Source of the DNA: Antitrichia curtipendula
Lineage: Eukaryota; Streptophyta; Bryopsida; Hypnales; Leucodontaceae
Assembly (NCBI GenBank): GCA_951230915.1
Contig: OX579634.1
Coordinates: 18,006,725 to 18,070,724 of the forward strand
Direction: 5' to 3'
DNA length: 64,000 bases
Shown: one piece after another, positions 1-64,000 of the stretch
How the letters are laid out: every line of letters starts with the position of its first letter
How positions within the stretch are numbered: position 1 is the first letter of the stretch
Translations under genes and position numbers: made by a program
Notes under the pieces: generated by a model
The model's database searches: none
What the model was told of the DNA's origin: nothing
What the model saw: the letters and a program-made list of their open reading frames with translations, nothing else

Positions 1-483
1 CGAAGGACCAGAAGCGATACGATCGGCATAGGAAATTTCAAACAGTTTGGGCCGCCAAGCTGCCATGGGCGGAAGGGATAATGGCGAACGACGGCATACT
101 TCAAATGGTCAAGTGCAAGGTTTGTAGTTCCGTTGACAGGAAGCCCTACATAATGGCTCCAAAATCTGATACATTGTGGAAGCATGACGGCAAGCGAGTC
201 GCCAAGAAGGACCTGCCGCAATTCAAGGTTAAGCGAGGAGAACAGTACATAGCAACCCATTGTAAACATAGAAAAAATCTACGCCTCTACGCTGTGAGAC
301 CACCACCCTCTGTAATCCAACAACTCAACCACTGCACCTCATTGGAGGCTCGGAAGAAGAGGGTGCAGTTCGCTACACTTTTCCAATTGCTATAAGATGG
401 GCGGTCAATGCTAGAGTACGAGTCACGAGTGAATCTGTACAAGTTCTTGTCAGTTCCGGATTTATCATTTGCTTACTGGTGTG
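1..483 (+). pseudogene. 5' part of a C17orf113/ZNF862-type hAT transposase gene, cut by the giant insertion
   Basis: The frame is already open at position 3, so the gene starts left of the window. The translation has a conserved W and PW, then a CKVC pair, then CKHRKNLRLY, which fits the zinc-finger N-terminus of hAT-like proteins of the C17orf113/ZNF862/KIAA1586 type. An in-frame TAA at 393-395 interrupts it, but the same frame then reads DGRSMLEYES and FLSVPDLSFAYWC up to 482. That is the expected lead-in to the DNSGWLMAGYM segment found at 50045 onward. The gene is thus broken twice, by a stop (CAA to TAA is the simplest route) and by the 49.6-kb insert. The family call rests on my recognition of the motif order, not on a search. 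Confidence 0.8.
476..483. repeat. Left target-site duplication of the giant insertion
   Basis: The sequence ctggtgtg directly precedes the CAGGGTTGTC terminus and is identical to 50039-50046. Confidence 0.88.
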
Positions 484-790
484 CAGGGTTGTCCAAACGT
501 CCGGACGCCTTGGACGTCTGGACATACGTCTAGAGTCCCGGGATGCTGGCCTCCGGACATCCCTGGGCATTCGGACGGACCCCGACCCCTCGTCCAGTGG
601 ATGGTCGGACGGGAGGTCGGGAGTTCGGACGCGTCTTTGGACGGGGGTCCGGGAGGTCGGACGGGACTTCGGACGGAGGGTCAGAGGTCGGACGGGCCTT
701 CGGAACGTCCGAGGTCGGACGGAAATGCGGACGCTCCGTCGGAGGTCGGACGGACTGGAGGAAAGTGGGACGGGAGCGGGCGTCGGACTG
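484..790 (+). repeat. Left terminal and subterminal CGGAC-rich array of the giant insertion
   Basis: After the 10-bp terminus, about 300 bp consists of irregular copies of a ggtcggacgg-like unit with variants such as gtccggacg, very rich in CpG against AT-rich surroundings. Subterminal repeats bound by the transposase zinc finger are typical of hAT elements. The opposite orientation (cgtccgac) prevails at the right end, as expected for subterminal repeats. Overlapping open frames here are low-complexity artefacts. Confidence 0.75.
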
Positions 791-837
791 GCGATTTTTT
801 TCTTAAATAAATATTTTTTCAAATTGAAAAGCCTTTA

Positions 838-1990
838 AGGTATTCAATTTCAAAAAGAAATGGGTAGGATAGGAAACTAAATACTCTCTAGGGTATTGAA
901 TTTTTTCTAAAAATGGGTAGAATAGGAAATTGAATACCCCAATTTCCTAAAGGGTATTCAATTTTCTTTAAAAATGGGTAGAATAGGAAATTGAATATCC
1001 TCTAGGGTATTGAATTTTAAAAAAAGATGGGTAGAATAGGAAATTGAATACCCTCTAGCCTCTAGGGTGTTGAAATTTTTTAAAAATGGGTCGAATAGGA
1101 AACTGAATACCCTAGAGGAAAGTCAATTTTTTTCAAAAAAATAGGTAGAATACATATTCAGTACCCTTTAGGATATTGAACTTTTTTTTTAAATGGGTAG
1201 AATAGGAAATTGGATACCGTAATTCCCTAAAGGGTATTCAATTTTTTTTTTAAATGGGTAGAATAGGAAATTGAATATCTTCTAGGGACTAGTGTATTGA
1301 ATTTTAAAAAAAGATGGGTAGAATAGGAAATTGAATACCCTCTTACCCTCTACAGTATTCAATTTTTAACCCAAAATGGGTAGAATAGGAAATTGAATGC
1401 CCTGGAGGGTATTAAATTTTAAAAAATGAATCGATAGAGTAGGAAATTGAATACCCTCTAGGGTGTTGAATTTTTTTTTAAATGGGTTGAATAGGAAATT
1501 GAATACCCTAGAGGAAATTCAATTTTCTTTTAAAAATGAATAGAATAGGAATTTGAACACCGTAGAGGATATTCAATTTTTTTTAAATAGGTAGAATAGG
1601 AAATTGAATACGCTCTAGGATATTGAATTTTAAAAATAAAATGGGTAGAATAGGAAATTGAATACCCTTTAGGATAATTCAATATTTTTTTTAAATGGGT
1701 AGAATAGGAAACTGAATACCCTGAAGGGTATTTAATTTGGAAAAAAAATGGGTACAATAGGAAATTGAATACCCTAAAGAAGTAAAGGGCATTTAATTTG
1801 GAAAAAAAATGGGTACAATAGGAAATTGAATACCCTAAAGAAGTAAAGGGCATTCAATTTGGAAAAAAAATGGGTACAATAGGAAATTGAATACCCTAAA
1901 GGGTATTCAATTTTTTGTTAAAAAAGGGTAGAATAGGAAACTGAATACCCTAAAGGGTAATCAATTTTAAAAAAAAATGGGTAGACATTA
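838..1990. repeat. AT-rich minisatellite with about 20 units of 50-62 bp
   Basis: Each unit holds gggtagaataggaaattga followed by a short palindromic ACCCT-AGGGT core and a poly-T/A run. Unit length varies between about 50 and 62 bp and units diverge slightly. It sits directly inside the left subterminal array. No coding function is supported. Confidence 0.9.
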
Positions 1991-2352
1991 CTGAAAACCT
2001 ACATATAATGTATTCCATTTGCATTGTCCTATTACATGCACGTTCATATGACAATTCATACAACTTCTCACAGAACCTTATCAATCCAACATCCATCAAC
2101 AAGAGTTTATGCAGTTTTTGTTAAAGCAGTTTATGTATTTCATATAAAAAATGATGGAGAGGATATACAATTTCCGGACACTATAGAATCCAAAATGTAC
2201 ATCCAATTGCATATAAATTGGTATATACTGGAAATGGAAAATAATACTATTTAGGCCACATGGTCCGCAAACGTAAATCCTCACTTCTACGTTGATTAAA
2301 TACTTCTACAGTTCTATAGTCTATATAGTACGCTCAAGTACTAATATGAATG
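1991..2352. other. Non-coding spacer, nothing recognised
   Basis: About 360 bp of AT-rich unique sequence between the minisatellite and the 3' end of the kinase-like gene. I see no conserved gene, RNA or repeat. Confidence 0.5.
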
Positions 2353-3834
2353 TCAGAAGTGTTCATCTAATATTGGCCAATTGTAAGAATTGGTAAATCG
2401 ATTGGTAATTTCAGCCAAACTACCTCGTGAACCGTTGTCTTCATTGCAAAGTCGCTCCAAGTATTGATGAAACACCATTGCCAAATCCTCATGGCTAAAC
2501 TTTGTATGTCCTTGGATTTCCCGGTGTAACTTGTAGTAGGCCACTGACATGCACTGTTTGTTGATCTTCTGAGCTATTCGACCCACCGCATATTCCTCTG
2601 ATTTTTGTGATAAATTGGGAATGACTTCCACATCCGCATTTCTCTTATGCAAATATGCAATATTGGGGTCTACCCACCACCTCCTTCGCAAAGCTTCTTC
2701 CTTCTCACCCGCAGATGTGAACGTGTACAAGGATTTGGGTGCTTCGCTACTTACGGAAGTCAAGCCCCAATCGCAAACTCCAATGTAGACTAGGGACTCG
2801 TCTTCGGGAAAGTGAAACATGATGTTGTCCGGGGAAATATCATTGTGGAGATGTCCAGCATTGTGCACTGCATTCATGATGTGCAACAATGCCCATGCAA
2901 GTTCCGTGCGCTTCCTCTTCCAACGAGCGAGACGGAAAGCTCGAATCACCTCTTCGGGATCAGCGTTTGCACAAGCTAAAGCAATCCCTATGTTGTCTGG
3001 ATATTGCACATCCAAGTTCAACATTTGCCGCAGTGTTCCGCCGTTCCACCAGTATGAATACCCTTTGTTGTTTGTTGCATGCACTGCATAAAATCGTATG
3101 ACTCCATCATGTGGAATCCTCATTGCCATTGACTCGTTTTGGTGTTCCAATTTTGCAAGTTTTGGTTGTATGCCATGTTGGCGAGATACCTTTGATGCAA
3201 ACTCCCCAAATACGGGTATCCCAGGACATCTTTCAATTTGGACCCTACGAATTGTTGCATACCCGCCCATCATGGCTTTGTCATCTTGTGCAATCACCCT
3301 TGCTGTTTCTGGAAGCGCTACGAGATGCCGTCGCCCCTTCTGCAATTCCGCCATTCCCTCAACGCTCTTCCACCAAAACATTGACCCTTGCCTATTCCGT
3401 GAATTAGCAAATGGACGGCACCGTTGAATAAACAAGTTTGCCTTGAGAATGACTTGCTCGAAGTCTGCACCCTGTGCACGGTAGCTCTTGCTGTATTTTT
3501 CTACAATCACTTTGGCATTCCAAAATGCATCGTTCACCCTGTTCGCCAAGAATTTGTTGAAGCGTGGTTTGTCCATCTCATGCCTCCATTGCGGAACATT
3601 CAGTGCTTCTAACATCTTCTGCGTCATGTCGTCTTTGAATTTTTGAATGCATTCCTCTTGATATCTAACATATTTGCTATCCAGGGACATGGTGCTTTCG
3701 GACTCATAAAACTTGACAGTAAATTCGATCAAAAATGCTTTGCAAGCATCTGTGGGATATTTCTTAGTTATCCTAGCTTCTTCATCATTTGACAGCACCC
3801 GCTTGCCTTTCCCTCCCTTCTTTGGCCTCGGCAT
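2353..3834 (-). CDS. Protein-kinase-like cargo protein with basic AT-hook-like N-terminus
   Basis: Uninterrupted 493-residue frame. The first ATG is at 3834 (MPRPKKGGKGKR), and the frame stays open slightly upstream without an earlier ATG. The start RPKKGGKGKR is a basic AT-hook-like patch. The C-terminal half carries a kinase-type catalytic loop, HNDISPDNIM, near residue 330, and about 25 residues later CDWG, where typical kinases have DFG. The catalytic Asp and Asn of the loop are present. I see no clear glycine loop or VAIK lysine, so activity is uncertain. The upstream side carries a CGGAC array with a TATA-like box. It is one of the few intact reading frames in the insert, which suggests recent function. 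Confidence 0.7.
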   Translation of the reverse strand: MPRPKKGGKGKRVLSNDEEARITKKYPTDACKAFLIEFTVKFYESESTMSLDSKYVRYQEECIQKFKDDMTQKMLEALNVPQWRHEMDKPRFNKFLANRVNDAFWNAKVIVEKYSKSYRAQGADFEQVILKANLFIQRCRPFANSRNRQGSMFWWKSVEGMAELQKGRRHLVALPETARVIAQDDKAMMGGYATIRRVQIERCPGIPVFGEFASKVSRQHGIQPKLAKLEHQNESMAMRIPHDGVIRFYAVHATNNKGYSYWWNGGTLRQMLNLDVQYPDNIGIALACANADPEEVIRAFRLARWKRKRTELAWALLHIMNAVHNAGHLHNDISPDNIMFHFPEDESLVYIGVCDWGLTSVSSEAPKSLYTFTSAGEKEEALRRRWWVDPNIAYLHKRNADVEVIPNLSQKSEEYAVGRIAQKINKQCMSVAYYKLHREIQGHTKFSHEDLAMVFHQYLERLCNEDNGSRGSLAEITNRFTNSYNWPILDEHF

Positions 3835-3966
3835 CTTGCTGAACTGTACTATCAATGAATATTCAAAAGATGAAATTGAACTCGGGATTTCACTTCAAAT
3901 CAAAAATAATGCATACACCGTCACGCCAAAACTGAAAAAAACAGCAATAAGGGGGCCCCTGTAATC

Positions 3967-4056
3967 CGACTCTTGCCTTCCCTAAGAAAAGAGCCAATGG
4001 AGGATAAACCACCAAGCTCTCCGCTCCTCTTGTTAAACACAAGGGAGAAGGCAAGA
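3967..4056. repeat. Short inverted repeat in the kinase leader
   Basis: actcttgccttc near 3968 and gaaggcaagagt near 4045 are inverse copies separated by about 65 bp. They could form a hairpin in the 5' leader of the kinase transcript or mark a small insertion. Confidence 0.4.
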
Positions 4057-4440
4057 GTGAGGGCGGTCGGGCCGTCCGCCACTCTTATAATTGTCGGACG
4101 GCCTTCTTGGCGGTCGGCCCGATTCTCCGCCGTCTGATCAATCGGTCGCGACTTGGCCGTCCGATGAAGCCGACCGATCGACTGTAACGGGTATCGGACG
4201 GGGTATCCGACAGATTTTCGGCCAGTTACAGGTCGGACGCAGCAGTTCTCGGATGGGTGGTTTGGACGGGTTTGGGGACAGTTCGGTCGGCCGGGTCGTC
4301 GGTCGGGGTCACGGTCGGACGTAGAGGTTCTCGGACGGCTGTGTCGGACGGGGTATTGAATGGGTGGTTCGTCCGAGTTTTGGAAAGTTTGGTCGGCTGG
4401 GTTCTCAGTCGGGGTCAGGGTCGGACGGGGTTCCCAATGA
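4055..4440 (-). promoter_or_regulatory. CGGAC array and TATA-like box upstream of the kinase-like gene
   Basis: Irregular copies of gtcggacgg, cggtcgg and ccgtccgac fill about 385 bp. On the gene strand the array ends in attataagag (TATAAG at 4089-4084), 255 bp before the kinase ATG. The same arrangement occurs before three other genes of the insert. Promoter function is inferred from position and the TATA-like sequence only. Confidence 0.5.
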
Positions 4441-5030
4441 GGATAGATTCAAACTACACATGTTAGAGGTCTCATACCAAAAAAAAAAAAAAAGAATATC
4501 ATGGATGGAGTTTAAGATTATAATGTTTGACCATGAGGGTGTTAGAACTGCTAAAATCTTTCAATCTTCTTCCATTGAAAGATAAATCTAAAAATTTGGT
4601 GACCAAAACAATATGAGGTTAAACTATTAAAGGGCCTAACAGCCCTAACTTGTATAATCCCAATCAATTTATGGCTTCTTCAAATGTACTCCACAATTTT
4701 AGTAAACGGATTTTGAATGTGAATTTCCCTCCAAGATCTAGTATATTTGAGGCTCATTTCAAAGAGCTCTCAACAGAAAGGGAAGTTAAGATTGCAAATT
4801 TGCAATGGGTACCCTTGTACAAAAACTTGAATAGAAAAACCACTATCATTTATTTTCAAGATCGGACTTTTGTAGCTAAAACTAGACTTCAAGAAGAATT
4901 TTCTAAAAGTATGAACTACTAAAAATAGCAACTTGGTTAGGTTTTATTGAACTTCAAAGTTTTGCAAACACCACATTTGTGTGGCTTTGGCATTTAGGGG
5001 TTAACACTTGGAAAAAAATTGAAAATGAAT
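4441..5030. other. AT-rich non-coding DNA, nothing recognised
   Basis: Contains a short poly-A run near 4480. The 90-residue open frame at 4650-4922 has no recognisable motif and is not claimed as a gene. Confidence 0.4.
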
Positions 5031-5034
5031 GACA

Positions 5035-5640
5035 AGTAGACTGAGAGCCCAAAAAAATGGGTAATGGACGACAAAAAAACTTGAAGCCCTAAAAATTGGG
5101 GAATGACTAACAAGATCAGAAACCCCCAAAAAATAGGGATGGCATGACAAGGAAAAAATAAGCCAAAAAAAATTGGGAATGAACGACCAGGAAAAGGAAA
5201 GTCCGAAAACATGGGGATTGGGGAATGCATGACAAGGCAACATAAACCAAAAAAAAAATTGGGAATGCATGATAAGACAACATAAAGCCCAAAAAATTGG
5301 GGAATTCATGCCAAGGGAACGTGAGGCCCAAAAAAATTGGGAATGAATGATCACGAAACAAAAAGCCCAAAAAAATGTGCAAGTCATGACAAGGAAACAT
5401 AAAGCAAAAAAAAATTGGAAAAGAATGATGGTCCTCTGAAAACAAATAAGGATGGGAAATGAATGATAATGAAACTTCAGATTTTTTGCAACAAGGTCTC
5501 TCATTTGTAGTCCAAGTACTGAAACTCCAGATTTAATAAAAATTGGGAATGAATGGAAAGGAAACTAAAAGCAAAAAAGGTGGATGGAATGAATGATAAT
5601 GAAACGGAAGCAAAAAAAAAAGAAGGGGAGGTAATATAAA
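5035..5640. repeat. Tandem repeat of about 55-60 bp units
   Basis: Roughly ten imperfect units contain agcccaaaaaattgggaatg followed by a-tgacaaggaaac. The long minus-strand open frames here are phenylalanine-rich translations of the repeat and not genes. Confidence 0.8.
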
Positions 5641-7178
5641 TCCACCACCAAAACTAGAAACAATACCAATTTTTGGTAACATTATGCTTCAAATTTAAAT
5701 GTGAAGTTTTCATTCACTCAATTTGGACTACAAGCATGATGCAGAAGGTATGGACTATGTTTGGGGGGGCACAATGTGATGCGTCAATCATTTCTTGGAA
5801 AAATAACTTATACAATGCATTTTTTGAGGTCAATACAAAAGTCATTATGTTCTTTGCTGGAGACTTACATACGCCACTCAATTGTAGAACGCGGACCAAT
5901 ACCATATGTATATTAAAAAAAATCATTGGTTATACAACAACGGTATTCAAGGATAATACCATCATATGGCTACCAATGTACTTCTATATGGACATGTCGC
6001 AGTATAGGATAGGTAAATTCCCCATTATACTCACAAAAATCACCCTAGAGTATAACTGAGTGACTCTAAAGATCGAACCCACGAGATTCTGTGAAGTATC
6101 TAGCCTTATTAACGAAGTAAACCAAGTCAGTAGTAACATCCATCTTTTCCGGTCCTCTTTCCTAAACCGGAAACACAAACACCCAGAAAATTAGGGACCG
6201 GATTGTACCACTCTTCCGATTCCAACTGGTCTTCCGGTTATCGAATCCAGCACAACCCCAGGATCCTATCTCTTCTGGTCCGGGTATCCATCTAGACCAA
6301 CTCGCTCTAGACAATTCACAACTATTTCCTCTCTTATCTGGTTTGGTTTTACCTCTGTTTAGCCATCAGAGGGTTCGCCGCTTGCTTTTGAGAGTAGTAG
6401 GCCCACCACACCTTCCGTGACTTATAGTGGCTGAAGACCCACTTTCCTAATCTCTTCTTTCCTAGGCTAGTACGGATCTGGTTTGGTCCTTCACAGCAGC
6501 CCAGGTAGCAATCCGGTTTACTAGTCACACAAAGACCCCCCGTACGATCCTCTCAATACTACAACGACTCTGATCTCATCCTAATCTGTACAAAACTAAG
6601 GCGGTTACAAGTGCACCCGTCCGTTCCAACATCAGCTAGAATTCTTCCGTTTACCATTAAGATGGCGAGACCTCACAGGAGATCGGACACTTGACCGGAT
6701 TTCCCATCCAGGAGTTTTAGCGCGACTAAGGAATCCCTCCCTATCCGCCTAGCCTAACAACGGCTTTCTCACCCGGAATCTCAAACTCTAGACGTGCTGA
6801 GGCACTGAAGTTCACTCCCAACTCTATCCTATCCGCTCACATGCACTTAGGACCAAGAAAACACACCAAGGGGAGAAATTCCCAACACACCCACTTGCGC
6901 CTTCCGAACTCCCTCACGTACAACCCTGCCAAAACATGGGATAACGTACAACAAGAAAGTACAAAGAGAAAACACAAAGAAAATGTAGAAGGAAAGACTC
7001 TCAGTCCTCAGCACAAGGACTGAATTATATACACTTTGAGAGCTTCCAAAAATACAAAAGGCAAAAAGAGCCGTTTAAAAGTCAACCTAAATCCAGATCC
7101 TAACTTTTGGTCCTCCTAACACTACCGGATCGGATTACTAATCCGGATCCGTTCCCATCCTATCCTTCCTAACTTACT
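5641..7178. other. Unassigned DNA, possibly non-coding part of a retroelement
   Basis: 5673-6059 is open for 128 codons without any motif I recognise. From about 6060 the composition becomes more balanced (repeated ccggat and ccggt words) and continues into the gag-like fragment on the minus strand. It may be 3' sequence of that element, but I could not find a matching second copy that would define a long terminal repeat. Confidence 0.35.
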
Positions 7179-8511
7179 CTACATCGCTATCCCGCGCCCC
7201 AACGAAGGACTCTTGGGCTCCGCCTCCAATTGTTCGAAGACTTCTCCCAAGTTCCTGTTCCGCTCTCCGGCCATCGGATTTGGCATGTCGGAACCGGGAG
7301 AGGAATCGATGTTGATCGGCGCAGCCTGGGAAGGCTGACTCGGCTTGGACTGTGGAGTCTGGTCTCTTCCTTCCCTGGGTCTAGCACTTTCGGAAACGAT
7401 TCCGGCATGGAGATGTCCGATAAGTGGACCCTCATCGATCCGGTCAGCTTTTGTGTACATTCCTCCATCCGGTCCGCTGCTCCTCGTGCTAAGACCAAAT
7501 TCTTCTCCACCTGCTCGAAGAAGTTGGTCAGGATCCGAACTATCCGGGAACCGGATAGTTTCTTCTCCTCCAAGACCCTCTCGTCGAAGAGCCTAGTCCT
7601 GACCGCCACACTTCCGGTCTCACCGAAAGTCGCGTTCACCGATTCCGCCACCTTTTGTGTCTTGTCCGCCATTATCCAGATGGCTGCCATATCTTCCTTG
7701 AAGGTGGCCACTTCCGCCTTCAACATGTCGACCTCCTCCTGAAGTCGACGAATCTCCGCTTCCTGTTTCCGGATCTCGGCCGGATTGGTGATGCAATCCG
7801 CCACCTTTCCCGGCAACTTACTGTCCGGTGCTGCCTACATCAACTCTCCGATCTGGAGCAGGGCGATTCTCTTCGCCTCCCAGTCTGTGCGGATGTCGCA
7901 GAGGGTCTTCACTAGCTTCTCGAACGGATCGGCAGGTCCCTTCTTCGAACCGCCTGCCTTCTCCCCTTCTGGTGTCTTCTCCTTTCCGGTCTTGTCACCG
8001 AGCGAGATCCTCTTCCGGTCGGAGACGTCGTCTTGTGCCGCTTGGTCTGCCTCTCCGCCTCTTCTTCATCTTCTTCTTCTTCTTCGGTCTCGGATCCGGT
8101 TTCCTCTTCCTCCTCATCTGTTTCCGATTCTCCTTATTTCAGGAGATTCTCTTGAGCCTTTCACTCCTTCTCTTCCGAGTCCAAAAGGAGCTGGTGTTGC
8201 TCGTAGAGGTGGAAGAGGTACGGACACACGGGTGTCGGCCTACTCCTTCCGACCCTTGTCGCCAACTAGGCCACCAGATCAAACATGATCCGGGCCCAGT
8301 CCGCCTTCCGGTCTCCGCTCAGGGCACCGAAAATGGTGTTGCCGAGGGTGATCGTCACCCTTGTCGGCTTCTCCGGATGGAGGATCGGAATGAGGAACTG
8401 GAGAAGTTTCCGATGCCGGTCATCGATGCAGTCCTCTACCGCATATCCGTCCTTGGGGTTGACCGCTCCTCGGAACTTGCCCCGGACGTATTCGTCCTTC
8501 CGGTTTGCCAT
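7179..8511 (-). pseudogene. Gag-like coiled-coil retroelement fragment
   Basis: The minus strand starts at 8511 with MANRKDEYVRGKFRGAV and includes TLGNTIFGALSGDRKADW. A low-complexity acidic stretch (runs of Glu and Asp) follows near 8030-8110, then a coiled coil (QEAEIRRLQEEVDMLKAEV) in 7816-7187, then a Pro/Ser-rich tail (SKPSQPSQAAPINIDSSPGS) in another frame ending at 7179. At least two frameshifts and several stops separate these blocks. The order (globular N-part, acidic linker, coiled coil, disordered tail) suggests a gag-like or accessory transposon protein. No protease, reverse transcriptase or integrase is present nearby. Confidence 0.45.
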
Positions 8512-8534
8512 CTCGTGGCCTCCTGCCCTACTAC

Positions 8535-8582
8535 TTCAATGTCTAACACTACTTCAATGTCTAACACTACTTCAATGTCTTT
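8535..8582. repeat. Triplicated 18-bp direct repeat
   Basis: Three copies of tacttcaatgtctaacac (the last truncated to tacttcaatgtct) lie just upstream, on the minus strand, of the gag-like start. Confidence 0.8.
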
Positions 8583-8840
8583 CCTAATTTCCGTCCTCTG
8601 CTGTTTCTAAACAAAACCTAGATACTAATCGATAGTTTCCGTTGCGTTTTCTAGATAAACAACTGAAAACCAAAAATTCTGGTTGCGACAGGACATAAAA
8701 ACTTAATCCCGCTAACTTAGAAAATCAAGAATTGCAATTCCCCAACATCACTGTACAATGCTTGCCGACAACAACAATCCACGGCCATTACAATCAATGG
8801 ATAAGGTGCTCAGGCTTGCACTATAAGACAAAATACTGCT

Positions 8841-9215
8841 TCACTCTGAATCAGAATCGGTATCATCTCTCTTATTTGGGCCTCTAGAACCACACTCATA
8901 AACACCAAGATATGGTCCTCCTCCATAGGTGTCTCCCTGTCCACTTGGAGGAGTTGGAGCCACTACTTTTTCGTAATTTGGGCAGTAAGGACCTCCAAAA
9001 GGAGGAGGACGAGGAATGGGAACATTGTGCTGGGACCCTCATTTACTTGAACCACCATAATAAGAACCTTCATGATGATGATATGAAGCGGGTGCAATAC
9101 TCCCAAGATAGTATTGGGAGCCACCTTGGCTAGCATCGTCATACCGCGTGCTTCGAGAGCCACCTTGGGATGCATTACCGTATTGTGAACTTCTTCCAAC
9201 GGTGCTAGTATGTGA
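8841..9215 (-). pseudogene. C-terminal Gly/Ser/Tyr-rich tail of a lost gene
   Basis: Minus-strand reading gives SSQYGNASQGGSRSTRYDD and YYLGSIAPASYHHHEGSYYG. In a neighbouring frame it gives PPFGGPYCPNYEKVVAPTPP and ends RGPNKRDDTDSDSE with a stop at 8843-8841. The acidic end and the Gly/Tyr-rich linker resemble tails seen on plant-lineage hAT-like proteins, but that is a weak assignment. The gene body is missing: on its 5' side the sequence passes at about 9215 into a repeat also found at 22450-22860. Between the two halves there is at least one frameshift. Confidence 0.45.
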
Positions 9216-9565
9216 GCGGGGAGCGGCGAGTGGGGAGCGTAGAATGGTGAGCGGGGAGCGTATGTTTAGGAACAGAATTTCAGATATTAAATAAAACAAG
9301 GGAAAAAATTGGATAAAATATACCTCAACATTGGGTGAAATTTCCCAAAAAATTGGGCGAATGTTTCATTTTGATTTAAGAATGGATTTTTGAAATTGGG
9401 ATAAGAATGAAAGAAAAATGACATTCGTGGGATTAAAAAGGTAGGGATGAATGTAGATGAAAGTTGGATGAAAGTAGATGAATAAATGGATGAAAGTATT
9501 TGAACTAATGAATGAAAGCAGATGGAAAATGGATGAAAGTACATAAAAAAATAGGGGACAATACA
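9210..9565. repeat. Dispersed repeat: tatgtgagcg block plus gatgaaag-type microsatellite
   Basis: Starts tatgtgagcggggagcggcg, continues through acagaattt, then passes into irregular gatgaaag/ggatgaaagtagatg repeats. An inverted copy with the same order lies at 22450-22860. In both places it abuts a truncated coding region, so it is probably the end of a mobile repeat. Confidence 0.6.
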
Positions 9566-10227
9566 TCAAGAACTTGTTGGTTTAGGGTTCTTATGGGGGT
9601 AATTTAGTAGTCCATTACGGGGAGAAAATTATTTAGGGTTTAGGCTTCAGAATTCTACATCAAGCATATGCTTCAGGGTTTTAGGGTTTTGAAAATGAGC
9701 TTCAGATTAAAAAGGAGTCCTTCACCTTTCAAAACTATAAGACCTTCACATCAACCCCTATGACCACATATTTAGGAGTTCCTGTGATTGATCAATATCA
9801 AAGAGAAAAATGTTCGGGAATAATGGTTTAGGGACTAGGCCCAAAAATGAAAATAAGACTTGGACCTATTGATACATTAAGCTGTCGCTAGTATTTCCTG
9901 TGACCAATGGTAGAGAGTATCCTATGACCGTGGTATCGTTGTGGATTTAAGGGATACTGTTCAGGGTGCTATGTGGGATCTAATTAGAATTCCGAAACAG
10001 TTAAAGTCTACAGTGCTTTTCCACTACTGGGCTTGCAGAGTGGAATCCAGAGATGGAAAAATACAAAGAAGAACATACAACAGTTACTATATATAAATAA
10101 AAAAATTTGATAAACATGTATAGGGTAATGAAGTGAAAGTAGTGGCCCTTGTAGTCTCACTACACTTTCATTAAATTCAGTAGTAAACACGGGAAGTGAC
10201 ACTACTACGTGTCAACAAGATCTCATT
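9566..10227. other. Non-coding spacer
   Basis: AT-rich sequence with scattered ttagggttt words. No gene or structured repeat recognised. The last 200 bp probably include the 3' untranslated region of the MULE on the minus strand. Confidence 0.4.
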
Positions 10228-13200
10228 TCATTCCAAATGATTCAATATGCCGCTAAGAAGAACATGTTTGACTTCATTAAAACTGAATGTTGCTGCATGA
10301 ATGAAGCCATCTATTGTACACTGCAAGTTGCAAATGACCGTGAATATGAAATAAAGGTGCTTGCAATTTGCCCACGTTCCGCGCTTTCCCAAGCACTTCA
10401 GCTTCGTCTCCTTGAAATTTGGACAGGTGCAGTCAGGAAAACAGGAAATTGTCAACAAGTACAGTTCTTCACGGGGCTCCAAACCAGACTTCAATGACAC
10501 TATGCACCCAAATCCCGGATGAGGAACCATAGTTACCTTCTGAATTCTTCCACTCAATGTTAAAGCTGAAGCACAATTGTTTTGGTGCTTTACTGTTGGA
10601 GCCTTTGGATTCCTCCGAACAAGTTTACCCGCTCAAATTGATGGATACTTGTGAGCGGACGCTGGAATAGGATAAGCATGGACCAATTCAACTCTTGCTT
10701 CACCGCCAAAGAGTCTCCTTGGTGAAATAACTTCCCGTTGTGGAAGTTGGAAACCAGACGTTTTCAAAGACAGAATCTCAGCCTTTGAGAGTTTCGTGCC
10801 CATTTTGATCGGCCAAATCTTTGGAACAGGTGGTACTGATAACACCTATTTCCTCCGCGTCCCTTTTACACACCTTTCAATATCGTCATTGCAAAAGAAG
10901 AATTGCATACGTTCATTGCGGTTTTTCCTATAATTCATCATCATACCTGTATATGTTGGGGCCGCGGTTGCAATGTTGTTCTGAACAATCGGTGCAGTGC
11001 ACTTTTTCTTTGTAATTGCCTGAAGAGCGAAGCACGCTTTCGCAGAATTCTTAGGCAATTGTGCAATATGCCATTGCGTTTCATCACACATGCTCTCTTG
11101 AATAGAGAATACATGCGTCAAATTTGGATGCTGATGTTGTCCTAGGGTCCCGTCGTCTAAGATCACTGGTTGGGGTCCCGAATCCACAATTGGAGAAATA
11201 TCTTCCGAAATTGTATTCAAAATTGGAACACTTGTACTGGCTCTCCCTGATCTTGTTTGTACGCGGGGATGGGAATAATTCACCTTGTCTGGTCTGTGCG
11301 AATCGTATTCACATCCTCATGGCATGTCTGCCTTCCTCTTCTGCGATCCAAAAATCTCTTCACCTTCTAGGTGGGGCTCTCGATCAAAAAATTCTTCCAC
11401 CCCTGGAATATTTGAAATAGCTTCAATTAGTGCCTTTGGATTACCAGTTCGCTCGGCCGACCTCTGGGCTACTCGTAATAGTAGTTCTTCCTTTCCTGGT
11501 CCGGTTCCAGATTGGTTACCCTTCATGTATTGATAATACTTCACCATCTGCATGAACGCCCTCACAAAATCGTCTACCGTGGCAATGTATAAGTCATTAC
11601 CCCGATTTCCAGACTGCTGTAGCCACTTATTGTGAACAGTCTCCGCCAAGTTACAAGATGGCATTTCAACCAACTCGGATTTAGTTAAATTCTGCCAAAA
11701 AATGGGAGTAGTACAAATTTAGTTTTAGGAGACATCTCAGCTAAGCCAGGTGCATACAAAATGGCGATTGCAATTAAAGAGGACCTGAGAATTGAGTCCA
11801 TTGAACCTAAACACAATCCTACAATCAATCCTCTCTAGGTACCGAGAGAGACTTGCAACTAGAAGTTGCAAACTCAAAGCACAGAATGAAGATATGCTTG
11901 AGTGTACATTGATGCTTTCAATAATGGAAATAGAAATAGAAATATTCTAGCGACCCCATCAGATCCTCTCTGTACCAAAAGGCATCGACGGACATCCTAT
12001 TCCATGCAATAATTGGAGATTATATTTTGGCACTAAAAAACAAAAAATGAATAATTTAGGAAAACAGAGCATTCCATCTGATAGCAATGAAATGATGAGA
12101 CGGTAGACATAATACGACAGACCTAGCAAAAAATTACAATTCCAAATGGCAAAAGACACCGCCTTACCAGCTGCATGAATCCACCCCATTGGCGATAGCG
12201 GAAATGCCAAAATGATAGCCACAACTCCAGTCTCTGCACTCCTTCCTGTGTGGTGGCACCTGATGACAACCACCATGATTTGATGGCGAGGTATCGCATT
12301 TCAGATTGCTCTGGCGACGTAGCATTCTTGTATTGCTTGCAAAGCAAACGGTGCTGATCTTGTAAATCCCCTCTAATTTCAGCCTTAGTGTGCTTCTCCA
12401 TGGATTGGGTCCAATGAAAAAGGCACGTCCTCTCTCGGTTGTCCATTGGATGTCCAATATCACCAGAACCGTAAACTAACCTCACAGCATTCCAATTCGC
12501 TTGGGCTTTATCCGCCATGAAACCTTTAAACTGAATGTCCACAACTCCATTCCTATTAAAGACTGAGTTTAGGTTTTTCCAAAACAGAACTTGTGCTGCA
12601 CAGCCTTCCGATTGCATGTCGCAACAAGCAATAGTCATGACACGGCAGTACATGGAGTCATAAACATGGCATGCCATGGTCGTCCAACCTTTTACACGTT
12701 TGACATGGTCAAACATTACCCAAGCATCTGCCAGATCTCCTCCGGCTTGCATGCGTTTCACCAAGTCCACTCCGCTACCTGGTCCAACTTCTGACATTTT
12801 AAATACAAAAACCTTATCCACATCGGTACCCTGACCTGGAAATTTGCTTTCCTGGACGAATGCCCAAGTACTAGATCCTCTCAATTTGGTGATGCTGTCT
12901 ATCACTCCAAATCTTCTCAGGTACTTAAATGAAGTTACCTCGTTCCGAATAGAAGGTGAGCTCAGATATTTGCACTTGTCCAAAATTGGGACAAGCTCTT
13001 CGAAGTCCATTGCTTTTAGAGTCTCTCCATCCGGACAAAGGAGTAAGCCTCCAAGAAGCTCCTTTGTAGCCTCCATGACGATGGAGGAATTTGTCGCCGA
13101 TGGTGTTCTCTCCAACTGCTCCTCAATGAGAGACCGTGTTTTCTCCTTCATGTCTCTAAGCTCACCATCCTTCACTGGATGCTCGTGACTTCCCAAATGA

Positions 13201-14255
13201 ACGAAAGCCCGGGTGAGTTTCGGGTTTCCTGCAATATAGTAAACACGCACATCGCATCGAGCAATACAAGAGGGAGGCTCCTTGCAAATCCTGCAGACAA
13301 GAGTTGATCCGGGAGGATGCTTGTGACCAACATCAAGTGGTGTGGATGCCAATCCTTCCCATTCTAATTTGTTTACATTCATGGTTTGGTGTACTCAAGA
13401 TAGAAACTCACAAGTAGGGTTAACACAGCGCAAATGCCCTACACAAATTGACGTGCGAAACACTAATCCCATTGGATTAATGATATTGGTTGTCACAGTT
13501 TTGGACCACACATGTCCATCATATCGTTCATCCATGCCAGACATTTGCCTTGCCTGGGAAGTAGAACCGGAGGCCTGTAGGGAAGGAAGTTCGAAAATGA
13601 CATTGCCGTTGAAAGATGGAGGCAGTACTGAGACTCTGTGAATGTCAATTGCGTCATAGTTTAGCTTTGACAAAACGTTTCGACATCCCTTCAGGCCACG
13701 CAGTCCCCTTAAGCCTTCCATCACAGATACGACCGGCTTCGGCTCAGCAAAATCCTGAGCAATAAACTCAGGAGCGAGAGAACATTGACCCGAACTGGAA
13801 TCGATAGCGGTGGGAGGCTTCGTTGGAGAATCTACGTTTGAATCATCACTAAGGATCATGACATTATGTTCCAATGGTTCTACTTTAACACGATTGAGGA
13901 GGGGGGTTTGAAATGAACACGACGACGACTGATACAGTGGAGCATTTTCCGACAATGTCAATCTACTGAATTCCGACACTCCGTACGCTCTATACCTTCC
14001 AGGTTTGAGCATCCACCTAGTATTCACTACATCGCTTGAGGGAGTTTGACCAACAGTGTGGCTGAGTATGCCAGACTCGCTATCATAGATTTCTTCGTCT
14101 AAATGGACCGAACCCTCTTTCAATTGAAACCGTAGGCATAATCGAGAAGCTGACACTACAGCAAGTCCATTCTCGTCCACATCAAACAATATAGGAACTC
14201 TTTCGCGGTTTGCACTGACAACGACCCTTCGCGCAGAATGCGCCATTTCCTCCAT
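10228..14255 (-). pseudogene. MULE-like transposase with zinc-binding N-domain and SWIM finger (copy 1)
   Basis: Two exons are clear: 14255-12168 and 11691-10228, with donor CTG|GTAAGG and acceptor TTTTTTGGCAG in phase. The joined protein would be about 1,180 residues. The N-part has a Cys-rich region (VCRICKEPPSCIARCD). The central part has MFDHVKRVKGWTTMACHVYD, CDMQSEGCAAQV and FKGFMADKAQANWNAVR, the MULE-type DDE core. The C-terminus has a SWIM-like CTCPNFKETKLKCLGKRG with CKHLYFIF. Four in-frame stops break it: TGA at 13395, 11317 and 10633, TAG at 10846. Frames continue perfectly across each, so they are point nonsense changes. A more decayed relative lies at 57813-61347. Confidence 0.75.
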
Positions 14256-15248
14256 TGACCAGGTTTGCAGGCGGGAGCTAAACCTATCTATGCTCGAAAT
14301 AAAGAAAACATACAGTACGTTAGAGAAACACTATGAAACACTTAAGTTAAACTACAATGATATATGCTGCTAACAATGGGCCCTACAACCTTAAATTGAA
14401 ATAACGAGATTCTTGATATAAGAACACCAGATGCAATTGAATCACGCATTCAGCCGTTTAAATGTATGGCAAAACATATGAAATTTGACGGCTGAATTAA
14501 GGCATTCATCAGATCTATCTAAATCTCATTAAGGTTAATCCCCTTACATTTGTTAGACCTTAAAGACAAGCAAATTTGTGATATTGGTGTATACATAAAG
14601 CCATCATCTAGAAATGCTCAGATGCAAGTGGGGGAAGTCATTGAAACTGTATTGCCTTGGCCTCGTATTCCACAAGTATTCAACACACCTGTGGAGCCGC
14701 TGTTCACTTGATGTCTGAGTCAATTCCCATCTCGAACTATCAGAAACATCCCCGACAATGTAGAATGGATTCGGTAGCATACAAGAACAGATTCACCGAA
14801 AGCGTTCAGAAACTTCACTGACCATTGAATGCCATAAAATCTAACGAAACAAAAATTCGGAGTGAGCAATCCACATTATTAAGCAGTCCAGCGAACTGCA
14901 CGATTATGTTGACAAAGTGTCAGAATAATAAATTAGTCAGTACGACTGTCAGGTATGACAACGCCCAGTAAAGACAAGATGGTGGCGGCACAAAGAGAAA
15001 ATTCAAACAAATGCCCCAAAGTCAGCACGAAGCATGCCAGTTCACTTAATCAAATTCCCCAATTATCTCCGCCGACCGCCGAATGGGAAACGTACTATCC
15101 AAGTAGTGCGAAAGGCAGCGCACGAGCAATCATTCCGGAGACCCTTAGGGTTTAGGGTAGATTGAATTTATTCTCACCCGCTGCTTTCATGATCTCTTCC
15201 CTTTGTTGTATTGTCCAAAGCTCTCTCGTTTTCCTTTTAAAGCTCTCC
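14256..15248. other. Divergent intergenic region between MULE and ParB/methyltransferase genes
   Basis: About 1 kb separates two genes that start back to back. It probably holds both promoters or upstream exons. No CGGAC array is present, unlike the kinase, N-domain and hAT genes. No other feature recognised. Confidence 0.4.
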
Positions 15249-15430
15249 ATGGACGGAAGCCGAATTCTTCGGAGCGGGAGAAGTTTGGTGATGGGCAGTA
15301 CTGGTGCGGACGGGAACACGGTGGCAACTGCACAACCTAATTTCGCGACAGCTGCCGCTCGAAACATGAAATCCACGGGGACCAAAGTTGAGGTAAATCC
15401 ATGGGGACCAATGTTTGGATTTTGTTTTTG

Positions 15431-16348
15431 AAATTCAGAAGGTGATCTCTGTCTTGCTGTGCGGTTCTTATGCATCAGACAGGTCCCTCAAGGGCCCTCT
15501 CGGGACCGAGAGAGGGTTCCCGCCCTCCACCGTATGCTTGGACAGCTTGTCACGTTTAGCGCACAAGGGTTGGAGTGAACTTGTTTGTACATTTTTTTTT
15601 ATTTTAATTTGGAATTTCAGGAGGTGAGCCTTGTCTTTCTGTGAGCTTCCTATGCATCAGACAGGTCCCTCAAGGGCCCTCTCGGGACCGAGAGAGGGAT
15701 CTCACCCTCCACCGTATGCTTGGACAGCTTGTCACGTTTAGCGCACTAGAGTGGGCTGAACTTGTTTGTATATTTTTTTAGATTTGGATTTGGAAATTCA
15801 GTAGGTGAGCCTTGTCTTTCTGTGAGCTTCCTATGCATCAGACAGGTCCCTCAAGGGCCCTCTCGGGACCGAGAGAGGGATCTCACCCTCCACCGTATGC
15901 TTGGACAGCTTGTCACGTTTAGCGCACTAGGGTGGGCTGAACTTGTTTGTATATTTTTTTAGATTTGGAATTGGATTTTCAGTAGGTGAGCCTTGTCTTT
16001 TTGTGAGCTTCCTATGCATCAGACAGGTCCCTCAATGGCCCTCTCGGGACCGAGAGAGGGTTCTCACCCTCCACCGTATGCTTGGACAGCTTGTCACGTT
16101 TACCGCACTAGGGTGGGGTGAACTTGTTTGTATATTTTTTTTTATTTTTATTTGGAAATTCAGTAGGTGAGCATTGTCTTGTTGTGCGGTTCCTATGCAT
16201 CAGACAGGGCCCTCAAGGGCCCTCTCGGGACCGAGAGAGGGTTCTCACCCTCCACCGTATGCTTGGACAGGGCTCTCGTTGAGAGCACTAGGGTGTGATG
16301 AATTTGTTTGTATATTTTTTTTTTATTTGGATTTGGATATTCAGTAGG
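15431..16348. repeat. Tandem repeat with 181-182 bp period inside intron 1
   Basis: Five full units and part of a sixth start at about 15431, 15613, 15794, 15975, 16156 and 16338. Each contains ttcag-tag-gtgagc, which looks like a 3' splice site followed at once by a 5' splice site. Each also contains atgcatcagacaggtccctc and a palindromic ccctctcgggaccgagaga block. The whole array lies in the first intron of the ParB/methyltransferase gene. Confidence 0.9.
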
Positions 16349-16960
16349 TGAGCTCGGGCTTGCCTCGTTATAGACTTTAATTTGCATGGCACGAATTTAA
16401 CTATTGAGTTGCCTACTGGAGATAAATGACTCTGTTATTCATTTGTAGGTGCTGCGAAAGGCTGCTATGGATATCCAACCTCAGGAGATAGGCGGATCTA
16501 GTTCTCCTATAGGTCCGATGCCTGTCGAGGAGGTCTTTCCCCAGTGCGACGACCTTGATGGTGGCGAAGGTGGCCCAACAGTTCCCGTTCCGAATCTTCC
16601 GTGGCCGGTAGAGCTTCACGTTCATCTGCTTGATGTTGAGTTAGGATGGGGGGATCCGTATGGGGAGATCCGTATCGGGAGGGACGTGTGCCCTCCTCGG
16701 ACTCCTGTTGCACTTCATTTGGGTCCAACGACTTAGCAGCTACTGTTACGGTATCTGATGCTAGCACTCAGTACTGCACATGCGATCATGAGAATGTGGA
16801 TTCTGGTTATCAATTCGACGATGACATCCTCATTTTCTGTTGCGGTTTGTATAGGTTACTTTCAGTGGCATGTCAGTGCGGAATTTGAGATATACTGTTA
16901 CATGGACTTGTATAACGACAGATTATATCTTGCATCACGGAATGGATATTCTGTAATGAC

Positions 16961-17046
16961 CAGGGTTGTCCTTGTCACGTCCTGTCAGTCCGTCAGGATG
17001 TCCGGACGGACGTCAGGATTCAACCCCGCCGTCCGTCAAGATCCAG

Positions 17047-17089
<43 letters not shown>

Positions 17090-17384
17090 TGGACAATCTG
17101 TCTGTCCTGTGGACGGCTGGGCCGGCCCTGTGGCCGTCCGTCCGTCCAGGTCGACGGCTGGCCGTCCAAGTCGACGGACAGGCCGTCCTCGAAAAAATCA
17201 AAATCAATTTTTTTTTTTTTTTGTGGATGGTTGGTCCGTCCCTGTTGACGGCTGGCCGTCCTTGAAAAAAAAAAAAAAAAAAAATTTTTTTTTTTGATCC
17301 TGACGCAATTCTGACGCGTCCGGACTGACGCCGACGGACATCCAGACGTGAAAACCCCACGTCACGTCCGGATAGACAACCCTG
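16961..17384. mobile_element. Non-autonomous hAT element (MITE), 424 bp, with exact 8-bp duplication
   Basis: Starts CAGGGTTGTC (16961) and ends GACAACCCTG (17384), a perfect 10-bp inverted terminus. It is flanked by gtaatgac at 16953-16960 and 17385-17392. The interior is built of gtccgtcc/ggacgg repeats and three homopolymer runs (a 40-bp T run at about 17049, plus T and A runs near 17209 and 17265). The termini match those of the giant insertion, so the same transposase probably moved it. It lies in the intron between exons 2 and 3 of the ParB/methyltransferase gene. Confidence 0.93.
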
Positions 17385-20300
17385 GTAATGACATACCATA
17401 TAATAGTGTTTTATGTACTTTGTGTCTTAAAATCGATGGGACATTGTTCTGTATTAACTCCACTTATCCTCTTCCAGGTGCGTCTCAAGCAAACACCACG
17501 TACTACTTCCAGTGGCACTGCAGTGGAGACATTCAACGAGCAGCCTGTCATCGGCTCACATTCAGATGCAGATGATTCGCAGGATGATAGCATTCCCGGA
17601 GTGGATCCTGGACTTCTTGAAGATGACATCAGGAGGACACAAACTCTGGATACGGTCTGCGTCATCAACAGTTTGAAGCTCACCACAAACGACCTTTGTC
17701 GGATGAAAATACCTTTGTGTAGGTTGGTTCCGATGCCAATGGTTCGACCGACATGAGCGTCAGACTTGACGTTACTTGAGAACCGATTTACCCGGGGATA
17801 TGAAGAGGGAGCGCGAGTTTTTTACGTCTCCATATCAGATGAGCAAGGGAAGTCAGGGAGCTTCACTGATGACGAGAAGAAGGAGTAGGGTCTTATATGG
17901 AATTCCGTGAATGATAGCTTCAATGATCATCTCAACTCCCTTCCAGCCTTGAAGCACCTTGTGGACTACAAGTTCTTTGTCTGTGATGGAAACCACAGAC
18001 GTATTGCCTGGATGAATCACATCCAGCGACTTCATAGTAGTGAGAAGGACTGGCATATCAGCGTGGACTCCATTATCCTCGACACGCGGAATCGTATCGG
18101 GGTGGCAATGCAAGCAATGCACGATATTAATAAGTAAGCCTCTCCTTACGTCTTTCCCATTTGTGTACATGTGTATCATCACTCACTACTGTTATTATCT
18201 TGAACCAATAATTTCTTATGTTAACGGTTCACTTTGTAAACTCACCGGTCAGGCACACAAAGAACTCGCACGTGAAGACAAATCTTGTCCACACGCTATA
18301 TCGGGTTCAGAAGTACGGTGTTATGGAGATCGAGAAATTCTATGAGTTACTGAGCACGGAGGAAGTCAAAACCTGTCAGCTGAGTTTTCGGAAAACTTGG
18401 TACAGTATGCTCCTCGACATATTCACCAGCTTCATATTCAAGGTATGATCTCCTTGATTCTTCACTGATTTTGCTCATCTTGTTCCACGGCATGAGTCCA
18501 TGTCGGTGCATTATTTGATATATCCTTCACCATATTTACCTGTATTGTAATTGTATTTTCATCATTTCAGCAAGAGATTGTCTCAGCGGCTGATTCTGGT
18601 GTACGAAAATACCATGAGGAAACCCCAGCAGATGGAATCACTAATGAGGGGGTGGCAGCGACTATGAGATCCTCTATCAAGGACGCTACAGAGAGACACT
18701 ACAAAAAGCTCTCGAAGATAGTGGCCGTTGCTAATCCCGCACTCAGTGATGAATGGTTGAAGGAGGTATGACCCATTCATTTTCTAATTGACATGAATTG
18801 AAATGTATTATATATTTCTTGTATTGAGTTCTCGCTTTCATTTTGCAGATTGAACGGCACTGGAGCCTCTATGCCGTTCAGGAACTTATGCTAGAGAAGT
18901 TGCAACTCATTGCTACAGCCAACGTAGCTCCATCATTTAAAGTGAAGTGGCTCAATTGGATGAATTCCAGTGGTCCCACTAGAGAGGCACGACGGTTTCC
19001 ACCCCGCCCAGTGAACGAAGAGAAGTTAGTTGTCTTCCTTGCAAAAGCCTGTTACTATGCTGGGGTATGAGTTTCCACCCTTATTATCATATTTCAGTTG
19101 TTAATTAACAGTATTGTGGGTGTACTCTTCATGTTGCTAGGGATCAATTTGAGCAGGCTTGCTATCTTGGACGTTTCTACTGTTGCTTACAAAATGGTCC
19201 ATGCAGATTGAGGAGGCAGCTCTGGAGATGTTCGATTCCATCACCCGGTCGGATAACGTAGCTATTGGTATGACCGTCCCCACTGAGCCTAAGTCACTAG
19301 TGGAGTATATTGAGTCGTGGCGGATGAAGCTATGGGATCACGCCTACACGGGGATATTCAAAGGCGCCGATGCCTTCAAGAAGTCGGACACCTTTAAGGA
19401 GTATAGAGGATCCGACCTCACTGTAAAGCGTGTGATTTACAGGTATTTATACCTAATCATCACCTTCGATCAAAAATATATATGTGAAGAATGTTTTAGC
19501 TGAACTTTAAATTGTTTAGTTGTGTTTACTTCTTACTCGCAACCTGGTTGTTTTGGTATCGAGAGAGATGATTTGGTTCGGCAGGGCTGAACAATTTTCA
19601 TTCCTTGATACCAGAACATGCAAGGGGTTGTTCATCCAAATGTGGTCTCGGTGCCGAGAGAGAGAAAGTTCGATATTCTGTATGCATGGTTTTCTAGTCC
19701 CTAATCCAGAACCACCTCACTGTTGAAGATGACACTGATTGTAATAGAGTCACAGTAATAGGCTTTTATTAACTGAATGGCTATTTTGTATGGTTAGATT
19801 GATGTATGCCTTATTTATTTTTGTCACTAAAATCTCTCTCATTGTCAATAGGTATTTCAAGTTTGAGTTGTACGGGAAAAAAGCTGTCGGGAAGACTTGC
19901 CGCCTTTTCTGACGACTTGGTTGGACCGATCCTCTCAAGATTGTATGTTCTCCCCAACACAGTTGCAAAAGTGGACCAGTGCTCATCTACAGGCGTGTCC
20001 TTGGTACCTCGAGTGCAACTTTGGCATCACTCCACCCGAGGAGGAGTCTCTTTTTCAGGCAATGAAAGATTCAGTGGTAGCAGATGCTGAGTTCGATGAG
20101 TTTGCTGGATTGGATCCCGAAGCCCGTGCCAAGGCTGTGAAGAGGCGAGAGTTATCTGACAAGAAGAAGGTGGATAAATTAGAGGAAGCCACAAGAAAGT
20201 CCGAGCAAAGCAAGAGGAAGAGACTGGTATTGCAGAGTGAGAAAGACCAGGAGAAAGAGAAGAAAAAGCGTCGCTCAAGGACAGAGGAGACTCCATTGCC

Positions 20301-22035
20301 TGAACCAGCTACAAGTGCAGTTGATGGAAACATTACTTCATCCGGATTTTCCCTCACACAGGAGCGTCTGGTGCATGGATTGACGCCTACTCATCAAAAT
20401 CTTCAACCTGTGCCTGACATCGACGAGTGCGTGCTGAACTTGGCGCTAGGTAGTCTTGACCTAGGCTCACTGGCTTATGCTGCTGTTCTATCATTTTTGG
20501 CAATGGTAAGTGTGATGGGTGATTTCCCTAGTCTTCCTCTTTCTTACATGAATCCTTGTGTATGGGTGGTGCACAATTCATTTAAATCAAATAAAAAATG
20601 AGTATGTCCCAAACTGTCACTTGAATTGTTGCCAACTGCATTGTGTTTTAATTTCATTTCATGTCTATTTCGCCTTGCAGCATTCTGGTGACAGAACCCG
20701 CTCCTTCAATGGAGTCAGTGGAACTACCGAGGCAGTGGACTTAATGATTGTGGATGTACTGGAAGGGCTCCATGTCCCTACCATTTCCTGCCCACCTGCT
20801 CCCATTCCGAAGTGGAATGAGTTCAAGGACGACTATCTGCTTCCGGTCTTTGACTTTGCGCAGGAGTATCTCCACGACAATGGCGGCCTCCTATTGATGT
20901 ACCCTGCCCCCTCTCCTCCACACAGAAGTCACATTTTGGGATGTTCACGGGAATACAACTTCCGCATTCTTGAAACTTATTTTGGCATGAATCACCTTCA
21001 TTTGACTTCACCAACCGACCCTACAAAGACGGTAAATTTCCATGATGTTCATTGAAAGGTTACTGTTTCAGTTTGCACCATCTCTCTTCACTCACATTGT
21101 TTCTCTGTTGCAGACTATGAGGTTTGCCATCTCTCTTCTCGTGAAGGAGTCGGGTCCGAAGACGCTTGGGGACTTTCCATTCCAATTTGTTCCGTCCCAC
21201 GATGCTGTGGGTGTGAACATTGCTAGGGATGACATTTTGCAGAACTTCTGCAACAAGAAAGACATCACCATGAATGGCAACATTCCGTGGCGTGGTCCCC
21301 GTGAGAAAGCGAGACAGTTCATGTAGATGTTTGTGGAGGCATGTTCTGCACCAGGGGACGTGATTGTCGACTGCACAGCGGGAACAGGTTTGACTCTATC
21401 CTAAATCGGATTTGCCTCATCTAATTTGTATAGGGTCCACTCTCGTTTTAACATCTTTGCCTAACGTGTTAACTGGTGCATAGGTGCAACCATTCAAGCA
21501 TGTCGCGCTACACGCCGCCATGTTCTGGCATTTGAGGAGGATAAGGACATCTTTGATGCCCTCATTGCTCCAATTCTTCGACCACTTGTGGTTGGTCAAG
21601 CATAGCCAGACCCCTCGACGCTAGTTCTCGGTGAATTAGACGATGAAGAAGTAGTGGTCTAGCATGTCGTCAAAACTTCACGATTTAGTAAGTAAGTCAT
21701 CCATTGAACTCTTCCATTTAGCCACAATGCATCAATTGTTTTTTTAAACATCTAATATATGGATTATTTTGTTTTGTAGGCAAGGCCAAGATTTGAGGTT
21801 CTCGAAGGCAGTTCTTTTTTTTGCAAATCCTCGATTTTTTCCGAGTCCACCTAAACCGTTTCATCTCCCGGTGTATGTTGAGGCTCTTTCCCAGGATTTC
21901 ATTGCCCTAAACCCTCGGCCATCTTCTAGGGCCCATTTGGTAGATCCCCGTGTTCTACAGTTTGTAGATTCGATTGCAGAAGAGTCAAATTCACATACTT
22001 CGGATAGCGAGGGTAGTTCCATGTCAGCCTTTTAG

Positions 22036-22449
22036 TTCATGAGCTTCTTTGAGGATGCTGTACATTCGATTCGGATACAGTTGATTTGTGGCCAAAGTCG
22101 CTCTCTTATTTTACAGTAATTGTATGCATTTCACTTCTTATTTGAACGGCAATGCTTCCAAAATTGATGGTGTGTTATATTCTGAGGCTTCTATAATTTT
22201 ATCAATTCAATTATCATATCCCACAAAACAACTGATGCATTGTGTATCTTTAATTCTTTGGATCCCTATCCACTTTTTGTGATAGGTAGGGCAAGACAGG
22301 GAACTCCCTATCAAATCCACGATCATAGAAGAAGTTACGTACACGGCCATGGGTGTACTCTAAATCCTACCCTACAACTGGTTTAAACGATTTTTGATTC
22401 CATAACCAAACCTTCTCTCTGTAATTTTGTCCACTTGGTTTTATTCTTT
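22036..22449. other. 3' flank of the methyltransferase gene
   Basis: Non-coding, AT-rich. No terminator, RNA gene or repeat recognised. Confidence 0.4.
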
Positions 22450-22860
22450 TGTCCTCATTTTCCATCCAAATTTTCCTGCCATTGACTTTCATCCACTCTG
22501 GCATACTTTCATCCATCTGAAGTTTTCTCTTTCTTAATAATATTTCATCCATTTCACCAAGTCATTTTCGTTAGTTCTCTCGAACAACTCATCAGTTTCA
22601 TGAGTTCTTTTGAAAAGTTCATCCTTTTTTTCACTTTTTTCCATCTACTTTTTCATCTATTTTTTCATCCATTTTTCATTTACTTTTTCATCTACTTTTG
22701 CATTCACTTTTTCATCTACTTTCATCTATTTCTTCCGCTTTTTTTCATCTCACAAATTCACACTTTTAAAATTCTGTGCTCTACGCTCACTAATTTCCAC
22801 TTCCCGCTCACCGCTCGCCGCTCTACGCTCACATACCAGCATTCCCCGAACTTCTTCCTG
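22450..22860. repeat. Inverted second copy of the tatgtgagcg / gatgaaag repeat
   Basis: Read on the minus strand, it starts tatgtgagcgtagagcggcg near 22840 and continues through acagaatttt into gatgaaaa-type repeats down to 22450. The order is the same as at 9210-9565. It truncates the N-domain gene on its right. Confidence 0.6.
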
Positions 22861-23581
22861 GATCTTGTGGGGCACGTGAACCACAGTCAAGGTGGTGCAA
22901 TCGGTCATGCCCATGTTGTCGACCACAGTCCTCCACGCTTCGACGCATTGCCTCTCACATCTGTTCCTCATACTCAATGTCTTCGCGAGCTTCTCGCCAT
23001 TCGTGTCTCTCTCCAAATGTTACAGGTGCTTCAACATCAGGAACATCATCGTCGTCCAAAACATCATCCTCTGAGTCAGGCAACACAACCGACGGTGTTC
23101 CAGAATGTCCTCGATTGGACCACTCTGGCAAGCAATCGCTTGCTCCAACCCAATTGGTATAAATCATGTGCTGTCGGCGATTCAGAGTTTTTACATTTTT
23201 TCCATACACTGTTTTCCAATCTATGTCTTTGTGGAGTACAATCTCCGCCCACACCATGGCCATAGTCGAATAGGTCATGACATTCGTTTTCGACATTGGT
23301 AAACCGCATGCCGATAGAATCTCTTCGTACCGGCAAACAAAATGGACGCTATTGCACGTGGTCATTTGCCCTTCCCAACATCGAGCTTGTACCTCCGCAC
23401 GAGCACGTGACCACAGTTTGGAGATGTGTGTCATTTTCACATACTTTTTGCACGTTGTGCAATCCCACACTTTTTTGGGCTCTTCTTGCCATCCCGGCTC
23501 CGCTACGCAAAGAGGATTTTCCAATTCTGCCCAATTCATCTCTTGTGATATTCCCTTTGGTGCACTTTCTCCACGTGGCAA
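22845..23581 (-). pseudogene. Truncated N-domain gene (paralogue of the 27632 gene)
   Basis: The minus-strand frame 23581-22955 contains WDCTTCKKYVKMTHISKLWS and, further on, GLPMSKTNVMTYSTMAMVWA then DIDWKTV. This matches the 27632 gene in order (MCKKYVKMYHINKLWPR, then DKPMSKGYINYSLASMVYAE, then KVDWSTF). An acidic stretch DSEDDVLDDDDVPDVE follows. The sequence then shifts frame near 22990, continues as CVEAWRTVVDNMGMTDCTTL and ends at the dispersed repeat near 22845. No coiled coil or RING half follows, so the gene is truncated. No ATG begins the frame (TTG at 23581), so the start is uncertain and may lie in an upstream exon. Confidence 0.6.
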
Positions 23582-23876
23582 GGTAACTTTGAATACGTTT
23601 TTAGGAGTCGATTTTAGAATTTTAATTTATTTTTTCAACACATCCATGCAATGCTATGAAGTTAGAATGTGGATGAAAAAAGGGGACTTGCACATTATAA
23701 AAACAAATTAGTTTCGATTTTCAAAACCTGACTTAGGACTAACAGCACCTCAATCTCCAACCACAGGCCACAGCCGTTCACACACCAAGCTGGAAGGGGC
23801 GCGCAGAATCCCGAAGGCGCTGGATCAGCCCACTCCGCAAGGGAAACGACTGTGAAAGTGAGCCGACCGACACGCC

Positions 23877-24205
23877 CTTAAATAGTCAGACGGGGTGTAC
23901 GTCGCTCTGGACATCAGACGGCTCCAAGTTCGGACGCCCAAATTGGACGGCCACCAAGCTCCGGATGTCTAATCGCACGGCCATAGACGGAAGGTGGACG
24001 ACCGAGGGAACGGAAAAATCGGTCGGAGCGACCGACCGATTGTCGGACGGGGCAGCGGGCGGTCGGCAACAATTTCGGATGACCAGAATCAGGCCTCGTC
24101 GGACGGCTTCATTTTGGACGCTAGAAGGTCGGACGGATGGAGTTTCGGACAGCTCCAATTTCGGACGCCCAGGTGGTCGGACGGCGTTTTGATCAGACGG
24201 CGTGG
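23877..24205 (-). promoter_or_regulatory. CGGAC array upstream of the truncated N-domain gene
   Basis: CpG-rich array of ggtcggacgg-type units. It contains accgaccgattgtcggacgg at 24031-24050, identical to 26971-26990 in the array before the paralogous 27632 gene. On the gene strand the proximal edge reads gactatttaagggcg, a TATA-like box about 300 bp before the frame. Confidence 0.45.
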
Positions 24206-25535
24206 ATACTGGGAAAAAAAGGGGGAGTTTTAAGGTAAACCAGTCCATTACCGTTAATTTTCCAACTCAATGAGTAGACCAGCCCAATTCCGTCACCTAA
24301 TTTTGTCCATAAAACATCCAAATCTGTCCATAAAACATCCACTTTCATTTGTCTTATGATAGAAATTAAAGCGTTCTATGATAAAATCTGATTTTTTATG
24401 ACAACAAGGGATAATGTGTCACTCCATTAATGGTCAGTATTTTGTACTTGACTTGGGCGATTATGGGTTCATTAGGGAACGTTTATTTCTGTAGTCTACT
24501 GACGGTTTTGTAATTTCAGTCCAATTACTTCAAAAATTTATAGAAATTATAGTTTTAATCAAAAAATTATAATTCCACTTGGATTTGATTCGTGAAACAA
24601 GCACACACCTTTGAAAAATATGTACCACTATTGAAATTGGCCCCAAGATATTCAGATTGCAAATCAGGGGGGTGATAGGTAGTTCTACGGTTCTACTTCT
24701 ACTTCTACCTTAATTCAAACTGCATTGATGCGAGAGGGAATTATGATTTCTGAACCTCCTGTAGATTCCTTTCCAAAGCTATGTTGGAAGAACCTGAAAT
24801 TATTGTCAGAAATTGAACCCTAAATCCTAAACCTAAACCCTAAATCCTAAACCCGAAACCCTTGACCTGGAATACGTTCATAATATTCGTTTGTTCAGAG
24901 TATGCGATGATGTCAGTTCATGTAAAGAATTTCTACGCACACTACTGAATTGTGTAGGCACATTTTGAAAGCTTCCATGCATACAAGTCTATAATTCCTA
25001 AAAAATTTGGCAAACATTTAGAGTTCAGACTTGTACTTATGCAAGTTTGTTGAAGTTTGGAATTTCTAATTTTATATTAAAATGTGATGATTAACTCCTA
25101 TGCAATCCCCATTTTAGTGTTTTCTTTAAAAATATTGCATCACAAATGAACAATTGTCTGTCAAGTGTCGTAGAATTGTACATGATGAACATGTCCAAAT
25201 AGGGGGGCATCTAGAAGCTCAGAGAGACAACTTAGTTATTCTTGTAAAAGAAATGTGGATCAACCACACTCATGCACAAAAAATGGGTACCCTTATGAAA
25301 TTAGTGAAAACACCATAATAAGGAGGCATACAGGTATTCTTATTTCTTTAGGAAAAAACATGACTTAACGTTAGACCGTAGTGGAAAAAAAAATTGGATA
25401 TTCTTATAAAATTAAAGACGACACCATAATAAGGGGGCATATGGGATAATGGTTATTCTTATTTATCTAGGAAAACACATAAATCAACGCCAGACCATAT
25501 TGAAAAAGAAATGATTGGATATCCTTTTTAAAATC
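24206..25535. other. AT-rich non-coding DNA with a telomere-like patch
   Basis: Positions 24817-24861 hold degenerate CCCTAAA words (ccctaaatcctaaacctaaa), resembling plant telomere repeat but too short and irregular to be a telomere remnant with certainty. Similar ccataataagggggcat segments recur at about 25313 and 25420. No gene seen. Confidence 0.5.
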
Positions 25536-25539
25536 ATTG

Positions 25540-26290
25540 TGGCTTTGTTTCGGTTTCAAATGGAAAAATTTAAATCACCGTGGCTTGATTTTGGTTTGAA
25601 GTAGCAAAATTGGCTTGAAATGGCAATATATAAATCATCGTGTCTTGATTTGAATGTGAAGTACCAAAATCTAAATCATGGTGGCTTGGTTTTAGTTTCA
25701 CGTACCAAAACTTAAATTATGTTGCCTCCATTTTAATGTGAAGTAGCAAAAATTAAATCATGGTTACTAGATTTTGGTTTCAAGTGGAAAAATTAAATCA
25801 TAGTGGCTTGATTTGAATGTGAAGTTACCAAATGTAAATCATGTTGGCTTGGTCTTAGTTTCATGTAGCAAAATTCAAATCATGGTGTCTTGATTTTAGT
25901 TTGAAGTAGCCAAATGTAAATCACGGTGTCTTGATTTTTGTTTGAAGTAGCAAAATTTAAATTTTGATGGCTTCATTTTAATTTGAAGTAGCAAAATTTA
26001 ATCAAGGTGTGCTGATTTTAATGTGAAGAAGCAGAATTTAAATCATGGTGTCTAGATTTGAATGTTATTTAGCAAAATTAAATCATGGTGGCTTGGATTT
26101 ATTTTTAAGTAGGTGAATTAAATGAAGGTGGCTTCGTTTTATTTGTGAAGTATCCAAGTGAAATCATGGTGGCTTCGGTTTTATTTGAAGTGCACAAAAT
26201 GAAATAATGGTGCCTCCATTTACGTTTGAAGTATTAAAATCAATTCATTTAAACTTCGTTCTAATTTGAAGAGATCAAATGAATATCATA
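25540..26290. repeat. Tandem repeat of about 45-50 bp units
   Basis: About 16 units of the type aaatcatggtggcttgattt followed by taatgtgaagtagcaaaatt, progressively diverged toward 26290. Confidence 0.85.
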
Positions 26291-26930
26291 TCATGGTCGC
26301 ACTCTAAATGTCATTTATCCGCCCCCCCCCTCCCAAGAAAAAAAAAAAAAAAAAAAATGTCAAGCCAAGGCATGATTGTACGTGAGTAGCAAATATTACT
26401 TACATGTGGAAGGAGCAGGTGTCGAATCTTGAGGGTTTCGAATGGAGAATTTCGAGTTTAGAACATAAATGTTTGTAGTTGGATGGTACTACAAACATCC
26501 TGCTTCTAAACTCAAGATCACCCCTTCCAAGCACTCCATTTCAACACCTCCCCCTTCCACAAGCAAATTGTGATTCCCTCCCAAATACAAACACAAATTG
26601 GTTAGACGCTTTTTTTTTTTTTTTTGTATGGTTGGCTACCACAACCAAACCAAATCCCACAATCAGGGAGGTGACATCATCAAACAAGGTAGATGATGTC
26701 ACTGGGAATTGAACTAGAAACCACTTCAAACTCAAATGAGTTCGAAGGACAAAGGAGGCCACTATTTCCGCCTACTCGGGTTGACCTTTGATGTTGCAAG
26801 TTCATGAGTTCATGATTTTTTTATCTCCTAATTTCAGCAGCCGTCGTCGCATTGGATGCTTGTTTCATGAATAATGGGCCTTGGAAAAGGATCCTAAGAT
26901 CACTGAATCTTATATTTATATACTTCCGGA
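26291..26930. other. Non-coding spacer with homopolymer runs
   Basis: Contains a C run followed by an A run (about 26322-26356) and a T run near 26610. The 77-residue open frame around the T run is not supported as a gene. Confidence 0.4.
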
Positions 26931-26934
26931 AACC

Positions 26935-27418
26935 TGATCGGACGGCGAGTCGGACGTCGGTCGGACGGAGACCGACCGATTGTCGGACGGCGGGTCTGAC
27001 CGGCGCTTCGGACGGGGTCCGGACGCAGGTCGCAAGCGGCATCGGACGGCTGGTAGGAGTGTAGGACGGGCCATCAGACGACTGGTCGGATTGGGCATCG
27101 GACGGGGGTCGGTCGGGGCATCGGAAGCGACCGCCGGTGTCCGACAGTCCCAAAGCGACCGCCGGTGTCCGACAACCGACCGTAATCCGCTTCGAGTTCG
27201 GACGGCCAGGTTTGGAGGTCGGACGTCTCGGTCCGGATTTCGGACATCTCGGTCTGGCGGTCGGACGGCGTGTTGCCCGTCCGACCCTGAAGCGGTCGGC
27301 GTCGGTCCGTCCGACGAACCTCAGGTCCGGGGTCGCTTCGCGACGTCCGGGACAGGTTCGGTACCGGACCTGACTTAGGTCTGCCGTCCGACTGCTATAA
27401 GGTCGGACGGGATGTTCA
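26935..27418 (+). promoter_or_regulatory. CGGAC array and TATA box upstream of the N-domain/RING gene
   Basis: About 480 bp of ggtcggacgg, gtccgac and tcggacatc units, with a duplicated cgaccgccggtgtccgaca segment near 27130 and 27160. The proximal end reads ctgctataaggtcgg, with TATAA at 27396-27400, 236 bp before the ATG at 27632. A pyrimidine-rich stretch (cttcttctctcctctc) follows at about 27428. Confidence 0.5.
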
Positions 27419-27631
27419 TTTTTCCTCACTTCTTCTCTCCTCTCAGAGGTATTAGAACCGTGTCGGATGTTCTGCTCTTGCTTCACCGCGCGAGCTGCTC
27501 CTACATGGTGGAGAATTGGGGTCATTCATTTTTCATAACAACATACGCTCTTTTTTCGATTGAAATACACGTGGTTCAAGGGGGTCACTTTCAGTGATTT
27601 TTGAAGCGGTTACAAATTCAAAGCAACAGTC

Positions 27632-29948
27632 ATGAGCGGTGAAGGTGTTGCTGATATTGGTAGGATGAATCCAGGGGCGGAAAGCAGTAAGAAAACTAAA
27701 CGGAAGGGGGCACCCCACGGGCTCCATTCGGAGATTACGGACGACCCTAACATCAAAGCGGAGCCAGATTGGGAGAAGGAGACTGCGGAATATTGGAACT
27801 CCAGGATGTGCAAGAAGTATGTAAAAATGTACCACATCAACAAGTTGTGGCCGAGGGAGTCCCATGCCGCTCAGACGCATGATTTTAGTTGCAAGCCATG
27901 GACTTGCAACGACCAGCATTTTAAGGAACGATTGTTGAAGGTGTGGAAGACACTCTTTGGAGACAAACCAATGAGTAAAGGATACATAAACTACAGCTTG
28001 GCCTCCATGGTGTATGCAGAACTCCAATTAGCCCGGAAGGTGGATTGGAGCACGTTTCCAACGACAGCCAAGGAGCCACTGCATCTTAATCGCAATCAAA
28101 AAGATATTCCGGATTTGTACAATCCACAGGCAAGGCCAAGTGAGACACCAAAACCAAGAAGAGTATTAAAAATACTCCAGTGCCGCAGACAATCATCTCT
28201 GGGGGCCCAAGCGATGCATTACCGTTGGCTTCTACGCAGACCCCAACGACGTTGAGGGCCTTGAACGATTCCAATGACAACTAGAAGGCACAATGTGATG
28301 AATTGAAAAAGAAGTACGAAAGGCTACAGAGGATCCGTGAGCGCTCATTTGAGCAGCCGATGAAGAATATTCCAGGGTTGGTGCCCATAACACAAGAGGT
28401 GCAAGACACTCAAGAGAGTGATCAACTCTCTCTTCCTTTTGAAAAAGATGCAGCTGTAGAGGGCCACTAGAGCAGGGAAGTAAACCCTAAAACCGCCATT
28501 TGTAATCCTACTCCAACATTGCAAGATGCTTCCATGCAAATGGAAGGAAGTGAGGTCGAAGAATTGAAGCAAAAATTGGATGAGGCGACCAAAGAGAATG
28601 CCCATACTCAGTCTGAGGTGGTGCGCTTGAAACGAATAGTGTGGTTGGATAGAAACATGCCATCGGGCAGTGCGGACTCTCGATGGTTGGCATGGGTACA
28701 GAAGCTCGAAGACAAACCGACCGTAGTATCCTGAGCAATGAAAAGGCTCCTGAAATTAGCAATGAAGTCGGAAGATGAATGCAATGCCATGGAGAGCTCT
28801 TTTTGGCGGCTGAAGCAGATGTTTGAGGCACATCCGAGGGGGTCCACCGACATTACGTATTGGGGAGGCATGGATGCAATGTTTGAGCGCTTGAACCACG
28901 CAAATAACAACTAGCATCCCCACATCAATTGGACCTTGGAAGTAGAGGAAAGATGGGTCCCTTACAACACGTTTTCAGCACACATCAAGAAGAATGAGAA
29001 GGAAGTTGTGCACGCTTGTGATCCTAACGTCGAAATCATGGAGGGCAGGTGTAGCATTTGCCTAAGTCATACTGGTCCGGAAGGAGCCCTAACAATGGGC
29101 CAATGCCGCCACATTTTTTATGTCACATGCATTGTCAAAGCATCTCTCATTCATTCACGGTGTCCCGAGTGTAAAACTCCTTTCTACCCGAGGTTCTACG
29201 AAATGCTTGGGATCTCAGAAGGTATGCCCCCTGGTCACGAATACAATCGATGGAACCTTCCACTTGACCAAGCGCCATACAAATTTCAAAATTACATGCA
29301 TTGGGAAAAACCTATAACGTGGAATTCACTAACCCAAGTGCACGACCTAACCAAGGCGTCTTCATGTGAAAATGATCATTACGTGTGGATGACCAAGGAC
29401 AGAGAAGTGGAGTTGCGGGCCAGAGGTATTGTGGATGACGAGGCTCGTGAAATGTTTTGTCGCAGCATGGGAGGACATTGGAGCATGCAACACAAGAAAT
29501 TCTTCCGATTTCTGGAAAAGGAGGTGCATAAAGATATAGATGGCAATTGGATAGAACAAGTGCATGCTCAAGAGTTCCATGAGCAATACTCGGCGTGCAA
29601 TCACACTTTGATAGGCAGTGCCCTTCTTTTGTCCAAGTTGGAACAAGCCGCAGAAATTCGTGTTTTTGTGGAAATAGATGTGATGTCAACCGCATGGCAT
29701 TATTATGTGGACGTGGCAAGGGAATTTGATAAGAGGGTGGGTGACATCATAAGTGCATGGAGGGTGTTTCTAATGGGAGGAGATCGACCTGCATGGTTAT
29801 ACATGATGACGCAGCGGTCAACGCCTTGGTCCGTCGAGTGGATAGTGCACTCAAAGCGTTGAAGGCAGGGGAAGTGGACTTGTCTCCCAAGTGGAAGCAG
29901 AAACGGAGGTTGGAAGACGACGATGACCACTCTCCGGAAACAAAATGA
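27632..29948 (+). pseudogene. N-domain / coiled-coil / RING protein gene, decayed (copy 1)
   Basis: ATG at 27632 in a clean context, 236 bp after the TATA box. The first block (to about 28150) has the conserved MCKKYVKMYHINKLWPR and KPMSKGYINYSLASMVYAE. A one-base shift near 28155 moves coding to the next frame. There a coiled coil (VEELKQKLDEATKENAHTQS) is followed by a RING-like domain: CSICLSHTGPEGALTMGQ, CRHIFYVTC, then CPECKTPFYP, about residues 370-420 of the reconstructed order. Further blocks run to 29757, where the frame shifts again and ends SPKWKQKRRLEDDDDHSPET at 29948. In-frame stops lie at 28282 (TAG), 28468 (TAG), 28732 (TGA) and 28912 (TAG). A ubiquitin or SUMO ligase role is possible from the RING alone. 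Confidence 0.65.
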
Positions 29949-31324
29949 CAATTTGGCCTCATTGACTTGGAAGCTAGGTCCGTAGGGCCCACCGTTGGAA
30001 CAAGTCTTGTGCATACGCCTCGCCGCAGAAGTGCAAGATTCATGGGTGATGAGGGTCCGTCTCGTGTATCGGGGGAACGTAGCGGTAATAATATATAGTG
30101 CCAGTGGCCTTTTTTTGGAATAGGGTAGAATTGCGTGGAGTGTTGTTTGGATCTCAGGAGAATGTAGTACCACTAAAGTAATGTACCCATGGTATTTATG
30201 AGTTTCTTTTAATATAAGAATATGTGCAGAATGCAAATATGTTTTGATTTGCTAAGAGTTTATGGTATTTTGTGCTATCCCTTTTGGGCAATTATGTGAT
30301 TTGCGTCCTTCTATTACAAGTTACTTTTCTATCACTGATGGATGAATTCCTAAATGCCAGGACACATGCTTAGTAGATTTTGTAGTAAACTTGTTAATGT
30401 GTAGAATAGGAAAAATTTCAGAATTTTTCACCTTGTAAATTACAAGGTATTAGATTTGTAATTGCGGAAAAAAACTTTTTCGGGTGCAGCCCAAAAAAGG
30501 GCCGCTACACTTGACAAGGTCACATTTAAATGGAAAAATGTCCAAAATGGTGGTTACTCCTTAAATTAATTCTTGAAACCAATTTGGATACGTGCTTGAA
30601 AATTTTTAGATCATTTGGAATTGTACAACATATATGAAAAAAATAGGAAGACGCAAGAAGTAGAGGTTGGTTCAAAACTCTAAATTGAAAAAAATATAAT
30701 TATGCAATTGAAAAACCTCAATCCCAATGGTTCTACTGTTGCCCTAAACAATGTACCTATTTTACTTTAATTTTTTCCAAAAACTATTAAAAATTGAGTT
30801 AAATACAAGACTTCAAAGTTTATTTTACAATAGCAAATCCATAACTGCCCGCAAACTAGAACACTTTGTAATTTCCATCTCAAAAATCAAATGGAATAAG
30901 TAAAAGCTTTTTACGTATATATAAATCAAAGGAACCAATTTTAAAAGTATATTTTAGTGTGCTAACATGATTTTTAGTTGTCCATCTCATGTCCAATCCC
31001 AAGAAAAATTTGTTTCTTAATTTGTCAAACATAATGGGCATGAGAAGTACACATATATTTTTTCAAATTTTTTCAACTCATATGCAATTTGACACTAGAG
31101 ATTGGTGTACATATTAATAATAGTAATAAGCTAAAACATTGAACACGTATACGGTTTGATTTTGGAAAACAAACAATTTCCTTGAATGTGGAGAACATAC
31201 AATGCGCCAACTATAACTCCATAAGTCTATGCTCTTTCTTCACAAGCTAGATACGCTAGATAGGGCCTTAGGCATGTAGGGATCAAGCCCTTGAGGCTTG
31301 AGCCCTTTACTTTGTGAACCCAAA
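29949..31324. other. AT-rich non-coding DNA, nothing recognised
   Basis: Includes the 3' flank of the RING gene. Open frames are short and without motifs. Confidence 0.45.
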
Positions 31325-31590
31325 CAGAAATCGGTCGGATTGACCGACCGTCCGACTATCGGACGGAGAGGCCGTCCGACCTATGCACCGCTGACTGACC
31401 GTCCGACCTGTGTAGCGCTGACCAACCTGCCGACCGAGTTCCGAACCCTATCCGACCGATCGTTAGGACGGTCCGACGCCGTCCGACCCCGTCTAACTCT
31501 GCGTCCGACAGTCCACCTGACCGTTAGGACCGAAATAATGTTCTTCATTCCGTATTCAACAATCACTAGCGACCTCAAAACTATAAATTC
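31325..31590 (+). promoter_or_regulatory. CGGAC array and TATA box upstream of the DUF659 hAT transposase
   Basis: About 210 bp of ccgaccgtccgac-type units (31325-31535), then aaactataaattcc with TATAAAT at 31582-31588, 246 bp before the ATG at 31828. If this hAT transposase moves the giant element, the array could serve both promoter use and autoregulation. Confidence 0.5.
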
Positions 31591-31827
31591 CAGACCCTTG
31601 CCATTTGCAAGCACTCTTGAGAAACTGAACGCTTTGATTTCCAAGGGCTAGGTTCCGACCCATTTTGGGTCCCTTGCTTGGTAATGTATAGTTCAGTGGA
31701 CAGGGGGGCCTTGGTTATCAAGGCTTTGTGCACACATTGTGTGGCTTGTTTTTGACAAAATTTATCAACTCGTTACTGCGTTACTTTTACAATTATATTC
31801 GAATATAAACAATCCGAATTGGTCACT

Positions 31828-32580
31828 ATGAGCAAGGATTGGTCTTGTTGGTATGGTACCCCATCAGTTGGTAAAGTGGAATGCAAAGCTTGCAAATTGG
31901 TGTTAGCGAGGAAAACAAGCCGTTTGTTTAGCCATCTAGGATATAAATGCGCATCAGGTTTGAGAGATAACAGAATAAGCCTTTGTCCGAAGTTGACATC
32001 TCAAATTCAAAATCTATTTCTTCGCTACAATGGAGATATACCACGAAAATCTACAGGAGACAATGCGGATGGCAATGGCATGCTTGTGGTCGCCAATGAT
32101 CTTTCAAGTGGGAGGCAGACTTCTCTTTGTACACAAGAAGACTCGTGCACAGCACAGCAACAATCCTTTTGTGCGGCCTCTGATGGAAATCCAAATACAC
32201 AAACATCAAGTGAACGTGACACTGTGCGGGGATCAAGCAGTAGGCCGCAGAGGCAGAGCATGCTATTGGATGGATTTGAGACGGCCAATAAACGGATTCT
32301 AAATGCAATCTGGGCCAAATTCTTTTATGCAGCCAACATCCCATTTGCTGTAGCTCGAAATCCAACATTCAAAGAAGCAGTGAAGAGAACAGTTGAGTTT
32401 GGTAGGTCCTACATCCCGCCATCGTACAATGATATACGCAATAAATTGCTTGACGAAGCAAAGGTGGAGGTGCAGACAAATTTACAGAAAAGGACCGAAG
32501 ACAGCATTAGAAAGTTTGGAGCAACGCTGTCCATTGATGGATGTAGCTCGACCGGGAATCGGCCATTGATAAATGCCATG
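31828..32580 (+). pseudogene. BED/DUF659 hAT transposase, 5' part (split by a 14.2-kb transposon)
   Basis: First ATG at 31828. Residues 1-60 hold a BED-like finger (VECKACKLVLARKTSRLFSH then LGYKC). A polar linker follows, and from about residue 160 a DUF659-type region starting FFYAANIPFAVARNPTFKEA and reaching the first catalytic-type Asp in GATLSIDGCSS. The frame stops at INAM (32580), where the 14.2-kb element begins. The same frame resumes at 46784 with MLVSSAGEQFLEAVD, so the joined protein would be about 1,117 residues. Aside from the insertion I see no stop or frameshift in either part, so this transposase was probably intact when it was hit. Confidence 0.85.
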
Positions 32581-32609
32581 GGGTACACATGAGCTAATAT
32601 GAGCCACTT

Positions 32610-33911
32610 AGGACGTAACACTTCCTTTTTTAAATGCTTTAGGATAGTTGTGTGAAAAGTGTGATTGAATTTTGGTTTGAAGATTATGTTTTCTTTTTTT
32701 ATAAACTCTAGAGAATCTTATTTTGTAATGCCATCCACTTTTAGTCATTGTTTGAGATCCCAAAAGCAACTTTATATTCATGTAACCAGTGCTTTTTGTG
32801 CTGAAAGGTCCTTAAACGGATGAATATTGTTGAGTGAAAGATGAATAAGTGACTTCAGAAGATCGAGGTTGCTAGCTACATCAGTGGATGATTGTGTTTG
32901 GATGAGCGCAATTTGCGGATGAACCCAACTGCGATTTAGGGTTTAGTTCCTATCGTCTCTTTCGGATCCTAGTGCTTCTGCTTGTGTTTCTGCTTCTGCC
33001 GTGTTTTGCTTCAACCGCCAGTTACCTTGAGTGCTGCATTGCATTGGTGGACACATGACGCTGAAGACGCTGCTTTTGTAAGACAATTTTTTGGCTTGCA
33101 GAGAGTAGGATCTTGTTGCACGTACAGGTTTTGCTTTCACGCCACCACTCTCACGATGAAGACTGCGTTCAAATGGGATATCCATACTCTCCAGGTGCTA
33201 TGCGTGCATTTCATTTCTTGTTGTTTGTGAGGAAACTGTCAGAAGCCAAAGTTGCATCTACAATGCAGAACCAGGACGATTGATGCGGGAGGGTGCTACT
33301 TTAGGGTCTGTGGAGCGGAGTGGAAGGTTGGGTGATCTTCAGAACTTCGGTTATTGAAGTAGGGTTTCATTGCATTCTGGAAGTTACGTTCAATAAGTGG
33401 TTTGGTAAGTTCTACCTCATTGCAAGCTTGAAGTTATATTGCTTTAGGGTTTACTTCTTGTTGTCATCGATTTTGCGCGACAGGACCCATGCATCTACAA
33501 AGAATTAGGGTTCAGGGTGAGAACGTGTGTGATGCGCGAATGAGGCTGTTTTGGGTAGGTTTTTTGACGTTAAGATGTTGTTTGACGGAGTATTGTTTGC
33601 GTCGTTTTTGTTTTGAGAGGGTTTGATGAGTGCGTGCCGCGGGAAGAATACATGGCGTTTGCGGAGGTGGGTTTTGTGTGGGGAGTGTGGTTGCAATGGG
33701 TATTCTTCACAGTGTAAGCGTCCTGCTAGCAGTGTGAAGTATACCCAACAAAAGGCATGATGACTAGCTGATGAACAATTTCTTCTCACCAAAGGGATCA
33801 CTGGTGAATTAGGGTTTAGGGTGTAGGGGATAAGAGCCTGATCAACCTGGAAAATTAGACTTTTTTACTGTATGCACCTTCTTTTTCTAGGTGAGGCCAC
33901 TCATTCCTGAA
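32610..33911. other. 5' leader region of the 14.2-kb transposon
   Basis: Contains the terminal region and probably untranslated exons. An acceptor-like tttttctag at 33890 directly precedes the first coding exon. No convincing coding exon recognised upstream of it. Confidence 0.4.
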
Positions 33912-34789
33912 ATGGCAGAAGAAATGGCTTCTGCTGAAGCATTAGAATGTGCCCCACCTGGACTAGGAGAGGCACAAGGTGGACTAGAAGAGGCACACCA
34001 AGCATGGTATGCTGAAAAGCGCAAAAGAGACAGTCGGGAGCGAACACGACGTTGTAGGGCAAGGAAGGCAGCTGGCGCCAACAGGGAAGTCCCGATTGAT
34101 TCCAATCCATCTTGTGAATCGCCGGGTACTTCTGATTTGTGTGCATCTAGGGTGAATAGAATTAGTGCGCATGTAGCGAAGGAAATTGCTGCGTTTACAG
34201 CACAGCGTCTTCAACAGTATGATAGGAACATACGAGCTCTCACTGTTGAGAAACTCTTGGGACACACTTGTATAGCTGACATCACTCTAGCGTACTTGAG
34301 TAACTTAGAATCTGTGAAGTTGGGACATTCCGTTCTTAGCAGTGTGCGAGAAGGCATGCGAGAGCACTTGGTGGGTCAGAAAACTTCTAAAATTATAATG
34401 GCAAAGGATATTTTGTGTACATTCGCTTCTAAGGGAAATGTTGGCAGTGGAAGAGGAATTGCTGGGTTGTTAGAGGTGGACAGGCGTAATATCTCAAAGG
34501 CGCAAGGAAGACGAGTACTACTAGACTCTGCTCAAGATGCATTTTGGCTGCACCATCGGAGAAAGACTCGGAGCGACTCCCTTGCTGAAAATGTGAAGAC
34601 TCTGGTTGAGCAGTGATAGGCGGAAGAGACGACAGTGTCCCCAAACCGCAAAGATGTTGTGACTTTCCACGAAGGTCCACGGCAATGGGTCTCCCATGCT
34701 ACCCATTTCCTACAAGTATCTCAAGTATTGTAAAAATATAGTTCCTTTACACTTCCACGTTGCTTGCAATCCTCTGAATGTTTGGTATC

Positions 34790-35825
34790 TTCCTGTAGCC
34801 TCATTCCGTTCTCTCCTTCAACTGTGCTAAAGGATTAGGGTTTGATTGAAAACGACCTTCTTCACCTCTGAAGGTGCAACGTTGCTTGGAAATAAACCTC
34901 AATCAATGCTCAGAATTTGTTTCATGCCTTCAGAATGTGCGCCTCTGCTTAAATATGTGCATCGCTGATTTATAACATGTTGTTTTTATACGATACTTCT
35001 TCTCTTGCTTGAATATTGGCTCTATTGCTTCAAAGTTTGCTAGGATCCTTTTGTGCTTGCTGTGTTGCTATAAGTTCTGAGTTCTTGCTTGAAATTCTGC
35101 TTTCTGGCTAGAAAATGTGCGTGGTTGATACTATATTGGCTGTGTTGCTAAAAATGTAGCCAATCACTTGCTAGAATATGTGCTTGGGTGCTACTACCTT
35201 TTATTTGTTGCTAGAAATTCTACTTACTTCCTAGAATTTGTGCTTGTGTGCTAGTATGTTTCTAGATGACTGCTTTGATGCAAGAATTTATCCTTTGTTG
35301 CTGGAATATGTGCTTGGATGCTACCATCTCTACTTTCTTCCTAGAAATGCTACTTCCTTCCTAATGTATGTGCTTGGGTGCTAATGTATGTACTAGGGTG
35401 CTAAATTATGTGCTTGGTTGCTACCGTATGTGCTTGGGTGCTACCGTATGTGCTTGGTTGCTACCGTATGTGCTTGGTTGCTACTGTATGTGCTAGGGTG
35501 CTACCGTATGTGCTAGGGTGCTACCGTATGTGCTTGATTGCTACTGTATGTGCTAGGGTGGTACTGTATGTGCTTCAGTGCTACTGTATGTGATTGGGTG
35601 CTAATGTATGTGCTTCAGTGCTACTGTATGGGCTAGGATACTACTGGATATGCTGTGTTGCTAGAATTCATGCTTTAGTATCAGTTGATCTCTTCTATTC
35701 TACTCTTTCTATTGGAGTTTTAGATCTTACATCTTTGAGAATGTGCTGTCCTATTGGTGGCTAGCCAGCCATCACCTTGCTCCTATACTTACAGATTTAG
35801 CCTCTTTGCTCTCATTTTGCAATAT
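34790..35825 (+). repeat. Copy of the RING-gene intron lying inside the transposase intron
   Basis: This 1-kb stretch is the reverse complement of 43262-44432, which is one complete intron of the minus-strand RING gene. Matching landmarks include gcctcattccgttctct, gattagggtttgattgaaaa, a 20-bp tandem repeat and, at the far end, gatttagcctcttt followed by attttgca. The splice AG of the RING intron is changed to AA here, so the transposase gene uses an acceptor further on at 35883. Confidence 0.8.
35388..35640 (+). repeat. 20-bp tandem repeat in the transposase intron
   Basis: About 12 units of gctaccgtatgtgcttggtt and close variants. It is the inverse of the array at 43740-43935. Confidence 0.92.
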
Positions 35826-37379
35826 CTGTGAATGTTTAGTATCTTCCTCTGTTTTATTTCTAACGGCAGCTACGGTTGTGCAGCTCGAGTTCTACACGAG
35901 CTTCAAGACCATGTATCCTAACTTGCTCTATAGCTTGACTTCTTTCGAGAGCATGAAACCGTGGTGGGTTAGGCGTTTACGGCTATGGAATACATGCTGT
36001 TGTAAGTATCATCAGGAGCTGCTAGAGCTACTCAGAGCTCTTGACACCATGCGTGTAGATAAGCTTGGAGTTCACAGTAGTTGCAATTGTGACTGTGAAT
36101 TTGTCTATGGTGGTTTGGATTTTGCAAATGCTGGCCGCTTCTGCAATGCTCATCGTGAAGTATATGAACGACTAACAAACTTGTGGTCATCCATTTTATG
36201 TGAGAAAGTTGAGTTCTCTGCTTGGCATCGTCGGGCTTGTTTACTAGGAGAGTGTCCAGATTGTGGCTTACAGCTGCTTATGGTTTGTCCACTTGAAGAA
36301 AGCACTGACCAGCTCGTGAAGTGGAAAAGCATTGGATACAAGGTAGTGGGAACAACTGCAGATGGAAATCCAAAGAAAGTGGTGACGATGGAGTATCGAG
36401 AGTCACCACCGCGTGAGTTAATCGCTTATCTCAAACCCAAACTACAAGCTTTTGTACTTCATAATTACATTGCAACTTGGCAGGATTTCCAATTCCGGGA
36501 GCTGTTTGGGTCTGTTCCTGCAGACACTCTTATATCTTGTGTGGATTTCTCTGAAAATTATACTCTCAAGGTTCAAAACGAAATCCAATCAATGCATTGG
36601 TATAATGACCAGATAACCATTCTAGTGCATATAACCTACAGACCTAATCCTGCATGGAGAGCTGAAAACGAAGAGCCACTACTTCTGAAAGAAATTCATT
36701 ATTACATTTCTGATGACAAAACCCACGACTCTTTGTATGTGCAAAAGTGCTTCATGTTGAACTGGGAGCATGTGCGCAATCAAGGTTTCTCACCTTCTAA
36801 TCACATTGTCTGGTCTGATGGATGTAGTGGTCAGTTTAAGTCTTCACGTGCTTGGTATTTCATTAGTAGGTATCCTAATCTCACTAGTGGTGTGAGTTTA
36901 AATTCTGGGTGCCAAATGTGTTGGAATTATTTTGGAAGTGGGCATGGGAAGGGGGAAGTGGATGGTGCAGGTGCTCTTCTAAAAAGAGAGATACGAAAGG
37001 AACAAATGAAGGTGGATGGGCGCAAGCTCCAGAATGCTGCAGAAATCGTGGCATTCTTGAAAGAAGAATCCAGGAAAGCACATGCAGGGCCACGGGGTGC
37101 ACGATGTACTACAAGTAAATTTTTTTGGGAGATTCCAGTCTCTGGACCTGGTTCGGTGGACAGAACCGACCCTCTTCAGGCTGAAACGGTGCCAGGCAGC
37201 ATGGGAAATCACCAATGCCGGTCAGTGTCCGCCAGAGACCCGACGTTGATACATTATCGGCAATTGAGCTGCCTCTGTCATGCTTGTCTTGGTTATGACT
37301 ATGAGAGTCCTTGTTACCAATCAAATCATGCTCCTAGCTTCATCTTGCACAGGTGGGAGTTCTCCCTTTGTAGCTGACT

Positions 37380-37500
37380 TTGCCAGACTCTTTCTTGAAT
37401 GCTGCTGTATTGGTTGAGGGTGGGTATTTTGGCAAACAGACTCTTTCTTGAATGCTGTTGTATTGGTTTATGTTGGGTATTTTGGCAAACAGCTACATAA
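37380..37500 (+). repeat. Tandem duplication of about 58 bp
   Basis: The segment agactctttcttgaatgctg ... gggtattttggcaaac occurs twice in succession in the intron before the last transposase exon. Confidence 0.85.
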
Positions 37501-38275
37501 TGTTCTGACTTACGTGGTATCCTGCCTTGATTTATTGGAGGCATTACTGATTGAGTGAATGTTGTTGTCATCTGTAATTGCATGTGCAATGGAAAGGTTG
37601 ACTCCAAAGCGACCAAGCCAAGCTCGCCAATTGTACAACAACGACGAGGAGGTGGAAGCTGGTCCTGACCATGAGTGGATCGCCGACGGGCTTTGCATTG
37701 GAGATAATGTTGCTGTGCGTTCACCACTTCAGGAGGAGCCATATTGGCTGATGCTAGTGCATACTGCAACACACACGCTTCAAGACAGCTTTATAGACCC
37801 AGAAGGGAATGGGTATGGCCCTGGGGACGTTATTTTCTCAGGTTTCTGGTACGAGCGTCTTAAAGAAGGTAGTCGTATTTATTTGTTGAGAAACGATAAG
37901 GAACCGAGTTCGGTTTATAGCCATTTGCTGTTGACTTCAAAATTCAGCTTGCCTCCTATCTCGCACCCTGTGAAGAGTCGATTTGCGGGGTTTGAGTTGA
38001 AGCTTGATGTGAAGGAGATTATTGATGAGGCTGCCCGTGCCGCAGCATTGTTAGATTAGCAGTGGAGGAATCTGTGGTCTTGGAAGAGGAGATTGTACAT
38101 TATGTGTGGACACATTGTTTGTTGGTGCGATCTATGCCTTTTGTAACCGTATTTTATTTAATACGAATTCATTTCAATGAACTTACAGGAAATCGTTGCC
38201 TTGCACTTCGTATGCCATGTGAACTTGCACATCTTGCTGCCAGATTTTTCGATAGCATTCTTAAACTGCTGTGAC

Positions 38276-38406
38276 TGGCTTGTGGTGTATCAGTTGTGTG
38301 AATGTCATATGCGTGGGGCTTGCACTCGCATTTCACGTGACTGGCTTGGAGTGTATCAGTTGTGTGAATGTCATGTGCGTGGGGCTTGCACTCGCATTTC
38401 ACGTTT
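38276..38406 (+). repeat. Tandem duplication of 66 bp
   Basis: Two copies of a unit containing gtgtatcagttgtgtgaatg and ggcttgcactcgcatttcac lie downstream of the transposase stop. Confidence 0.9.
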
Positions 38407-41400
38407 TGGGAAATAATTTGGACTCGTGTTATAGGCAAACTTGTCCTTGTATCCTTAAAATGATCACTAACTCAAGAATTTGCACTAAACAAATACCCTC
38501 CTTGTTAAAAGGGAACTGAACTGGAGCAAGGGATTTTCCTTATTAAAAAGCAGTGACCAACCATCTGCAGCTGAATAATGATCAGCCACTATTTTGATTA
38601 AGAACCGGCAACTGAGGCCCCCCCCGCCTTGAAGCATCTGCAGCATAATGACCAGGCACCGTGCATTGTTGCATAATGAGCTGTAGTGTGTCAGCGTCCA
38701 GTTCGACTAGAGCTGGAGTGGATCAGCTGAACTGCTTTTTTAACCCCTTTAGGATGTTTGATACAAAGCATGGCGCACGTATTTGGTTGCTTTAGTGCAA
38801 GTTTCTGTATACATAGCAATGTTTGTCTTCCTTCATGAGGGTTTCCTTCAATGAGATTTTGACAACAGAACATGGTAGCAATTGACCAGTGATACTAATT
38901 TTTTGTTGCTTTTTTGAATGATTCTAATGTCTTGGGAAATTCCTTGTATACTGTGCACTGACTAAAAGTCTTGTATTTGGCCATATTTCAACATTCAGTA
39001 GGGCTTAGAAGTTGCATTTTTTAGTTTTTAATTTCTTTTCTTTTCTTGTTGGCTTTGGAAGGGCTTAGCACAATTGAAATTCAAATGAGCTAATTCATAA
39101 AGTGTTGGCTATAATTCTTAAAGACTAGAAATACATTGCTCTTGCAAAAAATACGCTTTCAAAAGGAAATGTTGGCAATACAATGACCATGTACAAAACT
39201 GACATGGCAGACCTTACCTGCCATTTTCAAAAGTTAGAACTTTCCGGTTAGTGTGCAACTTTCTACTGATGGAGCAGGTCAAACTAAAAAGAAAATTATA
39301 CAAATTAGATAAGAAAACAACCTAGCAACCAATCAAAGACTCTGGATGAGTGTGGAGCCTCATTGTCTGACATTGCCTAAATTTCTACTTTGCTGGAAGA
39401 ACCATCCACTGCTACACTATAGAAGCCCCTGTAGTATAAAAACCTGTGCTTTTTTACTCAATTTTCCAATCAAATCTCATTGATGGACCTAGTTCGTAAT
39501 AGAAAAGGAAAAGTACAGAATATGGTCACTACAAAAATAAGAAAAGAATGTAGGCCTATTTTGTTCTTAAAAAAAATACTATTTCAAAACCTATATTGTT
39601 ATCAAAAAAAAATCAACAACCTAACTCTATACAAAAATACAAAATGAACCCAAATATGCCTTATTCAAAAAAAGGAAGACGAAAAAGAATATTACAACCT
39701 TGGTTGTATCAAAAAATAAAAGAATAATTCACCTAGAGTTTTACAAAAATATAAAATGAATTGAAGATACTACCTTGTTTCAAACCAAAAATCTATATAC
39801 TTATATTATGTAATTTAAAAATAATAATAATTTGATAAAAATACATAAATGAAATATAATTCCAATAATGAGATTTTGGGTTTAGAGAGGAAATTAAAGC
39901 ATGTCAAACTTGATTTTTTCAAAAAACTATAAAAATTGAATTAAAAAATGAATGCAATCATTTATTTAAAAAAAAACAATGCTATGGTTATTCCCAACAT
40001 AAGACTTTCTTTGACTTTTTTATTAGCAACCCAAATAGAAAGTATCAAATCTTTCCATTTACACAAGAATATTTCTATAACAAATTTTAATAAATGATTG
40101 TCATTTTTTTTTTTTGCCTACAAAATCCATTTTGTAGCGTGGATGCCATACCTTTTGCTTTTACAAATAACACATTGATAGAAAATTGGAAATGAAAACT
40201 ATAATCCCTAAAACAAATCTATTTTTCTATAAATTAAAAAAAAATTCATACATAAAATAGAGTTTATAGAATTATACCCAACTTTCCATTTATAGACTAA
40301 GGTGACACTTCATCCTCTTGGAATTAGGGACAAATTTTGCATTTCATAATATATTATACATAATAAGGTTACAACTAAAATGAGCAAACATGTGCTATAG
40401 GCAAAAGTTTTACCATATAGTAAAGAACTCAAACAAAAAACTTGCATCAAATGCAATATTAAAAAATATTGCTTTCCAATAACAAGGTGTATTTTGAACA
40501 CATGAAGATGTAATTGTTGACATGCTTATGTTGCAATTTACAATGTGACTTTGTTGCAGTATTTTCCTTCTTAGTCTTGACAATAGTTTGAAGTTAAAAT
40601 AAATCTTAACCAAATAATTATTTTTAGTAGTATGTATTTTTGAAAATTTTCTTTTTGAAGTCTAGTTTTAGCACTATAAATCCGATTTTGATAATAATTG
40701 ATTACGATTTTTCTATTTAAGTTTTTTTGCAAGGTTGTCTATTGCAATCTTTACTCTCCATAGTGTTGAGGACTTTTAGAAACGAGCCTCAAATAAACTA
40801 GATCTTGGATAAAAAATCCCATTAGAAATTCCTTTTTAGCCATTGGAATCCCATTAGAAAACTGTTGAGTAGTTTTTGGAAAGTGATAATTTGATTCCGG
40901 TTATGTATGTTAGGCCCTTAAAGCTCATTTTTTGGGTGACCACATTTTAGATTTGACTTGTGAAAAAAGGATTAAAAGACTTCAAATCACATTTACAATT
41001 TTAGCATCCTTATGATTAAACATTACATTCTTTCAATTCATAAACATTATTGTTGTGATTTTTTATCCTATGTGATCTCTAATGTGTCTAGTTTGATTAT
41101 GTATGGTTACATTTACAAAAAATTGATATAACTTATCCAAATGTTGTCTTTTTGTTCAATTTGGAGCAAATTCCTAGAAGCTCAATAAAGGCCTAGAGCA
41201 TTTAGGGATTAAATATTGTGGACACTATGGCACAATGAGACAATGAGACTTGGCAAACCAATAATTTTGAAGACAATTTTGAAGACAATTTTAAAGACAA
41301 GTTTAGTGTATACTAAACTTTTCACTCCCTTCTAGAATATAAATGTAGTCATTTTCAAAGCAGTAAATGATTAGTGCACTCTGATATTTACAACAAAAAG

Positions 41401-42239
41401 TGTGCACAATAACTTGTTCTAAGGCCATAACAAGAACTAAGCCCAAAGCAAACTAGTTTGGCACTACAGAATGTGTAGCAATCACTAAGTAATAAATAAG
41501 TAGTAGATCTGCATCGCAAATAAGGCAAATCCAGTACTCAAAGTTAGCATTATAACCAAAAATTGAAAGCAGGGCACAAACATATAGCATGATGATTCAA
41601 TGAATTTTATTGTATAAGCTGTTTTTGCAAGCTCGTAATGTGGGCACTCATGCAATCAATAGAGTGAACTTGTTGCTACAAATCTAGGTGCAAATAAAGT
41701 TGGCAGCTTGCTATTGTCAATCAGGGCATTTTTTTGGACCGGTGTCCCCTGTTGGTCTCACTGCACAGGCCACCTGCAAAGAGATATACTTAGTCAGCAT
41801 CTCCTACACCACATCCGTTTCACACGTCAACTACAAGTAAATGAATGAAACGAAAATTCCTGATATAGTTGCTTAGGCAGTACATCTGTGAAGTACAAAT
41901 TCCTCTCCATCTATGTTGGTCTGAAAGAGATGACACCCAGTATCTACTAGCTCAGAGAAGTATAGCATGCAGACCAGGTTTACACAAAAGCGGGAGTGCT
42001 AGTCTGCCAATCGAGCTTCCTCTGTTGCTTGATCTCCATCCAGTAAACCTTCAGCAAGTTGTTGTCTGTGCAGACTCCATTCTCGTCAAAATAATAACCC
42101 AGTCCCAATTCTCGATCAAAACAAAACCACAAATACCTGCATGCGGCCTGTAGCATCCACCTATACAGAATGTATGACGTTGTGGTTGGGAAGATGCAAT
42201 AGACCTCTGGGATACATATTTTCAACCCAAAGAAAACGA
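38407..42239. other. Long AT-rich interior of the 14.2-kb transposon
   Basis: About 3.8 kb, very AT-rich between 38900 and 41700, between the convergent 3' ends of the transposase and RING genes. No gene or ordered repeat recognised. The segment 41800-42240 may include the RING gene's 3' untranslated region. Confidence 0.45.
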
Positions 42240-45200
42240 TCACTTGTTCTTATGCCTACCCCTACCGCTCTTCTTGGGTTTCTCTGCTGCCTCGGCCTCA
42301 ACCTGTTTGGCAAGAGAATGGCGAGTGTGACGCATTGTAGGGGCTGGCACTTGAGCTTTACCTGCCTTTTCCAGTTCTCCACTCGATTTCCCCAAACTTG
42401 ATACACTAACCTTTTTTCAAAGCCCCTGCTCTTCCAAGGCAGGAATGTGGGCTCTTTTACCGGTGATAGAATAACGCCCCTCTCCACTCCCGTGCATCCC
42501 CTTCCCACTTTCATTTTCATGTGCGTCCTGTTCAATCCCTTTCTCAGCTCCATTGTCATCGTCACTTTTGTCCTCTACCACATTATATGCAACAAGTTTT
42601 CCATGCACGACCCCTGTTGAACCATACAAATTGGTAATCACCTCCAAAAACAAACTGAATGCATTGGAAAGGAGGCACAAGAGAAATGTGACTCAGAAGA
42701 TCGACACCATGAATGCAAGTGGAAACACGTGAGTTCACGATTATTAGGATTTGTGGCGAACGGGCACATGTAGACTGTACCTCAGCAAAACATACGGCAT
42801 TCCAACTCGTCATTGAAGCTTGCACGTTTCTTGCAAGAACCCAGTAAACGATGTACTACCACCCCAAGCCTACTTCGCTCTACACTAGAAGACTACTAAA
42901 GTAAGCAAGGGCATCCCAAAATCAAATGAATACACATGTATGCACAGGCTCTTACCAGCTGTGGCTTCCACCACTTGCAGGGCATTACTATCCAGCGGTA
43001 CTACAGCACTTGAGAGAACCTGCATGACTCCGGACTGGTGCAGCCGAGCAGCATAGGGCTGTTTTACTGGCGAGTCAACCACCTGTTGTGAATCGTCATT
43101 TCCTGTTTCTGTCGCTTCATCCTGAGTTTGACATCCTCCACTTACAAAGGACCCAGGAACAAGCTTGCTGCCAGACGTGCATGGTAGCAAAGAATGCACT
43201 TGTTGGATGGACCCGGTGGATCCCCAATCTGAGTGCTTCCCTTTCGACTGTGATACTGCAAAATACAAGAAAAGAGGCTAAATCTCTAAGTACAAGAGCA
43301 GGGATGATGGCTGGCCAGCCACCAATAGGAGAGCACATTCTCAAAGATGTAAGATCTGAAACTCCAATATACAGAGTAGAATAGAAGAGATCAGCTGATA
43401 CCAATAAGAGAAGACTTTGCAATCTCATTTCAGCATTTCAACACATAATGTGGCAACAAATCAGAAATCATAGCAAGAATAAAACATTTTAGCAAGAAAG
43501 CAACCATTGAAATTGTAAAGCATGCCTTCAAGGAACAAAGCACATAATCAGGCAAGAAAGCAAAGTTCCTAGCAAGGTAGCAAAGATTCTATCAAGGAAG
43601 CAAAGCTGGTATCACCCAAGCACATGCCTTACGAAGGACGTACAATTTCGAGCAAGAACGCAAAGATAGTAGCAACCAGGTACACACTCCAGCAAGAAAG
43701 CATAAATTTGAGTATCAAAGCCAAAATTCTAGCAACACAGCATATCAGGTAGCACCCTAGCACATACAGTAGCACCCTAGCACATACAATAGCACCCTAG
43801 CACATACAGTAGCAACCAAGCACATACAGTAGCAACCAAGCACATACGGTAGCAACCAAGCACATACAGTAGCAACCAAGCACATAATTTAGCACCCTAG
43901 CACATACACTAGCACCCAAGCACATACACTAGGAAGGAAGTAGCATTTCTAGGAAGAAAGTAGAGATGGTAGCATCCAAGCACATATTCCAGCAACAAAG
44001 GATAAATTCTTGCATCAAAGCAGTCATCTAGAAACATACTAGCACACAAGCACAAATTCTAGGAAGTAAGTAGAATTTCTAGCAACAAATAAAAGGTAGT
44101 AGCACCCAAGCACATATTCTAACAAGTGATTGGCTACATTTTAAGCAACACAACCAACATAGTACCAACCACGCACATTTTCTAGCCAGAAAGTAGAATT
44201 TCAAGCAAGAACTCAGAACTTATAGGAACACAGCAAGCATAGAAGGATCCTAGCAAACTTATAAATCAACAGTGTACATATTCAAGTAGAGGAGCAGATT
44301 ATGAAGGAAGCTTTCAAATTTTGATCAATGACAGAGGTTTATTTCCAAGCAACGTTGCACATTCAGAGGTGAAGAAGGTTGTTTTCAATCAAACCCTAAT
44401 CCAGTAGCAGAGAACGGAATGAGGCCACTTACACATTGGACTCCGAATTCCAAAACTGCACTTCATTGTGTCGCTCAGCTCACACACTGATTTGTCCAAC
44501 CGAAGCCTTGTAGCATCCTCTCCCGGTTGCATCTTCTGGAATCCAAATGATGCCCACCAACTAGGGGCAAATACCTCATTGCAAGTTATACAACTGTTTA
44601 CTCTTTCTACCAATTTTGTAATGCAGAAAGGGTGGTAAAAGTGTCGGCAGCTCGCCATGACTACGTCATACGAGTTATACCAACGATTGCAAACAGCACA
44701 AGGCTCAAGCATAAAAGGACCTACAGCCTCTTCAACTTTGTGAGGGTGCAAACAAGGTTTCGGACAGCAATGCACACCTGCACCAGCCTTCAGCTTCTCA
44801 ATTTCATCAGCCACTGCTTCTTTGTGCCTCCTAAACTCCAAGATTTCTTCGCAAACAGCTTGCATGTCCAATTCTGAGTTCCTCAATTCCAGACATACAT
44901 CTTCGTATAGGGCTTGTGCTTTTTTGGACTTCCTCGCAGCATCGTCAGAGCCAAAAATAGCAAAGTCTAGCTTGCGTGCCAATACGTCTCTATCGCACTT
45001 CAGTTCATCTAATTTCTTCAGTCCCAGAGTGAATCCATCATTCCCCTCGTCAAGTCTGTCCCTGTAACCCTGGACCTTCATAAGGGCAATGACAGAGGAG
45101 AAGTACTCAGCATCTCCAAACCTCAAACCCTAAGATTTCAGAAGCCAATGAAAACCAGAGCATGAATAATCTGAAAATCAAAAAGCATATTTGGGCCCAA

Positions 45201-46390
45201 CCAAGTCAAATTTTGACTCCTTTAATCTAATAAACGTATAGCTTGACTGGGCAGCCCCAAAGCTTTGCCGTGAATGCTGAACCCTAAAACTTGGAGAACC
45301 ATGAATCACACGAGTGATAAGAAGCTGAAAATTCAAAACTCGTGAAGTGCACATCACTGCAAATTTGACCCTGTAAAATAAGCATCCACCATTCAGGTAG
45401 ACGCCCTAAACCCTGAAACCCTTCACCTAATCACCAACAAACCTAGAGTTGAAGCTTGACAAGCCATGGCTCATAGCAGTAGAGGATGGAAAGAGAATCG
45501 GGAAGTATTACCGAGGCCAAGACATTAGCAATCTGCAGATCGATCTTTGCCAAAGCCTCCTCTGCCGCTGTCACATTTTCAGCAGCTTCCTTTGCATCGG
45601 CCAGTCGATCGTCCACTCTGAACTTGTACATAACTATCTTCTCCTCCATGGTCTTCTTTGCTGCCAAGAGAATTTGCTGCTTATTTTGGCTGCCCACCAG
45701 GAATTCCTCTTCCACTCGCAGCACCTCCTCAATAATTGCAAGATCTGCGTCTGAAACGTGACCAATGGCAGAAAGAGACCTCTCAGGTTTCAAATCTTGC
45801 TCAGATGTCCCTATCGCTCCTTTTCTACCTGATCCGGCAGTTCTTAGTGCTACATGAGGGGCCAGAACCTGCAACCGAGCTAGCTGCTCAGATGTAAGAT
45901 CACGTCGTACCAAATCTCCCTCTACACGGCTTGCAAGTGTAAACGAAGTGGACGAAGCCGCAGAGGCCCAGTCGACCTTTAGTCCCATTTGTTCTGCAAT
46001 GTTTCCCTTAACTACCCACGCCATGAACTCGTTGTTTGTGACCTCCGTTTTCCCATAAATTTTTGCGTACAACTCGACGAGTTCTCTCCTCCTCTCTGGC
46101 GGCAATGCACTGTTGGTAGTCTTGTAGGTTGTACATTTCCCCCAAACCTCCTCTATCTTCTCTTGTGTCACCACAGCCATATCGCTAGCGAGTTTAGGGT
46201 TTAATCCTTCTCCACACAAGCCTCTGTCAGTCGCAAAAAACTCATGAGTCTGAGCCTTCAAGTTCGCTAGCTCCGTTAAGAGCTCTGGAACACTGGCGCC
46301 AGCTTTCACTGGTCGCGGCTTCCTCTCCAATGAGGTCCTCCTCTGTTTCACAAGACGTGCGGACTCTCCACGTACAAGTGATGAATCCAT
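42240..46390 (-). CDS. N-domain / coiled-coil / RING protein of the 14.2-kb element (copy 2)
   Basis: Exons on the minus strand: 46390-45512, about 45131-44433, 43261-42958 and about 42620-42240, possibly more. The first exon has the N-domain (ELYAKIYGKTEVTNNEFMAW then GLKVDWAS) and a coiled coil. The second begins RFGDAEYFSSV, forms a long coiled coil, then a RING-like CAVCNRWYNSYDVVMASCRH, FYHPFC, then CITCNEVFAPSWW and FGFQKMQPGEDATRLRL. The third is polar. The last is acidic and ends in a basic EKPKKSGRGRHKNK tail, a likely nuclear signal, with the stop at 42242-42240. One premature TGA at 42417-42419 (CGA to TGA is the simplest route) interrupts the last exon. Architecture and RING spacing match the 27632 gene, which belongs to a different transposon. 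Confidence 0.65.
43262..44432 (-). repeat. RING-gene intron with inverse copy at 34790-35825
   Basis: Donor TGT|GTAAGTGG and acceptor TTTTGCAG bound this 1.17-kb intron. It contains a 20-bp tandem array (agcaaccaagcacatacagt) at 43740-43935 and is homologous over nearly its whole length, inverted, to the transposase intron. Confidence 0.8.
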
Positions 46391-46782
46391 GAACCCCCCC
46401 TAAACGCAGTGAATGTAAGCCCGTAACTAATCCTGAACCCCAAGCTGCGAGCTCCGTAAACCCCTAAGTTGCGACCTCAAACCATAAACTCCAAGGTGCG
46501 AGCTCCGTAACTCCTCCCTTTTTCCACACAAGAGAAAATGAAACCTCAAAAAAACTGGCCTGACAGCACCTCGTCAACCGTAACGTCGAGAGGAGAGAGA
46601 GAACGGGAGTCCGATTCCGTTGCGAGGAACGAAAGCGGGAGCGCCATTTCAAAATCGCGCGCCCAGGTGGAAGTCCAGTAAGGCTTGTCAGAAACGGCAG
46701 TCATCAACACACTTGCACATAAAGGACTCCGTTAAGCACCCTCTCCATGTCGCAAGTGGCTCATATTAGCTCATGTAGACCC

Positions 46783-49387
46783 CATGCTAGTATCCTCTGC
46801 GGGGGAGCAATTCCTAGAAGCGGTGGATACGACTGGGGCCAGTAAGAACACTACGTATTTGGCTGCTCTCCTAGAGAAATTCATAGTCCAAGTGGGCCCT
46901 CAAAATGTGGTGCAAGTGACTACAGATAATGCGCCTGTGAACCCCGCAGCATGTGCTCTAGTGATTGCTACATATCCACACATTTTTTTCCAAGGTTGCA
47001 CGATACACGCCTTGAATTTGTTGCTAAAAGATTGGGGAAAACAAGCATGGATAATGGACCAAGTGGACAACGCGGAAACCATAGTGAAGTTCTTCAAGAT
47101 GAGGCATAAACCGCTTGCAATATTACAGAAGTACGAGCCCAAATATAGCTTGTTGATGCCGGGTGAAACAAGGTTTGCCTCCAATTTCATCACAAATGCA
47201 CGTTTGTTGAAGGTGAAGGGTCCATTGCAACAGACAGTGACGGACCCGCAGTGGAATGAGTACGTGAGGAAGTTTGGCCGGACATCAAAATCTCGCAGTG
47301 ACTGTCGAGAAGTATTTAAGATACTTATGAGCGAGCATTTCTGGCGCCGTTGTCAGAATTTTAAGGACTTGGTGGGTCCTGTTGTGTATGGGCTACGTGA
47401 TGTGGATGCGAAGACGCCCTACATGGGCAAGGTTTTGCACATTATGAGAAATTTAGAAAAACACGTCTCCAGTTTGGTTGGAGAGCCTTTTTGTGTGAAC
47501 AAGGCTCTTGCTGATCCGCTGCTGGCGTATTTTAAAGATCGACGCAAAATGATAGAGACCGATCTGCATTTTGCAGGAGCTTTTCTGAACCCCTACCTTC
47601 TGGAAGACAAAGAATTAGCCGACAATCAAAATGCGATAGAGGCATGCAAGCGTGTTCTCATGAAAATTTGTAAACCAGGAGATTACGCCGCGGTTGTGAA
47701 GGAGTTTGTCGCTTTTCGACTTAGGGAACCGCCATTCCACAACATGTTGGAGCCGAGTGAACAGCAATTGTCGGCACATGCTTGGTGGGATTTTGAAGGC
47801 GCATGTAGAAAGCTCATTGCTTCAATTGCTAAGAGGATATTGGCACAACCGGTCTCCTCTTCTTCGTGTGAACGAAATTGGAGTAGCTATTCCTTTGTTC
47901 ACAACAAATCTAGGAACAAGTTGAAGCCACAGAGAGTAGATGGTTTGGTGTATGTATACACCAATTCAAAAGTCTTAGCCCAATCCAAGGAAAGAGATGA
48001 GAAAAAATGGTATCATGAGAACATGCTTTTCGAAGATAGAGATATGCCTATCTCCGAAAATGAGGATTCGGAAGATGGCGAGTCCGCATTCGATGATGGA
48101 GGTGCTATGGACAACGACATGCACAATTCGGATGTTGAAAATTATGAGGCTGCATTTTATGATGGAGATGCTGTGAACTATGATGAGCCGAATTCGAACG
48201 ATGAGCCGTTTCAAAGCTCTAATCAGAACGATGAAGATTTTGGAGCCAATGATCAAGACGTCTACGATCATACATCAGATGAAGACAATCGTGGATGTGA
48301 TGAAGAGAACCTTCCGATAGCCAAATATATGGATGGGACCGGGTTGTTGACTAGCGAAAAGATTTTAGCGGATAAGGAGGCAATCAATGTACGAGATGTG
48401 GCAATAAATGGGGCAATGCTTATCAATGGTGGGACTCTTGAAATGGGTGAAGAGATTTCAATTCCCGACTCTCCATCCACGGTAGCGGCACGAGCAGAAC
48501 AGATTGACAAAGACAATGACAAGGGCGGATTGGGGGTAAAGGTCCCAATGAATATAGGGAACACAAGGGTTCAATTGAAAGTGGTGTTCTCGAACAAGAA
48601 GAGTGGAGAACCAAGGATTGAGAATATCAAACCATGTGAAGTAGAAGAGAATGAAGACATACGTTTTATGAAGTCTGGGAGTCCAATCCTAATCCGGAAT
48701 GGAAAAGGAAAGGAGCCACTTCTGCGAGATCCCCAATTACCACCACGTACTGGTCTTGCACCGGGTGTACATACACTACTTACAACTGCTAGTACAACTT
48801 TGGATGGTTGCGGAGGTTCATCATGTGGAAAACGGCAATTCATTAATCGCAGTCTATCCATTTCATCATGTAGTGATGATGACAAGGACGAGATGTTGGC
48901 TGTAATGTTCGCTCAAAAATCTAGGCATTCATCACAAGGTCTTCTCAAATCAGCAAACCGTATATCGCAGTCCTTGAGCGCAACGAAGGTAATCATTCAA
49001 GGAGGCGAAAAAGCAGGACAATTAGTTGTGAAAGAGTCTAAAATAGACAAAAAGAAAAGAGCAATAGAGCCTTTTGCTATGTCTCCATCGAAGAAAGCAA
49101 ATGTGAGTAGAACCCCTCTAGATGCACTTCAGCCTACTCCGATGACGAAAATAAAACCGGTCACCGACCTTAGGGAAAGCATTGGAAAGTCCATATTACA
49201 AGTGAAAAAGGAGGGTAAAGCATTCAGATCACGTAAATCTAGGGAAGTACATGGTTCCAGAGTGAGAATTCTACAATCTTCATCAGACAATATGGAAGAG
49301 GCATCCAGCGATGAAGACACCGGATGGAAAAGAAGAGGTGAGAGTAGCGGGGCTGAAGTGAAGGGAGACAGTGATTACAATCCTTAG
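46783..49387 (+). pseudogene. BED/DUF659 hAT transposase, 3' part
   Basis: Continues the 31828 frame after the 14.2-kb insertion. It carries QVTTDNAPVNPAA (second catalytic-type Asp), PHIFFQGCTIHALNLLLKDW and GETRFASNF, typical of DUF659 hAT transposases. Further on come CKRVLMKIC, then RILAQPVSSSSCERNWSSYS and KSRNKLKPQRVDGLVYVYTN, the hAT dimerisation region. The last 400 residues form an acidic then Ser/Lys-rich tail with basic patches (SKIDKKKRAIEP), unusually long for the family. No stop occurs in 867 codons. It lies 650 bp from the right terminus, in the usual place for a hAT transposase gene, which makes it the best candidate to have mobilised the giant element. Confidence 0.85.
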
Positions 49388-49794
49388 AGATTGAAGCCTG
49401 AAGGGATGTAAACTTAGGTGTCCAAATACTTATGATACATAGATGGCACTATGTGGCAATCGATTGTTTATTGCCGCTTCATTGTAATAAACTGATGTTT
49501 GGAATACCATTAAGATTTTTGGGTTTCCAATACAAAGGACAAATTCAATAAAATTTGATTCTGTGCATTTTATTGTAAATGGAGCATAACATTCTAAAAT
49601 GTAATTGTACAATGCAACAATTTTGCCTTCAAAGTCATCTAAGTTCTGTGAATTTTGAAAATGAAAAGAATGCTTACATTGAGTGCCATTTCCACATTTT
49701 TCAATGACAATTGCAATTGAAGAGGTTTTAAAACCAGATCTTTCTAACCCTAAAACTCATTCACAGAAGTTAACTAGCTCTCACCACCCAAAAA
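49388..49794. other. 3' flank of the hAT transposase
   Basis: AT-rich non-coding sequence between the transposase stop and the right subterminal array. Nothing recognised beyond that. Confidence 0.45.
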
Positions 49795-50038
49795 AAACTC
49801 CATTATAACCGCCTGTCTGCTGACGGTCCCGTCCAACCGAAAACGCGTCCGACATAATACGCGTCCGACTGGCCGTCGGAGAGACCGACCGACGCCCGGC
49901 ACCCGATCGACCGACCGGCCGACGCCCAACGGCTGCCGACCGCCGGACGTCGTCTGCTGCATCCAGTGCGTCCGCTACGTCCGGACGTCCGAATTTTGGA
50001 CGTGATTTTGCCTTGGACGTTAAAATGTGACAACCGTG
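49795..50038 (-). repeat. Right subterminal CGGAC array and terminus of the giant insertion
   Basis: Units read cgtccgac/ccgaccg on this strand, the inverse of the left end, and finish with gacaaccgtg at 50029-50038. Read inward on the minus strand, the segment caaaatcacgtccaaaat then cggacgtccggacg also occurs just inside the left end of the separate element at 52086. The two elements are therefore related by their ends. Confidence 0.8.
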
Positions 50039-50046
50039 CTGGTGTG
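50039..50046. repeat. Right target-site duplication of the giant insertion
   Basis: ctggtgtg directly follows the GACAACCGTG terminus and equals 476-483. Confidence 0.88.
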
Positions 50047-50767
50047 ACAATTCTGGGTGGTTGATGGCCGGATACATGTTTAAAGAAGTTGTCCAGGAGA
50101 TGCGCAAACTCATCAGTTCAGCTCGTTACATGGCTGTGACAGTGGACGAAGTCACTGCTGTGGACAACTCAAGTATTCTTTCAGTTCATATTTATATTGT
50201 GCAGGACTGGATTCGTGTGCCGCTACTTGTATCATTGCAGCAGGTTCAGTGCAGCCCAAACGCAAAGAACTTGACGAAGCTCATAATGGACGTCGTGGCC
50301 AGTGGCGGTGGTTTGGATGCAGAGTCTGTTGCCCAAAAAATGATAATTTTCGGTGCCGATGGAGCGTCAATGCTGCAGGGCTGTAGAACCGGCGTGACCA
50401 CGCAGATCAAAGAGAAGCACGCACCTTTCACAGTGGGAGTTCACTGCGTTGCACATAGGTGCAACCTTGCATTTAAGGCACTGTCCAACTTGGGCATTTT
50501 TGCAACGATGGAGAAGCTTCTTGGTGTCACACATGCATATTTCTGTAAAAGCTCCAAGCGGCTTGAAGAATTTCGGCAATTGGCAAAATTGACGGAAACC
50601 AAGGGCCTCAAAATGCTTCGGAACGTGGCAACCAAGTGGGTCAGCCTAATCGAGCCTCTCCGCAAATTGTTATCAGAGTACAGAACTCTAATCTACAAGA
50701 TGACGGCCGACCTGCATGAAAACATGAAGGCCGAGGTAAATAAATTCACAACACTTTATTTCACTTG

Positions 50768-50832
50768 CTACTGTTCTTGCGTTACTGTTCTTGCGTTACT
50801 GTTCTTGCTACTGTTCTTGCTACTGTTCGTGC
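50768..50832 (+). repeat. Short tandem repeat in an intron of the host hAT gene
   Basis: Repeated ttgcgttactgttc and ttgctactgttc units. Confidence 0.85.
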
Positions 50833-52085
50833 GTGATATTCAAATTCTGAGCTTTGATGTGCATGTGCAGGCTTGCTTGGTTTTGTTACTGGATCCGTAC
50901 ACTATGTTGGAGATGTGCGCTCTACTACCACTATTAGAGGCAATCGATACGTTGGTGATGTTCGCACAAAAGCGCGATGTGTATATTTGTGATTTTGTGG
51001 CGGCAGTGAAAGTGTGCCAAGCTTCATTGTACCGCATGTATGAGGATAAAGCTACTTGTTACAACACTGATGATTTCTGGAGTTTCAACACCCTATTAGA
51101 CTGCAGCCATGAGCAGATTCACATTAAGTGGATTACTGACTTGAATGACGACTCGGCAGTTTTGACGTTTGTGTGTCATGGAGAGCACATTCATGCAGAG
51201 TACAAAGGAGGTCTTGTGGATCGGAACTTGTGGGCCAAATTGCTCACAAAAGTGAAGTCTGAATGCACAGGTGTGTTAGTTTTTTATGAGCTTTTGATTT
51301 TATTTCTCTTCTTTTTTTGAGTCTGCGGTGCCTCAGTGATAATGAGATGCTGCAGTGGTTGAAAGTTGATTTCAAGTTCTATTGTTTTCATTTTGATGAT
51401 TCTGAGTGTGCATTGCTAGACTTCTGGGATCTATTTCTCTCTGCTTTCGTATTGATGAGTTCTCTGTGTGTTTGCAGTTGCGGCTAATACGCTTGTCCAA
51501 GAGCTTGACGATCGGTTTCCTGCTCAGCATGTTATTAATTCCTTTGGAATTCTATATCCACAGTATTGGTGTGGCGTTGCTGTTGAAGAAATGTTTGATA
51601 AGCATCTCCGGATCCTAATGGATTCATTTGGACATGGTAAGAGTTTGGGCGATGGAGAGCAGAAGATGTTCATTCCGCCTCTCATCAATCGTGAAGCCTT
51701 GATGTCTCAGCGTGGACTCTTCAAGACTTGCATGAAGTCGAATTCAAGGGCAGCCATGCTTCCTCCCTACGATGTCAATCCTCTCACAAAGATTTGGCGT
51801 GTCCTAGACAGCAATAACAATCTCACCCAGAGCTTTGGGGAGTTTTTGAAGTTGGCGGAGATGGCACTGGTGCACGTCATAGGCTCGGTGGAGGACGAGA
51901 GGCTGTTTTCTAGCGTTAGTTTTTTGAAGTCTAAGCTACGCAACAGTCTCGATGAAAACATCGAAGTGGTTGTTGGCATGTTTTCTCAGCAAATTTACAA
52001 GCTTGAGAATTTTCCTTATCACGCTGTCTTTGACGAGTGGGTAAAATTCCGTGCGCGCGGGAGATATTTCACAGACTCTTAGAGC

Positions 52086-52902
52086 CAGGGTTGACGAATT
52101 GGAACATCCAGGGGCAAATCACGTCCAAAATCCGGACGTCCGGACGCAGCGTCCGCGGACGCTATTGCGTCCGCACCAGACGTGGGGGTCACCGTCCGAT
52201 GGACGCTGACTATCGGATAGGCGGACGGTGCGGAAAGGCAGACTCGCGGAAGGCGGACAGGCGGACGGTTTGTCAGCTGTCCGCCCGTCTCCCAACTAAA
52301 ATATGGCTCATAATACACCATTGGAAAGGTATTCTCCAGAGCTTTCCAATGGTATATTATGCGTCCAATTTGGACAAAAACTCCGACGGTGAGATCCNNN
52401 NNNNNNNNNNNNNNNNNNNNNNNNNNNNNNNNNNNNNNNNNNNNNNNNNNNNNNNNNNNNNNNNNNNNNNNNNNNNNNNNNNNNNNNNNNNNNNNNNNNN
52501 NNNNNNNNNNNNNNNNNNNNNNNNNNNNNNNNNNNNNNNNNNNNNNNNNNNNNNNNNNNNNNNNNNNNNNNNNNNNNNNNNNNNNNNNNNNNNNNNNAAT
52601 GATCTCACCGTCGGAGTTTTTGTCCAAATTGGACGCATAATATACCATTGGAAAGCTCTGGAGAATACCTTTCCAATGGTGTATTATGAGCCATATTTTA
52701 GTCTGCGGACGGGCGGACGGGCGGACAGCTAACAAACCGTCTAACTGCCCATACGTCCGCCTATCCGCACCGTCCGCGTGTCGGACGGCCTGTCCGCGCA
52801 TCCGACGGTCCGACCACGCGGACGGGCCGTTCGCCCGTCCAGAAATGTCACAAGACGTCCGGGGGTCAGCGCCCACATCCGCCGGACGTCCTGTCAACCC
52901 TA
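52086..52902. mobile_element. Palindromic hAT-type element inserted at the stop codon of the host hAT gene
   Basis: Starts CAGGGTTGAC (52086) and ends GTCAACCCTA (52902), with flanking cttagagc (52078-52085) and cttagagg (52903-52910), 7 of 8 identical. The duplication includes the TAG stop of the host gene. Inside the ends are CGGAC repeats, then about 110 bp that are an exact inverse copy on either side of an assembly gap. It is a fold-back, non-autonomous member of the CAGGGTTG family. The last terminal base differs (A for G). Confidence 0.88.
52398..52597. other. Assembly gap (200 N)
   Basis: Exactly 200 unknown bases in the loop of a long perfect inverted repeat (ctccgacggtgagatc on the left, gatctcaccgtcggag on the right). 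The round length suggests a placeholder. Confidence 0.95.
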
Positions 52903-52910
52903 CTTAGAGG

Positions 52911-53420
52911 GTGGAAGGTGTCTGCGGGAATTGTCCGCACCTGGATTGTTTCCTGCAAGTGCTAGAAGGTCAGTAATGCGGAACTCAGCTAGCTGTGGGC
53001 GCAAGATTACCTACCCTTGGTAATCGGGCGAACACCGACCAGGTTCTATACCTTTATCCACCTTTTTAAATATAGGGGGGTGTTGTGAGCACGGTCCACT
53101 GTGCCTTCCAAGCAATGGATCTTTTGTGCTAACGTTTTCTGAGTGTCATGGATGGCAGCGAATACTACTAGAATTACATGGATAACTCGCAAGCTGACTG
53201 TGATGAGCAAAGGTGATTGGTAATTCCTACCTCCTTAACTGTCTATCCTATGTATAGGGTTGGCTGGGTAGTTGGTGTCATTTCTAACGTCCCTAACTAC
53301 GTGAGCGGAGAACCTTTACGTTCCTTCTATGAGTATTGAAGACTATTTTTTGGAGGGTTGACACTTCTCTCGGAAGTTTCAACCCTACAGCTAACCCTAA
53401 GCTTAAGCCTCTCCTCTAAT
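52911..53420. other. Non-coding DNA, nothing recognised
   Basis: Post-gene flank of the host hAT element. No terminal inverted repeat for that host element could be identified. Confidence 0.4.
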
Positions 53421-53421
53421 T

Positions 53422-53735
53422 CCTGACCTCTAAATATAACTCTAGATTTTTACTCCTAATTATAACTCTAAATTTTTACTCCTAAACTTAACTCTGGATT
53501 TTTACTCCTAATTTTAACTCTAAATTTTTACTCCTAATTTTTAACTCTAAATGTTTACTCCTAATTTTTAACTCTAAATGTTTACTCCTAATTTTTAACT
53601 CCAAATTTTTACTCCTAAATTTAACTTTAAATTTTTACTCCTAATTTTTAACTCTAAATGTTTACTCCTAATTTTTTAACTCTAAATTTTTACTCCTAAT
53701 TGTAACTCTAAATTTTTACTCCTAGATTTATCCTG
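53422..53735 (+). repeat. Tandem repeat of about 21-27 bp units
   Basis: About a dozen copies of actctaaatttttactccta and variants with atgttt. Confidence 0.9.
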
Positions 53736-54524
53736 GGTCACTATTCACTTGAACGGATAACTAAGGGAAAAAATCAATGCTAATAAGGAAAAGCACCAAG
53801 TTTGATTCAAGGACTTACCTCGTCACTACCGGTGTCGGAGATGCGCTCGTCTGCATCCACGTGCCCATTTCCATACTCCATGGTGGTCCGTGGGTCGTGG
53901 GAAGTTTTCCCCAAGTCTACCGCTTATGTTATAAAAATTTGTGGATACCGTGTGATCTAACCTCTTTCTTTCCTTTCCGCCTTCTTTCCTTCTCCTTTTC
54001 TTTCCCTTTCTCTCTTTCTACACTAACACTATTCTATCTAAGTTTTGATGGGGTGTTTTACAACTATAGATTCAAACCCCAAGAAATTTTAATGTCCCTC
54101 CTAACCTCTTATACAACCTTGTCTTCGTGTCATCCTAATCCTACTTCCTAATGGTCACTATGAATCCTCGAGATTTCCTTTCTAACACCTATTTAGCTAA
54201 GCCTAGGGCACTATTTATCGTCTCTCTCCCCCTTCTCCTATTTAATTCTATGACTCACTAATCTCCCTCCATTGTGTGTAGTTATGATTTTGGTGAGAGT
54301 TGAGAGTTGTTTGATGCAGGTATGGAGGTGCGACTTATCCCTTCTTTCTCTTTCCCCCCATTCTCCTTCTTTTTGTGTTTGTTTTCTTTCCCTTGACTTC
54401 AACCCCTTTAACCTTCCCCTAACCCCCACTAATTCCAACCTTTCTCTTTGTTTTTGTTTTTTTCTTTCACCCAAGCCCTGGACTCCCTGGACTCCCTAGA
54501 CCAACTCGGCTGTGACCAGCGACC
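53736..54524. other. Non-coding DNA, pyrimidine-rich
   Basis: CT-rich tracts near 53960-54020 and 54340-54470. Open frames are low-complexity. Confidence 0.4.
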
Positions 54525-54655
54525 TGCCCAGACCCCCCCCAGCGACTGTCCTGACTCCCCAGCGACCTTCCCGACTCCCTAGCGACTGGCCCGACCCCCA
54601 GCAACTCACCCCGACTCCCCAGCGACTGTCCCGACCCCCCAGCAACTGGACCAAA
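54525..54655 (+). repeat. Tandem repeat of about 21-23 bp units
   Basis: About six copies of ccccagcgactgtcccgact with variants gcaactgg and gcaactcacc. Confidence 0.85.
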
Positions 54656-57600
54656 CCCCCTTACAACTGAATCCACTTTTTTGGGTTCCTTAAGGGAACC
54701 CACCCAAGCAAATCTAAATCGGACTTTTAGTAAACTTTCCCCGATTTTTGGTGTGATTTCTTGTTTTACGGACGCCGGCTCACAAGGGGTGGGGTGACTC
54801 TTAACTTAGACTTAATCTCGGACGCTAAACCTTGGACTTTTCCGAGAACGTCTCGGACTCTAGACTTTGGAACGAAAGTACATAGGAGTTCAAAGCTTCG
54901 CCGTAGAATTGGCTTTAACACCAACTTTAGAACTTATGATACCCCTGCGCTCAAAGCTCCGCCGTCTAAGGCTTGTTTTTAACACGTACTTTAAGACTAG
55001 GATTGGTCACAGGTTCAAAGCTTCGCCGTTCACCGGGGGGGGGCCCACTCACAACCAACAACGAAAAAGACAACTCTGGTTAGGACTCAATACGGGGGCA
55101 CACATGCACACAAGGTCAATGATCACGGGTAAACTATCATAGACTAAAGGCCCCCCAAAGCGGCATCGCCAAGGTACGGTGGGGGCTGACTTTAGGATTA
55201 GTACAAGGCATAAGAAGTCACACAAGTATAGGGGAGACCCGTTCAACTCACAACAAGGATGCAAGGTAAGGTAGAAGGACCCAAAGGACCTTCAAAGAGA
55301 GCTTGAAATAGAGCAACAAAGGGAGCCAAAAGTGCTCCAAAAACATCGTAGAGGTTTCTTGGCTAAAACGCCAAAAAATCCCAACATAAGTTGGACCCAC
55401 GGACCCAAAACAAGATTTGGGGGTCTTCAAGAGAGAAAAATGGAGACCTTAAATAGGTTTCCAAGGCCCCACCTTCCCCTCAAGAGCTCTAAACTAACCT
55501 TATCAACTTGGATTTTCATCCTCATCTTCAAAGATTTTCATCCTAATCCCTAAAAAACTACTTTTACCTATCTACGCTGGATCAACCTCCTAACTTTTGG
55601 AGAATTACTCCAATCGTCAAACGGATTGCGCCATTGGCTTCAGATCGCCGTGTTTAATTCAAAACCCCCCTACCCCCCGTACCAAGGACAAAAAATCATC
55701 GTAGGCTAATTTAGTTTAAAAAACTAAACCGTGGTAAAATCCTAGATATTGGGGGTCTCCTATTTTGAGAAATGTAAATAGCTTAGGGTCTCCGGTAGGT
55801 GTGAGGGAGTCGGAAAAGACTCTTGGTTGACTTCGTTCCGCCGTCGTATGGTCCCGGAATGCCAGTCAACGTGGCGGGGACCCCGCCACGTGATTAATTC
55901 TCGAGGAATCTCGCCAGTTCGGGTACTTGCTGCTATCGGAATGTCGCGAAACTTCACGGAGCGCATTATTAACATAAAACAGACTAGTCTAATTTTTAGT
56001 GAGATTTTCTAGCAACCTAGGTAATTTCCATGAAATTCCCGTTGAAGGTTACTAGGGTTGACCACCCGCAAAAGGTTCTTCTGCAAGTCGAAAGATGACG
56101 GGATTTTTCACAAGACCTCTCATGGGGTCACATGAAAGATGTGCAGGTGCGTTCCCGTACCTGGCACAATTGGTCAGCGGAGATGAATTGGCCATCTCCT
56201 TAAGTTTATCGATGGTGCGGGAATCTTTTGCAGATAGAAGAATCTTGGCGAATCGATTTCGTCGCTGGACTCCTAGCATGGGATTTACCCTAGGACACCA
56301 TCCTTAGGCTGTAGATTCCTCCACGGCCCGGTCTTGCATCAGTAGCTCCTGCATGCTAACAATCGGGGTTTGGAGAATTTCTAAACCTAACTCTAGGACC
56401 CGACCTAGTGGCCTCGTTGTAGATCCCTCGGACCGACTTAGCCATGAATTGCCACATTCATGGTGGGATTTAGCCCATTTGGGCCTATGTGACTTGAATC
56501 CTACAAATCCACTCGTTTCGTTCTTTCTACTTATTTTTGGTTCCGGTTTGGTGGGATTCTAAGTCTAAGCACAAATCTAGACCAAATACTATAATGGGTA
56601 TGTTACAACCCTATTTTGGTTCTACACTCTTTTTATGGCTTTTTGTATATTTTTCTTAACTTTAAATTGCAAATTTCCAAAAAAATAATTCTACGAGTCC
56701 CAAGTGACAAATTGGGAGCTCACACTAGCGTACTTTTTTCTAGCATTAGCGCAGGTTGAAGCGCTTGCATGTTCTGCATGCAAGGTTAGTTTTTTATCCC
56801 CCTCCTGTTCAATGCTTCAAGCTCAGGCTCTGAGGCGAAATTTATGAATGCATGTGTTTGTGTTCCCGTTGTGCACATTTGCAGGACGATGCGTCTTGCT
56901 GGCTGGGGTGACAGCTGTTCTTGTGCAATCTTCAGTGTGGTGCATCAGGTGTCATTGCATATTTCCATGATGGTTTGGTAGTTATGTTTTTCTTGCGCGA
57001 CTTCCTTATTGTGGCATCGGAGGGGTGTTTGGTGGGTGCAGGTGCTGCATTTCTGAAGTTCGTAATAGGTACTCTCTTTTTCATTAAACTTGCTAGCTTT
57101 TGAGTTCACATCTTCTGTTAATTTACTTACTTAGGCGTCGGAGGGCTGTTTGGATGGGTGCAGGTCAGTTTTCTAAAAATATTGTGACATACTCGCTCTA
57201 GAAACTACAAATGTACAAGAAGTTTGCCACTGGCAATCACGGCAGTTGTAGGATAAAATCGCCACCTGCACTGTCATTTGCACAGCAAATTCGCCACTGG
57301 CACTAGGCAGGAGTACCAGAATCGCCCATAATGCGATTCAACCCAGTAAGGAATCGCCATTCGGACATTGAAGAATAAAAAAATTTCGCATGCTTAAAAT
57401 AAATTAAACTCTGGCAGTTTGCCAAGCCATGACTCCAAACTTTGTCCAAATATCGCCATTGGAGCAACAACCCAAGATGAATTATCGCCTTTCCATCCAT
57501 TTTCTAAAACTGAAAAAATAAGCCCTGCTACTCTGTAGTTGATGCATTTTCAAATTCCGCCGTATAGTTTGGTTGTTCCTAACCATTGGATATACACCTG

Positions 57601-57812
57601 CACCTTGTGGCGACGGTTGATCATAGAAAACACTCTTGAATATGTTCAATATGTTGAAGAGTCGTCGTGGCGACAATGTAGGGTGCTCTTGGAGGTGGAA
57701 ACCTGCATGTTATAGATACAATGTTTCCTCTTGATTGAGGTTGGTCTCGATTAAAACATGCCAAACCTTTGGCACCTCAGGCCTATTTATAACGTACTTG
57801 CACTTTGTACTT
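54656..57812. other. Unassigned DNA, possibly retroelement-derived
   Basis: Three spaced copies of caaagct(t/c)cgccgt occur near 54890, 54950 and 55015. From 55130 to 56590 the composition is balanced, as in an element interior, but no protein motif or terminal repeat is recognisable. 57180-57720 has repeated aatcgcca words on the plus strand. Confidence 0.3.
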
Positions 57813-58228
57813 TTACACACCTTTCAATGTCATCCCAACAAACCAAAAGTCTGCCACCACCTCTCGCTTAGTCTTGTAGTCTTTTTTTCTATCACAATAG
57901 GTGGGAGCTAGGGTTCCCTTCCTTATTCTTGCAATTCTAGCAGTACATTTCATGTTTGATGTCCATTGCTGAACTTGGCATTTTGCATTTGATTTGTAGC
58001 TGATCCTTATAATGTGCCACTTCAACGTATCGCAATTGCTTTTGAATGCAATCATAACATGCTTGGATGGTTGAACCTTAGTTTGTTTTCCTCTGCCCTT
58101 GGAAGACTCTATAAAAGACCTATTGAACCTTGTTTAAACACAAGGTTGAGAGAAATTGACTTTGTCAAGTCGATGTGAGTCTCCAGCATTACCAATGAGA
58201 ATGTCCAACTTCCTCTTTGTGCTTTCAA

Positions 58229-58460
58229 CACTACAAGAGAAAGGGGTGTTTTAAGTATAGTCCTAGAGATAACATTTTAAGTAATGACTTTTTTAGGAGA
58301 TTTTCAGTAAGAATTTACAAGATATTTGTATATTTCTAGTAAAATTTTACTAGAAATATACAAATATCTTGTAAATTCTTACTGAAAATCTCCTAAAAAA
58401 GTCATTACTTAAAATGTTATCTCTAGAACTATACTTAAAACACCCCTTTTTCTTGTAGTG
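58229..58460. mobile_element. CACTA-type palindromic MITE, 232 bp
   Basis: Starts cactacaaga and ends tcttgtagtg. The two halves are almost perfect inverse copies meeting at about 58340. It is flanked by CAA on both sides (58226-58228 and 58461-58463). A CACTA terminus with 3-bp duplication is the signature of the CACTA (En/Spm) superfamily. It is inserted in the decayed MULE near its LEGEEIFAL segment. Confidence 0.9.
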
Positions 58461-58799
58461 CAAAGATCTCTTCACCTTCCAAATGTAGTATACAAGTTCC
58501 AATATCCTCAGCTCCAGGCAATGTGTTTAATGCCTCTACTATTTTGGGGAGGTCTCCGCTTTGTCTTGCAGCTCTCAACTTCAAATTACCCTTTGATGGA
58601 TTAGATCCAGATGTATGCCTTCTTAAGTAAGCATGATAGTTTGTCATTTAGGTCCACATACAGATACTGTCATCACAAGTAGCGTCAAACAAATTGTTTC
58701 CTTGGCTGCCTGACATTTAAAACCACTTGTTATGAATTATTTCGGACAAGTTGCACAATGGCATGTCTACCAGCTCCTCCAAACTCAAATCCTATAAAG

Positions 58800-59330
58800 T
58801 CATGCAAAAAAAAAATGATAAAAAAATTTCATATATGATAGCTAATAACCACTGTGAATTAAAAAAAATTTAGTCCACATACTAATAAACAACATTCCAA
58901 TTCTTTGAACAAGATTAATACATACTTATATATATTTCCTTTACAAAAAAAAATTGCAATAAACTAACAATTCAGAATGTCATTCTTTTATTTTTTTCCC
59001 AAGGCGGGACCCAAAAAAGGGGGACCACAAAGGTTCCCAAATACTATTGTCAGATCCGACGGTAGTATTCTGACTTCCTTTAGATAACCTTATTTTTAGT
59101 CCTAAGCTAGAAAAAAAAAAAAAAATAAGTTGTAACATAATTCAACTCAAATATAAATAAAATTTCTCTACACGGTACTATTTAAAAAGACTAAAATGCA
59201 ACATAGAATATTTGCATGAAGCCTCTCTATTGCCAATATCTGAAATGCTAAAATGCAAGCTAATGGTCCAAGTGATGAAGAGCATCTTTAATGGCAACTC
59301 CAGAAGATAACCACCATGACCAAATTACAA
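58800..59330. other. AT-rich intron or insertion within the decayed MULE
   Basis: Corresponds in position to the intron of copy 1 (12167-11692). Contains an A run near 59110. No other feature. Confidence 0.4.
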
Positions 59331-61347
59331 GGTAATGTGTCACTACCTCCTCCATCATCTTTGCATCTTTGTATTGCTTGTATAGTGTATTGTGTTGCTG
59401 TTGAAAGGCCTCCTTAATGTGCTTCTAAGTGTGCTTCTGAAGAGAAGTACTCCAATGCAACAAGCATGTCCTCTCCCGATTTTCCATTTTATCATTGGTA
59501 GAACTAGATCTGTAGACAATATGGACAGCATTCCAATTGGCCATAATGATATCTGCCATGAACCCCTTGAAGTTCAGGTGATCTACTCCATGCCGTGACA
59601 TTACAACGCTCAAACATCTCCAGAATTGCACTTGAATCTCGGTATCTTCAGATTGCATATCGCATGTTGAAATGGTCATGACCTTCTTGTATTTTGAATT
59701 GTACACGTGGCAAACCATCGTGGTCCACTCCTTCACACGTTTCACATGGTCAAACATCATCCACACATTCTGTAGATTCCCTCCGAGTTGCATGCGCTTC
59801 ACCAGGTCCACTATACTTCCAGGTCCTTTGGTGAGCATCTTGAAAACGTACACCTTCCCCTTTCCTTGGCCAAAGAAGATGCTATCGTGAATGTATTTGA
59901 ACCTACTCTTCTTCTTCATGGTCATGATGTTGTCAATGACCCCTCTACAACTGTTTGAGCAAAATGAAGATATCACATTGCATATATTTAGACTGTTCAA
60001 ATACTGGAAATAGTCCATCACCTCTTCTAGCTCTTCCCACTTCAACATCTTTTTTTTTCCTTCTCCATTGTGAAATAGATAATTTGTTAGAAATTCCTTG
60101 CTAGCAGAAAGAACAATTGCGGAATTGGTGGCCGTTGGTGTTTTGGCCACCTGCTCTGCTCAGTCCACAAATTTCTTGCATATAATCTCTATACATGTCT
60201 TTCGCAACCGGGTGACCGTGATCCCCAAAATGAATGGTTGCCCTACTCATTTTAGGATAATCACTATAACTGTAGTACATCCTAGCATTGCATGTGCTTA
60301 AGCACGTAGGTGATTTCCTGCAAAGTTTGCAAACTAGAGAAGAATCTTTGGGAAGACTCTCTCCTACTACACATTGTGTAACCACTCCACTCTGTTTCAT
60401 TCTTCTTAAAAGCCCTCTTCAAGTAATCACACTTTGGATTCTTACAAACTAAATGACCAGTGCAGTACGACTTACAAAATTTAAGATTGTCGGAGTTGTT
60501 AATGTTCATCATCACCAACTTGCACCAAGGATGTCAGTTGTATCTCTTGTCCTTTCCTTCCAAGTTCTTGGCTGCTCAAGAAGACAAAGATGACCGACAT
60601 GGAGGCAGTTCAAAAATGACGTCCTCGTTGAATACTGTTGGAAGAAACTGAACTCGATGATGCTTCACATTGTTTAGATCCATTGTTGAGAATTTGTTTC
60701 GTGAATGATGCATATTGCCTAGTCTCCTCAAACACTCCATTATACTTATTTGATCAATTGGAGTTGGATGCATTGGAGGTCGTAAGAAACAAGACTATGC
60801 TAGACTATTTGATGGTTTCCCAATAAACAGTTCACAAGAGAGATGTCATGCAATACAAGTGGAATTCCGCAAGGTTGCTTTTGAAGTGTTAAGTCCGGGG
60901 ACTCTCCTTTTGACTTGCTAGATAATTCTATGATAGTAACCAATTTTTCAACCTTCACTATTTGGAAAATTGCATTGCTTGGGAAGACTGGGAACACTTG
61001 ACGAGGCAGACTAGGCAGAATAGTTTGAGACATATACGGCATGTCCATTGTAGAGTTATCTGACTGATGACTTACTATCTCAGTGGATGCAACTAGTAGT
61101 CTAGTATAAACAAGGGAAGTCCATAAGCTCTATAATTTTTGGAAGACAAATACCTGCAATGATCTTCTTCTTCAACAGACTTAATAACTACAATAGATTG
61201 TTGTAACTCCCCCGATTCAGAATTCTTTTCTTCTTCAACATAGATTGAGGACTCCACAAATCTAAAGCGTACATGAAGAAGGTGGCTCAGAACTCTAGCA
61301 TGCCCTCTTTCATCTACTAGAAACACCAATGGAACCTCATCTACATC

Positions 61348-61698
61348 TCAAACTTAAGGAAGGACGGTTTTTTAACAGATATCGTACTGATTCAGTGGCT
61401 TCATACCTACGTACTATAATTGTACATATTACATGTATTTAGACGCACTGAATCAGTGCCAAAACAATGAATATCAATAACATATGATTCTTGTACTATT
61501 ATCAGTATAATTTAGGTGCATTTTGGATATCACATTTGTATAATTAAAGTACATCAATCGTAAGCTTTTGGAAAACTTTTTAATGACACTGATTCAGTGT
61601 GTCTAAATACATGTAATATGTACAATTATAGTACGCAGGTATGAAGCCACTGAATCAGTATGATATCTGTTAAAAAATTGTCCTTCCTTAAGTTTGAG
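61348..61698. mobile_element. Fold-back MITE of about 350 bp
   Basis: Left arm (61348-61477) starts tcaaacttaaggaaggac. The right arm (about 61563-61698) is its inverse, ending gtccttccttaagtttga, with shared internal actgattcagtggcttcata. It abuts the first recognised coding block of the decayed MULE (gaggttccattggtg). The duplication could be TA, but the left flank does not show it clearly, so the superfamily is open. Confidence 0.8.
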
Positions 61699-62465
61699 TA
61701 GTACTCAAATGAAAGCCATGAGTACAACACATGCAAAGGAGGAAGCAAAAACAAAAGCAATGGGTCCTTGGTATGCATTAGAGAACTCTTGAACTTCATC
61801 TGAAACTGGAATTTCAAAAATAGATAGTAAAAATAGATCATGGGAGACTCTACCATCATGGAAGAGGTCAATTTCAAATTCAACCTCCATGACAACATAC
61901 CTAATTTTTAGTCGCCGTTCTTTACCTTCATGACGACCATCTCTTAGAAATAATTTAAATGAGAGTAGGCAGGTATGTCAAATACTTTGTTGCGCACTCT
62001 AAATTTTTGCAATCGAGTATTTTAGGAGGCATCAAAATGAAAGGCAGTGACAATGTTAAACATCTTTAAAGTGAGTGCACTCTAAGTAGTTGCACTCTTA
62101 TAATTCTAATGATAAATTAGAATTATGCGAATCACTACCTAATCAAGGAAATTTTTGCTAACAGAGTTACTTTATTGCTGCCAACTACAAGGTTCTTTAG
62201 ACTGACGACACATTAAACGACATGTCAGTAATCATAGCTGCCAAATACAAGGCAAGTGCTTGTCAGTAGTTTACTACATGATGACATTGATTCTGCAAGC
62301 TCAACACTACGTCTGGACAACTATAAGTTGGCCCTTTCCCCCTAAAGGAGTCATTTCAATTTGGTCACTTAAGTTTACAAGTACATATCTTGTGGAGGAG
62401 TGCTCATGTTCTTTTCTATTCTCCCATGCTTTTAGAATACCAAAGCTCAATCTCCATTGTTTTGA
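61699..62465. other. Flank of the fold-back element
   Basis: A 61-codon minus-strand frame (61890-61705, MEVEFEIDLFHDGRV) could be an upstream MULE exon, but copy 1 offers no counterpart. Otherwise nothing recognised. Confidence 0.3.
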
Positions 62466-62500
62466 AGCATACAAAGAAGAAGAAGAAGAAGAAGAAGCAT
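62466..62500 (+). repeat. GAA microsatellite
   Basis: About eight gaa/aag triplets in a row. Confidence 0.9.
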
Positions 62501-64000
62501 AGTTCTTTGTATTTCTCCTCTTCTAAGGCATTGAAGAGATCAATGATGAATCAAGGGAAGAAAGTTATGTCTCAAATTAGTGATGCGACAACAGGCAAAC
62601 TTCGAAAGTCTCTTTGCTTTGAAGGAGGAGGTAGCGGTGGAGAGGATGAGTTTGGAGGCCAAAACGTAAATTTACAGCATGAAGTGACTGAGGATACTGG
62701 CGTTTAGGAAGTTTTAGGACAACACTTCGTCTTCATAGTAAGCTTCTCTCTATCATTCTTGCATTATTTGAAATGCATTGTCTCACTCAAGTTATTAAAC
62801 TGCTTTATTTAAACTTCCATATTGTATGTAGTGAGGGCATTCAACCTTCAATATGGTATTGAGTGAATTCAATGAGATTAGATTTATATACTCTTTGTGC
62901 ACTTTCATGATGTCCATAGTGGAATCTGATATCCGTGTATTTCAAAGTAGGAATGGATACAGCTGTACTTTGGAAATATCACTAATAACAATTTTGTATT
63001 TTCAAGCATTCTCTACTTTTTCCTACTTAATATTTTTTTCCTATATATTGTACAATTCAAAATGATTTAAAAAATTTTAAGCATGTAGACAACTTGTTTA
63101 GAAAAAAAGAATGCTAAGAAACACAACCATTTTGGACTACTTTTTTTATAGAAATGTGAGGTACTAAAGTGCAGCTTTCCTTTTTTTTGCTAGACCAAAA
63201 AAGGATTTTTGTTGATTCAGACACTAATATCTTGCAATCCACATAGTGGAAATTTATGAAATTTTTACCACGTGTTCTCTAGTCACCCTAATAGAAGATT
63301 TTACGGTTACTTTTGTCTAAAATATTTTTTAATAAAAAATGGAGCAATTCCACTCAAGGTGGCAATTTATGAGCATTTTTGGTGAAAACATAGTCATGGA
63401 ACTTTAGATATTACTTAATTAACAACATTGTTTCACTTTGTCTAATTAGTAATGCCACAACACTAGGAAACAGTGGACTTAGATGTGACAGAATTAGCAT
63501 GAACACATTAAACACAAGATTGTTCATAACTTTCTCATAACAAATCCAAATGAAATGAATCAAAGCTTTCTAGATAGAAAAAAATATAATCTATAAGAAA
63601 AAAAAATTAGAAAAAAAAAAAAAAATTGCAAATTTTTTTTGTGTCCCACGTCCCTTGTTTTGAGCTTATTTGAGCATAATTTTTTTTCCGGGGCACTGAT
63701 TGAAAAAAAACTTAGATTCCCGCAAAGCTTAGCAGTTTTTCTATCTTCAAAAAAAATTTCAAGAAATCACGACAAAAATTCAAACAGTAGGTACTTGCCC
63801 AAAATCCCATTTGTCCCTCGAAGGGACAATGGTCCTTTAGGGGTTAAACATCTATCCTAAAATAATATATATATTTTTAGATATTCTAAGTATCAATGGA
63901 AGGCCCCCCTCTCTTCTCTGAGACGCCCAATCCCCACCCAAGTCCCCAAACTCCTGCAAAGCCTTCTCTAGCTAACAACTACATACCTAATAGAAAAAAA
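62501..64000. other. AT-rich DNA, nothing recognised
   Basis: A short frame ending at 62707 includes KLRKSLCFEGGGSGGEDEFG, which might be a gene fragment but has no recognised family. The remainder is homopolymer-rich. Confidence 0.35.

Follow-up and report, generated by a model that had tools for sequence, protein, structure and literature searches.

How large a block of DNA can a hAT transposon move, and do the genes inside that block belong to the transposon? The usual picture of a hAT element is a small cut-and-paste transposon with a single gene. A locus of the moss Antitrichia curtipendula raises both questions: there, 49.6 kb of DNA containing several genes lies between hAT-type ends. 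The locus occupies a stretch of 64,000 nucleotides, which we call the window (C2:18006725-18070724; the genome searched comprises 400 Mb in 303 contigs). A sequence-only reading of the window had proposed a giant multi-gene hAT, about 35 kb long before one nested insertion brought it to 49.6 kb, and had named as the alternative a small element that grew by repeated nesting.

The boundaries of the block are where that reading placed them, at 484 and 50038. Specifically, a left target-site duplication, CTGGTGTG (476-483), is followed by the left terminal inverted repeat CAGGGTTGTC (484-493, + strand), related ends of which occur at about 40 loci, and then by GGACG-rich subterminal repeats that extend to about 780. 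On the other side, the right terminal inverted repeat GACAACCGTG (50029-50038, + strand) is the inverse of CAGGGTTGTC with one mismatch, and the identical 8-bp duplication CTGGTGTG recurs immediately after it (50039-50046). In most copies read, the right terminal repeat is GACAACCCTG. Apart from these two positions, CTGGTGTG is absent from the window on both strands. The proposal that removal of the block restores a host frame also holds: when a script joins the flanks and keeps a single copy of the duplication, frame 3 of the left flank continues into the right-hand open frame, and the closest upstream stop lies about 29 codons before the junction. Both the short CAGGG-type terminal inverted repeats (CAGGGTTGTC / GACAACCCTG) and the 8-bp target-site duplication are those of the hAT superfamily, and the transposase in the window, like that of the copy at C1:46.10 Mb, contains DUF659 and hAT dimerisation domains. 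A survey of plant hAT elements gives [T/C]AGNGNNG as their end consensus (PMC6027215). By its ends, its duplication, and its transposase domains, the element is a hAT.

Does the block have a family? The left end yields 47 matches in the genome, which reduce to 40 loci when seven second pieces of the same ends are dropped, and the right end yields 43 matches, of which 40 are used once three second pieces are dropped. The transposase search returns 52 rows, two of them halves of one copy, that are 88-93% identical to the query, the window itself aside. These searches scored the best candidates (51 of 1753 for the transposase), so the copy numbers are lower bounds. A right end lies within 60 kb of 26 of the 40 left ends. 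Seven copies were fetched in pieces; one has Ns at its right end, the left end of another falls outside the fetched DNA, and the five with both ends read all carry exact 8-bp duplications. Among 20 further end pairs, both ends are present in 19 (the left is missing in one), and the duplications are exact in 13, differ by one mismatch in three, differ by two in one, and are unrelated in two. Together with the window there are 25 pairs with both ends readable (5, 19, and 1), 19 with exact duplications and six without. The notion that two unrelated small hAT ends bracket ordinary host DNA by chance has practically no probability and is refuted, for although a small element with the same ends does exist in the window (16961-17384, with the exact duplication GTAATGAC), the same content lies between the same ends at many loci, and 18 of the 24 other copies with both ends readable show exact, differing 8-bp duplications.

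The length of the mobile unit follows from the same copies. Judged from match coordinates, 13 of the 19 exact-duplication copies are 19.6-21.7 kb long; therefore, the mobile unit is about 20 kb. The other six measure 15.0, 17.8, 23.6, 39.4, 42.6, and 49.6 kb, the last being the window copy. The copy at C1:46100603-46120562 (the C1:46.10 Mb copy below) is 19.96 kb long. DNA matches in all seven fetched copies define a collinear core that corresponds to window positions 484-5995, 8691-9197, 22848-32580, and 46782-50038. What is present, then, is a hAT family of ~20-kb elements with about 50 detected copies, and the window holds one degenerate copy. Of the original proposal, a giant hAT survives in that the element is far above the usual size, carries several genes, and has its ends in place; the size itself, ~35 kb or 49.6 kb, gives way to a unit of ~20 kb, of which 18,987 bp are left in the window.

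The remaining 30 kb of the block are three later insertions, each with its own duplication, in place of the single one proposed. Insertion A (2.7 kb, 5995-8690) has TG...CA ends and is flanked by GGACA at 5990-5994 and 8691-8695, with the next T matching too; it is perhaps an LTR-type element. Insertion B (13.65 kb, 9198-22847) lies between 11-bp duplications, GAACTTCTTCC, at 9187-9197 and 22848-22858. It contains the small same-ended element mentioned above, which is 424 bp long and has CAGGGTTGTC ends; therefore, ends of this kind were in use again after B had arisen. Insertion C (14.2 kb, 32581-46781) is flanked by the 5-bp duplication CCATG at 32576-32580 and 46782-46786, has inverted ends about 29 bp long that differ at two positions, and holds a pair of ~1-kb inverted arms. 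By alignment, the sites of A, B, and C are uninterrupted in seven of seven fetched copies, and in the C1:46.10 Mb copy all three uninterrupted sites were read base by base. Growth by nesting, the alternative already named, accounts for 30 of the 50 kb. What few matches remain involve short segments of B, of C, and of the core, and sit in DNA flanking two of the fetched copies.

Because they lie in later insertions, the genes of B (for example, 12123-14330 on the - strand and 19867-21055 on the + strand) and of C (35689-38059, +, and 44389-46399, -) were rejected as hAT cargo. Among the genes that C itself brings is one for a RING protein, at 44389-45129. Two further differences separate the window from the other copies: 410 bp are absent at 26774, which could instead be an insertion in the other copies, and 811 bp are absent inside a RING gene. 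Overall, the window copy is damaged in three of its genes, with B cutting one labeled CKK below, C cutting the transposase gene, and the 811-bp loss falling in the RING gene.

Could the whole 35-50 kb nonetheless be a mobile hAT? In its favor, ends and an 8-bp duplication do bracket 49.6 kb, and three other exact-duplication copies measure about 24, 39, and 43 kb. Against it, A, B, and C are missing at those sites in all seven fetched copies, they carry duplications of their own, and copies of about 20 kb make up 13 of the 19 with exact duplications. We consider this reading extremely improbable, and a mobile unit of 35 or 50 kb is ruled out by the uninterrupted sites in other copies. Copies longer than ~20 kb are most simply copies with later insertions, as demonstrated for the window copy only. 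On the structure and history of the element, that is, a ~20-kb hAT later enlarged by insertions, we are close to certain.

The ~20-kb unit has four genes, whose order is fixed: kinase-like (-), CKK (-), CKK-RING (+), and hAT transposase (+). The kinase-like gene (2353-3834, -) is open in the window and encodes 493 amino acids, with Lys215, Glu234, Asp332, Asn337, and Asp355 kept. Its Pfam kinase matches are weak and below the curated cut-off. The predicted structural model has a mean pLDDT of 84.9; compared with solved structures, it has only protein kinases among its 50 listed matches (best E 1.6e-8). Across 48 aligned sequences, the Lys and the Glu are each present in 48 of 48, the catalytic Asp in 45 of 46, the Asn in 46 of 46, and the Asp of the DWG motif in 44 of 45. 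The protein thus keeps the catalytic residues and, from its model, is predicted to have a protein-kinase fold. CKK is our own label, after a CKKYVKM motif. The CKK gene is one open frame in the C1:46.10 Mb copy; in the window, insertion B divides it into a 3' part (8944-9197, -) and a 5' part (22848-23660, -), the gene edges being approximate and set by alignment. No Pfam family matches its product. The third gene encodes a CKK stretch, a coiled coil, and a RING (27605-30236, +, edges approximate), and the 811 bp of coding sequence are missing from it at 28249. A relative, P0049, has the CKK stretch, coiled coil, and RING within one protein.

The transposase gene is divided by insertion C into a 5' part (31819-32580, +) that encodes a BED-like finger and the start of DUF659 and a main part (46782-49387, +) that encodes DUF659, the hAT dimerisation domain, and a long C-terminal tail. 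In the C1:46.10 Mb copy, DUF659 (PF04937, 8.5e-35) and the hAT dimerisation domain (PF05699, 1.9e-06) both score above curated cut-offs. In the window, the match to an N-terminal BED zinc finger (E 0.0075) stays below its curated cut-off. The gene is a single exon, and a 1141-aa stop-free frame that runs from query residue 14 to the end is present in three of the 52 rows. Stops interrupt many copies, among transposase, RING, and kinase rows alike.

Four noncoding tandem arrays, with units of 54, 39, 41, and 51 bp, occupy the same places in six to seven of the seven other copies. The 54-bp array (821-1985 in the window) is near the left end in all seven. The 39-bp array (5012-5429) is likewise found in seven, two of which have only a 79- or 86-bp unit, and the 41-bp array (25531-26248), between the CKK and RING genes, is found in six. 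The window has these first three arrays and, at the place of the 51-bp array, a short 27-bp repeat only.

Are the accessory genes part of the element? The sequence-only reading would have been undone by family copies that contain none of the cargo, and for the core genes we find the opposite: kinase and RING genes are nearly family-wide. Specifically, at 35 of the 40 left ends, the kinase occurs no more than 25 kb away and, as expected, on the opposite strand, and the RING gene is within 60 kb of 34. The RING search gives 84 rows, 66 of them close (88% or more); after 11 second pieces are dropped, 55 are used. The transposase follows downstream in the same orientation no more than 40 kb away in 47 of these and no more than 8 kb away in 40. 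Conversely, for 48 of the 52 transposase rows, the RING gene lies upstream in the same orientation at a distance of up to 40 kb.

Selection provides a second line of evidence. Within the family, pN/pS is 0.60 for the kinase, 0.54 for the transposase, and 0.97 for CKK; in the RING gene, it is 0.75 for the N-terminal part and 0.49 and 0.55 for two other parts. This measure combines the selection that acted before insertion and the decay that followed, and such high values are expected if most copies decay once inserted. Between families, dN/dS is 0.23 for the kinase, 0.23 for CKK, and 0.33 for the transposase, with one pair for each gene, a simple counting method, and high synonymous divergence. 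For the kinase and CKK, the partner sequences were taken from loci picked for a stop-free kinase, and the transposase partner is a broken copy with three stops from a RING-bearing second group that is maybe another family, which makes the comparison uneven. Two copies of the second kinase family give dN/dS values of 0.34 and 0.25. Given the between-family values, the kinase and CKK therefore look like element genes and not passengers.

Plant DNA transposons are well known to capture genes, and this precedent favors the reading that kinase and RING were acquired from the host and ride along as passengers of the Pack type, with no role in the element. In addition, since the best 84 of 1405 kinase and 70 of 1414 RING candidates were scored, distant host paralogs could have been missed. 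Yet order and strand are the same in nearly all copies, dN/dS is as low as 0.23 between families and the catalytic residues are kept, and related genes are present in other sequences, with a related RING-transposase pair in the same genome. Pack-type elements lack a transposase and carry fragments of host genes; this element has its own transposase, and its accessory genes are long and constrained. We regard passengers as improbable. Much more probably, the kinase, CKK and, judging by conservation, RING genes are the element's own selected genes.

Relatives extend beyond this family. The same genome contains 10 more distant RING loci (41-56% identity). At one of them, C6:11.04 Mb, an interrupted transposase gene, 57% identical to that of the family described above, follows downstream in the same orientation, and 10 kb upstream contain no kinase or CKK match, so the kinase may be missing from this second group, or the group may be rearranged. 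A second kinase family comprises at least 37 further rows at 66-68% identity, 18 of them stop-free (best 84 of 1405 candidates). Three of three of its loci read (C7:24.46, C1:53.36, and C3:25.64 Mb) share an end that begins CAGGGTTGACAGGACGTCC, followed by a CKK gene and a kinase. At C7:24.46 Mb, the 24 kb read contain no hAT transposase and no far end of the family; GTGGGAG was considered as that far end and rejected as a chance match. Outside this genome, we find 47 kinase relatives, 26 transposase relatives, and at least three RING relatives. The organisms named among the 47 are the moss Ceratodon purpureus (two) and a bacterial MAG. Kinase relative P0037 and transposase relative P0056 each sit on one contig, and both contigs are 27,639 bases long, which suggests that the two genes are linked elsewhere too.

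We speculate, with doubt outweighing confidence, that kinase, CKK, and RING form a toolkit common to, and perhaps exchanged among, several giant moss transposon families, for counter-defence or for transposition control. The second family hints at this, with kinase and CKK beside a related end and no hAT transposase in 24 kb. So does insertion C, which is unrelated and encodes a RING protein whose resemblance to that of the hAT would extend past the RING. The 318-aa protein of C has weak similarity to the CKK-RING protein (best E 0.087).

How does the element compare with known systems? Like Ac, hobo, and Tam3 of the hAT superfamily, it has CAGGG-type ends, 8-bp duplications, and a transposase with DUF659 and the dimerisation domain; unlike them, it is ~20 kb long with four genes. 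In the plant survey, which covers 276 plant (including algal) hAT sequences, the longest is 7,144 bp, and no hAT is detected in the moss Physcomitrella (PMC6027215). ToxhAT of wheat-infecting fungi is reported to be a large hAT block of about 14 kb that moves another gene, there a gene for virulence, and to have links with Starships (PMC12506042, PMC11857905). The moss element is similarly a large hAT block with another gene to move; it differs from the fungal one in the conservation of its accessory genes, which extends over a family of ~50 copies and to relatives. As described in a study of Arabidopsis VANDAL elements, VANC proteins bind noncoding tandem repeats and remove silent marks, a sequence-specific form of anti-silencing (PMC10398659). 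The moss element too combines an extra protein beside the transposase with noncoding tandem repeats, from which we infer a possible shared mechanism. VANDAL elements belong to the Mutator-like superfamily, whereas the transposase of this unit has hAT domains only. Starship, Teratorn, and Polinton elements share large size and extra genes with it and use different recombinases. In the 20 window ORFs scanned, out of 32, no Pfam family of the Starship tyrosine-recombinase captain appears at E <= 0.1; the recombinase of the unit is a hAT transposase. The word hAT finds no match in the consulted main text of a giant-transposon review (PMC6431247), and the top-ranked matches in the open-licence literature contain no description of a hAT of such size with conserved accessory genes. 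These searches hint weakly that a ~20-kb hAT of this kind is new to the literature.

Taken as a whole, a ~20-kb four-gene hAT unit with later nested insertions and selected accessory genes is very probably the best explanation of the locus. From its ends, duplications, and domains, the ~20-kb block would move as a unit by hAT cut-and-paste with its own transposase. Following insertion at the host site, A, B, and C landed inside it, bringing it to 49.6 kb, and B and C broke the CKK and transposase genes. Less confidently, the kinase and RING proteins may change host or element proteins in the element's favor, possibly through phosphorylation and ubiquitylation, with the tandem arrays serving as binding sites, as in VANDAL/VANC. 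By analogy, we tentatively propose, a little short of even confidence, that the accessory genes aid escape from host silencing or stabilise and regulate the transposase. Anti-silencing is our first guess because of the VANC parallel with its noncoding tandem repeats; it is an equally tentative one, and transposition control may be nearly as likely.

In that second form, the accessory proteins would act in the transposition reaction instead of against silencing, by modifying or timing the transposase. For such a task, a kinase and a RING protein would be ready-made regulators, and the accessory genes are retained together with the transposase. However, the hATs known to us move with the transposase alone, and in the second family, the 24 kb read at one locus include kinase and CKK genes and no hAT transposase. 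Confined to the reaction in this way, such a role is unlikely, if well worth considering beside the escape from silencing that we place first.

A family of about 50 copies of 20-kb units indicates that a hAT transposase is able to move large blocks of several genes, and to do so repeatedly. The hAT lineage described here has gained and kept regulatory-looking proteins, encoded by three retained accessory genes. Given that mosses are good for genetics, the family offers a testable system for asking how plant transposons may resist silencing or control their own movement.

Accessory genes like those of the hAT element (window 484-50038) also occur outside its family. Specifically, three loci, L086, L088 and L089 (C7:24.46, C1:53.36 and C3:25.64 Mb), represent a second family in which a kinase gene, 67% identical to that of the hAT, and a gene for CKK, our label for a small accessory protein, adjoin a CAGGGTTGACAGGACGTCC end. 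The second-family kinase has at least 37 matches in the genome of the window, 18 of them without stops. In the 24 kb read at C7:24.46 Mb, neither a transposase nor the far end of the second family was found.

Insertion C (window 32581-46781) is unrelated to the hAT, yet it too encodes a RING protein (44389-45129, minus strand). In a single comparison, this protein matched the RING protein of the hAT with an E value of 4e-7 and 30% identity over 70 residues. Because the likeness extends beyond the RING proper, it hints at an accessory family common to insertion C and the hAT.

Insertion B contains a 424-bp element (16961-17384) with CAGGGTTGTC ends and an exact 8-bp duplication, GTAATGAC; it is a short member with the same ends as the hAT. 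Outside the hAT, at 59425-60159 (minus strand), lies a relative of one protein gene in insertion B; the two share 72% DNA identity over 181 bp (12605-12785 versus 59646-59826), and thus insertion B may be part of a repeated family. At window 26774, 410 bp present in other copies are missing. Their termini, read in the C1:46.10 copy, a family copy lacking insertions A, B and C, are inverted GGTAGGAGGCT and AGCCTCCTACC, and the stretch resembles a small inverted-repeat element.

The interrupted host gene (1-483 and 50047-52082) has no clear family in Pfam. By our reading of its translation, it appears to be a zinc-finger gene resembling those for hAT transposases, and thus the hAT may have inserted within an old transposon-derived gene. 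Three bases past its stop, at 52086, begins a further CAGGGTTG end, 80% complementary to the last 71 bp of the hAT and followed by a run of N.

On C8, three transposase matches on one strand (24984465, 25005363 and 25033246), 21 and 28 kb apart, have equal stop counts, and thus apparently represent a single tandemly duplicated copy. Contig C5 (37.2 Mb, 9.3% of the genome) holds 19 of the 52 best-scoring transposase matches listed (binomial P ~9e-8, assuming independent matches). A Ceratodon cluster related to the kinase, with 126 member sequences, carries the locus tag 'VG', which we read as the V sex chromosome. Given this tag and the crowding of transposase matches, C5 is possibly a sex chromosome or some other region of low recombination.
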